Notes under the pieces: generated by a model
Told to the model about the DNA's origin: nothing
Seen by the model: the letters and a program-made list of their open reading frames with translations, nothing else
Databases searched by the model: none
Program-made: the position numbers and the translations under genes
Assembly: GCA_031763025.1 (NCBI GenBank)
Contig: JASSKH010000026.1
Span: 7,676,408 to 7,740,407 of the forward strand
Direction of reading: 5' to 3'
DNA: 64,000 nt
From: Macrocystis pyrifera
Lineage: Eukaryota; Sar; Phaeophyceae; Laminariales; Laminariaceae
Part shown: positions 1 to 64,000 of the stretch, in pieces
Position numbering within the stretch: position 1 is the first letter of the stretch
How the letters are laid out: each line of letters starts with the position of its first letter

Positions 1-12
1 GTGGGCGACCGC

Positions 13-48
<36 letters not shown>

Positions 49-143
49 GGTACCCTGGATGTCTAGCTCACGTAGTGAGCGGCATGTTTACACTGTCGTT
101 GCCAGCCGACGCCAACCCAACCATATATATTATATATATAATA

Positions 144-196
<53 letters not shown>

Positions 197-258
197 GTAC
201 TCATTCTCATGCATGGCCGTAGTCGTACGACCTTAGACGGGGGGGGGGGGGGGGGGGT
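1..258 (-). repeat. Dispersed repeat R1, copy a (cut by window edge)
   Basis: Matches 62,490-62,620 in the same orientation and 28,172-28,310 in reverse: a GGGCGACCGCC block, an A-rich stretch, CGGTACCCTGGATGTCTAGC, then CGACGCCAACCCAACC. Here the A-rich stretch has grown to 34 A (14-47). A run of 52 G (144-195) follows, and then sequence matching the opposite end of R1 (CTCATGCATGGCCGTAGTCG), so two R1 units seem joined head to tail across the G run. No coding potential is seen. The family assignment is by internal comparison only. Confidence 0.7.
144..195. repeat. 52-base G homopolymer
   Basis: Uninterrupted G run at the junction of two R1 pieces, with a second run of 19 G at 239-257. Such tracts can form quadruplexes, and their exact lengths are unreliable in assemblies. 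Confidence 0.9.
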
Positions 259-744
259 GTCCCGGCCATCTGATTGAGTGGTCTAGCCCATGGCGTTGTG
301 TACCGACCGGGCTAGTAGACTACCGTAAAGAGGCGTGGTGAGTTCGCACCAAAGGGATGTGATCGTTTTGCACAGCGCTCGCTTTTCCAAGGAAACGGGA
401 AGGTTCCCAAACACCGAACAGACAGGGTGTATTCGGAAAAAGATCTGGACGAGAGAGATCCTTCCGAAAACACAATCAGTGTTGGACTTGTTAGTAACAG
501 CACAGTGTACACCCTTCACACCGTTGCCGAGAAGACTATTAATAGCGCTGGAAAAAACGATCGCGAACCCCTGTTTTGCATGAATGAACTCAACACTCTT
601 CTTTAAGGTGTTGTACAGCTGTAATACACCTAATTTTTTTCTCCAAGCCCGCTGTTTCGGGGACATTTAGTGCTCCACTCATCAAATGTGCGTCGCCTTA
701 GAACGCGAAAAGGTGACGTCGACGCACCGTTATTATGTTATACC
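259..744. other. Unassigned stretch with one open frame
   Basis: A minus-strand open frame of 127 codons (283-666) is present, but its composition does not look convincingly coding and no family is recognised. No repeat family of this window was identified here. Confidence 0.3.
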
Positions 745-1230
745 GTCCACTACTATTTCTTTTTGTTGTTGTTGTTTTTGTTGTTGATGTTGTTGTTGTT
801 GTTGTTGTTTTTTTTTTTTCTTTCTTTCTTTTTCTTCTTGCTTTTCTTTTCCTTCTTTTCTTTTTTCTCTTCTTGTTCTTTCTTTTTCTTCTTTCTTTTC
901 TTTTTCTTCTTGTCTTCTTTCTCTTCTTTCTCTTCTTTCTCTTCTTGTTCTTCATGCTCTTTTTTGTCTTGTTCTTTTTTTTGTTTTTTTCTCTCTCGAC
1001 GGATATGGAGTTCTGGAATGCATCTGTGTCGTGCCTGTGGTATCCAGTATGTACCATGACGTGACATTTTGCAGTGAGCGTCTCCTCCGCTTTACTGCGT
1101 TTTTACCATCTCTGTGCCGTGGTCTTGTGACCGCAGAGCTTGTACGTAACTCTCTAGAATTGAAGAGTCGGCACGGACACTGACTGGGCGTGCCGGATGT
1201 CGACAGGTAGAAAAAAACAAGAACACACAT
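745..1230 (+). mobile_element. LINE 3' end, copy L1 (3' UTR only)
   Basis: The right part (about 985-1230) matches the terminal 3' UTR of the LINE family seen at 46.8-47.1 kb and, in reverse, at 31.93-32.16 and 39.64-39.85 kb. Shared anchors are a GTCGTGCCTG block, TTGTGACC, GCACGGACACTG and the closing GGATGTCGAC-GGTAGAA. The left part is an expanded pyrimidine tract (TTG, TTC and TTCTTC repeats) equivalent to the T-rich tract of the other copies. No reverse transcriptase sequence remains, consistent with 5' truncation. Basic or Phe/Leu-rich open frames across this tract are low-complexity artefacts. Confidence 0.65.
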
Positions 1231-1335
1231 ACCTCAATATATAACAGACTTGCGTGCGACGACGCCCTAAAACCTTACCGTCTACTACTCTTGACACCTT
1301 TTTGGTGACGAAAACAGGCGGCGCAGGCGGTAGAT

Positions 1336-1676
1336 ATGTTCGCGACCGACAGCGAAGAAGTCGCCCTTTTTCTGGATGCGATGTTCGACTACCACCCCGT
1401 CATCCTCGACGGCGCTGGCGACAATATGGCGCGACCCGGGTTCCGCGGAATCTTGACCAAGTGGGCCCTGGCCGCGGGCAGCATTACCCAAGACCAATTC
1501 GAAAGGTAACAAAAAAAGGACGTGTTGTACAGCGGCAGTACAGCAGAAGTATCATAGCTGGTTGTTGTTGCAGCAGCAAAAAAGAGCGGCAGAGATATGC
1601 AATACAGCTCTACGGGCGAACCGGCGAAGAAACGAGCTATTATATACTACTACATACCCCGTACCACACGGGGTGA
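1336..1676 (+). CDS. Candidate two-exon small gene, unrecognised
   Basis: From ATG 1336 a GC-rich frame with mostly C/G third positions reads 56 codons (N-terminus MFATDSEEVALFLDAMFDYH). A plausible donor, AAAG/GTAACA, lies at 1505/1506. A 68-bp intron would end at TTGTTGTTGCAG (1573). Exon 2 (1574-1676) continues in phase (SSKKERQRYAIQLYGRTGEE) to TGA at 1674-1676, giving about 90 residues. The first exon is acidic and the second basic. An in-frame TGA at 1306, with an AG at 1317 before the ATG, leaves open that the ATG exon is internal. No family is recognised. The coding character is visible; the splicing is inferred. Confidence 0.45.
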
Positions 1677-1765
1677 TAAGATAACACCCCCCCTATCACA
1701 CGTGTGATCAGATATCACCCCCCGACTATCACACGGGTGGTTAGATACCACACCCCCTGGGGTGA
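1660..1765. repeat. Short tandem repeat, about 33-bp unit, three copies
   Basis: Three imperfect units built on ATCACACGGGTGATNAGATAACACCCCCC. Each unit contains a small GTGTGAT/ATCACAC palindrome. It abuts the stop of the candidate small gene. Confidence 0.6.
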
Positions 1766-2694
1766 GTTTCGGAGCCCATTTTCTTCGAAGCATGCCTTAG
1801 GGGGGGACACGCACAACGAAAATAATGGCATTGCAAAAACAAACTTCATCGAAGAGGTCTGCCGATAGAGGCGCATCGCTCGGTGTATAGCAGTTGCATG
1901 CACTCTCTCCGATGTTGCCGAAGAAAACCACCATGACAAACTCGTCCGAGCGAGAGAGGGTGCGCGGGGTACCTGGTAGCTATTCACGGCCCGTGTTCAG
2001 CTCAGCTACGGTACCGGCCTTCCAAAGAAGCAAACCAGGATGATACAGCGCCCCCAGACTACTACAGTAGATATTATCTCATTCGTTTTTTTTTTTTCAC
2101 GCGTGCTACGACAGGGGCAGGGGTACCATGTGGCACTTTGTGGCCAACGTATTTGTGACTGAAGGGAGACTCCTACTGTAGACTGAGCAACTACCTGTTC
2201 CTGTTAATAGTATGAAAAAGTAGAAATAATTCCCCCGCGTGACGGACAGACACAACGATCCAGATTGTCGACTGTGGATCCCATATCTCCCCGCAATACT
2301 GTAGGTTGTTGTGTGCAGGGTCTGTCCAGTAACCATACACCCCAGGGAACACGTGCTATGTATTTGGTACCAGGTAAAGTGTAGATTATGCTAGTCATAC
2401 GCTCCGTTCCCGGCTACAAGAGCTAGGTCACGGTACAGAGCATTTATCTATCTGGTCTGAAAGATCTAGATCACGAGGTGGGGATCCGTATGGGAATCTG
2501 TTCCATATGATTGTGTGGATGCTTCCCACTACAGTACCGGTTAGGGCTAGGTGGATCCACACAAAAAACCCTTTCTTGATGGTTCGGCGCACTGCCCTGC
2601 TGGAGGAAGTCGGAAGTCAAGACAAGCACGCCGAGACCCCTCGCTTTGGAGTTTTTGTTTGTGTTTGCATCAATCATCAGTTTACGTTATATTT
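1766..2694. other. Unassigned non-coding stretch
   Basis: No convincing coding frame or known repeat. It contains two copies of the 9-bp palindrome TACCWGGTA (1970-1978 and 2368-2376). Confidence 0.4.
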
Positions 2695-3090
2695 GTTGCA
2701 GTGCTGGTTCCGTAATATAGACAGACGACTGCTTGGTACGCACCATTCGGAGCAATGATCGGAACAGAAACGCGTGTTGTTGCAGTGTTCGGGTACCGTG
2801 ATAGATCAACAACTGCGTGGTACGCGCCGTTTGGAGCGATGATGATATCTCGATTGACATGCGCTCCAGAAGAGAAACGCGTGCTGTGTACGGTAAAGCA
2901 CCAACAACTGCTTCGTACGAGCCATTTGCAGCGATGGCGATGCCTCGTTTGACCTGCGCTTCAAAGGAGAAACGCGTGTTGTTGAAGTGCTGGTACTGTA
3001 ATACATCAACAACTGCTTGCATATGGAGCGATATCCTATATCTCGGTTGACATGCTCTTCAGAACAGAAATGCGTCTCTCTACGATAGGG
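2695..3090. repeat. Minisatellite, about 110-bp unit, four divergent copies
   Basis: Units share GAGAAACGCGTGTTGTTG, GTGCTGGTACCGTAATA-ATCAACAACTGCTTGGTACG and ATTTGGAGCGATGATGATATCTCG-TTGACATGCGCT. The copies are diverged and differ in length, and frames across them are not conserved, so a coding role is unlikely. Confidence 0.65.
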
Positions 3091-3503
3091 CATGCCTTAC
3101 GAGCAGTTTTTGCCCTCCAAGACAATATTGCTGACTGATTATTAGCATATACTCCGAAACCGAGGAACTACCCACAAAGGAATCTTTTATCCTGCTTGTG
3201 CTGCACAACGTTTTTTTCCCCCTTTCTTTCCATCCCGTTCGTTATCTTCGCACTCCTTTTCTCTCTCTACCCAAGTAGTAGCTCAGATCCGGGGTCACAA
3301 AGCATGCTCTTATCCCCCCTCTCTACTACGTTACGAGCCTTGCACTTCTGTCGCGAGAAGACTGCAGCCCTTTCTCCCCTCGCCAACTCGCGTCGAATTC
3401 TTGTTCGTTACACACCCGGGCCATGGTATGTTGTTCATCGGGGTAAGCCTACGTATTTCGCCAAAGTTGGTTTGGGCGAGGTATGTAGTCCCGTAAAAAA
3501 TAC
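3091..3503. other. Unassigned stretch
   Basis: A T/C-rich region with an open frame (3196-3525) that runs into the adjacent MITE. No family or regulatory element is recognised. Confidence 0.3.
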
Positions 3504-3505
3504 TA

Positions 3506-3610
3506 TTACGGGGGGCCTTAGTTAAACGGACCAAATATTGTCAGTAAAAATACGGAAATATATACGTTTTTATCTATACCATAGGTCCTACTAACTGTGG
3601 TCCCCCGTAA
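3506..3610 (+). mobile_element. 105-bp MITE, copy 1
   Basis: Ends are TTACGGGGG and CCCCCGTAA with TA on both outer sides (3504-3505, 3611-3612). Subterminal inverted similarity continues (TTAGTTAA...GGACC against GGTCCTACTAACTG). It matches copies at 7528-7632 and 9954-10058, all exactly 105 bp. A TA target and short inverted ends fit a Tc1/mariner-type (Stowaway-like) non-autonomous element. No transposase source is seen in the window. Confidence 0.8.
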
Positions 3611-3612
3611 TA

Positions 3613-4970
3613 CACAGCAGTAGGTGCTTCGTATACCCCTCTATCGCAGCACGCGCTAACAAGAGACAGATTATCACTACTACTGCTCGTGCTGGTGTTG
3701 TCTGCAGCTTTGTATACCGGGTTATCTCCCCAGACGAGGAGCGTGCTTCACTTCATTGTTCGTGCGGTGCAAGGCTGAAGCACGAGTATAGCAGCGCGGT
3801 TTTTGTTGTGGCGAGTACTGGCGCTACGTGTACTGCCGCCGTCATAAGCAGCTTGGCATGCGTTTCGCTCGTTGTGTTTTACAACTGATGTGCCTGTTGT
3901 TGGTGGTGGTTCTGCTGTACTGACTGTGGAATGTGTCATACATGGTTGATTACAGCATGATTGCGCGGTTCTTGCGGACATGATGGGTGGTTCAACCAAA
4001 CGGTACTATCAATTCGAAACAAGAATGTCCTTCCTAGAGCCTCTCGCTTTCATCAGGACTTGACATATATCGTCGGACGGCCCTATACGTTACGTATGGG
4101 GAAGATTGCTGTGACCGGGCACCGTACCGCCGTGAAGCCTCGAGGGGTCTCGTGTGCCGGAGCTGCGCACACCGTCGTACCGATAATTACTTTTTTTTGC
4201 TACAAATCGGTTCTGAGGTCAATCCAAAAACTGCTGAAAATCTGGTACTAATGGAATGATAAAATTGATAACGAGGAGGTCCCTGAAAAACAAGTACCGG
4301 TGAAGATGCATGCTACGCTGGGGGCGCCGCATCACTTTTTTCTGAGGCTCCTGTTCGCTCGAGGAGGTCCTCGGGAGCTCTTCTATACTTCCCTCCACAA
4401 AAAAAAACTGGCACATCGTCTTCTGCAAGAAAATATAAAAAATTCGAAACAAAACCCGAGGACAAGGAACACGTATTCGTGTGTGACGATAATAACGACC
4501 CCTCCCCCCCCGCCCCCGCGCAAAAACGCCAGCATGATATTACAAAATCCCAACGGTAAGGCATGCCTCATTGGGTACCATACACTTCTCCTCAGCTGTG
4601 GGCCAAAGGCATCACCCCTGCCATTCCGCCATCGCGCCATGAAAGCGTGGTCAACGATTTATCTCGTGCATATATAATATATGCTGTATACATAAGCATA
4701 TATGTCCCTACCGCTCTGTCTCGAAATGCAAGGACCATTTGTATGAATTTAGTATACAAATGGTTTTTCGGTTTCGAGACACATAGTTGTACACGAGACG
4801 GGGAGTCGTTGCTTCGCTATCGTACTACCGCATGCAGTAGTGGAACGCACGACCATGTTGAATTGTACCTCACAAACTATAAACAACGAGGCATCTCGTC
4901 CCTCTTTTTTCCCCCTGCCCCCTGCCCCCCCCCCCCCCCCCCCGACTTCTGACAAATATCGAAAAGCGCG
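3613..4970. other. Unassigned stretch
   Basis: Several short overlapping frames on both strands, none coding-like. It includes C-rich tracts (4502-4515 and an 18-C run at 4926-4943 just before the next candidate gene) and a short inverted repeat (GGACCATTTGTATGAATT...ATACAAATGGT, 4731-4762). Confidence 0.35.
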
Positions 4971-5327
4971 ATGGAAACCTCTGAGATCGACCACCTTGTG
5001 AGGTACGAGACTCAGGCTGCCCCGTGGCTAGGAGTGCTCACAACGCCTACAGCGCTTATCAACGGCAATTTCATGGTGATACTCATTGGGGCCAAGCTGT
5101 TGGAAGATTTCCGTCGGCTAGTTGCCGTCGGAACGGAGTCCTTGCCTCCATACGGCAGCCATGGGGCCAGCATCTCGGAGCCGATCGAAGGCAGGTGGAT
5201 ATTCGAAGATGGCATCGACGACGATACATACTTGAAGTACTACGGCATCGACGACGACTCAATAAGCCGTCTTCATCGTGCCAGCGCAGGAGATCTGGAT
5301 AACGCGAAATCTACCGAGGTCGAGTAG
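4971..5327 (+). CDS. Hypothetical acidic protein, 118 aa
   Basis: ATG at 4971 (context AGCGCGATGG) to TAG at 5325-5327. The codons look biologically used, with frequent C or G third positions. The sequence has a hydrophobic middle (FMVILIGAKLLEDFRRLVAV) and an acidic C-terminal half in which GIDDDTYLKYYGIDDDS contains a repeated GIDDD. One possible membrane-interacting segment is present but no signal peptide. It could be a complete intronless gene or one exon of a longer gene. No family is recognised. It lies just after a long C run and has no clear neighbour. Confidence 0.45.
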   Translation: METSEIDHLVRYETQAAPWLGVLTTPTALINGNFMVILIGAKLLEDFRRLVAVGTESLPPYGSHGASISEPIEGRWIFEDGIDDDTYLKYYGIDDDSISRLHRASAGDLDNAKSTEVE

Positions 5328-6720
5328 AGCGATCACTCCTGATGGGGGCGAAGGTGTTTTAGGGGAAAGCGGAGGCTCGTCATCACGAGCAATGCTTGAC
5401 ATATACCACTCTGCGCGCAAACAGAAGGATCGATTGATATTAATATTGGTGTCTAAACGATCCTTACATTTACGCCCACGGTGGCGCGAATTTTACTGAC
5501 TCTTGTAGGAAGCCTAAGAACAAAACAAAAAGCAGCAGGCGTTTTTCGATACCGGTGTGTGTAAAGGCATATTCGCCCTGCACGACTTGCGGTCCGGGGG
5601 GCCGAAGGCTCCGAGTCCAGCCTTGGTGAAGAAGCTCCTATAATAGAGAATACAAAGCCCCTCAGTGTACTTCGCGATTTTCTGGCTAGCCAGAAAATCC
5701 GACCACTATCTATAGCAAACTACCTATAGTAAATGCGACAACTACCTATAGTTAAGACGGTTGTTGTCGGATGTAAACACACGCAGGATGCCCCATGGAG
5801 GTTTTATCGCTCAGCCGTTTGAATGTCGGTTTCGTACTACGTTTGGAGCCGAAATCGACCTAAATTGAGATGGGGTCCACCTCTCGGTGTGCTGTTTGCT
5901 GGACATGCGTCACCTAGCTCGCCCCTCGCGACCCTGTCAGTGGTGGCCTCGGCCGCGCCCGTGACGTGAACTGCGGAGCGTCTTGAAAACGTTTTTTTTT
6001 TTGAAAAAATGCTATCAATTTTCTACTGTTTCGCTCGTCGACGCACACCCGATTGGGTGCCTATCAGTTTGCATTGCAGTGCAGCACGTTGGACAGCACT
6101 TGACAATATATGTGTGAGAGATATTGAACTTCAGGCTCGAGATTTGGACGAAGATAACACGTGGCCACTTTCCTATCGAAATTAGAGTAGGATGTGCCCT
6201 GATGCCTCACGTGAGAGTTCGAGGCTGTGCCCCAAAATAAGGCCACGCCTATAAGGGATGTCGAACAGTGCCGTGGCTAGAGCTGAGAGTCAGCACGACA
6301 TAAGGCACCAACTCGTTAGTCAGTCGGACTACAGTAACCGTTATTTAGTCGTTTCCCGGAGGTGCCGACTATCCGACTTTTTTTGGGGGATTTCAATACT
6401 TGTAGGAAGGATTGAATCGGGCTTCTGTGCGTTTTTCGGTTTTGAGCGCCCCCCCCCCCCCCTCGATTGGGGAGCACTGACCAGGCTCGCTTCCCTCGCC
6501 TGACGGAAGTTGTGGGAATTCGACTGTCCATCAGGTGGTTTCGCCAGCCGACTAGCCGTACAAGCCAATCAGTTGGTTAATGACACCTCCCGAATAGTCA
6601 GTAGTCGTGAAATCCTGCCGGTTCATAGCTGTAGTAGTAGCGGTAAGCAGTACCTCAGGTTTGATGTATCCGTCATACGTGACTACCCTTTGAGGCATAA
6701 CAACATATTCCTGTCCAGAC
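5328..6720. other. Unassigned stretch with small repeats
   Basis: 5690-5765 carries three AACTACCTATAG-like units and a small inverted repeat (CCGACCA...TTGTTGTCGG). 5500-5640 has a short exon-like frame after an acceptor-like TTTTACTGACTCTTGTAG, encoding a basic peptide, too short to support. A 14-C run lies near 6450. Nothing else is recognised. Confidence 0.3.
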
Positions 6721-6954
6721 ATGTCGGAGGGTTACAAGGTGGCTTGCAGGGAGAGGAACCCTGCGAGAGGATGGTACATTCTCGCCGTGCAGGCCTTCTT
6801 TGTTGTTCTCGGCCTTCTCGGTATGTGCTGCCTGGTACGATGTGAAGCGGAGTTCCAGAGGATTTACATAGCCAATTCGATCTTGCGTGGCGGTCGCGTG
6901 CAGATGCAGGTGCCGTCCACGAAAGCAGAGGTATATCCGCTAAGTTACCCTTAG
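6721..6954 (+). CDS. Hypothetical small membrane protein, 77 aa
   Basis: ATG 6721 to TAG 6952-6954. The layout suggests a single-span membrane protein: a short basic N-terminus (MSEGYKVACRERNPARGW), a hydrophobic segment of about 22 residues (YILAVQAFFVVLGLLGMCCL), then a polar tail ending YPLSYP. The frame is open further upstream, so it may be an exon. No family is recognised, and chance openness cannot be excluded at this length. Confidence 0.3.
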   Translation: MSEGYKVACRERNPARGWYILAVQAFFVVLGLLGMCCLVRCEAEFQRIYIANSILRGGRVQMQVPSTKAEVYPLSYP

Positions 6955-7525
6955 AGTGGCGTCGGTGGGTGCTGCACCCACAACGTTGCGGTCGGGGACT
7001 TTTTTGCTGAATGCACGCTTGAGGCTGATATGTTATCGGTGTGGTCCACGGTAAATCATTTTTGCGTCGACATAGTTTAGTGCTCCGGCAGTAATAGAAA
7101 TCTTATCTTGGGAGGGTCGGCAACTGGTAAAACCAGGAGCCGAATTTGTTCATCTCTGACCCTCGAAATATACGCATACTATGGTGGCGATGGCGTCGAG
7201 TTACTAGTGAGCGTCATGTATGCGAGGTGGATATATATATATATATATATATATGCAGGCCTTGCTGTTGAGTGTGGGCAACTACTGCTCCTGAGAAAGA
7301 TGGCAGCGTAAAGCTCGTTTGGAATTCATGGTTGCTTGCGATCTCCTTTTCCCCAGACGCCCGTGAGCTTAGCTGATCCACATGTCTCTCGTCCCGTGTT
7401 TCACCGTCCCGCTAGAGGCAATCCTCATGGCAGCCTGAAAATATTAATATGCCCAATTCAATGATCCTGGTAGACGACTGAGTTGAGGGGGAGGCTCGAC
7501 CAGCCCTTCCATATACCCTATTACC
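6955..7525. other. Unassigned stretch
   Basis: Contains a (TA)n tract at about 7231-7253. No coding or repeat family recognised. Confidence 0.35.
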
Positions 7526-7527
7526 TA

Positions 7528-7632
7528 TTACGGGGGACCATATTAATTATAACGAAATACTGTTGGCAAAAATAGGTAAATATATAGGTTTTGGTGTGTA
7601 CCGTAGGTCCTATTTACTACGCCCCCCCGCAA
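7528..7632 (+). mobile_element. 105-bp MITE, copy 2
   Basis: Starts TTACGGGGGACCATATTAA after TA (7526-7527) and ends CCCCCCCGCAA, a decayed inverted terminus. The internal GTGTGTACCGTAGGTCCTA is shared with copy 3 in reverse. Length equals the other two copies. Confidence 0.75.
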
Positions 7633-7639
7633 TGGTACA

Positions 7640-7890
7640 GATAATTCCTGCCAATACAAACAGTATTCCCCCCCCGCACCCCGGATATCTAGACGTTTCA
7701 GCAGTATTCTCTCCTACTTCCTACCAGTAGTACAGTGCCAACACGAACAGTAATCCCCCGCATCCTAGATACCTAGATGTTTAAAGAGTGCACCCTAGTA
7801 CTATTCCTTAGCGCCTGGTGCAGATAGTGCAACGTTCCAACATCAACAGCATTCCCGCGTTCATCCCGGATATCCACATGTGCTAACAGT
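7640..7890. repeat. Tandem repeat, about 110-bp unit, two to three diverged copies
   Basis: Units share GTGCCAACACGAACAG-AATCCCCCGCATCCTAGATACCTAGATGTTT with variations near 7660, 7735 and 7835. Non-coding. Confidence 0.5.
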
Positions 7891-7979
7891 ACGCACCATC
7901 ACCCCTATGCTGTAGAGCAGAGGAGCCGAACGTGTGCGGACATGTGTAACACAACTGGTATATATACTGAGAAGGTTTA

Positions 7980-9155
7980 GAGGGAATGCGGGCATCCCCG
8001 TCAAGGACTCGGTATTTCCAAGCCGCAGGACAGAGCGGGGGTATTTCGGCGAAGGGCTCGGGACTCGACACTTTCAAGCAGCGAGGCAGAATGCGGGTAT
8101 ACCGGTAGAGGAGTCGCTCCTTTCATGCCGCAATACAAAACGCGGGAATGTCCCAGCAGAGTAGCTCGAAGCTTCCATGCCGCGAGACAGACCGTGGGTA
8201 TCCCAGTAAATGACTGGATAGTTTCATGCCTCAAGAACCGGTATCTCAGTACAGGACTAGATACTTTCATGGCGCGAGGCAGAACGCGGGTATACCGGTA
8301 AGTGGCTCGGTACATCCACATATACCGGTAAATGACTCAGTACATCCATGCCGCGAGACAGAACGCGGGTATCCCAGTCAGGGTCTAAACTAGGTGGTGA
8401 GGTGTTGCCTTGGCGCAAATTGTTTTTAGTAAATTTCCTTTGTTTTCACCATGATGAGCCGTAGGCATTGCGGGCTTGCCGACCACGAGGTTTTGTGTAC
8501 GGCACTTGTTTTCGCGGAAATATGTCTGATTTGTATATACCTGGTTACATGCTCATTGATCGTCATTTTGTCCTTGTTTCTTTCCGACGAATTGCATAGC
8601 AATCCAAACCAGTCGGCACCACGTCTGCAAGAGGATAAAACGAGCGGTCAGGACGCACGTTTTGAGTGTGGTGACGAATACCAGTATATGTTGAACACAA
8701 TTGACGATCGCCGGCGGCCCTCCAGGCACCCCTGCCGGCCCCGCGGGGGGGGGCGCACCTTGCTTACGGCTCGTGATGCGGGACGTACCACGAGACTGAC
8801 CCCCCTTTTACTCCCCGATCCCAGTATAAAGGACTCGATGCTTTCAAGCTGCGGGGCAGGACGCGGATACCCTACGAATGTCTCGATAGTTTCATGCCGC
8901 AATGACACAGCCCGCGGTATTATCCCAGCAAAGGACTCGATGGTTTCAAGCCGCAAGACAGAACGCCTGTATCCCACAGTGAAGGACTCGATATTTTCGT
9001 AGCGCCAGGCAGCACGCTGGTATACTAGTGCATGGCTCGATACTCTAATTGCCACAGGATAGACTCGGTATACGTTCATGCCTCCAGGCAGAACGCTGGC
9101 ATGATAGTCCCTTTGAAACGCTCGATATTGCCATGCCGCGAGGAAGCACGCGTAG
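7980..9155. repeat. Diverged 49-bp minisatellite in two blocks
   Basis: About 8 units at 7980-8390 and 7 at 8815-9155. The consensus is CGCGGGTATCCCAGTAAAGG followed by ACTCGATACTTTCATGCCGC and GAGGCAGAA. Units are diverged and of uneven length. The blocks are separated by about 420 bp of unrelated sequence (8395-8812), which either inserted into one array or separates two arrays. Confidence 0.75.
8451..9002 (+). CDS. Doubtful ORF, membrane-segment start and minisatellite-derived end
   Basis: An open frame of 183 codons from ATG 8451. The N-terminal third lies in unique sequence and encodes a strongly hydrophobic stretch (VFAEICLICIYLVTCSLIVI) that would span a membrane. Roughly the last third is a translation of the 49-bp minisatellite, whose units are not multiples of three. 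The frame may be fortuitous. It is listed because the N-terminal part is unique and gene-like. Confidence 0.2.
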   Translation: MMSRRHCGLADHEVLCTALVFAEICLICIYLVTCSLIVILSLFLSDELHSNPNQSAPRLQEDKTSGQDARFECGDEYQYMLNTIDDRRRPSRHPCRPRGGGRTLLTARDAGRTTRLTPLLLPDPSIKDSMLSSCGAGRGYPTNVSIVSCRNDTARGIIPAKDSMVSSRKTERLYPTVKDSIFS

Positions 9156-9159
9156 CTCG

Positions 9160-9951
9160 TTTCTCGGCTGTGCAACACTGTGAGTATTGTTCTGGCCGAG
9201 CGCGCCCGATGTGAAGCGCTCGTGGCAGTCTATCAGGCTGCACATGTGTACCCTCCATTGAGAAGTGTGTGGGTGGTTTTCTGAAGAGCCACACGTTCGA
9301 TACATTCGGATACATTGACCGGAATACTTATTCATGATATACCTAGTTTTTTCGCTGGGCGATCCGGAGATCAAACCCGGAACATTCAAATCACGGAGTC
9401 GGTGCTTATTGTACCTGGTTGTGTACATGTTTATTAAGCGATAAGATGGGTGGGTGTTACTTTTGTCCAGCGTTTGATGTCGCCACTTGTTCCCATTTCT
9501 TGATCTGCGTTCTTCTGTTTCTTCCGTCTCGTTTTCGTTGTCATCGTTGAAATGTTGTTTGGTTTGTCCATTTCCCCACTATTTGTCGTGAAGCTCTACG
9601 CAGACTGCCCGGTTTGCTGCGCATTTCCGCAGCTCTCTCTGCATGGTGCGCCTTCTTTCCCTGTCTCATACTCGAATACTCGTCCAAAATATTGCGCTAC
9701 ACCGCATGAGAACCTCGACTCAAATCGACCCCCCCCCCCCCCCCCCCCCCCGCCCGCTCTACCCCTCATCTTCCTCCCTCCCGGCGGCGCCATCATCACG
9801 CAGTTTCGAAATCCCACTTTCTGTCAAACTTTACCATTTCGGGAGGTGGGGGTGGGGCAGAGAAATCAGAACCTACGATGTACCCCAAAACTCAGGCATC
9901 CCCGTGCGTATCCACACGAAGGTGGTTTTGATTACTACGTTCCCCTCGCAA
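9160..9951. other. Unassigned stretch with a 23-C run
   Basis: The C homopolymer lies at 9729-9751. On the minus strand near 9340-9405 there is a tRNA T-arm-like stem (CCGGGTTTGATCTCCGG), but no matching 5' half was found. No coding gene is supported. Confidence 0.35.
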
Positions 9952-9953
9952 TA

Positions 9954-10058
9954 TTACGGGGGACCACATTAAGTAGGACCTACGGTACACACCACAACTT
10001 TATATATTCCCTTTTTTTACTGACAATATTTGGTCTTAGTTACTATGCTCCCCCGTAA
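9954..10058 (-). mobile_element. 105-bp MITE, copy 3
   Basis: Flanked by TA (9952-9953, 10059-10060). Ends are TTACGGGGG and CCCCCGTAA. Reversed, it aligns over its whole length with copy 1, including ACCAAATATTGTCAGTAAAA. It has the best-preserved termini of the three. Confidence 0.8.
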
Positions 10059-10060
10059 TA

Positions 10061-12239
10061 GTAGCTAGTTTTAGCCCAGATGATCTACGTGCACCGAAAG
10101 CTGCGAATGTTCCTCCCTCGCAGCTGCAACTTCTCTCAACTGCCCTCTTGCTACTATTTCCTGGGGGGGGGGGGGGGGATACTAATAATATGAGTGATCA
10201 GAACCTCCAATGGGCCCAAAAAACAGGTATCTCCTCATGTTTACACACTATACTCGGTCCTGGTTACCACGGGCAGTATGTTCCCCCGTATACACTATGC
10301 ATCTTGCCTCGTTGCATGCAGAGGCATCGCCAGCCATGCTACAATCTATTCGTAAGGGTGGTAGACTTTTCGGAGCGGAAGTGTTTTGTGATTTGGCTAA
10401 TTGGCTGAGCTCTTCCAATCGGCGGTCGAGGAACTACCCAATGCTGTCTCTGTTTACGTGTTGCACCATCGATTGTGTTCGTAATTGCATAAGAGTAGCC
10501 CATGGGGTTGTTCACCGGATTGCGCTTGCAACGTTTCCACACGTCGGTCGGACATATTATCTACAGACATAGCATGTACAAATAGATCGTCTACAGATCG
10601 ATCGTCTAGATCCCAGCCTGCCGTTATGATATGTCGTGCAGGATCTGCATGGTGCAGATCCAACCCAGGAAACCTGCCCTAAATCCTGCAGATTAGACGG
10701 CTCGCACCCGGTCGCATGGGTTACATATATAATACAGATCATAAATCTATCTGCCCTGAATGAGCTATATCATGATCTGTAGATGGTCTGTCTGTCCGAG
10801 TTGTGAGCGTTTCCTAAAGTCGTTGTTTTGGGTCAAGGTATCTTCCTAGGAACTTGAGAAATACTGTTCGTAGGTGCCTGCTCCCTGTACAGCAGCAGCG
10901 TGATTCTAGCCGACAACAAGAGCACCCGACGCGCCCCGACGAAAACCTGCCCGGCGGAAACTTGGCTCTCGGGCATTGATTCATGCAGTTGCGTCTCCGA
11001 TATCAACATGCCGATCACGGTACCATTTTATCGAGCTGCATTTACAGTTTTAATTCAGACCGACAATGCTGCACCAACTTTCTTACGTTCATTTTTGGAC
11101 ACCTTCACGGGGGAACGGACCATTCTGGAAACCGACGTCCTTCGCCTCCCCCCCCCCCCCTCCCCCAACTGTTGTTGGAGGTGTCTCTAATAGGAGTAGG
11201 AACGGTGCTCCGTCTCGATCGGGAGGCGTGGTCAACAGTCCAATGACTAAGGCAAGCAACAAATGAGTACCTCCCCATCTCCTCGCGATGCATGTTTTGG
11301 CCGAAAGTATTTGTGACTTTTCTTGGCTTATTCACTCGTTTGGGACCGCACCCCCGTTGTGAGGACAAATCACTTGGAATTAGAGTCAAATCTAGGTACA
11401 TGTACAGTGCGGTACTAAAAGGGTTAGAAGCGAGGAAAAACTACCCAATATCGTTGGAACACCATTTTTATGTGCTGCATGCTAATCGTGGTATTACCTA
11501 GGCCCTCGTGTTGAGCTTTCGTGTTTTCTTGCAAAGAAGGGCAGTTTCTGGGTGATTTTGTCATATGACTGAGAAATGTTAATAGGATGCTGCTCAAATA
11601 AGAAGAGCCCCCAGGAACACTGCACACAGGCGCACCCTCCATCGTAGCAACGTGTTTCTGACACCTCGACTTAAACCCATTGTCTGGGGACAAACTGCTT
11701 GGAGCTACTTCAAGTAATGCGGTTCGTTTTTTGAGGTATTAACGGCAGCCCCGTAAGCCGTGCGCTGACACAGGAAACCGGTCCACTTTTTCAAGGTGGA
11801 AGACCCCGCAAAATAACCAATTTTCTATTGATAGTCTGCTTTCCTATTCCCCAAAACGTGTCTTCTTTACTTCCAAATAATTTCCCCCCAAACCATGTGA
11901 GCACTTCCAAACGGACTGTTAACAAGGCCAGCCTTTGGTTCCAAATCCATGGGCGCACTATAGCGGACGCCAACGTTGGCAGTGCTGCACGCCCCCCGCT
12001 TAAGACAATCACCCGCGCTCCCCATGCCTCCGCGACCCGGACTCCCCCCAGTCCCTTACGAGAAGCCCGGCAGCAGGCAGCTATTAATGTTTGGCGGATC
12101 TCATCGAGAGGCAACCACCACCATCATGCCATCAGCGGAGCCACGGGCTGCAGACGACCGAGCTCCAAAACTCTGGTCCAACGCTCGCCCGCCGCCGGTC
12201 TCCGCCCTTCTTGCTTGCTCGCTGTCACAGTCGCGGGAG
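10061..12239. other. Unassigned stretch
   Basis: Short conflicting frames only. Homopolymers occur at about 10165-10178 (G) and 11151-11160 (C). The plus-strand Arg/Pro-rich frame at 11,828-12,577 overlaps the minus-strand transposase remnant and is treated as its shadow. Confidence 0.3.
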
Positions 12240-12935
12240 GTTCGCGCCGAGCCCCCCTCCCCTCCATGTACCGCGAAAAAAGTGTACAGGATAGCACACG
12301 CGTCGATGATGACGGGGAGCGTGGTCCAGGACTAACAATCAGCCCGTTCTGGAGCGCCCGAAACCTGGACCTGAGGCGGTCGAACGCGTGCTCGGCCCGG
12401 AACCTCGTGTTGGAGTGCTTGCAGTCGAATTATCTCTCCTCTCGAGTCCCCGGTGCGGCGACCGGCGCCTGCATCCACGGCGTCTCCGCAAACCCAGAGC
12501 CACCCAGAATGTACGCCCCGATCACGAGTAGTTTGCGTTTCCCGGCCGGTTGGCCCCTCTCGCCCCCCATGTCTTGATAGAAGCTGGTGCAGGATTGGAA
12601 GGCGCCACTTCCTGTGCAAGAGCCGGGGGCCCTGGAGGCGAACCAGCGGGACATGCCGGCGTTGTTGACGACGATGGCGACGAGAAGAACCGACAATATT
12701 TTTTTGTGTCGTGGTGGTCGTCGTAAGGCACTGCTTTCTGTGGCTCTGGTGGGTGTATCCGGATGTGGCTGCCGTCGATTGCGCCGATGACGTTCCTCCT
12801 GCCCGTGCGAGCAGGAGGATGGTGGCATTTGCAATGGTGACATGATCTACTGGCTGTGGATGAAAATGTGCCGTTTTCCACCGGTACGTAGTGCGCCGGA
12901 AAAATAAGCACCACATTGTATGCACAATACGCCAA
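12240..12935 (-). pseudogene. PIF/Harbinger transposase remnant
   Basis: Minus-strand frames carry hallmarks of the Harbinger (DDE_Tnp_4, HARBI1-like) transposase. RRNVIGAIDGSHIRIHPPE holds the first catalytic Asp near 12,775. A second block (VIGAYILGGSGFAETPW) occupies the usual place of LLGDSAYPL..PW, and the expected second Asp reads Gly. The third block (HSNTRFRAEHAFDRLRSRFRAL, near 12,345-12,410) keeps the Glu, and IDACAILYTFF matches the usual C-terminal helix. The blocks lie in different minus-strand frames, so the gene is frameshifted at least twice. The preserved length, about 220 codons, is shorter than the usual 350-450. Terminal inverted repeats were not found. Confidence 0.75.
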
Positions 12936-14957
12936 CGGCCCTTACATGACCGCCCAGATTGGTGTACTACTACTGTAGTGCATGAAGTGCGGGTTAAATT
13001 AACTACCGTAATTATTTAATCCTACTGTAGTGAAGAGGGTGCAACAGTGTCAGGGGGTTTACGTCCTTCACAGCCCGCATGCTTACCGCGTACGTTTGTC
13101 CGTGTGCTCTTGTGTACGAACATGTCTTTGTTCGATTTATTCGACCGAGAAACGTGTCTGGTTTTCGTGCGTTGCTGCTACCAGTGCGCGCGGGTTTCTA
13201 ACGTGAGGTGAGCGTTGATTGCACAGCACTCCCCGCCTGTGCGACAAGATAGGTGCATACTTGCTGTCGTCCGAAGGTATTTAATGGAGCGTCCCGCCAG
13301 AACCCCACACTGATGTGCAAGATATCGCAACAACTGATCAAACAAGACAATAAAATCAAATACTACTGCGGACGTAAAGCAGTATTGGCGTACAGTGGAA
13401 ACAATAGGGGTGCACTTGCAATTTTTGTCTGAGGCTCTTTCTCCCCCCTTGAAGAGCTCTGTGTCTCACGCAAAAAACGCCTTGGTAAGAAAGTTGAACG
13501 CCTATACCGATGTGTGGTGCAAATCGAGTTTATAACACTTAAGCCCCGGTAGCGTTTGTTGCGTAATTTTTTTTTGTCTACATTTCCCTACAAAGGCGTC
13601 GCAGGCAGGGCGTGATTTTATGAAGCGCGAGGTCCGTGGTTCGATTCTCGCCTTCCTTCCCCGAAAAAAAAAAAAAAGGAAAAAAGGGGAGCATCTCCTG
13701 TTCAGGAACCTGTAAAACTAATTCACTAGGAAGGAACGATGAGAGCGATGCGATCATTGCATATTGAGTCTAGTACCGAAACGTCGGAGGTAAAACTTGG
13801 ATACTCAGAGTCTCATCAGACATATATAAAACGCAAGAGAGGGTGATATAAATCGACTCTTTGCGCCAAATTCAACATCGCGATCTTCGTACACGCAAAT
13901 GACTCTACATAAAACTCAATATCGGGTTTTTCGCCAGAACGACGTGAGATAAAACATGGGTGAAATAAAAATATTCAACAAATCCACCAACACATAGAAC
14001 ACCACATGAGCTGGAGGACGTCGCTGCTGCTGCAGCTGCTTTTCTAGGTAGCTCGGCAGGCTACAGCGCCCGCGTACACCATGGACTTGGCTCTTGGCAT
14101 AGACGAGGGCGCAGCGCGGACGCATCTCGTGCTCGTGCTGAAACGTGTCCGCCCAAAACTAAAGGTCCGGTTGGCGCTACCCGCTCGTTCCAGGATAAAG
14201 TGGGGCGTGCCGTGTTGGGGACATGGGTTTGGGGCAACTCCGGCAGAAAGACACCAAGCCAGAGCACTGGATGCTGTGCTGGTGCTGCTCAACCGGGGCA
14301 TCCCGTGCATCCGTCTCTCCCCGACCAAGGGAGCACCCGTCTGCCGTACTCATTCAACCAAGTCGTGGCGGCCACCACTGCTTAGCAGCTAGCTGCTGTT
14401 GTTGTGCTGGCAGGGTAATGATCGGATGACCGAGTAGAGGGGACAGGCTGTTTTCAATTTTGTCTTTGAAATTCGGCTCTACAAACCAAAAGAGAACACA
14501 AATATATGCTTGGGGGTATATTTGTGTGTTGCAGACCACGTATCGCGAAAATACCGCCTATACCCGACGTCCGTATAAAACTCGTGAGGCACATAATTTG
14601 GCTTGAAGGTCAAATATGGCGATTTTCTTGAGTTATATATATATATCTATCTATCGAGGTTTCTGACTTAATGGCAAGAAGAGATAAGTCAGGTTCGGTG
14701 AGGGAGAATGTGGTGGAAATCGAGTTTAAAAGCCTTAAACTCATGTAGCGTTTGTTGCGTAACACTTTTAGTCTACATTTCCCTATAGATGAGGAATCCC
14801 ATGGCCTACTGCTGCAGGTCTAGACTTTCAAACGAAACATGAAGGAAACAGACAATCGACGTTGTTGGGGGTGGTCCATTTAGCTCAGAAGGTTCCCCCC
14901 CCCGTAAGGCAGAAATTCTGACCAAAACGTGATGCCTTACTACTACTGCTACTACTG

Positions 14958-15011
<54 letters not shown>

Positions 15012-15227
15012 ATAAATATAAGTACGATATTGTTGGCCCTATACTCTCAGCGCTCCTCAGCGTTTGTTAGACGTCGTTTTTTTTTTTATTGTTCGCGCTG
15101 ACGCGTGATGAGGTTCACCTCACGGGACGAAACTGCTTCATCGTGATCCCCGATCCCGACTGTGTCGGGGGCGGCCTCGGGCGTGCTTACGCCGTGCCCT
15201 GACTACCGTCTTGTCGGGTGTGAATAC
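12936..15227. other. Unassigned stretch with one repeated segment
   Basis: A segment of about 80 bp (AAATCGAGTTT..., GTAGCGTTTGTTGCGTAA, GTCTACATTTCCCTA) occurs at 13,515-13,595 and again at 14,715-14,795. Both strands are open across 14,060-14,400 with GC-rich sequence (plus 14,081-14,392, minus 14,044-14,328), but no family is recognised. A lone tRNA T-loop-like GTGGTTCGATTCTCG sits near 13,630. Confidence 0.35.
14937..15012. repeat. (TAC)n microsatellite
   Basis: About 24 TAC units, with TGC interruptions at the 5' side. Confidence 0.9.
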
Positions 15228-15527
15228 ATCAGCTGTGAGTTGGACCAGTTGAGAGGTCGATACTTTATTTATAGTCTAGTGGCCAAATAATTTGGTTGGC
15301 GGCCTACCTTTGCCCCGTCAGGCCTACTGTTGAGCCATCAAACCCTCTCATAAAATAAAGTAGTTTTCACCATTAGGATGTCCTTGACAGCTGCGGCCGG
15401 GTGTGCTGTGCTCGTTTCTTACATAAACTTTTTTTATAAAAACGTCATCTGTGAGTTGGACCAGTTGGGTGGTCGAAACTGGACTTATCACAGTCTCGTG
15501 GCCAAACAGTTTGATTGAAGGCCTACC
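15228..15527 (+). repeat. Direct duplication of about 80 bp
   Basis: Two copies, 15,228-15,308 and 15,445-15,527, share CTGTGAGTTGGACCAGTTG, a GGTCGA block, AGTCT-GTGGCCAAA-A-TTTG and GGCCTACC. The first half resembles repeat R4 found at 29.2, 30.3 and 33.3 kb. Confidence 0.55.
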
Positions 15528-15731
15528 GTAATAATGCGAGTAAACACCCCCCGGGGCGCTACGATTTTGCAGGTGCAAAAAGACGCCACGGGGCGTTTAC
15601 CGTGATACCGGGGCGTTTTCTGAAAAACCTTTCGGGGCTTTTGCCCCCTCGGGGCGATACGAAAAAATAAGGAAAACACACACACCTCTCACACGCACAC
15701 AGCAACAGCAAGGCAGCAGCAGGTGTTGATC

Positions 15732-16205
15732 ATGTCGCAACCCAGCAGCACCGACAAGGCACCCATCACCGACAAAAGCACCGACGATCATTCAAACTCT
15801 TGGGGAAGCTTGCGTCGTCCTGGTGAAGCGGCGCCGACGAGGGAAGGCCCGCCGCCCCCAGTTCCCGCGCCTGTTGCTTAGGTGGTACATCGCGGACCAG
15901 TCCCTCGCGTTTACCCTCCGACATTTAAACTGGACCGTGCAGTGGGGCCGAAGGGGCCGCACTCGCACTCGACAGCGACGCTCAGGGTGATCGACAGCAC
16001 CCGCCTTCGCTGCAACGACGGTGGCCTCGTGGGAAACCGTCGACACACAAAAGTCCAAAAGCAAGAAGAAAGAGAGAAGGGAGAAAAGAGAAATCGTAAT
16101 CCAGGCGGTGATCGCAAGTTTGTTTTTTTCAGGCAGTCGAATTTCGATTTTTTTTATGGTTTTTCGGATCTCCCCAGGGCTCCAGCATCTTTGCGTGAGC
16201 ACTGA
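15732..16205 (+). pseudogene. Candidate small gene with an in-frame stop
   Basis: ATG 15,732 opens a GC-rich frame encoding MSQPSSTDKAPITDKSTDDH and a Pro-rich stretch, interrupted by TAG at 15,879-15,881. The same frame then continues open to 16,205 (VVHRGPVPRVYPPTFKLDRA, then a Lys/Glu/Arg-rich segment). The TAG sits directly before GTGG, so it could also mark an intron end (CTGTTGCTTAG/G). Low-complexity disordered character throughout. No family is recognised. Confidence 0.3.
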
Positions 16206-16731
16206 CTCCTTCGTTTGAGTTAATGTGAGAACACCACCAACAACAAAGTAAGTAGCATGGGTGCCCGTACAGCAGTACCAGGTACGGGTTTTACATGTGT
16301 ATGCATGCCGCGTACGATTCTGTCCCAGAATACAGGAATATATCCGGTAGAACATAAGAAAAGACCAAATCTGAAGCTGCAGAGGTCAAGGAGAGAGTGG
16401 TGTGTGTCAATCTTTTCGAACCTAGTTGATATTTTTTTCAATTTTTAATATAGTCTAGGCGGAACAACTTTTTCCAGAAGTTCGACATTCACAAATTGAA
16501 TTGTTTTGACGTGGTCACTTACGTTCAGAAGGCATGAAATATATTGCCAAAAAGCTCTGTCTGCTGTTTCAGACGGATCGAACCATCATTGTTTCATATT
16601 TTTTGTTTTCGTCGTTGCGTCGGAGTATTCGTTTTTCCGCCAAAAAATGGTTTAGAATTTGTAGATCGACACAGACAGTTGTCATGTTTGTTTTTTACAT
16701 CGGTTTTGAACGTATCGCGTCCAGGCGTTAA
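16206..16731. other. Unassigned stretch
   Basis: AT-rich, with one TACCAGGTA at 16,276-16,284. Nothing else recognised. Confidence 0.35.
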
Positions 16732-16928
16732 GATACTGCTTTGTGTGAGGTTGAAAGCCCGGTAATTACCTGGGTTCAGGCACTGGGAACGTATTTGTAG
16801 TACTTGGAAGGCGTATCTTCTGTGGAAAATCAGGGGTTTTCCAGAGACGCGCTTGCACGAAAGGAAAAAAAAGCTGCTCTTGTTCTATATCTAAGCAAGC
16901 AACACACGTGAGTACCAACGAGTACCGA
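16732..16928 (+). repeat. Repeat R3, left copy
   Basis: Matches 28,934-29,149 in the same orientation: GATACTGCTTTGT, GAGGTTGAAAGCCCGGTAAT, CCTGGGTTCAGGCACTGG, TACTTGGAAGGCGTATCTT, GCACGAAAGGAA, ACACGTGAGTACCAACGAGT. The two copies flank the Gypsy fossil as direct repeats 12.2 kb apart. They could be terminal remnants of it or two copies of an independent repeat. Confidence 0.7.
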
Positions 16929-17113
16929 CTGAATAGGCCGACCTGTCCAGGGATAGAAAGTGTCCCGCATGCTTGATCTTAACAAGTGGCGTCTTCGTCT
17001 AAGGACTTTTCTCTTTTTTGTCGGTTCGAGTTGTTCTGTCACTATTTTGTTTTGTTTGCTTTCCTATTGTGGAGTAAGTTTGTTCCGGACATTGCACGAT
17101 TGAGACTCAAGAG

Positions 17114-20100
17114 GTGGGAGGGTCTGCTTCCCCTCACGGTGGCCGAGCCACTGAGGCCCAGGGCCCCTCAGTGCCCCACCGCCCAAGGCCCGTAGATGTG
17201 GTTCGAGCGCCTTGTACAACACACCAACAAGAGGAGCACGAGTCCAGGCGGGAGCCCCATGAGAACGACGTGGATCGAGCGCTTTGTACAACAGACCATG
17301 AGAACAAAGAGCTTCGACCGGAGTCCCCTGAAGGGGCCCGAGCAGCCTCCGCCAGACGGACCTTATCCAAGACCCTTTTTGTGCCTCGCTCGGCTGAGCG
17401 AGCTCTGCCGCCCAAGACAACTGGACGCCCCCGCCCCTTAGAGCGCGTGACACGCGTGGCCAGCCAGGCCTTGGGTCTTGCAGCTTTGACTCCCCACTCG
17501 TGTCCTCTGCCGTCCAAGCCACCTGGAAGACCCCGCTCCGCTGAGCGCGTACCCAGCCAGCCCGTGGAGCCAGCTGCGTCTGCTCCGGACCGGAGCACGT
17601 CGGATAAACCTAGACGCAGCGATCTCCATGCAACCCAGCTGCGCTCTTCGCCGCCGGATTTACCTGCTTCAGGGCCAGATGAGAGAGTATTTGAGATTGT
17701 TTTTCCGCCTCGCATTCCACTGCTGTCCGACTCTGCTCGTACTCGTAGGATGGCCACGAGTGATGCCGCCACTCGTGATTTTTTTTTCCGGGCCGCGGCC
17801 ACACGATGGTACACTGGATTTCAGTGTTGAGCCTGCTTCCCACGCTGCTCTATCAACAGCTACGAACAGCGATCCTGGAAATACAGTACTGCTTCGAGTT
17901 TTCATGCTGCTGTTAGAGGGAGCGCTACGGCCGCTCGTGAAATGTTTCTCGCCCCTCGCCCACAAGACGGCACACTGGATTTAGTATTACACCCGTTTTG
18001 CCCCCTGCTGTAACCACCCACGACGATTCCGCTGGAAATTCCACTACTGCTGCGAGTTTTCATGCTGTTGTTAGAGGGAGCACTACGGCCGCTCGTGATA
18101 TTTTTCCCTCCCCTCGCCCATAAGACGGCACACTGGATTTCAGTATTGCGCCTGCTTTGCCTGCTGCTGTAGCCACCCGCGACGATTTCGCTGAGAATTC
18201 TCGTACTGATGCAAGTTTAATACTGCTGTTAGAGGGGACGACGCTATTCATAGGCCCTCCGGTACCGGAGTGCCCGCTGCTGTAGCTACCCGTGACGATT
18301 CTGCTGAGAATTCTCGTCCTGATGCGAGTTTTAATACTGCTGCTAGAGGGGACGATGCCTTTAATAGGCCCTCCAGTACCGGAGACGTACCACAATCAAG
18401 TACACTTGCTGTTAGTACACGAACAAACCGCGACGACCGCTACCCTATCGCGACACCTTCTGGGGTCGATGCTCGCTTCCCCAGCGCTCGTAGCACTCGC
18501 CACGTGGCGCGCAACGCCTTGTTCCCTGCTGTACAAGTTGCTGAAGCACAAGCCGTGGGTATTGTCTCCGCTGCTTCTGCGCTCCACCACCGTGAGAACC
18601 GCCGAATCCCGCCCCACCCTGCCCCGGCGCCTTCCTATGCTCCGATATATTGCGCCCGTGCCCGTCACACCATGTTACGGACGGCAAATACTCGGGAGGA
18701 GGCATCCAGCCCCGCCAGGTCTACCAGTGGGCTGAGGACGTACGGCTCCCCTCCCTCGTCGGGACAGAGGACACTCAAGCTCCCGGACTCCACGCCTCTG
18801 GAGGACGCTGTGAACTACGAGCACACGGATTCGGAGGATGCGCGGATGGCGGCCGCGAAGGACGAGCGACTGGCAGCTGCGGAGGACGCGCGGCTGGCGG
18901 CCGCGGAACCTGACAGTGCACAAGCGTCGCCTCTCCGGCTTCCTGGAGCCTGGACCCCACTCCCTTCCCCAGATAGGGCGGCCATTCTCTAGCACTGGCC
19001 CGCCATTTCAGGGTCCGCCGCGGGGATCGCGGCGGAACGCCCGGCGCCTGAGCGGGGGAGGGGACTCGACCGGCTATAACGGCGGTCCCGCCTTGAGCAG
19101 GCCACATATCGAGCCGGGGCCACATCTCGGCGAAATGGGGCTGGACGTTAGAGAAACCGAAGCCAGGGGAAGGAGAGCTCGAGCGACGGGCGCACCCGGA
19201 GATACCGCCGACCCGGAGACGCTTCTCATGTCAGTTCTTCCAGCTCCTTCACGGACGGCAGCGGCAAAGCCCCGTCCCTGAGGTCACAATCAGCTCCAAG
19301 AAGTGTCGCGCGCCCTCGCAGGCGGAGCCACGGGACCGGGGGCGTTCACGATTCTCCTGAGGTTTCTGAGCAACCGCTTCGACCGCACCGACGCGAGGGC
19401 CAGCTACACCAAGCTGCATAATTTTGGCGTGTCTAACGGAACCCCTTTTTGCGATTTTAGCCGTGCATTTCAAGTAGTGGTGTCGGCAGCGACGGCGACT
19501 GAGCGTGTTTAGGCACCGGGGTAGAGGTTGTTTTAGAGGTGGTTCGGATGGCACTGAACGAGCTGGACCCCAGCTTGATGCCCACGCTGTGCACGGGAGT
19601 TTTGGCTACGGTATCGAGGCCGTTCGGCACTTCGGACGCCATGTGGTTGGCTTTCGTGACTCGCGAAGAATAAGGCACCTGCCGTCAACGGCGAAAAATA
19701 TTTTTCATTGCTTGCTTCTTGGACGGGTGTGCGGTCATCGGGCCCGTCGGGGCCCCGGTCCGCCAATAATGGTCGCGGACAGGGCCGGATGCTCTCCCAG
19801 TCGCCATCTTGGCAGACGGGATCGCGCAATAATGCGCTAGTGATGAATGTCAACAAATCCATCCCTGAATGCCTCAATCCGAGGCTTGACACCTCTTCCA
19901 ACTGCTGGCACCTTGAAGAACACCACTATGCTGAAGTTCACGCCGTTTGCATTTCCATCCAGACCGGGGACCCTCCCCTCTGGAGCGGCCTACTTTCATC
20001 GTCCGCTCGCGCAGCCACCCTCAGCGAAAACCGAGGGCACTGTTTAAACTGCCATGAAAATACACACTCTCTCCGACAGCGTAGACACCCCGACCTAAAC

Positions 20101-20560
20101 CTTAGTTGTATACGTGGTATATTAAACCCCGACCTCGGAACGCTCAGCGACGACGGCGAGGCGTGCCGTCGTTAGCACGAACGAATGCTCAGACACCGCC
20201 GCGAGAACAATTTACGACCGAACAAACACAACCAGAAGAAACACGGGCGTCGTCCCGACCACTCACGTGGGTAACATCACCGCCAGGGTCAGCAGAACAG
20301 ACAAAGTGACGGCTACAACACACACACGGAACGAGGGTACCAGCAGTCTTTCTCCGGCCATCACGGTGGTGGTTCGACCGCCTCTGCCTCTTCCGTCCCA
20401 GCTCCCATCTCGGGGGTTCGCTACGGTGCCTCGCATAACTCGGGCAGAAACCCAAACAGACGCCAGCCTGGCACCTTCCGCGCCGGTAACTGACAGGCCG
20501 ACGGCGGTTCGGCTCCTCTTGCCCGCCCGCCGCCAGCATGTCCGGGAGACACAACATTGA
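17114..20560 (+). other. Gag-like region of the Gypsy fossil
   Basis: Pro/Arg/Ser-rich and Ala/Glu-rich low-complexity frames, with internal tandem units near 17,820-18,400 sharing GAGAATTCTCGT-CTGATGC-AGTTT and TTAGAGGG-GACGA. A Cys/His cluster near 20,030-20,080 resembles a zinc knuckle. Assignment to gag rests on position upstream of pol and composition. Confidence 0.45.
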
Positions 20561-21519
20561 TTTCACAAGATGCTCGCGTCCCAGGCTCGCTCAGCACTCA
20601 GCGTCGACCTACTCCGCTCCCTCCCCGCGCGTTACTCCATACTTCGGACCGACGCAGCTACTCAGCTCCACTGCTTTCACCGTGGAGCCCCCGGGTGCCT
20701 TCCCCGACGTCGGGAGCCCGCGCTTCAAACGCCGCTCCCCTCAACCTGGACACGAGAGCGGGCGCAATAAACGCCGCTCTCCCGAACCACGCACCGCGCA
20801 GCACGACGAGTGTCGCGCCGTCACGTCGTTTTTTTTCAGCGCGGGTGTCCCCCTCCTACACCTCCCGGCCATGCGGTGGCGGTCGGTTTGAGCTGCGGGA
20901 AGCCAAACACCGAAACCCCGAGATCTCGTTTGAAGCTCGACCCAGCGTTTCCTCGCAGTAACGGTGGCCGATCCACCCTTTTTCCTATCAAAGAGAAGTC
21001 GACAAGATTAGCTACCTCGTCCCCCTTCCCCATCAGGTCTACAGGGCGGAAGCCCTCTCCGGTGGACCCTTTGTTGCCCCCCACCCGAGCACCGTTCTTG
21101 AAGACGTCTACAGGGTCTGCAGGCCCTCTTTCGTCTTCGCGCACGCCACTCCACATGCGCAGCGCTCCTTCGGCTCCAGTGCATCAGGAGAAACCTGGCA
21201 CTGTCCGTCGAGCCAGTGGTGATTCCACGGCCTCCGGTCAGATCAACCGGACAGCATACCCGTTAAATTCGAAAGAATCACAGCTCTCGTCAAGCAGAAC
21301 GGGCTCAGAACCCCCTGCCGCCTGTGGTCCAGGACAGAGATCATCGGGCGCAGTACGAAAACCTTCTGGCAATTTTTTGCCTACGAACAATGGTGACACA
21401 GAGCCAGAATACATGGAACCGGACTCGTCTCGTGCACCAGGGGCTCAGTGTTCTCAGAGAAGCACACTCCCCCCCCACACGCCACAACTGCGGCCACCGA
21501 CGACTCGGCACCGTCGGTC

Positions 21520-22020
21520 TTTGACCCTATTCTCGACTATTCAACGCAGCGGGTGGTACTGTTCTGGCAGCCCCCCTCCTATTTTACGCAGTGGTCCCCC
21601 TCGTCTTTTGTCATCGACGATGTGTCATATTCCTGCGCGGAGCAGTATATGATGGTTGAAAAGGCTCGCCTATTTCAGGACCACGACACAGCGGAACGGA
21701 TTGTGGTCTCGCCAGACCCACACGAGCACAAACGCCTCGGTCGAGGCGTGAATAGCTTCGACTGCGCTATCTGGGACCGCGTTCGGGAAGACGCCGTCCT
21801 TGCTAGTACTTTTGCCAATTTCTCGCAGAACCCGGCCATGAAGCAACACCTATTGAGCACTGGCACCAAAGGTTTGGCTGAAGCCAGCCCTTTTGACCCC
21901 TGTGTGGGGCATCGGTCTCCGGGCAGACGACCCCGAAGCTCAAAACCCGTCTCGGTGGCGTGAGAAACATTTCCTCGGGAAAGCTCTTTCCGCCTTTCGC
22001 GACACCCTCAGCTCAAGTGA
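21520..22020 (+). other. NADAR (YbiA-like) domain part of the Gypsy fossil
   Basis: Signature blocks of the NADAR superfamily are visible: FWQPPSYFTQWSPSSF, then DDVSYSCAEQYMMVEKARLF, a middle HEHKRLGRGV block and a terminal RWREKHFLGKALSAFRD block. Known NADAR proteins act on ADP-ribose-like or riboflavin-pathway N-glycosidic bonds, and some bacterial members remove ADP-ribose from guanine in DNA. Here the domain lies between the gag-like region and the protease. Broken as part of the fossil. Family identity is strong; any role in the element is unknown. Confidence 0.8.
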
Positions 22021-22269
22021 GGCCGGGTTGGCACACCCCGCCTCCTCTCATCAATTTTGCACTCCGACCAGGACTGACATAATTCATGAAATTGCACCAG
22101 CGCCGCCCCACCCTTTGGCCGTGGCCCGCGCTTGCCCAGGTCCTCCTTTGGAGTTTTCAACCTATTTTTCTGACGCTCCGGCTGATCACAGCCTCGAGGT
22201 TTTGGCTGTTGCACCAGTGTCGACCCCTCCCCTGCGCTTCCAGAACACGGCCCCTACTTCGTCGGGGGC

Positions 22270-22560
22270 ACCATTACCCTCGATGACACGCCTCTTTTAC
22301 AACCTAAATCGCGATTCACAGCGGAACTGGCGTTCTTGCATTTTTTGGTTGCGTGGCGCTTCTGGACACTGGCTCCCCACAGACTTTCATCCGACGAGAT
22401 GTTTTGGATCGCATGCACTCGGTGGGCGCGGCATCCCTCGCGTGCTAGCAGAAATGCGCCCCTCGTTCTTGGGCGGGTTTCGGCGAATCGACCTCTCTGA
22501 AGACTTGGACGAGTGTGCGCCTGAGCGTCCAATTTTTCGGAGAAAATGAGCCTATTTGCT
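22270..22560 (+). other. Aspartic-protease-like part of the Gypsy fossil
   Basis: A short GASGHWLPTDF segment resembles the active-site loop of retroelement aspartic proteases and lies in the expected place ahead of RT. Weakly preserved. Confidence 0.4.
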
Positions 22561-23169
22561 CCCTCGCAGTTTGGGCCCGCGTGGTTCCCCCCCAGTGATG
22601 CAGCATACAGTATTGGGACGTGACAGCTGGGTGCGTTTTAATAGCCGCTCCTACTGCTCTCTGCCACCTCGGCGGTCTGATCAACGCGTTTTTGGCGAGC
22701 TGGATTTAGTTCATCACGCCCCGACAGGCTTGTCCGTGTACGATATCGATCCCGCCGCTTCGGGTAGAGGCTTCCATCTACGCTACGAGGGCGCGGCAGG
22801 AGTCACCCTGTCCGACGACCCTTAACTGCGTGCTGCTGACTCGGTTCGAAGCGATGGCTCACTGGCCCTCCCTGGACACTACTTGGTCGACATAATGCCC
22901 CAGCCCGACCTACCCTCGGTCGAGAAGCACTTCGTCTCCTCCGGACGACAGGTTCTTCCCCTCGTTGGAGTGGCGGCTCTCGAGCCGGGGGATATTCTCG
23001 GCGTTGCCCACGCCCCACTGCTGAGCGTCCCGCTGAACGTTTTGCAGCAGGACAACCGAGCCCCCAGCGCCCTCCCTCCGGACTCTCTTAGCTGCATCCG
23101 GTCTCAGCAGTTACTGCTCCCCCCTTCGCAGGTCCAGCCTCGCCCTCGCCTGCACTGCTTGAGCGTTTG

Positions 23170-24050
23170 AGCTCAGAACAGCGCGCTTCGTTCCTGCGCG
23201 TCTGGGCACGCTTGCCATCACATCTGCGGGAGGTGGCTTTTGACCTCCACGGCATGGGCTGGACCCCTGGGGTCATCGAACAGCTGGGGGACGTTCTCTG
23301 CGAATTTCCTGACGCTTTCTTGAAGTCCAAGTCTGATTTTGGTTCCTGCTCGTTGATGCCTTTCGTGATCTCGGTCCCGGAAGGAAGCGCTCCTGTTACA
23401 TCCAGGCCGCACCGCATCAATCCCATCCTGGTCAAGGAAGTGGAGGCCACCTTGGATCAGTAACTAGCGGCAGGTCTGATCCAGCACTCGACCTCTCCGT
23501 ACTCGAGCCCGCTGGTGCTCATCCCGAAGAAGTCTGGAGGCGTTCGGATCACCGCGAACTACAAAAACTCAACCAGATCAGCAACCTCAGCCAGCTGCCT
23601 ATTCCTCGCGTGGACCAAGTCCTCGACTCCCTGGGGAAGGGACGGGTGTTTTTCCCTCTTCGGTTTGGTCTCCTCGTTCCACCAAATTACCGCGCACAAG
23701 GACACCGTCGCTCTCACGGCGTTTTGCACTCCCACGGGCCTCTACGAGTGGCTCGTCATGCCTCAAGGCAGCAGTGCTTCGCCCGGCTGGTTCGTCAACG
23801 TAATCAACGAAGTCATTAAAGGTCTGGCACAGGTGGCGGCCTACCTTGATGATGTGATCGTTTTCGACTCTGATCCGACGGCCCACGTTAAGGCGATACG
23901 AGCCCTCTTCGAACCTCTGCGCAAACACAACTTCAAGCTCTCGCCCTCGAAGGCTCGCCTCGGCGCCACGGACGCCAATTTTCTGGGTCATTCCATTTCG
24001 CCCGCGGGTATAAGCCCTGATGCGAAAAAAAATGGACTTTGATGAAAATG
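23170..24050 (+). other. Reverse transcriptase part of the Gypsy fossil
   Basis: Typical Ty3/Gypsy RT landmarks: SPLVLIPKKSGGVRI, LYEWLVMPQG, the catalytic AYLDDVIVF and FLGHSISPAGISP. These are consistent with the fingers-palm order of the family. Confidence 0.9.
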
Positions 24051-24229
24051 CCCATGCCCAAAACCTCAAGCAGGTCCGCGCCCTGATGGGCGGCGTAGGA
24101 TAGTATCGCAAATTCCTGGCCGACCTGTCCAAACGGATACGTCCTCTCACAGCCCTTCTCCAGAAGGGGGTCAAATACGTCTTCACGCCGGCTATGGAAG
24201 TTATCGTCCGCCAGATCCTCGCCGAGCTC

Positions 24230-24670
24230 GCTGCCCCACCGATTTTGGTCTTCCCTGACTGGCACGCCGTAGCCGACGGCTCCCACCCATTCCACGTGTA
24301 CTGCGACGCCTGCATCGACGGCTTTGGTGCCGCGCTCGAACAAGAATAATCGGACGGCTCGGTACGGTCCATTGCTTATACCAGCCGCGCTACCCTCGAT
24401 TTCGAGAGGCACTTGACACCGTTGGACCTGGAAGCTGGCAGCATTGTCTAGGCCATCAAACGACTCTGAGGTTACCTGTGGGGCACGAAGTTTTGAATAT
24501 TTTCGGACCACGAAGCACTTGAGAGCATCGGCAAAGTAGGGGACCACAACGCGCGAGTCCAGCGGTGGCTCGAGTTCCTCACCCCGCTCAACTACACACT
24601 CGAGGACCGCAAGGGCAGCTCCAACGGAAATGCTGACTTTCTCTCCCGCTTGCCGGAGCCCGCCACAGAA
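24230..24670 (+). other. RNase H part of the Gypsy fossil
   Basis: HVYCDACIDGFGAALEQ, a TPLDLEAGSIV block, FSDHEALESI and GNADFLSRLP follow the standard order of the Ty3/Gypsy RNase H. Confidence 0.85.
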
Positions 24671-25679
24671 CACGACCGCAGTCGGTCTAGGGGCTTCAAC
24701 CCAGTCGAGGACGGTGGTATCTTCCTCATCCGAGCCTGCGGGTTTCGCACTCGCTCTCCGCCGACCCCTGGTGTCGGTTTGAGTGGGCTGGTGTCTCGCA
24801 GTGAAAGTACCGTCTTGGGTGGGCTACCTTTCACCTCTTGGGATTTTCGCAATTTTCGCACACACGGGCCACGTATGAGGATTGACGACCTCTCTGCTCC
24901 TTCGGCGAGATTCGTCGCTCGTGTATCTGCTTCCGGCGCCACCGTCGACCGCCTTCCTGGCTTGAGGGCTTTGTCACCCCCCGCCAACGCCGCTTTCGCT
25001 TCGGTTTTGTCGTACCCTCCGGGGGTAACCAGGGCTCTGCAGAAGCTCCCGCTGCAGCGATGATTGTCGCCCAGCGCGCTCCTCCCCCGATGAGCACTTT
25101 AAAGGGCGAATATTCCACGGTGAGCACTGCTCTGGCCGCGTCTTCCCTTCCAGGCCAGGGCTCTGCAGAAGCACCCGCTGCAGCGACGATTGTCGCCCTG
25201 TGCGTTCCTCCCTCGACGAGCACTTTACAGGGAGAAGATTCCACTGTGATTACTGATCCGGCCGCGTGTGCTCCATCGCCGCCTGGCAACCCGGCGCCTA
25301 TGAATGATCTGTCGTCTTGAGGCCGCATCTCAACTCGGACGTACCAACGAACAGCCGCCACCGCTGGCACCGCGCCGCCTGCTGTTGATTATGGCTTCAG
25401 GCCTGGCTGGGCCCCTAGACCATCAGCCCGGCGAGCTTTCACCCCGCCGCGAGCCCGACGGCCGCGACCGCCCGCACCCGTCGTTTTGGCCCCGACTCCT
25501 GCCGCCTCGTCCGTCCCGACGGTACCCATCCCGTCCGACCGCGACCGCGTCAAGCCCGTGGGAACTCCTCTTTTACGGCTTCCGCCGCCAACTGACGCAC
25601 CTCCCGCCACCGCGACCGACTTGGACGCCCTCGGCACAGCCGCCGAATTTCAGTTAGGTGATTCCGCAGCGCGTTATTC

Positions 25680-26700
25680 GCACGCCGACTGGGCTCGGGG
25701 CCAACAGGCTGAGCCCGCGTGCCACGCCGCCATGCGCTACATACCCCTTGGCCCGCCGGAAGTTTTGCCAGTCGACCCTTTGTGGCGTTTCCCTTCCCAC
25801 CAGCGCCCTCCCTTTTCGGAGGTTTAGGAGCTGTCTAACAAACGCCGTTTGCACACCATCGACGGGGGCATCGTTCTACTTGTCCGACAGCCGGCCCCTC
25901 CCTGCGTCGGTTACGCAACGCCCGGTGGGTCGTACGGCCTGTTTATTGAACGATGAGCCTATTCGCATTTATGTTCCGCTGCTCATGCGCCCTCGCGTCA
26001 TGCAGGCTTGCCATTCCACGGCTTCCTGCCACCTAGCAACTGGGCGCGCCCTACGTATGCTCGAACGTTTCTACTGGTGGATCGGTATGAGCATCTGACC
26101 CGGTGGTGGCTACGCAACTGCTTAAAGTGCCAAGCACGGAAAACATCGCGGCAGACGGTCCGGTGGCCCTCCATAACGTTGCCCTTGCCAGCAGGGCCCG
26201 GCATCGGCGTCAGCATCGACTATTTCGGCCCTCTCCCGGTGACGCCTGGAGGAAATACCTACATCTTGCTTTTCACTGATCGTTTCAGCCGCCGAGTCGA
26301 CATGTACGCCGTCACTGCGGCAGAGTTCACCGCTGAGGGCACGGCTAACATTCTCATCAACCGGTATTTCCCTCTTTGGGGGTGCCCGCGCAGAATCCTC
26401 TCGAACAACGGCCTCCAGTTCTGCTCCAAGCTTTCGCACGCTGTATATCAGCTTCTCGGGGTTCGAAAAATTGCCACCAGCTCCTACCACCCAAACGGCA
26501 ACGGTAGGGTGGAACGTGTAAACCACACGATGGCCGAGATGCTGGCAATGGTGGTCAACGAGCTCCAAGACAACTGGGATGAACAGCTTCCTCACGTCAA
26601 ATTTGCGTACAACAATTCCGTCAGCGCCGCCACGGGTTTGGCTCTCAACGAGGTACATACGGGTCGACTGCCACGTCTCCCTCGCACGATATTTTAGATC
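25680..26700 (+). other. Integrase part of the Gypsy fossil
   Basis: A Cys-containing NCLKCQARK segment (zinc-binding region), then VSIDYFGPLPV, LSNNGLQFCSKL, SSYHPNGNGRVERVNHTMAE and a WDEQLPHVKFAYNNS block typical of the integrase core. The linker between RNase H and integrase (about 24,700-25,650) is Pro/Ala-rich with a duplicated unit of about 120 bp. Confidence 0.85.
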
Positions 26701-27169
26701 GTGCTGGAGTCGCCGGCCCCCAGAGCTTGGCCCGCGATCACCTTGCCTACTGCGACTTGGCGATGGACCGCCAGCAGCGCGCGTACGATATCGTTCGCGA
26801 ACACCACGCCCTCACTGTTGCTCGCATGAATCGCCGCAACTCCGCCCTCTCCGACGCCCTGCGTCCGGTTCCCAAATTTGACGTTGGCGGTGGGTGTGGG
26901 TGTACAATACGGCGGCCACCATCTGCCAGGGCGTGGAACCCGACACGAACGCCAAGGTCCTCAAGGCCAAACTCTCACTCAACTGGATGGCCCCCTACAA
27001 AGTCCACGCAGTTGACCCCTGCTCCTCAGCGGAGACCCCTGACGGATCTCCTCTCGCAGCAAAGTTCCTGTATTTGGATCTTCCCTCCGATTTGCCCGGC
27101 GCTGAGGCTCGCCGGCGCGTATTAGTTCAACGCCGCAAGCCCTGTCAACCCCCCACGACCGTGGCGACA

Positions 27170-27846
27170 TGCGAAAGTATTTGCCGGCGGGGTTGACGCA
27201 ATACGTGGTCAACAACTTCTCCAAGAAATACGCCACCGAGGGCGACGTTTTGACCCCTCTTCAACGACTCGAAGTGGAAAAGATTACTGGACATCAATGG
27301 GTTAGAGGTCGAGGTGGCGTCATCGCGGTGATGTACCAGGCGCACTGGACAGGACTATCCCGTCCATCCTGCGAACGGGAAATGGACCTTCAGCTTTCTC
27401 GCCACGCAAGTTTGCGCTACTGGGCCGGCACCCCGAACCAACACCACCAAACTAACCGCCTGTGCCGCCGAAAGAGAATTGGCGCAGCTCAACGGGAGCT
27501 TTCTCGGAGTATCGGCGAGCGGTTTATGGCTGCGGATCGCACGCCGATTGGCTCCGCCGATACAGCAACACTGTACTTCCCAACGGCGCCCGCGTTTGGT
27601 ACCAAGGGCGACGACGGTCTGTGGTGGCTGGTGAAAATCAGCGCAACTACGCCAACGGATGGAGTATATTTGGTTCGATTTTTGGACGACCCGGGATCGA
27701 TCAAGCTTCCTCTTTCTCCGGCGAGCTACACTTCGACGAGAGCTGTACGAGGTTCTTGGTGTCTGCAGATTCATCTAGCTAACGCGTTTGCACGGGGGGT
27801 TCAGCATAACGTCGATGAATCTCGAGGCGACGCCGTGGATAGTTGA
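27170..27846 (+). other. Chromodomain-like and extra C-terminal part of the Gypsy fossil
   Basis: LEVEKITGHQWVRGRGGVIA followed by YQAHWTGLSRPS resembles the chromodomain fold start and its Y-x-h-x-W-x-G strand. After it comes a further conserved-looking segment (DDGLWWLVKISATTPTDGVY, LVRFLDDPG) with the look of a Tudor/SH3-like barrel. Chromodomains of chromoviruses can guide integration; the extra segment is unassigned. Confidence 0.55.
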
Positions 27847-27850
27847 TTTT

Positions 27851-28171
27851 CGCTTCTCGACTGCATTAGATATTTGTTTTTGTCGTTTTCCTGGACTTTG
27901 GGGGGTAGTTTTTTTCATCTCGGTGTGTTTCTGTTTCTGTTTTTTTTTTTTTTTCTTGGGCTGGGTTGGGGATGGTTTTGCGTAATTTGTCCTGCCTTCC
28001 CCCCCCTCTCAGTGTCGGGGCTGGTCTAGGTAACTTGGGCTACTCATTTGTGACCCAGGACGCGTTTCAGAGTTGTGGGTTTAGGTGGTTTTTGCCGTCT
28101 TCCGCGCTATTTTTCTTTTCTTTTCCGAATTCACTTTTCGCTTTTCCATGCATCTTCCTCGCGTCCCCCCC
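27851..28171. other. Unassigned T-rich stretch
   Basis: Lies between the Gypsy fossil and R1 copy b. T-rich tracts, no coding frame or repeat family. Confidence 0.35.
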
Positions 28172-28712
28172 ATATATAGATAATATATGGGTTGGGTTGG
28201 CGTCGGTTGGCAACGACACTGTACAACATGCCGCTCAATACGTGAGCTAGACAACCAGGGTACCGTTTTTTTATTATTTTTATTTTTGGCGGTCGCCCAC
28301 AGCTGGTCGTCGAGTTAGATCATTTGTGCGAGGTAAAGAACCTTTACTCTGCACAAGGGAATTGATCGTATCACGTAGTGTTCAAGGTAAGGCACGCAAA
28401 CCGCAGTTACATAGTACTCCCATTGCTGTCTCTGGAAGTGGCTACACCGGAAATTAAACTAACTCATTGAAGCTGTCATTCATATGCAAGTCCGCCTCAC
28501 AAGCGGTTCTTAGTAGGATGCAGCTCACCCTTCATGCGACTCGCCGGACACCTCACGGCGCTTCGCGCTTGGTGCAAGCAATGTCTGCCTGGTCGATGAA
28601 AACCCGACATGCTCCGTCCCGGCATTGTAGGGATGCGAGGGTCTATGGTCATACGACTACGGCCATGCATGAGATCGAGTACATCTCTCCCATCGAGTAC
28701 ACCCCCCATGGC
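28172..28712 (+). repeat. Dispersed repeat R1, copy b (most complete)
   Basis: Begins with the GGGTTGGGTTGGCGTCGGTT end, passes through GGTACCG, GGCGGTCGCCCAC, CGGAAATTAAACTAACTCAT and GGTGCAAGCAATGTCTG, and ends CATGAGATCGAGTACATCTC, TATCGAGTACACCCCCC. About 540 bp, non-coding. Other copies: 1-258, 55,999-56,283 and 61,522-62,620. No terminal inverted repeats were seen. Several copies end in G/C homopolymers. Confidence 0.75.
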
Positions 28713-28933
28713 GATGGCTTTCATTGACGATTTCTTCCTGCCCCTTAAGGCTAGGTTTTCCCTTCATTTCGTTTTACGTACTTTGCCGGCTTCGTTGCCT
28801 TGCCGTTCAGAGGTGTGGGAGTGGGTTTTGAGGAGCTGCATCTTCGACTCATGTTCTAGTTCGTGGAATCGGGATTTTCCATGAATTTCCCATACTTCTG
28901 CATATACGGCTCATCCGAGTGGGCTAGTGTTAT

Positions 28934-29149
28934 GATACTGCTTTGTAAGAGGTTGAAAGCCCGGTAATATCCTGGGTTCAGGCACTGGAAACGTATTTGT
29001 CGTACTTGGAAGGCGTATCTTAGGTGGGAAACGAGGGTTTTTTCAGAGGCGCACGAGCTTGGTCTCAGTCTCCGCGTGCACGAAAGGAATAAAATTGCTC
29101 TTTTTTTATCTCTAAGCAAGCAGCACACGTGAGTACCAACGAGTACCGA
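28934..29149 (+). repeat. Repeat R3, right copy
   Basis: Direct match to 16,732-16,928 with an extra stretch of about 25 bp (GAGCTTGGTCTCAGTCTCCG). Immediately followed by repeat R4. Confidence 0.7.
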
Positions 29150-29153
29150 ATTA

Positions 29154-29850
29154 ATCTGTGAGTTCGACTGGTTAATAATTGAATAGTCGATACCCAATTT
29201 TGCGAGCTGGGTAATACGCCTGCTACTATATTCTATACCTGGTACGTCTTTCATTTATAGATGGGAGTTGTGCACAATTTATGATAGCATATGTATTCAT
29301 ATAGGAATTACTATTGAAGTTTGGTACAACTCGAAATTTCTTCTTTGATTTCGTAATTCGTGATGGAAATGGATGGTAACAGACGACCACGAATGCTTCT
29401 TGTAGGGGAAGAGGCAAGCTATGTCCGCCGGAAGCGGTGTCACGACGGGACGGAACGATAATTCCTACGGGAGAGATTTTACCGGCGGGACGGGACGGTA
29501 ATTTTTCGGTGTCACGACGGGACGGGACGGTAATTGTTCGGTGTCACGGCGGGACGGGACGATAATTTATCGGTGTCACGGCGGGACGGGACGGTAAATT
29601 TCTAACGGGAGAGATTTTACCGGCGGGACGGGACGGTAAGAGACGACGGTCAGGGATTTTGTCGGCGGGACGGGACGGGACGGCAGGACCATTTTCACGG
29701 CGGTTTTACCGTCCCGTCCCACCGTTACCGCCGTTACCGTCCCGCGGAAATTACCGTGATTAGCCTTGGAAATAACGGAAAACACGCGAACGGTTGTCAC
29801 GCAATTTGCAAAGCTGAGTATCGACCGATCGGTTGAACTCACAGCTGACC
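29154..29850. repeat. R4-bounded element with a GACGGGACGGG minisatellite core
   Basis: R4 (CTGTGAGTTCGACTG...TCGATACCCAATTTTGCGAGC) at 29,154-29,231 and its inverse (TTGCAAAGCTGAGTATCGACC...TCACAGCTGACC) at 29,797-29,850 bound a core of units GGCGGGACGGGACGGTAA separated by 20-40 bp. The core also has a self-complementary stretch near 29,670-29,745. The same core occurs in reverse at 50,643-50,800 and inside the 49.4-50.6 kb array. A fold-back or MITE-like element is inferred. Confidence 0.55.
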
Positions 29851-30235
29851 TGCTTTTCTAGTTTTTATTTTTTATTTTTTTTGCGCCCCGGAGAGCGAGA
29901 GGAAACCCCTGTCCACACTTATTTCTCAAGTTTTCGTCTACCGGTTCGAACCCGGTTCGTTTCTTATACCTTAGTCGGGCCTGTCTCTGACCGTGCCGTC
30001 ATCAAAGTGTGGTTTACTCCGAGGATGTAGGCACCTGAGTCTAGATTTTATCTCTCCCGACGCGTAGTATAGGAGTTGAACCCACTAAAACCTCTCAACA
30101 GTCTCCCCAGCTTGACTCAGTATACAAGTCACCCTACCCATCTGGGCGTTGGTCCGCAATTTTTTTAATTAAAAAATCACATATAGAATACGCGCGCTCG
30201 GTTTATAACAATAATTGTAAAATTAGGTAAAAATG

Positions 30236-30338
30236 GAATATAGACGAAGCGTATTACGCAGCTTGCAAAGTTGAGTATCAACTATATAATCAGTCGAACA
30301 CACAGCTGACGTATTTCAAAATTTATAAAATTAAAAAA
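30236..30338 (-). repeat. Repeat R4, long copy (left partner)
   Basis: About 100 bp that matches 33,256-33,362 in inverse orientation, including ATATAGACGA-GCGTATTACGCAGC and CACAGCTGACGTATTTCAAA. Bounds a 3.1-kb interval holding three S1 SINE pieces and a LINE 3' end. Confidence 0.65.
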
Positions 30339-30791
30339 AAAAGTATGGTTGGAATATTCGCTTTACAACATTGTCAGGTGCCAAATCATGGAATAATCGT
30401 ATATATAATTTGGCTCTCAACCGTTTTTGACTCCTATATTTCTGGACGATTTGGTTCTGGTGGTTGTTCTACTGCTGCTGGTGTATGTATGTACTTTCAC
30501 TGTATTTTGTGGCAAATGTAGCAACACCTTAGCAATAATTTTGTCTGCCATCACTTGATATGCTATAAATAAGATAATACAATAATACCTTCGTGGTCTA
30601 CAGCAGTAAAGCTAACCACAGAAATCGAACCATAGGTGTACCAACTTGACAAAGGTGATAATGGTCTAATAATGTAAATACAAAACAACACTACTGCCAC
30701 AATAGGTAACGATAGTCACTTTTCCTGGGTCTGAAGTGGCTGCACTCTGTCTTTCCCTGAGTTCTACGTAGTCCTGCTGAGCTAGACTGCT
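30339..30791. other. AT-rich unassigned stretch
   Basis: No coding frame or known repeat seen. Confidence 0.35.
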
Positions 30792-30881
30792 GTTTTTTTT
30801 ATGATCACTTTTACTTTCCAGCCTAACTCGTAGGAGGTTTTTACCCTCAGCGATCTTCTGGACAAGCCGTGGTCACAGGTG
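30792..30881 (-). mobile_element. S1 SINE, 3' fragment (copy f)
   Basis: Only the tail end of S1: T run, CACTTTTACTTTCCAGCC, ACTCGTAGGAGG, CTTCTGGACAAGCCGTGGTC. Similarity stops after CACAGGTGTCC. Confidence 0.7.
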
Positions 30882-31048
30882 TCCAGGGTTCCAGGGTTCT
30901 ACGCTATTTGACCTTGCCGTTACGCTGACCTACCCGCTTCGTTTCAATACCTGGGGAACCACGGAGGTGTGTTCTTTTTTGTTGGCACGCGCAAGAGTTT
31001 CTGTAAAACAGAAAAGAAACGTTCGAAGTGAGGTTTGAACCCGTGACC

Positions 31049-31303
31049 TTTTTTTTTTTTTTTTTTTTTTCTTCATCCTTTTTACTTTCCAGCCCACTCG
31101 TAGGAGGTATTTACCCTCGACGATCTTCTGGACAAGCCGTGGTCACAGGTGTCGTCCCTTCTCTCCCCCCGGTACGTGCCTTTATTTTTTGTCGCGCATA
31201 GGGTTCAGCATTCCCACTGCTCGTCGATTTTCATCGAATGTAGCTAACTCACGCTTTCGCGCTTTCCGCTTACCAATTTTTTATGCAGGAAAAAGTCCCT
31301 ATG
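31049..31303 (-). mobile_element. S1 SINE, 5'-truncated (copy a)
   Basis: T run (31,049-31,070; the A-tail on the minus strand) followed by the S1 body up to AAAAAGTCCCTATG. The tRNA-like head is missing, as expected from incomplete reverse transcription. Confidence 0.8.
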
Positions 31304-31584
31304 GTAGCAATCAGGTTTTTATTCGGGTGAGAGTACCGCATGAAAGCTGCTCGTACACGTTGAAACTGAGAACTATACAACGACTCATGTGTTCACAACA
31401 TAGCTGGTGTTGTGGTCTTCTCGCACGCGGTTCGTTGGCATTTCACTTGTTCTACCCGTTACGGTATTCTCGTACCCGGTACGTTGGCAATTCACTTGCT
31501 TTACCCGATATTCAGGCATTCCCCTTGCTTTCTTGCTTTACTCATTGCTTTGTCTGCAAATAATAATAAAATCAGAACGGACAC

Positions 31585-31918
31585 TTTTTTTTTTTTTTTT
31601 TTTTTTATCATCACTTTTACTTTCCAGCCCACTCGCAGGAGGTTTTACCCTCGACGATCTTCTGGACAAGCCGTGGTCACAGGTGTCGTCCCTTCTCCCC
31701 CCCGGTACGTGCCTTTAGTTTTTATCGCGCATAGGGTTCAGCATTCCCACTGCTCGTCGATTTTCATCGATGTACAGCTAACTCACGCTCTCGCGCTTTC
31801 CGCTAATCAATTTTATGCAAGATAAAGTCCCTATGAGCATGCACTCGGTGAGACTCGAACTCACGAAATTGATCTTGATAGGCTCGCGGACCACCTACCA
31901 AGCCACCGGGGACGCCGG
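31585..31918 (-). mobile_element. S1 SINE, full-length (copy b)
   Basis: Read on the minus strand it starts with a tRNA-like head, GGCGTCCCCGGTGGCTTGGT, with an A-box-like TGGCTTGGTAGGTGG and a B-box-like GAGTTCGAGTCTC about 45 bp on. A body of about 240 bp and an A-tail (31,585-31,606) follow. The pol III promoter boxes plus A-tail define a tRNA-derived SINE. Matches copies c, d and e. Confidence 0.85.
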
Positions 31919-31924
31919 ATTACT

Positions 31925-33167
31925 GGGTTGGACTGATGTGTGTGTGTTCTTCACATTAAACCGTTCTTCTACTCGTCGACATCCAGCAAGCCCAGTGTCC
32001 GTGCTGATTCTTCACCCTAGAAGGATACGAGCTCTGTGGTCACAGACTACGACACAGAGATAACACACCGTAATGCATTAATAGCCTACGCAATACCATG
32101 CCTTCGCACTAGGTGCGGCCGACACAACATACATACATACGCCAGCAACCAAAATACACCATAAAGAAAGAGAAGCAACGAAGAAACCAAACCGAAAAAG
32201 AACAAGAAAAAGAAAAAGAAAAGGAGAAGAATCCCAAATAAATAAATAAAATGGGAAGCCAAAGCTCAGACACATACATACTTACCCCGAGCATGAGCCA
32301 AAAGGGACGTGCAAGGGGAAAGATACGAGAAGGAAAAAGGGGACTATGCATCCCGGTGAACACTTAACTAAGTAAAAAGAGCAATAGTGAGTGGGCCAAA
32401 ATACGCTCGTCACCCACCCACTATGTAGTACTTCTTTCATAAGGATAAGAAGGGAAATGCATACCGAACGGCCGCAGCAGTTGGCGGTACGAGTAGCAAA
32501 GAAAAGTCCAACCTATTAGTCGGCCTGGTACCTTGCTACCCTATCTGCGGTCTCTCTGCTACTCTCTTCTACCGCGGTTTCCCTTCTACTCCTCCTGTTC
32601 CCCCCCCTGCCCCCATACACTTGTACGGTGTTCCTTCTACCCCTCCTGCTGTTACCCCTCCCCCCATTCCCTCTAACACTACCTGCAGCGGATGCACGGC
32701 GCTGTCTACTCAGCTTTGCCTCAGCCTCGTGCCACCTGCCCATGAACTGTTCAGCTGCTTCGAGGATTCCCCGGTACCACTTTCCCGTCTGTTTTGCTGC
32801 AGTGGGCCACAGTGCGGTCCCAACTCCAAAGGCTAAGGGGAGTCTTCCGTTGATCCCTCGGTGGCTTTGAACACTCTAAGGTCCTCAGCAATGGCCCTAG
32901 GCCAAGTCTTGGGCTGCCCGCCTGGTTTCGGGCTCCTCCCACCAGCGATCGTCCCGAACATCAACCGACTGGGCAATCGCCCCTCGTGTTGCCGCACCAC
33001 AGCCCCCGCAAAGAAGAGTCGCCGTTTACGGATGGTCGTTTCGATACTTTCGCATCGTGTTATCCTGAGCGCCTTCGCATACGAGAGGGTGGTGTGGTCG
33101 GTGCGTAGTCGGCGCTGGAAACCAAGGACTCGCAGAACGACTTCGTGGTGGGCTGATCGAAGCTGTA
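31925..33167 (-). mobile_element. LINE copy L2 (ORF C-terminus and 3' UTR)
   Basis: 5'-truncated. 32,833-33,167 encodes the LINE C-terminal segment (RTDHTTLSYAKALRITRCES, TTIRKRRLFFAG). Frames shift between that and 32,516-32,743, which ends MADRVARYQAD-like (TADRVARYQAD) as in the other copies. The 3' UTR follows, with a pyrimidine-rich tract near 32,170-32,240 and the conserved terminal block (GCACGGACACTGG, GGATGTCGACGAGTAGAA) ending near 31,925. Confidence 0.75.
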
Positions 33168-33255
33168 GTTGGGTATATAGAACGGTATGGCACACACATA
33201 AGGGAAGTACGTACCCCTGCGACTCATATCCGTGGGGTCTCCATACATTCTACAT

Positions 33256-33362
33256 CCAGTAGTATTTTATAAAATTTGAAATACGTCAGCTGTGAGTTCG
33301 ACTGATTAAATAGTTGATACTCAACTTTGCAAGCTGCGTAATACGCCTCGTCTATATTCCAG
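33256..33362 (+). repeat. Repeat R4, long copy (right partner)
   Basis: Inverse partner of 30,236-30,338: TTTGAAATACGTCAGCTGTG, AGTTCGACTGATTAAATAG, TGCAAGCTGCGTAATACGCC. Confidence 0.65.
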
Positions 33363-34811
33363 TAGTATTATAAAAAGGTTTTTACATCCGTACGATCGCA
33401 CATTATTCATGCTGACTGCAAAGTATGTTGTCTTCTTTCATATTCTATAATATGCAGCAGTATCTTCAGCATACCGAGCGGTATCACACAGCCTCAGTTT
33501 ACTCTTGGCAGGTACCCCGTATAATTCTGTCCACTACGGCGAGGAAGGGAGCAATGAGATAATTACTGCTGTGCATGAGCTTCGTACGATACTATTATTG
33601 TTGTACTTCTCCGTCCATGACCAAAGATTCGATTGAAGCATTATTATCTGCTGTACATTACGTTAATAATGTCCGCACAGAAACACAAAGATTATACCAT
33701 GGTATTTATTAGGGTTCGACCTTCTATATGCCCTGAAAGAGTTTCGTTGGTTTTGATATGGTTGGCCTATTCTTTTCATCTAAAGGCCCACGTGGTCCAG
33801 TGTATCGCTTCTGTTTTTAGCGTTGAACCATGGAGCTCGAATCTCAAGATGGATGAGGCGGGGATTCACGCAATATATAAAATAAAAAAGTGTGGAATCA
33901 ACTGCTGAGATCGCCTAACGAGTGTAGGCGCAACGAAGAACTGAAGCATTTCCGCAATAAAACCCAAGGCACAGACCACATCGGGGAGAGGAATAAAGAT
34001 CTTGCTGTGTGACACCGGATGTCTATACGTAGGAGGGATAGAGAAAAAAGGGCGAAGATAACAAATGGGATGAAAATCAATGATATATCTGTATCGTACA
34101 TACATAACTACGTACGAAAAAAAATATAAGGTACCTGGTGTGAAAAATCAGCAAACGCGTACGAAGAAACACTGCATGGTCGGTGGGCGTAGAGGGGTTT
34201 CAAGATCGGTTTGGTTTGAAGAATACACTGCCTGTTGTTAGGTCCACACCTTGGGTAAGTATCATCTGAAGATTGGGTTGTCCGAGAACGAATCTGGCCA
34301 GCAGGTAAACGCTTTAAACTCCGAGAGTGTGGGGTGGTCAAATACATACTACCAGGTATTGTAGTACGCATGTTCTGACACTATAACAATAGCTCAAAGT
34401 CCTGAAATCCCGCCCGTGGTCACTAAACAGGCTGTAAAACTAAAGTGCGTCGCGACTGGAGAAAACTAACAAGTACGAAATAGTGCCGAATCGGTAGGTG
34501 AGAGAAACGGTATTAACGACCTGTCCGATATGGTGTGTACATCCCGCATCAATTGCAAATGAATAACACCATGAACGTGTCGATGCTATTACATGTACAC
34601 CCAGCATAGAGCATAGAGCGGGCAAGAACTTTGGACATCGTGCCGAAAGGACCCCGGATCGTCGGCTTCTATCATGAGTGCTTTGCCTGCAGGAATTGCG
34701 ACTGCTCTCCCAGAACTGATGCATGCATCCTAAGCGGTGGAGTCGAGATACACTATTCAAACCAAACTGAGCAGAGAAAACCTGGCCTTCTCCGATGGTA
34801 AAAACCATTCC
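33363..34811. other. Unassigned stretch
   Basis: Mostly AT-rich with no supported gene. One TACCAGGTA at 34,350-34,358. Short frames on both strands look accidental. Confidence 0.35.
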
Positions 34812-35594
34812 CAGGACACGTTTGAGGCATGCTCGCATGAGACGGATCCGTCGGTCGATTTCGAGCGAGAGGTCAGCGATTTCGTGGATAATGTCGCCTA
34901 GGTATATGAACTAGGCCGTCTGCTTATACCTCTGGCCTGCTGCTTCGATGACGAGCGGTGATGCGAGGGTTTTCTGGTCTGGCGTTTGTAGAAGCCTTGC
35001 CTCTGTCTTCGTTTCCGACACCGAAAGGCCTGCTGCTTCGAAGACAGTCACGATGACTGTCATCATTTTCCGTTAGCCCTTCAGCCGACTTCGAGACAAT
35101 TCCTGCGTCATCGGCGTACAACATACAGCCCTTCGCACGCACGCCAACGGCTCCTGCTCCTCCGTTCCGACTACTCCAGCATCACTGAGTTGGACCAAAT
35201 CCCTTACGATGGCTTCGTCATGGCTAAAGCGTACTAGTACAACGTGTAACGCAGCAACGAAGAATACGTTGAACAGTAACGGTGATAGCACACAGCCTTG
35301 CCGCAGCCCCTGCGTGACATCAAACCGGTCCGAGTGCTCGTCATCCGTACGCACGCGGGCCCGCATGCCATTGTGGAAATTACGGATAATTCTCAGCATC
35401 TTGGTTGGTACGCCCAAACGTGTGAGTACCTCCCATAACAGCTCTCGTTCGACAGAGTCGTACGCATTCTGCAGATCGATGAAGCACAAGTACAGGGGGA
35501 TTTTCCTCCGTTGCCCAAGCTCTTGCAACCGGCGCACGACGAACAACATATCAATCGTTGATCGTGCGGGGCGGAAGCCGCACTGTTCCCCTGG
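34812..35594 (-). pseudogene. LINE reverse transcriptase fragment, copy L3
   Basis: Minus-strand frames encode the RT core of an APE-type [80 protein letters not shown], then the MLYADDAGIVSKSAEGL catalytic box in another frame and LSLEIDRRIRLMRACLKRVL. At least one frameshift lies between the SPLLFN block and YADD. Both ends are truncated, without 3' UTR. The same family as L2, L4, L5, L6 and L7. Confidence 0.85.
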
Positions 35595-36720
35595 GAGTAA
35601 TTATTAAAATGTACCAGGTATGTTCTTAGTTCTGAGAGCAACTGGAATGATTTTCCGATTGATTCTGACCTATAAACAGCGATGATAGGTTGTCATTTTA
35701 ACGTATTTCGGTATATAATGTACTGCGCTGTAGCGCGCATGCATGGACTGATGCTAATAATCGAGACTCCAGAAAAAAGAACGAGGAGTTCTTTGCTCGC
35801 ACGGGCAACACCATTGGAGAAGTGGGGAGTGACAATCGCGCCGAAAACATAGCGGAGCGCCGCGACTATCGTGCGTTGGAGCGACGCCATGACGGTGCTG
35901 CCCGAGCGCGCGACGAGGCTGTGGCCACATGTACTGCTGAGACCGAAGCCCGCCAATCGGCCGCTGATCCTACGTTTTTATATCCGATACGAAGGTTTTT
36001 CCCTACCAGTATTTTCCAAAAAAAAAAAAAAGCTTTCTTGGTCTTCCTGAACTGCTTCCAGGCTTTTGGGCTTTGTGTGGTCTATAGTGATGAAAAAAAA
36101 TGATGACGTCTGCTGTCAATTTTCTTCGTTGTAGTTCGCCGAAAAAAAAACGAAATTCATCTCGGCGAACAACGGTCAATTACTGGTACCGGCTATAAAA
36201 GGTACCTAAAGTCAGGCGCAGAGTTGGCAAGTACGCGTAGATGCGGATATTATTATTGATATGTATGTTCATCCCGAAGCAACAACCCACTCCAAGCAAT
36301 ACATCGGTAGCGCCTGCCGTTTTGCCCGCCCATCATCGGTGGTTTGAAGTCACATTGTTCGGCACATATCAGAGACAAGAAGTTGGAAGGAGGGAGAGTC
36401 GTATGCGCCGTTGATCTTTTTTCGGCTCCCGCCACGCCCACCTTCTTCGTCCCTGCCGAGCGAAAAAGACGAGACACAAATAAAAAAGCCGACAAAAAGT
36501 GTTTTAGGTTTTGCCGCGCGCCTGCCCATCCATACTACAGCAGTACGTACTACGAGGTACCTGGTAAACCGTTTTCTTCTGAGACCAGCTCGCAGTCATC
36601 ATGCCGGGAGTCGCATCATTTTCGGCGGTAGCGAATCCGCTTTTTTGTTGGGTCTCTTATTCCGCACTGGGAGCTCCTTCTACTTCTGCGACTACCACAG
36701 CAGTGACTGCTCCTACTACT
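35595..36720. other. Unassigned stretch
   Basis: Includes TACCAGGTA at 35,612-35,620 immediately after the LINE fragment, and TACCTGGTA at 36,558-36,566. No gene supported. Confidence 0.3.
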
Positions 36721-36723
36721 TCA

Positions 36724-36844
36724 GATTTCTGCTGCCGCCGCTACGGCCACCGGTGTTCAACCTGATCGTCGCATTTCTCGGGCACGAGCTGCTACAACCC
36801 AGGCCGCCTTTCGCATTGCCCCGCCTGTCTTGGTGGGCAGTAAG
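36724..36844 (+). CDS. Candidate internal exon, unrecognised
   Basis: A pyrimidine-rich acceptor (CTGCTCCTACTACTTCAG, ending 36,722-36,723) precedes an Ala/Thr-rich, C/G-third-position frame (ISAAAATATGVQPDRRISRA, then APPVLVGSK). It ends at a near-consensus donor, AAG/GTGAGT (36,844/36,845). A preceding ATG frame (36,602, MPGVASFSAVANPLF) could be an upstream exon but is in another frame. No family; splice signals are the main support. Confidence 0.3.
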
Positions 36845-37492
36845 GTGAGTCGGGGTAGGTGTTGGGGTAGGGGTTCGGAAAAGGGTGGTACGATGATGTT
36901 GCCTTGTGTATGTATCGTGTAAACAGTTGTTACGGGGTACGAGATACATGAAACCAATTGCAGTACCTAGGACAAGTAGCGGTAGCGTCGTTTTCGCACG
37001 GGTCCCGTCAAGTATTTGTTGCGCTTCTGAAAGTACAGGTACGAACGACCCCCCTCCTCCCCCAACAAGCCGAAGTGTCCGTGTTGCAAATAAATGCTAT
37101 TTGGGGGTCAGAGCAAGCTACTGTTTACCAGGTACTTTTTGCAGTTGAGTCGAGTTCACAACTGCTGTGCAGAACGAGATAATTTCCAAGGAAGATTGCT
37201 TCGCTTTGTATATGCTTGATGTACACGTACTGCGACTATGACTAGCCTAAAAACAACGTGAAGCTAGGTGGTCGGGGGGTGGGGGGGTGAATTAGCTCCG
37301 TGGTCCCCCAGCATCATGTTTTGATGTTGAATTCAATTCCTGGGTTGCGACGGTTTACTTCTTCGTGCATCCGACGAGTTTTGACCGTTCCACGATTTCT
37401 GACCGTTGACGGTTCGCGCTTCGCGTTCACGGTCTGCGGCGGCTCCTGCGGATGGCTATTTATATTTCTGCACCTTAAGGGCATAACACGTG
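36845..37492. other. Unassigned stretch
   Basis: Contains TACCAGGTA at 37,126-37,134. No gene or repeat family seen. Confidence 0.3.
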
Positions 37493-38967
37493 CGAAGGGG
37501 ATAACACGTGCGCCGGGTGTGGCGCCGCTCAACCTCGCCATGAGGGGTGGGAGTAAAAGAAGATATGGTCTTGTTGTTATTAGTCGTCGATGAGTTGTTA
37601 TTTTTGTCGTCAATGAGTTGTAGTATACCGGCGTCCCCGGTGGCTTGGTAGGTGGTCCGCGAGCCTATCAAGATCAGTTTCGTGAGTTCGAGTCTCACCG
37701 AGTGCATGCTCGTAGGGACTTTTTCTTGCATAAAATTGATTAGCGGAAAGCGCGAGAGCGTGAGTTAGCTGTACATACGATGAAAATCGACGAGCAGTGG
37801 GAATGCTGAACCCTATGCGCGAAAACAACTAAAGGCACGTACCGGGGGGGGAGAAGGGACGACACCTGTGACCACGGCTTGTCCAGTAGATCGTCGAGGG
37901 TAAAACCTCCTACGAGTGGGCTGGAAAGTAAAAGTGATGAAAAAAAAAAATGAAAAAAAAGTTGAATAGTGGCAGTGATTGAGTTGTAAGGTCAAGGGGG
38001 CTCTCGTCTCTCTTCCCCGTGACCCTAAACAACCATCCAAATATATAATTTTTGCAACTCATTCGGGAAAACAGAAAACCCGTCGCATATGCCCCTTTGG
38101 ACAATTTGCAGCTACACAAATGACACCAATCAATCAGAATACATCAGACATTTGCGCGACTGTGAACAACTGCTATGTTCTTACAGTCCCCATTCGCAGC
38201 ACACTGTCATGATCATAGTGTCAATGCCGTACTACTGTAGGTCTACAATCATCCAACACATAGGTTCTGTCGTCGTGGCACTACCATTAGTTAGTATCGT
38301 ACCACCAGTTCAAGCACAGATATCCCAAAATCCATAAAACACCTGCCTTCCTGCTAAGCAATTACGAAACTCATCCAGAATCCCAAAACTCAAATTCCAT
38401 GCAAATTTCCAAACCATACTGCTGTACTGTACTTCCTATGCGTAAGTATCAACAACCGTAACTACGGACCTCTGTCCGCGATATTCAAACGGTCATCAGT
38501 TCAAAAACTACTACACACGCACAACCAAACACTCAACTGCCGTAACTACGGACATCTGTCCGCGATAACCAAACGGTCATCAATTGAAAACCTAGCACAC
38601 ACGCACAACCGCCTCCCGGCTGTGTACACATCGCCCTGTGATTTAAAAAAACTCACTAGAATCCAAAATATCCTACTCCTCGAGGTCAGTATATTCAATA
38701 AAATTCATAATATCTTACTCCTCGAAGTCAGTACAATACCACCCGAATCTCCCGACGGTCCGAAGCTATGTCTTCCTTGGGAACCAACCACTAAAAATAC
38801 TCATTGCATACCACTGAAAAATTAAAACAGTAATGAACAACGCATAGGTATGCGTACGGGCGTAGTACCATACTCATAACTCCTCCCTACGTACGTGACC
38901 GTACATTATACAGAGACATCGAAAACAGTATTAATTACCCAAACGCTGCATAACGAAGGGGGGAGGG
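37493..38967 (+). repeat. Dispersed repeat R2, copy a (with SINE insertion)
   Basis: Starts near GGGATAACACGTGCGCCGGG and GCCGCTCAACCTCGCCATGAG. Interrupted by S1 copy c (37,628-37,960), it continues with GATTGAGTTGTAAGGTCAAG, CTTCCCCGTGACCCTA and a long non-coding body, and ends in a G-rich tract (38,957-38,967). Excluding the SINE it is about 1.14 kb. It contains a doubled unit of about 78 bp (38,453-38,610) with the palindrome CCGTAACTACGG and GGACCTCTGTCC. Other copies: 60,472-61,521 and, in reverse, 63,049-64,000. Confidence 0.75.
37628..37960 (+). mobile_element. S1 SINE, full-length (copy c) inside R2
   Basis: Plus-strand copy with the tRNA-like head (GGCGTCCCCGGTGGCTTGGT, B-box GAGTTCGAGTCTCACC), the full body, and the tail AAAAGTGATGA followed by A runs. 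Comparison with R2 b and the 405-bp array shows that R2 was split between GAGTTGTAGT and GATTGAGTTG. A clear target duplication was not identified. Confidence 0.85.
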
Positions 38968-39040
38968 GGTTACAAAACAATCAAGTTGCTTCCAACTAGA
39001 TCGGCCAACTATAAATCACCCAGCTTCAAACATGAAAACC
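38956..39040 (+). repeat. Short repeat adjoining G tracts
   Basis: GGGTTACAAAACAATCAAGT, TGCTTCCAACTAG, GGCCAACTATA, AATCACCCAGCTTC. The same sequence follows a G tract at 62,614-62,690. The right boundary is uncertain. Confidence 0.6.
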
Positions 39041-39346
39041 CGATACCCAGTAAACGAAAACAAAGTCATGGGTCGAGACTCTTAAGTATGTCCGTACTTG
39101 CACACGTGCATCATCTCCCCACCCTTGCTACTAATCTGAGACGGATGCATTCGCCGCGACCTTCGTTCTCCCATCTGATCTCCGGCCGCGGCTCAGGTCA
39201 CCTTGTCCGCCTGGGTAATAGCACTGTCGCTCCCGAAGGATTGAACTCAACGAAAGCATGGGGCAGATACCGTAGGGATACGTGAAAGCCTCATACACTC
39301 GTTTTTTTGCTGATCGAGTTTAACAATTGGAAGATATCTGGTAATT

Positions 39347-39635
39347 TTCGAGTATATGCTGAGAATTATCCGTAATTTCCACGATGGCATTCGGGCTCGC
39401 GTGCGTACGGATGACGGCGAGCACTCGGAATGGTTTGATGTCACGCAGGGGTTGCGGCAAGGCTGTGTGCTATCACCGTTACTCTTAAAGTATGCGTTGC
39501 TGCTGCGTTACACGTCGTACTAGCACGCTTTAGCCATGACAAAGCCATCGTAAGGGATATATGGTCCAACTCAATGATGCTGGAGTAGTCGGAACGGAAC
39601 AGCAGGAGCCGTTGGCGTGCGTGCGAAGGGCTGTA
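39347..39635 (+). pseudogene. LINE RT fragment, copy L4
   Basis: Encodes [20 protein letters not shown], then [19 protein letters not shown], and frames resembling the equivalent of 35,100-35,400 in L3. It abuts the 3' terminus of LINE copy L5 in opposite orientation at about 39,636, so a junction of two unrelated insertions or an inversion breakpoint is present. Confidence 0.75.
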
Positions 39636-40495
39636 TTGTTGTTTTCTTCACATTAAACCGTTCTTTCTACTCGTCGACATCCAGCACAACCAGTGTCCGT
39701 GCCGATTCTTCAATCCTAGAGAGATACGATTTCTGTGGTCACAAAGCTACGCCACAGAGATACTATTAATACGTTGCCACGTATGCAATGCAATGCCATG
39801 TGATCATACTGCGTAGGACAGGCACGACATACACATTCCATGCCCTAGAGAAACGAAGCGAAACAAAAAGAGAAAAAACAAACACGAAGAAGAAAATTGT
39901 CGAAAGAGAAGAAGAAACAAGAAAAAAAAATATATATATACATGGTATATATATAACAACAAACCATCGTGCGCCGAGGGGATGTGGCAGACACTTGAAA
40001 AAAAACGAACTGGAAAAAAAAAGGAAAAAAAGAAGAAAACACCACTAGTCGTCAACAGAGTGAGACTAAAAACCAAGGGAAAATAAATGGCAAACCAAAC
40101 AAAGCACAAAGCATCCTCCAGGTAGCGGAAGCAGTTTATGGTACGAGTAGCACAGCCAGGGTCTCCCTCCTAGTCCGCCTGGTACCTTGCCTCCCAGTCT
40201 GCCGCTTCCGTTCAGCGTTCGTCAACCATGCCCGGCCCCTCGGCATCCGACAATACGAAACAAGAAAAGCAGGCTCGTCAACCACCCACGCCACACGACT
40301 CCTTCAATAAGGCTTATCGATCGGAGAAAGGAAGAGCAAATGATAAATGAAATTCACATAGGGTCAGCGCAAAAAGAAGAAAAAATAATGAACTAAAAAT
40401 AAACAAAAACAAAAGGAAGACAAAGGAAGACCACGTTCGAACCAACTCCACCAGCTGGTGGTACTCGTACGAGTAGTATAGGCATGTTCTACTTC

Positions 40496-41486
40496 TTAGT
40501 CTGCCCGATACCTTGCTACCCTGTCTGCCATCTCCTTTCTACTTTCGTCCACTGCAGTTTCCCTTCTACTCCTGTTCCTTCCCCTCTCCGCAATCCCTTG
40601 GTCGGGTATTCTGCCACTCCTCTTGTTGTTCCCCCTGCCCCCATTCCCTTGGACACCACCCACGGTGGATGCGCGGCGCTGCCTACTCAGCTCAGCCTCA
40701 GCCTCGTGCCACCTCACCATGAACTGTTCGGCTGCTTCGAGGATCCCCCGGTACCACTTCCCCGCCTGTTTTGCAGCAATGGGCCACAGCGCGGTCTCAA
40801 CTCCAAACACCAAGGGGGAAAGTTCCGTTGACCCTTCGGTGGCTCGGAACTCCCTAAGGTCTTCAACTATGCATCTAGTCAAGTCTTAAACTGCCCGCCA
40901 GGTCTCGGGTTCTCCCCAGCAGCAATCGTCCCGAACATTACCCGACTGGGTAATCGGTCCTTGCTTCGCCGTGATCCCCCCCCCGCGAAGAAGAGACGCC
41001 TTTTGCGGATGGTCGTTTCGATGATCTCGCAACGTGTCATCTTGAGGGCCTTCGCGTACGAGAGGGTGGTATGGTCAGTACGAAGTCGGCGCTGGAAACC
41101 AATGACTCGCAACAGGACTTGGTGGTGAGCCGTTCGAAGCTTGGCAAAGTGTTCCGCTCTGAGGCTCCACGTCACAGGGTCTCAATCACCTCGGCCTTCA
41201 GCATTGGGACTTTCAGGCTAAGGGGGGCGGTCGTCCTATCATACCTATCCGGGCCGAACCGTTTGAGGCATGCTCGCATGAGACGGATCCGTCGGTCGAT
41301 CTCGAGCGAGAGGTCAGCGTTTTCGTGGATAATGCCGCCTAGATATAAGAACTGGGCCGTCTGCTTATACCTCTGGCCTGCTGCTTCGATGACGATCGGT
41401 GGTGCGAGGGTTTTCTGGTCTGGCGTTTGTAGAAGCATTGTCTCTGTATTCTTTTCCGACACCGTGAGACCTACTGCTTCGAACAA
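40496..41486 (-). pseudogene. LINE RT tail and C-terminal domain (L5)
   Basis: Begins just downstream of the YADD region (FEAVGLTVSEKNTETMLLQT) and continues with YLGGIIHENADLSLEIDRR and TWSLRAEHFAKLRTAHHQVL. Next are QRRLRTDHTTLSYAKALKMT, MFGTIAAGENPRPGGQFKT and a final segment ending MADRVARYRAD. A stop after PMLKAEVIETL and another after GGQFKT break the frame. Same segments as L6 at roughly high identity. Confidence 0.8.
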
Positions 41487-41701
41487 AGCTGATTGAGAGT
41501 GGAGATGACCCTCGCGACTACTCGTTCACGACACTTTTCATCGGACATAAAAAGCTGCCTGTCGAACTCTCGGCGTTTTGTCGGTGTACGTATTTGTCTG
41601 TTGGACGCAAAGTGACCACTGAGTCGGACATTGATATACAAGATGTTTTGGTCTCAGTTAGCCGTACCTGGGGCAGGAGGCTGCGGGACGACTTTAACAT
41701 C

Positions 41702-42647
41702 TTATTCTCTAGGTCGATGGGCTTGACGGGTTAGGATGTCATTCGGGCTGGTGCCGTTGTGTGTATGCGAAATCCCACCCTTGCGCGTGCTGCAAAACGT
41801 GTTTGTGAGAGCTAACTTGCAATTAGTGGCGAACGACAGGAGTCGTTTGCCATTATCGCTACGAACATCACGTCCATATGCTTTAAGCACTCTACTTTCA
41901 TCATCACCACACCCTTCCATCCTCTGTCCAGTTCGCGCGTTGGCATCCATCAGTACAAACACTCTTTCGTCGGGATCGTTTCCACCAAGTCCTCCAGCTT
42001 CTGCCAGAAACTACGTTTCAGTTCGACGTCCTTGGTACAATCAGTTGGAGCATACGCAACCACGAAAGTAACCGCCTCGCACTTACGAAAGTAACCGCCT
42101 CGCATTTGCTAGCCAGCTCTAAGCGCATAGACATAAGCCGCTCGTCAATGAACTGATGAGTGTACACAGCCTTACTGCACAACGATTCCTTTACAGCAAG
42201 ACCTACTCCGTACAGCCCTCGCCTGGCAGCTGTTGTTTCCTTACCTGAACAAAAAACGCGATACCCTGCCGCACGGAACATCGTGCTGCCGGACCTCCTA
42301 GTTTCCTGCAGGCCAATGAAGTCACAGCCGAGTTGCCGTCCCTTTGCCAGTACACGCTCGTCATGTCCGTACCCGTTCTTCCCCTTTCCATCCGGGGTGC
42401 GCACATTGTAGGTCGCTACCGCGACCAGTGCCTCCTTCTGCCTCTTACGAGCCTCGCGTGCTGCTTTCTTTGCCAGCCGACGTGAGGCTCGTCCCCGCCT
42501 CCTTTTTTTCTTCTCTTTTTTCTTCTCTATGGTGACAGTGGCTCTCCGTTTCGTAGCCCGGTACGCGCCTTGGTTTCCGTTGGCTGGGTGCAGCCGTCCC
42601 AGCCAACGCCGACACTCCCATCCTTCCTGTCGTGCATGCATACCCAC
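41702..42647 (-). pseudogene. LINE APE-type endonuclease domain (L5)
   Basis: Endonuclease that nicks target DNA for target-primed reverse transcription. After a basic segment come VAVATYNVRTPDGKGKNGYG (first Asn), CDFIGLQETRRSG (Glu), VGLAVKESL, VAYAPTDCTKDVELKRSFW, LMDANARTGQRMEGCGD (Asp/Asn) and KGGISHTHNGTSPNDIL. A 24-bp local duplication near 42,062-42,110 (ACGAAAGTAACCGCCTCGCA twice) and at least one frameshift interrupt the frame between TFV and VAYAPT. The domain is about 300 codons, near the usual length. Confidence 0.85.
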
Positions 42648-42721
42648 GCTGTGGCCAGCCTATCCGCTCCCTCGACTGCCCATGTAGCGCTCTCTGATGT
42701 GGTGGTGTACCCGTTCCGCAT

Positions 42722-42936
42722 GAGGGATGAACTCCTTGGCGTCGGGGTTAAGAAGACAAAAACATCACCACCACCCCACGTGATCCTTAAAGCGACCAGG
42801 CCACAGCCGGACCGCCCAAGGCACCCTCTCTACCCAGCCCGAAGCTCGATGTTCGTGTGACTGTCGTTAGACCGTTTCAAGTCCTGCCGGACTTCGTCGG
42901 CCCACCCCAAGGACGGGACAGGCCGAAGAGTACGCA
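42722..42936. other. Spacer between divergent LINE copies
   Basis: Between the 5' end of L5 and the first recognisable RT block of L6. It may be 5' sequence of either LINE; no match elsewhere in the window was found. Confidence 0.4.
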
Positions 42937-43642
42937 GGTATGGAGCATGTTGTACGCCGATGACGCAGGAATTGTCTCGAAGTCGGCTGAAGGGCTCGCG
43001 AAAATGATGACAGTCATCGTGACTGTCTTCGAAGCAGCAGGCCTCACGGTGTCGGAAAATAATACAGAGACAATGCTTCTACAAACGCCAGACCAGAAAA
43101 CCCTCGCGTCACCGCTCGTTGTCGGATCAGCAGGCCTGAGGTATAAGCAGACGGCCCGGTTCATATATCTAGGCGGCATCATCCACGAAAACGCTGACCT
43201 CTCGCTCGAAATCGACCGACGCATCCGTCTCATGCGATCATGCCTCAAACGGTTCGGCCCGGAGCTGTATGATAGGACGACCGCCCCGCTTAGCCTGAAA
43301 GTCCGAATGCTGAAGGCCGAGGTGATTGAGACCCTGCTCTACGGGTGTGTGACGTGGAGCCTCAGAGCGGAGTACTTCGCCAAGCTTCGAACGGCTCACC
43401 AAGTCCTGTTGCGAGTCATTGGCTTCCAGCGCCGACTTCGTACTGACCATACCACCCTCTCGCACGCGAAGGCCCTCAAGATGACACGTTGCGAGATCAT
43501 CGAAATGACCATCCGCAAAAGGCGTCTCGTCGTCGCGGGGGGGGCGGTACGGCAAAGCAAGGATCGATTACCCAGTTGGGTAATGTTCGGGACGATTGCT
43601 GCTGGGGAGAACCCGAGACCTGGCGGGCAGTTTAAGACTTGA
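42857..43642 (+). CDS. LINE RT tail and C-terminal domain (L6), longest intact frame of the family
   Basis: 261 codons open. It holds YADDAGIVSKSAEGLAKMMT (RT catalytic box), FEAAGLTVSENNTETMLLQT, YLGGIIHENADLSLEIDRRI, LYGCVTWSLRAEYFAKLRTA, IGFQRRLRTDHTTLSHAKAL, TIRKRRLVVAGGAVRQSKD and MFGTIAAGENPRPGGQFKT. The stop after GGQFKT recurs in L5, while similarity continues beyond it (IVEDLREFRATEGSTELSP) to about 44,021 in a shifted frame. The RT fingers and the endonuclease are absent, so it is not a functional element alone. Not a host gene. Confidence 0.8.
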   Translation: MTVVRPFQVLPDFVGPPQGRDRPKSTQVWSMLYADDAGIVSKSAEGLAKMMTVIVTVFEAAGLTVSENNTETMLLQTPDQKTLASPLVVGSAGLRYKQTARFIYLGGIIHENADLSLEIDRRIRLMRSCLKRFGPELYDRTTAPLSLKVRMLKAEVIETLLYGCVTWSLRAEYFAKLRTAHQVLLRVIGFQRRLRTDHTTLSHAKALKMTRCEIIEMTIRKRRLVVAGGAVRQSKDRLPSWVMFGTIAAGENPRPGGQFKT

Positions 43643-44596
43643 CATAGATGCATAGTCGAAGACCTTAGGGAGTTCCGAGCCACCGAAGGGTCAACGGAAC
43701 TCTCCCCCTTGGTGTTTGGAGTTGAGACCGCGCTGTGGCCCATTGCTGCAAAACAGGCGGGGAAGTGGTACCGGGGGATCCTCGAAGCAGCCGAACGGTT
43801 CATGGTGAGGTGGCACGAGGCTGAGGCTGAGCCGAGTAGGCAGCGCATCTGCCGTGGGTGGTGTCCAAGGGAGTGGGGGCAGGGGGAGCAACAAGAGGAG
43901 TGGCAGAAAACCCGACCAAGGGAATGCGGAGAGGGGGGGGAACAGGAGTAGAAGGGAAACTGCAGTGGACGAAAGTAGGAAGGAGATGGCAGACAGGGTA
44001 GCAAGGTACCGGACAGACTAGAAAGTAGAACATGCCTATACTGCTCGCGCCACGAACTGGTGCAGCTGGTTCGAACATGGTCTTCCTTTGTCTTGGCTGT
44101 TGTTTTTGTTTATTTGTGTTTCATTTTATTTTCTTTTTTTTGGGCTGACCCTTCTGTGATTTTCATTTCTTTTCTTTCTCCCTGCTCCTATTGATAAGCC
44201 TTATTGAAGGAGTGGTGTGGCGTGGGTGGATGACGAGCCTGCTTTTCTTGTTTCGTATTGTCTGATGCCGAGGCGCCGGGCATAGTTGACGAACGCCGAA
44301 CGGAGGCGGCAGACCGGGAGGCAAGGTACCAGGCGGACTAGGAGGGAGATCCTGGCTGTGCTACTCGTACCATAAACTGCTGCCGCCACCTGGAGGATGC
44401 TTTGTGCGTTGGTTTACCTGTTTTTTTCCCTTGGTTCTTAGTCTTACTCTGTTGACTACAGTAGGGGTGTTTTTCTTCTTCCTTTTTCCCTGTTCGTTCT
44501 TTCAAGTGTCTGCCAGATCCCCTTTTTTACTCATCCCTTTCACTTTCCAGCCTAATTCGCAAGAGGTTTTACCCTCGACGACCTTCTGGACAAGCG

Positions 44597-46517
44597 TAAT
44601 AGACCGCTTCGTGCGGGGGATGGCCTCGTCGCTATGGCCGCGACATGATGTCGGGTGTTGTGCAAAGACGTGTAGAAGATGTTAATAAATATTTATTACT
44701 CGTTGCTGTCGGGAAGGAGGGAAACAAAAGAGAGAGTGAGCTGTGATGCGTCACTCTTGTTCCCCTCTCCCAAATCATGTATTCACCTCCGTATTTGCCA
44801 AAGTTCTACAATTAGTCCTTCTCAATCACTGGGAACTTCCTAGAGCCATCCTGTATTACCAGGAAGTCAATCCAGTCTCATACTACATCAAGGAGTATTG
44901 TTCGAACCTTATCTCAATATCGGAATTCCGTACTCTCTCCCGTCAGAATAACCCATCCAATAAATAATCAACCGTTTACTCGTACGTGCCACACGTATGA
45001 CCCACTGATGTTTGGCTCATCCGCATACTATTCGATCAACGTATCCTATAAATCAACCACATGCTACAGAACATCGTGCGACCACAATATCTATTCAATG
45101 TATTGATCACATAGTCTTTGAGCCCCCCTGACCAAGGACATTGAAATATTCAACCACTTGATTACCTTGTTGATGAGCCCCCCTTAACAGTGGCATCATT
45201 ATATTCAACCACTTGGATAATGTTTTTTTTTTACAAAAACAAAATGATAATCCCAATAGGTGACCCAAACCACTCATTTCATGTCCGAACTCCTATAATA
45301 TACCATGTCAATCAGCGCCTCTAATCAATGATATAGTCCACGTCGTTCTAAAATCACTCCAATTTTGTTTTTAGGATATGTGAGACGGACGAGTTCATTA
45401 GGGATTACTTTTCAGAAAGGTTCGGTAGGGGGGCTAAATCTGCAGATTTTTGCTGACGCAGACTATGCTAGTAAAGCAGCTGACAGGAGGTCAATTTCTG
45501 GGGGGTTAGTGATGTGTGGTGGTGCATATGTGTCATGGTTTTCGAGGACTCAGAAATGCGTCACGCTTTCCACAACGGAAGCAGAGTACGTGGCACTTGC
45601 AGATGTAGCAAAGGTGTTATTTTGGAGGCAGGTTTGACGCTTTATGTTACCAAAAGTGGGGATGCCATGCATACCGGTGTTCGAGGACAATGAGGGTGCA
45701 GTGCAACTTGCACAAAACCCCATTACCAACTCCAACTCCAAGCACATCGACGTGCGACACCATTTTCTCAGGGAATTGGTTGGGAGGAAAGAGATATCGA
45801 TCATCCACGTGTCGTGACCTTTTCAGCATGCGGATTTTCTTACAAAAGCAATACCGCGTGAGTCTTTTGATTTTCACCGTAGCATTACCATGAATACATG
45901 GTGGCAACCAGTGTTGTTTTTGTTCATTTTGGGGTATTGAAGTTTTTGTTTGTTTGTTGGGGAGACACTGGTAGTGTGTTTTGGTGTGTAGTTTAAAAAC
46001 ATGAGATTTGGGAATCAGTATTTTGGATTGTGGCCTTTTTTTATTTTTATGATATCATGATGAATAGGATTTCGGACTATGAAATTCGGAAATGTGTGAT
46101 ACTTGATATACTATGCGGTAGACTTATTCGACACTACTTTACTCAGCTGATGACCGTTTAACCGGGAAGGCCAAGTGTCGTTTACTGGGACGATGTTGAA
46201 GTTAAGAGATGAACAATACTCCTTGAGGTAGTATGGGACTGGATTGACTTCCTGGGAATACAGGATGGCTCTAGGAAGTTCCCAGTGATTGAGAAGGACT
46301 AATTGTAGAACTTTGGCAAATACGGAGGTGAATACATGATTTGGGAGAGGGGAACAAGAGTGACGCATCACAGCTCACTCTCTCTTTTGTTTCCCTCCTT
46401 CCCGACAGCAACGAGTAATAAATATTTATTAACATCTCCTACACGTCTTTGCACAACACCCGACATAATGCCGCGGCCATAGCGACGAGGCCATCCCCCG
46501 CACGAAGCGGTCTATTA
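44597..46517. mobile_element. 1.92-kb element with 307-bp terminal inverted repeats and 5-bp target duplication
   Basis: Left arm 44,597-44,903 starts TAATAGACCGCTTCGTGCGG. Right arm 46,211-46,517 is its reverse complement at about 98% (roughly six mismatches). AAGCG stands on both sides (44,592-44,596 and 46,518-46,522) as a target-site duplication. The interior holds a Ty1/Copia RNase H fragment and two similar stretches (GAGCCCCCCTGACC..., GAGCCCCCCTTAAC...) near 45,120-45,225. No transposase is recognised. Ends lack TG...CA, and LTRs would be direct repeats, so a non-autonomous inverted-repeat transposon with captured sequence is the simplest reading. High arm identity suggests recent activity. 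Confidence 0.8.
45365..45900 (+). mobile_element. Ty1/Copia RNase H fragment (fossil)
   Basis: Carries the classic Copia RNase H signature: IFADADYASKAADRRSISGG, VSWFSRTQKCVTLSTTEAEY, the ED-NEGAVQLAQNP block and SNSKHIDVRHHFLREL. Only the 3' end of pol is present. It may be followed by an LTR-like start (TGTTGGGGAGACACTGG, near 45,956). Broken, with a small number of disruptions. Embedded between the two inverted arms of the 1.92-kb element. Confidence 0.85.
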
Positions 46518-47312
46518 AAGCGGTGGTCACAGGTGTCTTGCCTTCCCCCCGGTACGTGCCTTTATTTTTTATCGCGCATAGGGTTCAGCATTCCCACTAC
46601 TCGTCGATTTTCATCGAATGTAGCTAACTCACGCTCTCGCGCTTTCCGCTAGTCAAATCTCTTTTATGCAAGAAAAAGCCCCTACGAGCATGCACTCGGT
46701 GAGACTTGAACCCACGAAATTGATTTTGATAGGCACGCGGACCACCTACCAAAGCCTCCGGGGACGGCACTGCCGGGGGGGCACAATGGTTTCTTTCTTA
46801 TATGTATATATTCTTGTTTCTTTTTCTCTTTCGAATTGTCTTTCTTTTTTTTTTGTTCTCGTTGTTTCGTTTCGTTTCTCTATTTCATGGAATGCGTATG
46901 TCGTGCATGTTGTGGCATTGCATTGCCCACTGTCGTTACTGCATACGTGACAACGTAGTATATCTGTGGCATAGTTTTGTGACCACATAACTTGTTTTTC
47001 TCTAGGATTGAAGAGTCGGCACGGACACTGGTTGTGCTGGATGTCGACGGGTAGAACGAACGGTTTAATGTGAAGAAAACAACAGTACACAAATTCATGA
47101 AAAATATACCAGGTACGTTGTGCGGAATTTCCACTGGTAAATCTACGCGCATGCCATCCAGAGATAGTGCGTACGACTAATTTATGAGGTTCATCAATTG
47201 GTAGATTGAGCACCAAAACATTTTGACCAAAACGGTGAAGTATGTGATGTTTATGCAAACAGGGATGCTAATTCACAATCATACATTTACCACTCACCAC
47301 ATTAATTTCAGG

Positions 47313-47648
47313 AAAACCTAAAATATATCAAACCAATCAAAGTTTACAACCTGGTATTAATAGAATTCCATTCTAGTGATAACCAGTACACCAACCGTGA
47401 TGCTGAGCATGCACAATTAATTCCCCATCATTTTCCCAATACCCAACACCAATTTCAGCTTCCAGTCTATCAGACAGAACTCCTTGTACCTGGTACAATC
47501 AATGCGGTGGAGTCTACCAGGGAAGTGGTGAAACTAAACAGTAAAGATGACTGGAGTTGCTCGTATACCACTCAAATCACAAATGTTCCCAGTATAAAAA
47601 CCAGACCAGAGAAAGATGAAGAATGCATTCCTTACTCTACCTTATAGG
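47313..47648 (+). other. Exon-like open stretch, AT-rich, unrecognised
   Basis: After an acceptor-like TTAATTTCAG, 112 codons are open without stops to TAG 47,646-47,648 (KVYNLVLIEFHSSDNQYTNR, VVKLNSKDDWSCSYTTQITN). It has no internal ATG. The minus strand also has protein-like pieces (47,080-47,258: NVLVLNLPIDEPHKLVVRTI), so the coding strand is uncertain. Base composition differs from the GC-rich candidate genes, suggesting a transposon or retroposed origin. Confidence 0.25.
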
Positions 47649-48504
47649 CGTTGACCTGGTCCTTCTCGCGTACTCGCGTCCTCCTCGGTCGCGTAAGATG
47701 CCGACGTCCCGGCTCCGTCCCCCAGCCCACGAAGCTGCTGAAAAAACAAAATCCGCTCGCACCTTGCTCGTCCTCGCGCTCATTGGGCAATCGGGGCGGC
47801 CATGGCGCGAGAGATGTAGAAGCTGGTGGCTCCTCCTGACGTCGTTGCTGATGCCGCGGCTGGTTGTGTCCCTCCATCAGTCCAGCGTTGGGCATTTTGC
47901 CTACCGTCAGCCCAGGCAATGGGGGTGGCCATGGCGTGGGGGAAGTCGAAGCTGGTAGCTCCTGCTGGCGTCGTTGCTGCTGCTGCGGCTGGCTGTGTCC
48001 CTCCATCAGTCCAGAGTCGGGCGTCTTGCCTACCGTCAACCCGGGCAATGGGGGCGGCCATGGCGCGGGGGAAGTCGAAGCTCCTAGCTCCTGCTGACGT
48101 CGTTGCTGCTGCTGCGGCTGGATGTGTCCCTCCATCAGTCCGACGTCGGGCATCTTGCCTACCGTCAACGCGGGCAATGGGGGTGGCCATGGCGCGGGGG
48201 AAGTCAGAGCTGGTAGCTCCTCCTGGCGTCGTTGCTGCTGCTGCGGCTGGCTGTGTCCCTCCATCAGTCCGACGTCATGCGTCTTGCCCACAGTCAACGC
48301 CCGATGGCCCAAATCCTTGTCCTCCCAACCTTGCATTCCCTCGCGCTCAGCTGGCAATGGCGGCGGCCACCTCGTGGGGGAGGTCGAAGCTGGTGGCTCG
48401 TCCTGAAACGGTTGCTGCTGCTGCGGCTGGGCGTGTTCCTCCATCGCCTCCTGTCCATGCTCCTCACGGTTCGCATCCTTTTCCACTTGTACCCCACCCC
48501 CCAC
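47632..48504 (-). CDS. Gln/Pro-rich protein with five 43-residue repeats
   Basis: An open frame of 290 codons. Five units of 129 bp (43 residues) follow the pattern LTVGKMPDVGLMEGHSQPQQ, QQRRQQELPASTSPAPWPPP, LP. They begin after a charged start and end with a distinct C-terminus (GASGFCFFSSFVGWGTEPGR). Spacing stays in multiples of three, and changes between units are mostly substitutions, which argues for past or present coding constraint. No catalytic domain; a disordered scaffold- or regulator-like protein is conceivable. The start at 48,504 may not be real: the neighbouring upstream frames continue the same composition after a G-rich stretch, so this is probably the C-terminal part of a longer gene reaching about 49.4 kb. 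Confidence 0.6.
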   Translation of the reverse strand: MGGGVQVEKDANREEHGQEAMEEHAQPQQQQPFQDEPPASTSPTRWPPPLPAEREGMQGWEDKDLGHRALTVGKTHDVGLMEGHSQPQQQQRRQEELPALTSPAPWPPPLPALTVGKMPDVGLMEGHIQPQQQQRRQQELGASTSPAPWPPPLPGLTVGKTPDSGLMEGHSQPQQQQRRQQELPASTSPTPWPPPLPGLTVGKMPNAGLMEGHNQPRHQQRRQEEPPASTSLAPWPPRLPNEREDEQGASGFCFFSSFVGWGTEPGRRHLTRPRRTRVREKDQVNAYKVE

Positions 48505-48546
48505 CAGCTCGCCTCACCAGGTCCCCATCGCTCGGCTGCAAAATTC

Positions 48547-48946
48547 CTACCTGCATGCACTCCTCCACGTTGACCACCTGCTCCTCCTGTTTTCTAAACG
48601 GAGCATCGACCACCTGCTTCGGCTTCTGCGATGACAAAACCCCTGTGGTTGCCGCTGCACCCGCCTTTCCATGTGTTTCTGCATAGCTTCACGTCTCTGC
48701 TTCATGGTGTAGTCTTTGAGCGCTTTTTTACTTTCCTCAGACATATCGTCGAGGACGCGCATGCATCAAGTGCAGCTGCATACCCTGCGCATGCTGCGTC
48801 CTTTTTTCGCTCAACGAAATCGCATTTAAGGGTGTATCGCGTGATGGTGGCGCGTTGCTCTCCTGGGCTGATGCGCCTCTCCCATCTGCTCTAACTTCTA
48901 CTTGCTGTGCGTAAAGAACGTCGGCCGGGTCTCGCTGAATGGCATG

Positions 48947-48977
<31 letters not shown>

Positions 48978-49437
48978 TCCTGCTGGAAGTGGCCTTGCGG
49001 GTAGTAGTGGTCGCTGTCCTGCGGTTGCTTTCGGTACTGCTGCTGCGGGTAGTATTCTGACGGGTAGTAGTGGTCGCTGTGTCTCTGTTGATGATACTGG
49101 TCATAACGTTGCTGCTCTTGCTGCTGCTGCTACTGCTTCTGCTTCGGCTCCTGCTTCTGTTGCTGCTGTTCATCGTATTCCGCCATATCCTCGAGATTCT
49201 GCCATCCTTCGGCAGTCCAATACCCTACCCGACGACTGCCTTTTCCTCGTCGCCATCGCGCTGTTTTTGCTTCGCGAGTATGGCTTTTATCCAAGGAATG
49301 TCGACGGCGTCAGCAGCCACCTCAAATCCCATTGTTTTGCAAGCTCTCACCGGGTCTCTCTCAGCACGGTGTCCAGTAGCGGTCCATCCCTACGTTCGCC
49401 CTCTCGCAAGAGCTATCTTGACTTTAGGTCCCGCTAG
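48547..49437 (-). pseudogene. Upstream part of the Gln-rich gene, frame-disrupted
   Basis: Minus-strand segments that look coding appear in successive frames: CKTMGFEVAADAVDIPWIKA with ILAKQKQRDGDEEKAVVG (near 49,230-49,340), then GYWTAEGWQNLEDMAEYDEQ and a Gln/Tyr-rich stretch (SDHYYPSEYYPQQQYRKQPQ) with one in-frame TAG, then MRVLDDMSEESKKALKDYTM with KQRREAMQKHMERRVQRQ (48,547-48,762). Shifts occur near 49,228, 48,750 and 48,490, the first and last in G-rich runs. Either a pseudogene, an unresolved multi-exon gene, or sequence errors in homopolymers. CAG/CAA runs make the Gln tract length-variable. Confidence 0.5.
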
Positions 49438-50642
49438 TGTAAGGGGATAACCTGTGCGCCGGGTGTTGCGCCGCTCAACCTCGCCATGAGCCGCGGGAGC
49501 AAAAGAAGAGATGTCGCTGTTGCTGTTGTTGATATTAGTCGCCGATGAGTTGTTGCTATTTTTGTCGTCGATGAGTTGTAGTTGAGTTGTAGTGATTGAG
49601 TTGTAAGGTCAAGGGGGCTCTTGGCGAATTTTTCAAGGCTTATCACAGTAATTTCGGCGGGACGGTAACGGCGGTAACGGCGGGACGGGACGGTAAAACC
49701 GCCGTCAAAATGGTCCCGCCGTCCCGTCCCGCCGACAAAATCCCTGACCGTCGTCACTTACCGTTCCGTCCCGCCTGTGGAATCTCTCCCATTGGAAAAT
49801 TACCGTCCCGTCCCGCCGTGACACCGAACAAAGGTCCCGCTAGTGTAAGGGGACAACGTGTGCGCCGGGTGTTGCGCCGCTCAACCTCGCCATGAGCCGC
49901 GGGAGCAAAAGAAGAGATGTCGCTGTTGCTGTTGTTGATATTAGTCGCCGATGAGTTGTTGCTATTTTTGTCGTCGATGAGTTGTAGTTGAGTTGTAGTG
50001 ATTGAGTTGTAAGGTCAAGGGGGCTCTCGGCGAATTTTTCAAGGCTTATCACAGTAATTTCGGCGGGACGGTAACGGCGGTAACGGCGGGACGGGACGGT
50101 AAAACCGCCGTCAAAATGGTCCCGCCGTCCCGTCCCGCCGACAAAATCCCTGACCGTCGTCACTTACCGTTCCGTCCCGCCTGTGGAATCTCTCCCATTG
50201 GAAATTACCGTCCCGTCCCGCCGTGACACCGAACAAAGGTCCCGCTAGTGTAAGGGGACAACGTGTGCGCCGGGTGTTGCGCCGCTCAACCTCGCCATGA
50301 GCCGCGGGAGCAAAAGAAGAGATGTCGCTGTTGCTGTTGTTGATATTAGTCGCCGATGAGTTGTTGCTATTTTTGTCGTCGATGAGTTGTAGTTGAGTTG
50401 TAGTGATTGAGTTGTAAGGTCAAGGGGGCTCTCGGCGAATTTTTCAAGGCTTATCACAGTAATTTCGTCGGGACGGTAACGGCGGTAACGGCGGGACGGG
50501 ACGGTAAAACCGCCGTCAAAATGGTCCCGCCGTCCCGTCCCGCCGACAAAATCCCTGACCGTCGTCACTTACCGTTCCGTCCCGCCTGTGGAATCTCTCC
50601 CATTGGATATTACCGTCCCGTCCCGCCGTGACACCGAACAAT
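49428..50642. repeat. Tandem array, three units of 405 bp
   Basis: GGTCCCGCTAGTGTAAGGGG begins units at 49,428, 49,833 and 50,238, giving an exact 405-bp period with few differences. Each unit joins the start of repeat R2 (GTGCGCCGGGTGTTGCGCCG ... GTAAGGTCAAGGGGGCTC) to the GACGGGACGGG repeat family, including a stable hairpin: GGCGGGACGGGACGG and CCGTCCCGTCCCGCC, about 25 bp apart. Conserved frames of 107 and 74 codons are by-products of the repetition. Confidence 0.9.
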
Positions 50643-50885
50643 TTACCGTCCCGTCCCACCGTGGCACCGAAAATTACCGTCCCGTCCCGCCGTGACACCG
50701 ACAAATTACCGTCCCGTCCCGCCGATAAAATCTCTCCCGAAATTATCGTTCCGTCCCGTCGTGGCACCGCTTCCGGCGGACATAACTTGCCTCTTCCCCT
50801 ACAAGAAACATTCGTGGTCGTCTCTTGCCATTGGGTATCAACTATTCAATTACTAATCAGTCGAACTCACAGATGACGTATTTTC
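50643..50885. repeat. CCGTCCCGTCCCGCC minisatellite ending in R4
   Basis: Four to five units of TTACCGTCCCGTCCCGCCG with spacers GTGACACCGA-AAA. Then the unique GGCGGACATAACTTGCCTCT and an R4-like end (GGGTATCAACTATTCAATTA, CAGTCGAACTCACAGATGAC). This is the reverse complement of 29,390-29,580. Confidence 0.75.
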
Positions 50886-50958
50886 ATCGTCTCGCTTGTA
50901 TACCTGGTCAGTGGTATGAAATTGCTGGGCACCACATTTACTTTTGCTAGAAAAAGCT

Positions 50959-52170
50959 GTGCTGGTAGACTACCAACACTAAGTGTTGATCAGCAGCTGG
51001 TTGATGATTTGTTTCTATATTTTACTTTCAAATGATGGTAAGTACAAATATTACCATCTACGAAAAGGAATGAAAGTCACTATTATACCAAGTAATAAGT
51101 GTATATTTACCTGGTGTTGTTTTTTCTTTTCATTTTTTTTAAAAGGATCTTCATACTTAATATTTCCACTCGCAACTGAAAGCAGAGTATCATAACACAA
51201 CACCTGCCACAGGCTCGCCACCACACACAAACAGCAGAGACCACTCAACTCACGATCACACCAGTACTGGTGTGGCCCAAAAATATTTCAGGAGACATGC
51301 CATAAAGCGGGACGCAAAACGTGCGCTGTCAAGGATGTAGGGCCGGGTGTTACACATTGATCTGTGCTGGTAGACTACCAACATTAAGTGTTGATCAGCA
51401 GCTGGTTGATGATTTGTGTCTATATTATATACTTTCAAATGAAGGTAAGTACAAATATTACCATCTACGAAAAGGAATGAAAGTCCCTATTATACCAAGT
51501 AGTAAGTGCATACCTGGTGGTGTTGTTTTTTCTTTTCATTTTTTTTAAAAGAATCTTCATACCAGGTACTTGATATTTCCACTCGCAACTGAAAGCAGAG
51601 TATCATAACACAACACCTGCCACAGGCTCGCCACCACACACAAACAGCAGAGACCACTCAACTCACGATCACACCATTACTGGTGTGGCCCAAAAAGATG
51701 GAGACATGCCATAAAGCGGGACGCAAAACGTGCGCTGTCAAGGATGTATGGCCGAGTGTTGCACATTGATATGTGATGGTAGACTACCAACATTAAGTGT
51801 TGATCAGCAGCTAGTTGATGATTTGTTTGTATATACTTTCAAATGAAGGTAAGTACAAATATTACCATCTACGAAAAGGAATGAACATAACTATTATACC
51901 AAGCAGTAAGTGTATACCTGGTGGTGTTGTTTTTTTCGTTTCATTTTTTAAAAAAGAATCTTCATACTTCATTCATATTTCCACTCGCAACTGAAAGCAG
52001 AGTATCACAACACAACACCTGCCACAGGCTCGCCACCACACACAAACAGCAGACACGACTCAACTCAGGATCACACCAGTTCTGGTGTGGCCCAAAAAGA
52101 TGTCAGGAGACATGCCATAAAGCGGGACGCAACACGTGCGCTGTCAAGGATGCAGGGCCGAGTGTTACTT
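50959..52170. repeat. Second tandem array, three units of about 405-409 bp
   Basis: Units start at 50,959, 51,364 and 51,773 with GTG-TGGTAGACTACCAACA. Each contains CAACACTAAGTGTTG and CACACCAGTACTGGTGTG palindromes, and CTGCCACAGGCTCGCCACCA. Units differ by small indels; unit 2 has an extra CCAGGTA forming TACCAGGTA at 51,560-51,568. No coding frame is shared by all units. Confidence 0.9.
51560..51568. repeat. TACCAGGTA palindrome, insertion allele in array unit 2
   Basis: Unit 1 reads CTTCATACTTAATATTTCC and unit 2 reads CTTCATACCAGGTACTTGAT. This fits a 7-bp insertion (CCAGGTA) at a TA with the TA repeated. One of at least 13 exact TACCWGGTA sites in the window. Confidence 0.8.
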
Positions 52171-52296
52171 ATTGAAACCTACCAGGTAGTAGTTTGGTGT
52201 CAGTCAAAGCATGCCAATGTCAATGCAAAGTTGCTGTCTGTCATGGAGTGAAAGTGCTGTCTCCTAACATCTTTGGTGCGACCGGCACGGACGCCA

Positions 52297-52640
52297 TGGA
52301 TGCCTATTTAACGGCCGGGGTCGATCGACCAGCAGCGGCACTAGAATCACCACCGCCGCCGCCACCACCTCCACCTCCACAACCACCAGTAACACAGCGC
52401 AAGCACAACCATCTGTCAGAACAGCCACCATGAGCTGGCAACGCAACAACAGTGCTTGGGGCAGGGGTGGAAGAAATCAGAAGACGTCGTCCGTGTAGTG
52501 GCAGCACTTCTCGAGGCTTGGGCTTCGCGGGTCGAGAAGAAAACGTCTGCATCGGGACGGCTCCCTTCGCGAAACCAGTGTACGGGAATTTTCTTCACGT
52601 ACAACCGCGCCGACCTTGCGGCGAAAGAGAAGAAATATAC
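52297..52640 (+). other. Candidate coding remnant, Pro-rich start
   Basis: ATG 52,297 (context CGCCATGG) opens MDAYLTAGVDRPAAALESPP with a Pro run, ending at TGA 52,431-52,433. In a neighbouring frame a protein-like segment follows (QGWKKSEDVVRVVAALLEAW, RLPSRNQCTGIFFTYNRADL) up to the minisatellite at 52,640. One frameshift or a small intron would be needed to link them. No family recognised. Confidence 0.25.
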
Positions 52641-53185
52641 ATTTACCGTCCCTCCCCGCCGAAGAAAAAGAAAATTACCGTCCCGTCCCGCCGTGGGAAA
52701 AAATAATTACCGTCCCGTCCCGCCGATGAAAAAATATTTACCGTCCCGTCCCGCCGAGGAAAAAAATATTTACCGTCCCGTCCGGTCGAGAAATTTGGCA
52801 CCAGCTGTCCCGTCCCGTCTCGTCCCGCCAACGTTTTATGTCCTCATTTTACCGTCCCGTCCCGTTTTCATTTTGTTTTCCCGCCAAACGAGTCAAATCT
52901 ATCCCGTCCCGTCCCGTCATGATTCTCAGTCACTGTGAGCCGATGAAAAAATATTTACCGCCCCGTCCCGCCGAGGAACACAATATTTACCGTCCCGTCC
53001 CGCCGAGGGGAAAAATTTTTACCGTCCCGTCCCGTCGTGAAATTTGGCACCAGCTGTCCCGTCCCGTCTCGTCCCGCCAACGTTTGATGTTCTCATTTTA
53101 CCGTCCCGTTTTCATTTTTTTTCCCGCCAAACGAGTCAAATATATCCCGTCCCGTCCCGTCACGATTCTCAGTCACTGTGATAAG
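52640..53185. repeat. CCGTCCCGTCCCGCC minisatellite, two larger units
   Basis: Two units of about 215-240 bp (from 52,726 and 52,941), each with several TTTACCGTCCCGTCCCGCCG motifs, GAAATTTGGCACCAGCTGTC, CGCCAAACGAGTCAAAT and GATTCTCAGTCACTGTGA. It ends GATAAGCCTTGGAATTTTTC, the same edge seen inverted in the 405-bp array (49,629) and near 29,757. Confidence 0.8.
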
Positions 53186-55998
53186 CCTTGGAATTTTTCG
53201 TGTACCGGGCCAGCTTTTAATTAGTTTAATTTCGGGGGCGAAGCCCGCGAAAATTCTTGGAAACCCTGTGCTGTACGTAACTGGGACTGTACGCAGTAAA
53301 CGAGAATAGACAGGGCTCTGCGGTGCGAGGATACATCCGCTCTGCGCTTCGATATCACGTTCGTTGCCGACTGCAACTGTAGGGTGTTCTCACTGTTGCC
53401 GGTAGCCGTCGCTGTGCAGTGAGCACTCTGCTGCTCAAATGGGCTATTCTGGCGATATCTTTACTGTTGGTATTTGGAAGAGCGATATATCTACGTACAT
53501 CAGTACTGTAGTCCTCGACAACGAGTTTCATCGCGAGAGCAGGTGGTACGACGGCAATAAGTCGTAAGGAGATTGCGCTCTGGCGCACTCGTCAATATGC
53601 GAAGGATACTATATTTTTTCATCGGGAAGGAGCCTACTGGCTGTATGTACATACATGGCATACAGCAGTAGTAGTAGTGCACATGTACCTGGTACGATAA
53701 TACGTAGGCGCGGCTACTCTCTACTTTAGAGCCATCCCACAGTAGGGGTGTTCCCGGCGTTCCTGAGTCCCTCACATTAGAAACTCGATATTTCACCCGA
53801 TACAATACTCGGAAGAAATTCGTTCGGGCCATCCGACCGGCACTTGTATGCGCTAGTCCCAAAACGAACATACGAGTAAATTTTTCATCCTACTGTAACT
53901 GGTATTTCCTCACTTAAGGAACTCAATTGGCCAGAAACCTTTCGCCCAAAAAATGCAACATCTACCGTGGGGTGACTCTTTACCTGGAGCGAAGACGGCA
54001 CCGTGCAGGTTCATAAATAAATGCAGAAGTCGCAGATTGACAGGACAGATATAGTGGTCGTACGAGTATATAGTCTGGCACCGGTAGCTTTGTTTTTCGT
54101 TGTAACGCGCACACTTGAAGTTTACAGTGGTAGTAGTGTGCATAATTTAGCTACCTGTTGTGTTATTATTTTGTTAATGATATATCACACCAATAATGGC
54201 ACACGAGCCTTGTGCTACCGTAAATATTGCCGGTGGTGAATGCAACGCACATATATGCATATGCAAGCTTTGTACCGGTTCTATGGCAGCCTGGATGATC
54301 TGACTCTGTAGGTTCCCTAGTTGCCACAAAAAGCAAACTACTTCTTGGCCTGCTTTACAGCCTTAAGCATGTATCAACCACAACGACGCGGCATCGATGC
54401 CGAAGAGATGGACTGAGATTTTGCAAAAGGGTTCTGCAGTAGATCCACTGTCGGTTATCAATAGGCCGCGAATGGAATCGGCATTCCGTTTCCTCTTTGG
54501 TAACGACGCACCGCCAACAATTCCCCCTCTCACACAAACACTGTCAACATCATCGCCTTTCCCGCCCGCCACATCACCCCCTTCCCCCCCTAACATCAGC
54601 ATCCCATATCATGCTCGCTAGCCTCCTGAACCTCTGCGCTGTGTCTTGCGCGAATAAAGACACACAGCAATGGACTAGCTTGAGCAACTTCTGAAGCGGG
54701 GACTCTTGGGAATATGGTGCCCTCACTGAAAGCCAACCCGAAACTAACCTGTCAGCCATCAACATTCGCTTAGCCAGCTTCTTGCAACATCGGTTCCGCG
54801 TGCTCTGCCGTCTCGGCTGGGCAAGTATCAACTTTGGACTTGTCTGTTGGCTGGACGGTTGTGAAGTGACGTATTCCTGTCTGACTGCCTGCGAACGGCG
54901 CGAACGAATCCGATCACAGTGAGGACGCAAGGGGTGATGATACCAGGCTTTAGTACCCGCTCAGAACTCAAACACGATCGCCGCGAAAGAAAATGGCACA
55001 GAGGTAGAGTACGTGCAGGCACGCAGTTTATAGAGAGTCGCAAAACTGGTGCAGACGTAGCGTCAGTAATCCATACCCAGTTAATTAATGGTGTTCCGTG
55101 CCTGTCGCACAGACACGAACGAACGCAGCACATTATCGAGAAGTTGGTGCTCGACCGTCCACAGTTCCTATATTCGGCGCTCCGGCCTCTTCACAATCTA
55201 CTGCGTCAGTGTGCTCGTCCCTGCCACCTCAAACTTACGATAGCGTACACGTTTTACAGTATCCAAACTCGTACTAGTCTAGCTGACATTCCGCGCGGTA
55301 ACTAGCCTTGCCTAAAACACGGTACATATCTGGGTTATCCTTGAAACCCACCGTGTAAAGATAGGGTGGAACCACCCGGGTGTAGCTTCCTGCATATCGT
55401 ATATTGGTCATTGTGCGTAGAACCTTATTAAGAGCAACTTCGGGGGCCTATGTCCCCGCGTTTTCCCAGAAAAATCATGGGAAAATCAGGATCTACCACG
55501 ACCCTTGCGAGGACTCGCTCGAGCTTACTACCTGCTAGGGGCGCATAGCGAACGTCTGCAAATGAAGTACGAGCGAAAGCAACCTATACGACGATGGTGC
55601 TGCGTACTTGGGTATATTGCAACGCTCACCTGTGTCTAGCATCTCCCCCCTTTCGACAACAGCAGTACGGGTTACAAGACGTTATGACAAAACACCCAAT
55701 AAACCGTGCACACAAAACAGTTTGACGATGGTAAATGCGCGGAGGGGAGTTTAAGGGGTGTAATTCATGGGTGATCTTCAGGAAACGAAACCGATATATC
55801 CAAGTCGTGTTTCTATATTGACGTAAGCTTTCACTAAGTGATGCTTGCGTAGTACGGTCGTGAGAGATTACTGTTTATAGTCGCCTTGGGCGAGCCTTGT
55901 GTAGTGCCGTACACACACATTACCGCTAACTGCGAAATAATCGAGCCATCATGTCAATGATATTTCCTCGTGAAAATAGTCCCCCTCCACTGGCAAGA
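53186..55998. other. Unassigned stretch with unsupported frames
   Basis: Frames at 54,574-54,930 (minus, 118 codons, KLAKRMLMADRLVSGWLSVR and LLKLVHCCVSLFAQDTAQRF) and 54,919-55,305 (plus, 128 codons) are the longest. The minus one looks somewhat protein-like but neither belongs to a recognised family. TACCTGGTA at 53,686-53,694. Confidence 0.3.
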
Positions 55999-56283
55999 GT
56001 CTCTGGAAGAGGTTTCACCGGAAATTAAATGAATTCATTGAAGCTGTCATCCATATGCAAGTCGACGTCACAAGCGGTTCTTAGTAGGATGTAGCTCACC
56101 CTTCATGCGACTCACCGGACACCTCACGGCACTTGGCGCTTGGTGCAAGCAATGTCTTCGTGGTCGGTGAAACCCGACATGCTCCGTCCCAGTATTGTAG
56201 GGATGCGAGGGTCTATGGTCATATGACTGCGGCCATGCATGGGATCGAGTGCATCTCTCCTATCCAGTACACCCCCCCCCCAC
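55999..56283 (+). repeat. Dispersed repeat R1, copy d (3' half)
   Basis: CACCGGAAATTAAATGAATT, CATTGAAGCTGTCATCCATA, GGTGCAAGCAATGTCTTCGT, TGTAGGGATGCGAGGGTCTA, CATGCATGGGATCGAGTGCA, ending in a C run (56,273-56,281). Same orientation as copy b; the 5' half is absent. Confidence 0.8.
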
Positions 56284-56309
56284 TGGCAAGATTGCGTCCA
56301 GTCTCACCT

Positions 56310-57146
56310 TGATAGGATAATATTCAAGGTCGGACACAGCTGGCCAGGGCCTTCCGCATCCGGCTTGACCTCGTCCTTGGCTCCAACTGAGGCATATCGC
56401 CATGGGTGCTTGAAATAGAGACGGTAGACAAAATTAACGGGGTAGGGGATAAGCAGCAAGGCGATTTTGTCGACGACCGGCCAGGGTGTAGAAGGTCGTC
56501 AATCGTCTGTATCCCAATATACAGACACATAATAGAAATATGGGCTCGGTCTCAAAGTATAAAGCGCGCCTGAGGCACGACCTCATTGCACTCGCACACG
56601 GTGTACACACCATGGAAATCTTGTCGCCTCTATTTCTAGAAGGCTCTTTCATCTTGTGAAACTCATCCTCGGTACGATGTGCCACACGCTGGAGAGAACT
56701 CTCTTGCCTGAAGACATGCTAGTACAACCCAACGGATCGCCGTTCTTGCGAAGACAGCACGCTTGCACTACTTCTCGTTGTCCGTCGGCCCAACGGATGC
56801 CTACTCTTTGGCTCACTTTCTCGCCATACATACCCTCAAAAAGTAGAAATTCATTAAGTGGCCAGGGCGGTCTGCTCATCTATGAACTTGTGCGCTCGGG
56901 CCGATTATGGGCCCAACGATAGAACATGACCTACGTACTAGCTAGACGGCCATCACATGGGCAGGGCGCATGGAATTTTTCATGTACCACTTGCCGCATC
57001 GCTCTCCCGTGCAAGTATAAGAGATGACCTTCGCCGATGTTGTCCGCCACGACCTTGACCCCCGTGATGCGCACGAGAGCCTGCTCTATGTGCGTAGCAA
57101 TATTTCTGTCTACTGCACAACACCGTGTGGTAGTGGCAAGGAACAA
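56310..57146 (-). pseudogene. Unrecognised coding remnants on the minus strand
   Basis: Three minus-strand segments look coding by composition: 56,931-57,146 (VDRNIATHIEQALVRITGVK, VADNIGEGHLLYLHGRAMRQ), 56,649-56,879 (EFLLFEGMYGEKVSQRVGIR, WADGQREVVQACCLRKNGD) and about 56,310-56,500 (PWPVVDKIALLLIPYPVNFV, YRLYFKHPWRYASVGAKDEV, ending LNIILSR and a stop). They lie in different frames with stops between, so this is a decayed gene or one with introns. Host gene or DNA element cannot be told. No family recognised. Confidence 0.35.
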
Positions 57147-58829
57147 CGGCAGCAGATCGCACGAAAGCGGGTGGAGAACTTGTGGGTGTCATTGTGCTGA
57201 CTTGTAGCTACGGGCGACCAGAAGGGCGAAGGACATACGACGTGGGATAGAGAATTCAAGAGCTACCCTACTAGCCTAATTTGACACACATCGCATCTGT
57301 TCCGGAGATACACCGCTCGAAATCCAACGAGCCATCAACGAACCATCAGTTCACGCCATCTGCCCAGCCGTCAATCAACCTCATCTTGACGTGGTGGCAT
57401 TCTTCCCGATGATGTACGTGTCTCTCCGTAAGAGTGCGCTATTGTTGAAACCGTAGTTTTTCACAACTGAAAAGCTCCCGGCGGGCACTACGGCGTTGCA
57501 GATCCCATCCATCGCTGACCCAGGCAAACGGTCATTGTTCAGAACATAACGCACGAGCGGAGAGAGGAAAAGGCGTCATGTAAGGGTACTATTGTACTAC
57601 CAGCTATCTTGGAGAACGCCGACATGATGGCTGTTGTCCTGTAATACGAACAGGAGAACACCGTTTACAGCAGCAACAGCAGCCTCAGCAGCTATCGAAA
57701 CTGGCACAGCTACTGCTGTGCAGCAGCAACCCCAGCTCAGCAGCAAAGCCCCAGCCATTGCTGGTGCTTCGAGATAGCGTCGTCGTACTCAACACCGCGC
57801 TGTCAAACAATTTACCGCCCATATAAGTACGGGGTGACGTGGTGTGGGAAAGCCGCGGACAGCAGTGTCGGCAGCAGCAGCGACAAGAGCAGGGGCCTGA
57901 GCCAATCGATTGTCAATGTACAGCAGCAACCCTACAGGTAGCTGTCGCTGCTACGTACGCCTTGCTATTGCTGTCACTTTTTCCTCTGCTGTCCTGTAGA
58001 TGACATGATCACTAGCGGTACTGCTGGCCAACAAAACCTACACTAGTAGGACATCAGCAGCCGCAGCCTATGCAGCCAAAGTAACCAGCACACCTCCTGC
58101 TACCTTCAGCAGCATCCGCAGTTTTTTTTCTGTTGTTTTTTGTTGTTGTTGCTGCTGCTGCTGCCTCATCATGGTAGCGGTGTTGTAGCCGCTCGCTCCT
58201 ATCGCCGTGGCTGCAATACGACTGGTGGCTGTACTACGGTTGGTCTTGATGTTATCGTCAAAACGGGTGCACGCAAAACACTCCCACTGCCTAGAATTGA
58301 TCAGAACGCGGTGAAACGAAAAGTACGAGACAGCGACACCTAACCCGCCAGGCAATGAAAGCACCCACATAGGCCTCATAACCGAACTCACGTTGTTGCA
58401 ACATGCCGGCCGCCTTGCAGTCGCGTGTGTGCGTTGTAAGGAACACGGACTTGGCCGCTCAGGTCGAGGCCAGTGCCTGTGTGTGCCTCCGGCGTCATGG
58501 TTGTCAAAACACGAGGCCTTCCATACCATAACGCTTGGCTCACAGGAGCCCAGGGGTGAGCGTAGCATGGGCCCCAACTCAGAGAGTCCAGGGGTGTGTG
58601 CACAGTGAAATCCAAGTGGGCGAAATACCGGGTGTGTGCTGTGAGCGCGGGCCTTGCGGCGTGATGCCAAGCAAGTGCACCGCGATGTTATAAGCAAACT
58701 GGGTCTCCTAATGGGTCAATGCTACGCAAAAATGGGTTTCCACACATTGGGTGCGTTGCGATGCGAAGAAAATGGAGCGATATGATTGGAGAATGCTAAG
58801 CAGATCTGGCCCGGTGTACGAGAGACAAA
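57147..58829. other. Unassigned stretch with CAG/CTG-rich tracts
   Basis: CAG/CAA-rich segments near 57,660-57,760, 57,860-57,940 and 58,140-58,165 open Gln-, Ser- or Leu-rich frames on all strands. None is supported as a gene. Confidence 0.35.
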
Positions 58830-59016
58830 ACCCCTCTCTTCCCCGTGACCCTAGAAAACCATCCAAATATATTTTTATGCAACCGATTCGGGAAAGCACA
58901 AAACCCACCGCATATGCCCCTTGGACAATTTGCAGCCACATAAATTACACCAACCAGCCAATCAGAATACATCAGACATTTGCGCGACTGTGAACAACTG
59001 CTATGTTCTTACACAC
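58830..59016 (+). repeat. Dispersed repeat R2, fragment e
   Basis: CTCTTCCCCGTGACCCTAG, TATATTTTTATGCAACC, AGAATACATCAGACATTTGC, GTGAACAACTGCTATGTTCT. Matches 38,005-38,190. Confidence 0.8.
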
Positions 59017-59559
59017 CTTGTGGGTGGGAGCTATTAGGTATGGCGATTGATGTGTCTGTCATCGCGTATCTGATGTGTACGTCGAGCCTCTATTGCCGAT
59101 GGCCGGTCAATATACAGTCGATGTTCGAGGCAAGCACGTGCCCACTGGTTGTCGGGTGACTTGTACGAGAAGCTTCAAATATAAGATGTTGGCAACTCCA
59201 GTCAGATATTGACCAATTGGTTGCTCAGCAGATGGAAGCTGAAGTGAGCAAAACAAAAAGTAGAGCGAGCTCAAAGGGGGGCGATGCGCGTGTGCGGTCA
59301 CAGCTCGCAACCAAGAACGACCGTACACTTCGTTCAAACCCTCCAAGAAATAGGGAAATACCCTTCCTAGTAGTCACAAAAAACAACACGAAGACCCCAG
59401 TTTTACTGCAACAATCGATATCTCTTGGGGCACGTACTCGTGACCCCATGTAGCCTATGTTGTGACGTCAATCACAACTAAATACACTGCTACTGGTTCC
59501 GGAGGGATACTGCATATATACTCTCCATGATTTACCGGTACGCGATAGTAGTACCGGGG
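59017..59559. other. Unassigned stretch
   Basis: A 78-codon plus frame (59,217-59,453) without family; nothing else seen. Confidence 0.3.
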
Positions 59560-60325
59560 GGTCCTGCAGTCGAACGGTTCATGGTGAGGTGGCACGAGGA
59601 TGAGGCACAGCTGAGTAGACATCGCCGGGAATCCGGCGTGGGTGATGCCCAAGGGAATGGGAGGAGGGGGGGCAACAGGAGAAGTGAAAGGAGACCCAAC
59701 CAAGGGAATGCGGGGAGGGGGGGCAACAAGAGTAGAAGGAAAACCTCGGTGGACGAAAGTAAAGAGATGGCAGACAGGCTAGCAAGGCACCAGGCCGACT
59801 AGTAGGTACAACACGTCTATACCTCTCGTGCCACCAACTGCTGCAGCTGGTTCGAACGTGTGGTCTTCCTTTGTCTTCTTGTTATTTTTGCGCTTGATCC
59901 TCCGTGAGTTTAATTATAGTACTTTGTCTTTCTTCTTATCACGAAGAGTCGTGTGCAGCGTGGGTGGATGACGAGCCTGCTTTGCTTGTTTAGCATTGCC
60001 TGACGCATCGTCTCCGGGGGTAGGACGTAGTTGACGAACGCAGGACGGAGACGGTAGACAGGGTAACAAGGTGCCAAACAGCCTAGCGTAGGGAGAACCT
60101 GGCTACAGTATGCTGCCCGTACCTCAAACTGCTGCGGGTACCTGGAGGTTATTTTGTTCTTCGGTTTGCCTGTTATTTCCCTTGGTTCGTAGTCTTACTC
60201 TGTTGGTAGCATGTCCGTGTGTGGCGCAGTTTTGTGACCACATAACTTGTAATTTTCCAGGAATGAAGGATCGGCACGAACACTGGTTGTGCTGGGTATC
60301 GATGGGTAGCAAAAACACACTACGT
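59560..60325 (+). mobile_element. LINE copy L7 (extreme C-terminus and 3' UTR)
   Basis: The frame from 59,563 encodes VERFMVRWHEDEAQLSRHRR and ends MADRLARHQAD at 59,802, matching L5 and L6. The 3' UTR follows with the secondary GACGAACGC-GACGGAGACGG block, the pyrimidine tract largely deleted, and the terminal GCACGAACACTGGTTGTGCT block ending near 60,325. Strongly 5'-truncated. Confidence 0.8.
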
Positions 60326-60471
60326 GTGATGCTGTAGTTTTTGTACGTACGTAGTATAGAGGTACATCCTTGGTACTAGTAACAATACTCGTTATTTTGA
60401 GACTTGCTCTGCAATATGTACGAGTGCACAGCAGTAGTAGTACAAGATCGCGGCGGCTGCTGCTGTATACT
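60326..60471. other. Short unassigned spacer
   Basis: Between LINE L7 and R2 copy b; AG/CT-rich, nothing recognised. Confidence 0.4.
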
Positions 60472-61521
60472 GCTTAAGGAGAAAACTCGCGCACCGGGTG
60501 ATGCACCACTCAACCTTGCCATGAGGCGCGGGAGCAAGAAAATATGATATTGTTGTTCTTGTTATTGTCGTTGCAGATGTTGTATCATTGTGGTGCTGAG
60601 GTCAAGGAGGCTATCATCCCTCTTCCCTGTGACGATGGGAAACCTTTAAAATATATTTTTATGCAACCCGTTTGGGAAATCACAGAACCCACTGCATATT
60701 CCCGCAGGACAACTTGCAGCTAAATAAATCACACCAATCAACCATTCAGAATCCATCAGACATGTGCGCGACTGTGAGCAACTGCTACGTCTTACAACAT
60801 CCCCCTTCGCTGCACACTGTCACGATCATAGTGTCAATCCCTTACTACCGTAGGTCTACAATCATCCAACACACAGATAGGTGCTGTCGTCGTGGCACTA
60901 CATGCAGTATAGTCCCACCAATTCAAACACAGAAATCCCAAAAAACCCCATAAAACAGCTGCCTCCCTGCCAAGATATCACCAAACTCAACCAGAATTCA
61001 AAACGATCAAGTTTAATGCAGATTTCCAAACAGTACTTTACTGACGCAAGCTTCAGCAATCTCCCCAACACTCGACTGCCCTAACTACGGGACCTCGACT
61101 GCCTTAACTACGGGACCTCTGTCCGCGAAATTCAAACGGTCATCAGTTCAAAACCTATTACACACGCACAACAAAACACTCAACTGCCGTAACTACGGAC
61201 CTCTGTCCGCGATAATCAAACGGTCTTGAGTTGGAAACCTACTACACGCGCACAAGCGCCTCCCGGCTGTGTACACATCGCCCTTCGAATTCCAAATATT
61301 AATCAATAAAATCCTAAATATATTACTCTCCGACACTAAAATACCCAAGGCATGCCACAAAATTATAAACAGAAATCAACAATGCATAGGTACGCGCACG
61401 AAAAGTAGTACCATAACCTTATAGCTCCTCCCTACGTACGTGACCGTACTTTATGCAGTAACATCAATAACAGTATTAACTAAACACTGCATGACGGGGG
61501 CGGGGGGGGGGGGGGGGGGGG
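60472..61521 (+). repeat. Dispersed repeat R2, copy b
   Basis: Complete-looking copy without SINE: GCACCGGGTGATGCACCACT start, CTCTTCCCTGTGACGATGGG, body with the doubled CCGTAACTACGG-type unit (61,065-61,260), and GTACGTGACCGTACTTTATG near the end. It terminates in a 20-G run (61,502-61,521), where R1 copy c begins in the opposite sense. Confidence 0.8.
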
Positions 61522-62620
61522 TGCACTCGATAGGAGAGATGTACTCGATCTCATGCATGGCCGTAGTCGTACGACCGTAGACCTTCGCATCCCTACAATG
61601 CCTAGACGGAGCATGATCAGGCAGACGTTGCTTGCACCAAGCGTGAAGCGCCGTGAGGTGTCCGGCGACTCGCATGAAGGGTGAGCTGCATCCTACTAAG
61701 AACCGCTTGTGAGGCGGACTTGCGTATGGACGACAGCTTCAATGAGTTAGTTTAATTTTCGATATATGACGGCTGGGGGGGGGGGTTGTACTCGATAGGA
61801 GAGATGCACTCGATCTCATGCATGGCCATAGTCGTATCACCATAGACCCTCGCATCCCTACAATGCCGGGACGGAGCATGTCGGGTTTTCACCGATCAGG
61901 CAGACATTGCTTGCACCAAGCGCGAAGCGCCGTGAGGTGTCCGCCGAGTCTCATGAAGGGTAAGCTGCATCCCGCTCGTGACGCGGACTTGTGTATGGAT
62001 GACAGCTTCAATGAGTTAGTTTAGTTTCCGGTGGTTTTACTCACTTTCACTTCCCAGCCCACTCGCAGGAGGTTTTACCCTCGACAAGCCGTGGTCACAG
62101 GTGTCTTCCCTTCTCCCCCCCGGTACGTGCCTTTATTTTTTATCGCGCATAGGGTTCAGCATTCCCACTGCTCGTCGATTTTCATCGAAGGTAGCTAACT
62201 CACGCTCTCGCGCTTTCCGCTAGTCAATCTCTTTTATGCAAGAAAAAGCCCCTACGAGCATGCGCTCGGTGAGACTTGAACCCACGAGATTGATTTTGAT
62301 AGGCACGCGGACCACCTACCAAGCTACCGGGGACGCCGGCACTTAGCCACTTCCAGAGACAGCAATGGGAGTACTATGTAACCGCCTCTTGGGTGCCTTA
62401 CCTTGAACACTACGCAATACGATCAATTCCCTTGTGCAGAGTAAAGGTTCTTTACCTCGCGCAAATGATCTAACTCGACGACCAGCTGTGGGCGACCGCC
62501 AAAAAATAAAATAAAACAAAAAACGGTACCCTGGATGTCTAGCTCACGAGGTAAGCGGTATGTTTTACAGTGTCGTTGCCAACCGACGCCAACCCAACCC
62601 ATATAAAATGTATGTGATAG
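61522..62620 (-). repeat. Dispersed repeat R1, copy c (two units, one split by a SINE)
   Basis: A partial unit (61,522-61,760) is followed by an 11-G run and a second unit (61,776-62,035 and 62,341-62,620). The second unit is interrupted by S1 copy e between TTCCGGTG and TAGCCACTTCC. The outer end reaches the GGCGACCGCC and CCAACCCAACCC block as in copy a. Confidence 0.8.
62036..62340 (-). mobile_element. S1 SINE, nearly full-length (copy e) inside R1
   Basis: Tail side CTCACTTTCACTTCCCAGCC. An 18-bp segment present in other copies (ATCTTCTGG region) is missing. The body and tRNA-like head follow (GAGACTTGAACCCACGAG, CCTACCAAGCTACCGGGGAC). The A-tail is short. Confidence 0.85.
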
Positions 62621-62910
62621 GGGGGGTTACAAAACAATCAAGTTGCTTCCAACTAGGCCAACTATATATAAATCACCCAGCTTCCAACGGAAAAATATAT
62701 GCCTCAACAAGCGAAACAAAATCCGTTACATAGAATATTGTTGCTTCGCGGCGGGCGGGCGGGGGGGGGGGCATCCGAACACGACCCAGTGAGCACACAG
62801 AAAAATCAAACATTTTTCAACTTACCAATAAAATGAAAAAATCCAAGCAAACTACTCGTAGTATGTTGTTGCATACCGTACGTATACGCACGCGCGGCGG
62901 GGGGCGGGGG
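62621..62910. other. Junction region with G-rich tracts
   Basis: Starts with the TTACAAAACAATCAAGTTGC repeat also found at 38,967. G runs lie near 62,750-62,771 and 62,898-62,909. No gene. Confidence 0.45.
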
Positions 62911-63003
62911 TGTAAGACATAACACAGCTTTTCACAGTAGCGCAAATGTCTCATGTATTCTGATTGGCTGATTGGTGTGATTTACGTAGCTGCGAATTGT
63001 CCT
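62911..63003 (-). repeat. Dispersed repeat R2, fragment d
   Basis: GCGCAAATGTCTCATGTATT, CTGATTGGCTGATTGGTGTG, GTAGCTGCGAATTGTCC, matching R2 in reverse. Confidence 0.75.
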
Positions 63004-63048
63004 GTTCACTGCGTATCTGATTTTGAATTTGAAGCTTGATTGTTTCGT

Positions 63049-64000
63049 CCCCCCCCCCCCCCCCCCCCCCCGTTATGGAGTGTTTGGGTAATACTGTTAT
63101 TATCAATGGTGTTATTGCAGAGTGTACGGTCACGTACGTAGGGAGGAGATATAAGACCATGGTACTGCTTTTCGTGCGCGTACCTTTGCATTGTTCATTA
63201 CTGTTTAAAATTTTCAGTGGTATGCAATGAGTTTTTTTAGTGGTGGTTCATAAGGAAGACGTAGCTATGGACCGTCGAGAGGTTCGGGTGGTATCATACT
63301 GACTTGGAGGAGTAAGATATTTTGAATTTTATTGAATATACTGGCTCGAGGAGTAGAATAGTTTGGATTTCATTGAGTTTTAGGAAATCGAAGGGCGATG
63401 TGTACACAGCCGGGAGGCGGTTGTGCGTGTGTAGTAGGTTTTCAACTCATGACCGCTTGAATATCGCGGACGGGCGTCCGTAGTTACGGCAGTTGAGTGT
63501 TTGGTTGTGCGTGTGTGGTAAGTTTTCAACTGATGATTGCTTGGGATTGTTGAAGCTTACGCATGAACAGCATGGTTTGGGAACTTGCATTGAATTTGAG
63601 TTTTTGGATTCTGGATGAGTTGGCGATTTCTTAGCAGGGAGGCAGATGTTGTACGGATTTAGGGATTTCTGTGTTTCAATTAGTGGCACTATACTTGTAG
63701 TGCAACGGCGACAGCACCTATCCATGTGTTGGATGATTGTATACCCACAGCAGTACGGCATTGACACTATGATCATGACACTGTGCCGCGAATGGGGAGG
63801 CTGTAAGACATACCAACGGTTGTTCATAGTTGCGCAAATGTCTGATGCATTCTGATTGGCTGATTGGTGTGATTTATGTAGCTACAAATTGTACAAGGGG
63901 CATGTGCGGTGGGTTTCGTGCTTTCCCGAATGGATTGCATAAAAATACAATTGTATGGTTTTCCAGGGTCACGGGGAAGAGGGATGACTGCCCCCCTGAC
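63049..64000 (-). repeat. Dispersed repeat R2, copy c (cut by window edge)
   Basis: Begins at a 23-C run (63,049-63,071, the G-rich 3' end in reverse), includes the doubled CCGTAGTTACGG unit (63,455-63,545), and reaches CCAGGGTCACGGGGAAGAGG at the edge. Minus-strand frames across it differ from the other copies, so it is non-coding. Confidence 0.8.

Follow-up and report, generated by a model that had tools for sequence, protein, structure and literature searches.

What kind of process would leave the same 9-bp palindrome at 13 unrelated sites in 64 kb of brown-algal DNA? The word TACCWGGTA had been predicted at 13 start positions in a 64,000-nt stretch of Macrocystis pyrifera contig JASSKH010000026.1, which was analyzed in full here and is called the window. 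All 13 positions hold an exact match (Table 1), amounting to about one per 5 kb, or ~0.2 per kb. We consider it on the whole probable, with moderate confidence, that these words were left behind when a Tc1/mariner-type transposon, targeting TA and having CCW-type ends, excised. The original prediction had offered excision footprints, a spreading palindromic element, and a modification or recombination site as explanations. Its view of the word as a micro-insertion is supported, and excision footprints fit best: the excess depends on TA at both sides, one product dominates, the flank is palindromic and resembles a target, and TA-bounded palindromes are in excess more widely. A modification site is disfavored.

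The excess over expectation is large. Against the 13 copies, 0.3-0.6 are expected, in line with the earlier estimate of ~0.5: Markov models of orders 0-4 on the window gave 0.34-0.57, and dinucleotide shuffles of the window (n = 100) gave a mean of 0.36 and a maximum of 2. TACCWGGTA ranks first among 512 classes of odd 9-bp palindromes, the runner-up having 6 copies, and when the 400 top-ranked 9-mers were re-counted for unrelated contexts it was second, behind poly-C/G only. Owing to the odd word length, the reverse complement of TACCAGGTA is TACCTGGTA, and the two are one word in two orientations. The W is thus a matter of orientation and not a free base (8 A and 5 T on the plus strand), and the S-centred form of the word occurs once, at 31473. 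When TACC and GGTA were spaced 0-12 bases apart, with 1.2 occurrences expected for each spacing, one intervening base gave 14 (13 with W), none gave 4 and all others gave 0-3; a strong excess was seen only with a single W between the halves. A modification or restriction context for CCWGG would match the core of the word, but CCWGG by itself occurs 136 times in the window against 133 expected, and the excess is limited to copies having TA on both sides; we give this explanation a negligible chance of being correct. As predicted, the Gypsy block is free of the word, with no copy between 16284 and 29236. The chance of this is 0.09 for a block of 10.7 kb, the size originally given, and 0.03 when a 4.5-kb LINE block is added. 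The window has a NADAR domain upstream of the Gypsy reverse transcriptase, an arrangement described for an Ectocarpus Gypsy lineage in an excerpt of PMC12477816 and thus indicative of a brown-algal host.

Table 1. Copies of TACCWGGTA and units of the tandem array in the window
Feature	Coordinates	Strand	Remarks
Word, TACCTGGTA	1970..1978		exact match
Word, TACCAGGTA	2368..2376		exact match
Word, TACCAGGTA	16276..16284		exact match
Word, TACCTGGTA	29236..29244		exact match; <=3 bp from end of ~98-bp repeat copy
Word, TACCAGGTA	34350..34358		exact match
Word, TACCAGGTA	35612..35620		exact match
Word, TACCTGGTA	36558..36566		exact match
Word, TACCAGGTA	37126..37134		exact match
Word, TACCAGGTA	47107..47115		exact match
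Word, TACCTGGTA	47487..47495		exact match
Array unit 1	50958..51360	+	empty site, single TA at 51154-51155
Array unit 2	51361..51769	+	occupied site
Word, TACCAGGTA	51560..51568		in unit 2 of 413-bp array; apparent 7-bp gain versus unit 1
Array unit 3	51770..52175	+	without the word, has TACTTCATTCATATT; most diverged, outgroup
Word, TACCAGGTA	52180..52188		exact match; 5 bp past end of 413-bp array
Word, TACCTGGTA	53686..53694		exact match

One of the 13 copies has paralogues that span its site, and both paralogues are without the word. It had been noted that unit 2 of an array carries the word where unit 1 lacks it. This holds, but for the ~413-bp array at 50958-52175 and not for the 405-bp array at 49426-50641. 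In unit 2, TA-CCAGG-TA (TACCAGGTA) stands opposite TA in units 1 and 3; unit 1 has a clean TA, and unit 3 has another small difference beside the site. Between units 1 and 2, 17 of 389 sites are different; comparing unit 3 with unit 1 and with unit 2 gave 32 of 390 and 27 of 388. Since units 1 and 2 are closest and the diverged unit 3 also lacks the word, the alignment is most simply read, for this one copy, as a 7-bp gain at a former TA. The 7-bp gain with a repeated TA, rather than point substitutions, is what had been foreseen for paralogue alignments, and the sequence repeated around the insert is TA, 2 bp. A survey of 66 paralogue pairs gave 45 gaps of 4-40 nt (redundant counts), among which one is the word and one is a change between TA and TATTAATA. 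The latter lies at 39764, opposite a single TA in the paralogue at 47079-46846, and may be either a gain or a loss.

The gain in unit 2 could instead be a local templated insertion or slippage event, in which a nearby inverted TACCTGG served as template for CCAGGTA, and such a sequence is indeed present at 51511 in unit 2, 49 bp upstream. However, a 7-mer of this kind lies within 60 bp at only 2 of the 13 sites (background 0.086, p 0.31), and local copying would not yield an identical word at 13 places, making it a highly improbable source.

The flanks had been described as unrelated, and they share no sequence beyond chance: when the 26 arms were compared all-against-all in anchored alignments, 102 of 200 random sets scored at least as high as the best of them. 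They are not random, however, T being over-represented at outward positions 3-7. In 17 of 26 arms the base at outward position 6 is T, giving a palindromic signature, and in the best-score flank test 7 of 3000 random sets of 13 TA sites matched. Across outward positions 3-7, which were picked after that test, T was found 59 times in 130, where GC-matched TA sites gave 36.5 (0 of 20,000), while A was without enrichment (31 vs 34). The 13 sites have a palindromic, A/T-biased preference around TA, as for a Tc1/mariner target. We also observed TACAGCAGTA close to three of the copies. Proximity to repeat boundaries was considered as well and dismissed, with 3 of 13 words within 20 bp of one (p 0.34).

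Near-copies of the word had also been reported. Words with one mismatch do exist (21 vs 12.1 expected), five of them inside the 413-bp array, but as a group they are without the flank signature, which was found in 9 of 34 arms after 4 of the 21 were dropped as neighbours. Many of them are for this reason probably chance matches, and they were rejected as decayed scars. Other short palindromic cores running from TA to TA are likewise in excess once TACCWGGTA is removed (103 vs 51.8 expected). The ratio of 1.99 is the highest for any of the 16 bounding dinucleotides, the next being 1.35. Non-palindromic TA-to-TA cores show a mild excess too (1.12-1.34), and the remaining TA-bounded palindromes are without clear T arms; for these two reasons they may stem from another cause.

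A protein-binding site, whether regulatory, architectural or at an origin, could be kept by selection as a functional palindrome made of the word and its A-rich/T-rich arms. Both word and arms are palindromic, and near-copies that lack the arms as a group are expected of a maintained motif. This is nonetheless unlikely, as units 1 and 2 differ by the entire word, a single 7-bp step at a TA with flanks that are already present in unit 1, CCWGG as the inner core is not over-represented, and the excess of other TA-bounded palindromes is left unexplained.

We looked for a donor in the window itself. An intact element with TA-CCW...WGG-TA ends, which the original prediction had proposed to search for, was not found in the 64 kb and may reside elsewhere in the genome. 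TA-flanked inverted ends (<=3 mismatches in 14) formed 88 pairs, 60 of which were listed, and were not in excess compared to those flanked by AT (99), GC (125) and CG (213). Sorting of 11-base ends in the window by terminal class did not reveal a donor: CCA and CCT ends scored in 10 of 452 pairs, somewhat higher than the overall rate of 0.0125, and most of those ten involved the words themselves or counted one array end thrice. The inverted-repeat elements in the window have, where shown, ends that differ from the scar. Two of the words, at 36558 and 37126, form an inverted pair spanning 577 bp (36558-37134) with few additional matching bases; it was rejected as a pair of element ends, no arm pair outscoring random arms. 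Pfam scans of most, not all, of the window returned no Tc1/mariner transposase, and the sole DNA-transposon match was DDE_Tnp_4, in a remnant at 12328-12684 on the minus strand. Rfam and tRNA scans were empty, and scans of viral and genome contig sets gave no relatives. The one match, to a viral contig (L001), was discarded; it is 18 bases long and, with 901 bases of the contig read, was taken as chance.

A very high ratio of 13 scars per 64 kb to no resident donor counts against the scar reading. It would fit a 7-bp palindromic unit that spread by itself, inserting at TA with no larger element ever present there, perhaps in the form of a short, processed piece of a transposon end put in by transposase or repair enzymes. 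One dominant product and the gain at TA in unit 2 would also agree with self-spreading. The target-like flank signature, on the other hand, is as expected from an ordinary transposase, and we know of no process that spreads such a 7-bp unit alone. We view self-spreading as quite unlikely.

The word might also be a site at which a PIF/Harbinger (PHIS) transposon prefers to insert, duplicating CWG as NuwaI does. A vertebrate Harbinger target contains ACCWGGT, CWG is central in the word, and the DDE_Tnp_4 remnant would be in keeping with such an element. In the excerpted texts, extended target preferences are given for PIF/Harbinger elements (PMC2836001) and 5'-CWG-3' duplications for NuwaI (PMC4482050), so the likeness lies in a palindromic target preference and, for NuwaI, a CWG centre. 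The differences are a 3-bp duplication, where unit 2 repeats the 2-bp TA, and mostly precise excision. A preferred target is there before the element arrives, and these elements mostly excise precisely (PMC2836001, in part), so neither the excess nor a 7-bp gain follows. In addition, NuwaI is placed in animals only in the quoted part of survey PMC4482050, and ANT or TNA duplications are given for Ectocarpus Harbinger in that of PMC12477816. A PIF/Harbinger target is very unlikely to explain the word.

Under the excision reading, which we prefer, a cut-and-paste DNA transposon would insert at TA, duplicate it, and later leave. In the Tc1/mariner scheme, the transposase would cut one strand right at the tip of the element and its partner a few bases further in, such that the flanking ends retain short 3' overhangs of element-terminal bases and end joining produces a scar. 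Two routes can be envisaged. Ends reading 5'-CCAGG (or CCTGG) and cut with a 5-nt stagger would leave overhangs able to anneal through four G-C pairs around a central A.A (or T.T) mismatch, the repair of which would give TA-CCAGG-TA or TA-CCTGG-TA of constant length. Alternatively, CC, CCA or CCT (2-3 bases) from each end may be joined after trimming, like plant Stowaway. We favor the first route on account of the great uniformity of the product. That a larger element was once present, which superfamily it belonged to, how the cut was staggered and how the ends were repaired are inferred from this pattern.

If the scar reading is true, scars read from raw sequence suffice to recognize a transposon family and to deduce the geometry of its cut, and a uniform 5-bp palindromic scar would widen the known forms of Tc1/mariner-type excision. 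Scar counts would then be a direct record of elements leaving versus staying in a genome. Given that TA-bounded short palindromes are in excess more widely, a simple count of words could serve as a test on any genome. A bolder version, which we hold to be doubtful, is that a brown-algal TA-targeting transposase cuts with a stagger of 5 nt, which is unusually long, and that its one standard scar recurs about every 5 kb while hardly any copies are still resident. Such near-quantitative clean removal would be closer to programmed elimination than to occasional excision. Together with TACGTA, TAGCTA, TACWGTA and TATTAATA, the scars would amount to a readable fossil record in which several transposon families, now extinct or hidden, are each marked by an overhang of their own.

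A literature search found no account of a TACCWGGTA scar; the words themselves occur in 217 papers, of which the 20 listed treat other subjects, judging by their titles. In Ectocarpus, as far as the quoted text of PMC12477816 goes, Tc1/mariner has almost 12,000 copies, mostly MITEs, and tops the copy number among the DNA-transposon rows listed; 'footprint' and 'excision' occur 0 times in the main text of that paper. The Tc1/mariner MITEs there (e.g. TcMar-N1_Ec32) are abundant and likely of the same host group, as the NADAR-Gypsy suggests. For Sleeping Beauty/mariner, 3-nt 3' overhangs turn into the footprint (excerpt of PMC7827188); that core is 3 bp and its donor is known, whereas the core here is 5 bp and the 64-kb window yielded no donor. 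The quoted footprints are 2-4 bp for the Tc1/mariner superfamily (PMC7913693) and 0-4 bp for Passer (PMC9976928), and are mixed, whereas a single product dominates here. A 5-bp core exceeds both of these ranges but is inside that of Stowaway in the portion of PMC1925063 cited, and it is uniformity, rather than length, that is unusual in the scar. Stowaway/Osmar5 scars, as excerpted from PMC1925063, consist of 2-4 bp by the 5' TA and 1-2 bp by the 3' TA, and resemble ours in placing short pieces of both terminal repeats between two TAs. They differ in that several non-palindromic scars arise per site, compared to the one palindromic product found here at 13 unrelated sites.

Exact matching found the palindrome TACCWGGTA (W = A or T), here called the scar word, 13 times in the window, at precisely the 13 positions of the original prediction. 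Expected counts were 0.34 to 0.57 under Markov models of order 0 to 4, and shuffled dinucleotides gave a mean of 0.36 with a maximum of 2 in 100 shuffles. The word ranked first of 512 classes of odd 9-bp palindromes (runner-up, 6 copies) and, among the 400 top-ranked 9-mers re-counted for unrelated contexts, was beaten by poly-C/G alone. Its excess in the window is real and strong. Owing to the odd word length, TACCAGGTA and TACCTGGTA are a single word in two orientations, with 8 and 5 copies, respectively, on the plus strand. The S-centred version occurs once, at 31473.

The CCWGG core without the TA requirement showed no excess (136 observed, 133 expected). Pairs of TACC and a downstream GGTA were tallied for spacings of 0 to 12, with 1.2 expected at each: spacing 1 gave 14 copies, 13 of them with A/T at the centre, spacing 0 gave 4, and spacings 2-12 gave 0 to 3 each. 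Thus, the signal comes down essentially to a single exact product with TA at each end, of which TACCGGTA is possibly a minor companion.

Of the 13 scar words, the one at 51560 alone has its site spanned by paralogues. The predicted gain of the word at a TA in unit 2 was borne out in substance, although the array consists of ~413-bp units at 50958-52175 rather than 405-bp units. Units 1 and 2 differ at 17 of 389 sites, less than either does from unit 3 (32 of 390 and 27 of 388, respectively), so a single gain in unit 2 is the simplest history. An extra small difference beside the site makes unit 3 less suitable than unit 1 as a clean outgroup. Insertion at a TA is shown in this one case, and it fits the remaining copies.

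Anchored comparison of the 26 arms (the two flanks of each word, read outward) found no common sequence beyond chance, as expected from flanks described as unrelated, but they do share a composition, with T favored outward. Outward position 6 is T in 17 of the 26 arms, and in 3000 random draws of 13 TA sites the best arm score (20 positions, 8 base classes) was equalled 7 times. This is a fairer test than the count at outward positions 3 to 7, which were picked after seeing its result (T at 59 of 130; GC-matched TA sites gave 36.5, and 0 of 20,000 draws reached the observed count). A was not enriched at these positions (31 versus 34), so the signal is not mere AT-richness. The scar sites look like palindromic targets (A-rich, TA, T-rich); a section of PMC7913693 reports that the zebrafish element ZB, for example, has a target that is palindromic around TA. 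Words with one mismatch lack the T-arm signature, with 9 of 34 arms after 4 of the 21 such words had been dropped. TACAGCAGTA has five copies in the window, of which those at 16268, 36536 and 53661 each lie ~25 bp or less from a scar word (3 of 13 words).

Other TA-bounded palindromes were surveyed with TACCWGGTA omitted, simple repeats masked, and cores of 2-6 bp containing at least two G/C. The whole window held 103 versus 51.8 expected (Poisson 2e-10), and the TA..TA ratio of 1.99 was the highest of 16 bounding dinucleotides (GT..AC, 1.35; AT..AT, 1.32). About half were TACGTA (24), TAGCTA (13) and TACWGTA (16 sites). Part of this wider pattern may have another cause, given that non-palindromic cores between TA and TA were also in mild excess (1.12-1.34) and that no clear T-arm signature was seen at the other TA-bounded palindromes. 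TATTAATA, with 5 copies in the window, stands at 39764-39771 against a lone TA in the paralogue 47079-46846; this 6-bp TA-bounded palindromic difference is either a gain or a loss.

We consider the scar words to be best explained, with somewhat better than even probability, as scars left when a TA-targeting cut-and-paste transposon excised, with both the donor and the cut geometry still hypothetical. An intact element with TA-flanked CCW/WGG ends, as originally suggested, was not found in the window by three end comparisons. TA-flanked inverted ends (88 pairs) were not in excess over AT, GC or CG controls, and no donor with scar-like ends appeared among the 60 of 88 TA-flanked pairs listed, the terminal classes or the arm-to-arm comparison. 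The sole candidate from these comparisons, a 577-bp pair at 36558-37134, was not beyond chance. Pfam scans of most of the window found no Tc1/mariner transposase; they matched Gypsy reverse transcriptase, LINE endonuclease, a NADAR domain and one DDE_Tnp_4 remnant, plus an integrase core and LINE reverse transcriptase, both under curated cut-offs. The scans omitted about 15.0-15.7 and 51.5-53.2 kb on both strands, and 57.5-58.7 kb (minus) and 58.7-59.0 kb except one ORF (58071-58715), with partial coverage of 20.5-28 kb and 40-44.6 kb. Scans of viral contigs and genome contigs found no relatives outside the window. Here lies the main weakness of the scar reading: thirteen scars to not one resident donor in the window make a strikingly high ratio.

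Features of the window and the array sites compared
Feature	Position	Strand	Details
Unit 1 site	within 50958-51360		CTTCA-TA-CTTAATATTT; single TA, without word
Unit 2 site	within 51361-51769		CTTCA-TACCAGGTA-CTTGATATTT; word present
Unit 3 site	within 51770-52175		CTTCA-TA-CTTCATTCATATTT; without word
NADAR domain	21397-21963	+	PF08719, E 4e-31; ORF in Gypsy block (10.7-kb retrotransposon region), upstream of reverse transcriptase
Gypsy reverse transcriptase	23464-24042	+	Pfam
Integrase-like region of Gypsy block	25957-26697	+	Pfam, under cut-off
PIF/Harbinger-type transposase remnant	12328-12684	-	Pfam DDE_Tnp_4, E 6e-8
1.9-kb element	44596-46517		318-bp, 97% terminal inverted repeats (TAATAGACC...GGTCTATTA)
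Head-to-head LINE copies	40027-44480		large inverted repeat; weak reverse transcriptase match; endonuclease match
~110-bp repeats	3501-3612, 7525-7633, 9952-10063		at least two fold back; ends like TA-CGGGGG...CCCCCG-TA
Satellite-like arrays of TTACCGTCCCGTCCCGCCG	29373-29772, 49426-50769, 52629-53181		

The ~110-bp repeats are possibly TA-type MITEs. The 1.9-kb element, which appears to have a 5-bp AAGCG repeat at its flanks, contains no Pfam match and sits in a repeat family also represented at 31601-31914 and 37622-37960. TTACCGTCCCGTCCCGCCG also occurs within an array of three near-identical 405-bp units. The position of NADAR upstream of reverse transcriptase is the arrangement of an Ectocarpus Gypsy lineage described in part of PMC12477816, where Tc1/mariner has almost 12,000 copies, mainly MITEs, and outnumbers the other DNA transposons in the rows of the table passage; a brown-algal host is thus likely.

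According to sections of PMC7827188 and PMC2170065, Tc1/mariner transposases make a staggered cut, at the tip of the element on one strand and two or three bases further in on the non-transferred strand, and the short 3' overhangs left on the donor ends yield a footprint after end joining. With a 5-nt cut, which we infer here, CCAGG overhangs of both ends would anneal by four G-C pairs around one central mismatch, and their repair would give TA-CCWGG-TA every time, which would account for both the single dominant product and the W centre. Quoted footprints measure 2-4 bp in the superfamily, 0-3 bp in ZB (both in an excerpt of PMC7913693) and 0-4 bp in Passer (excerpt of PMC9976928). Plant Stowaway scars, as described in part of PMC1925063, retain 2-4 bp next to the TA at one end and 1-2 bp next to the TA at the opposite end; a 5-bp core is therefore not in itself beyond the known range, and a second route, the joining of CC/CCW pieces of both ends, would be possible. 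What is unusual against these quoted footprints is the occurrence of one palindromic product at 13 unrelated sites.
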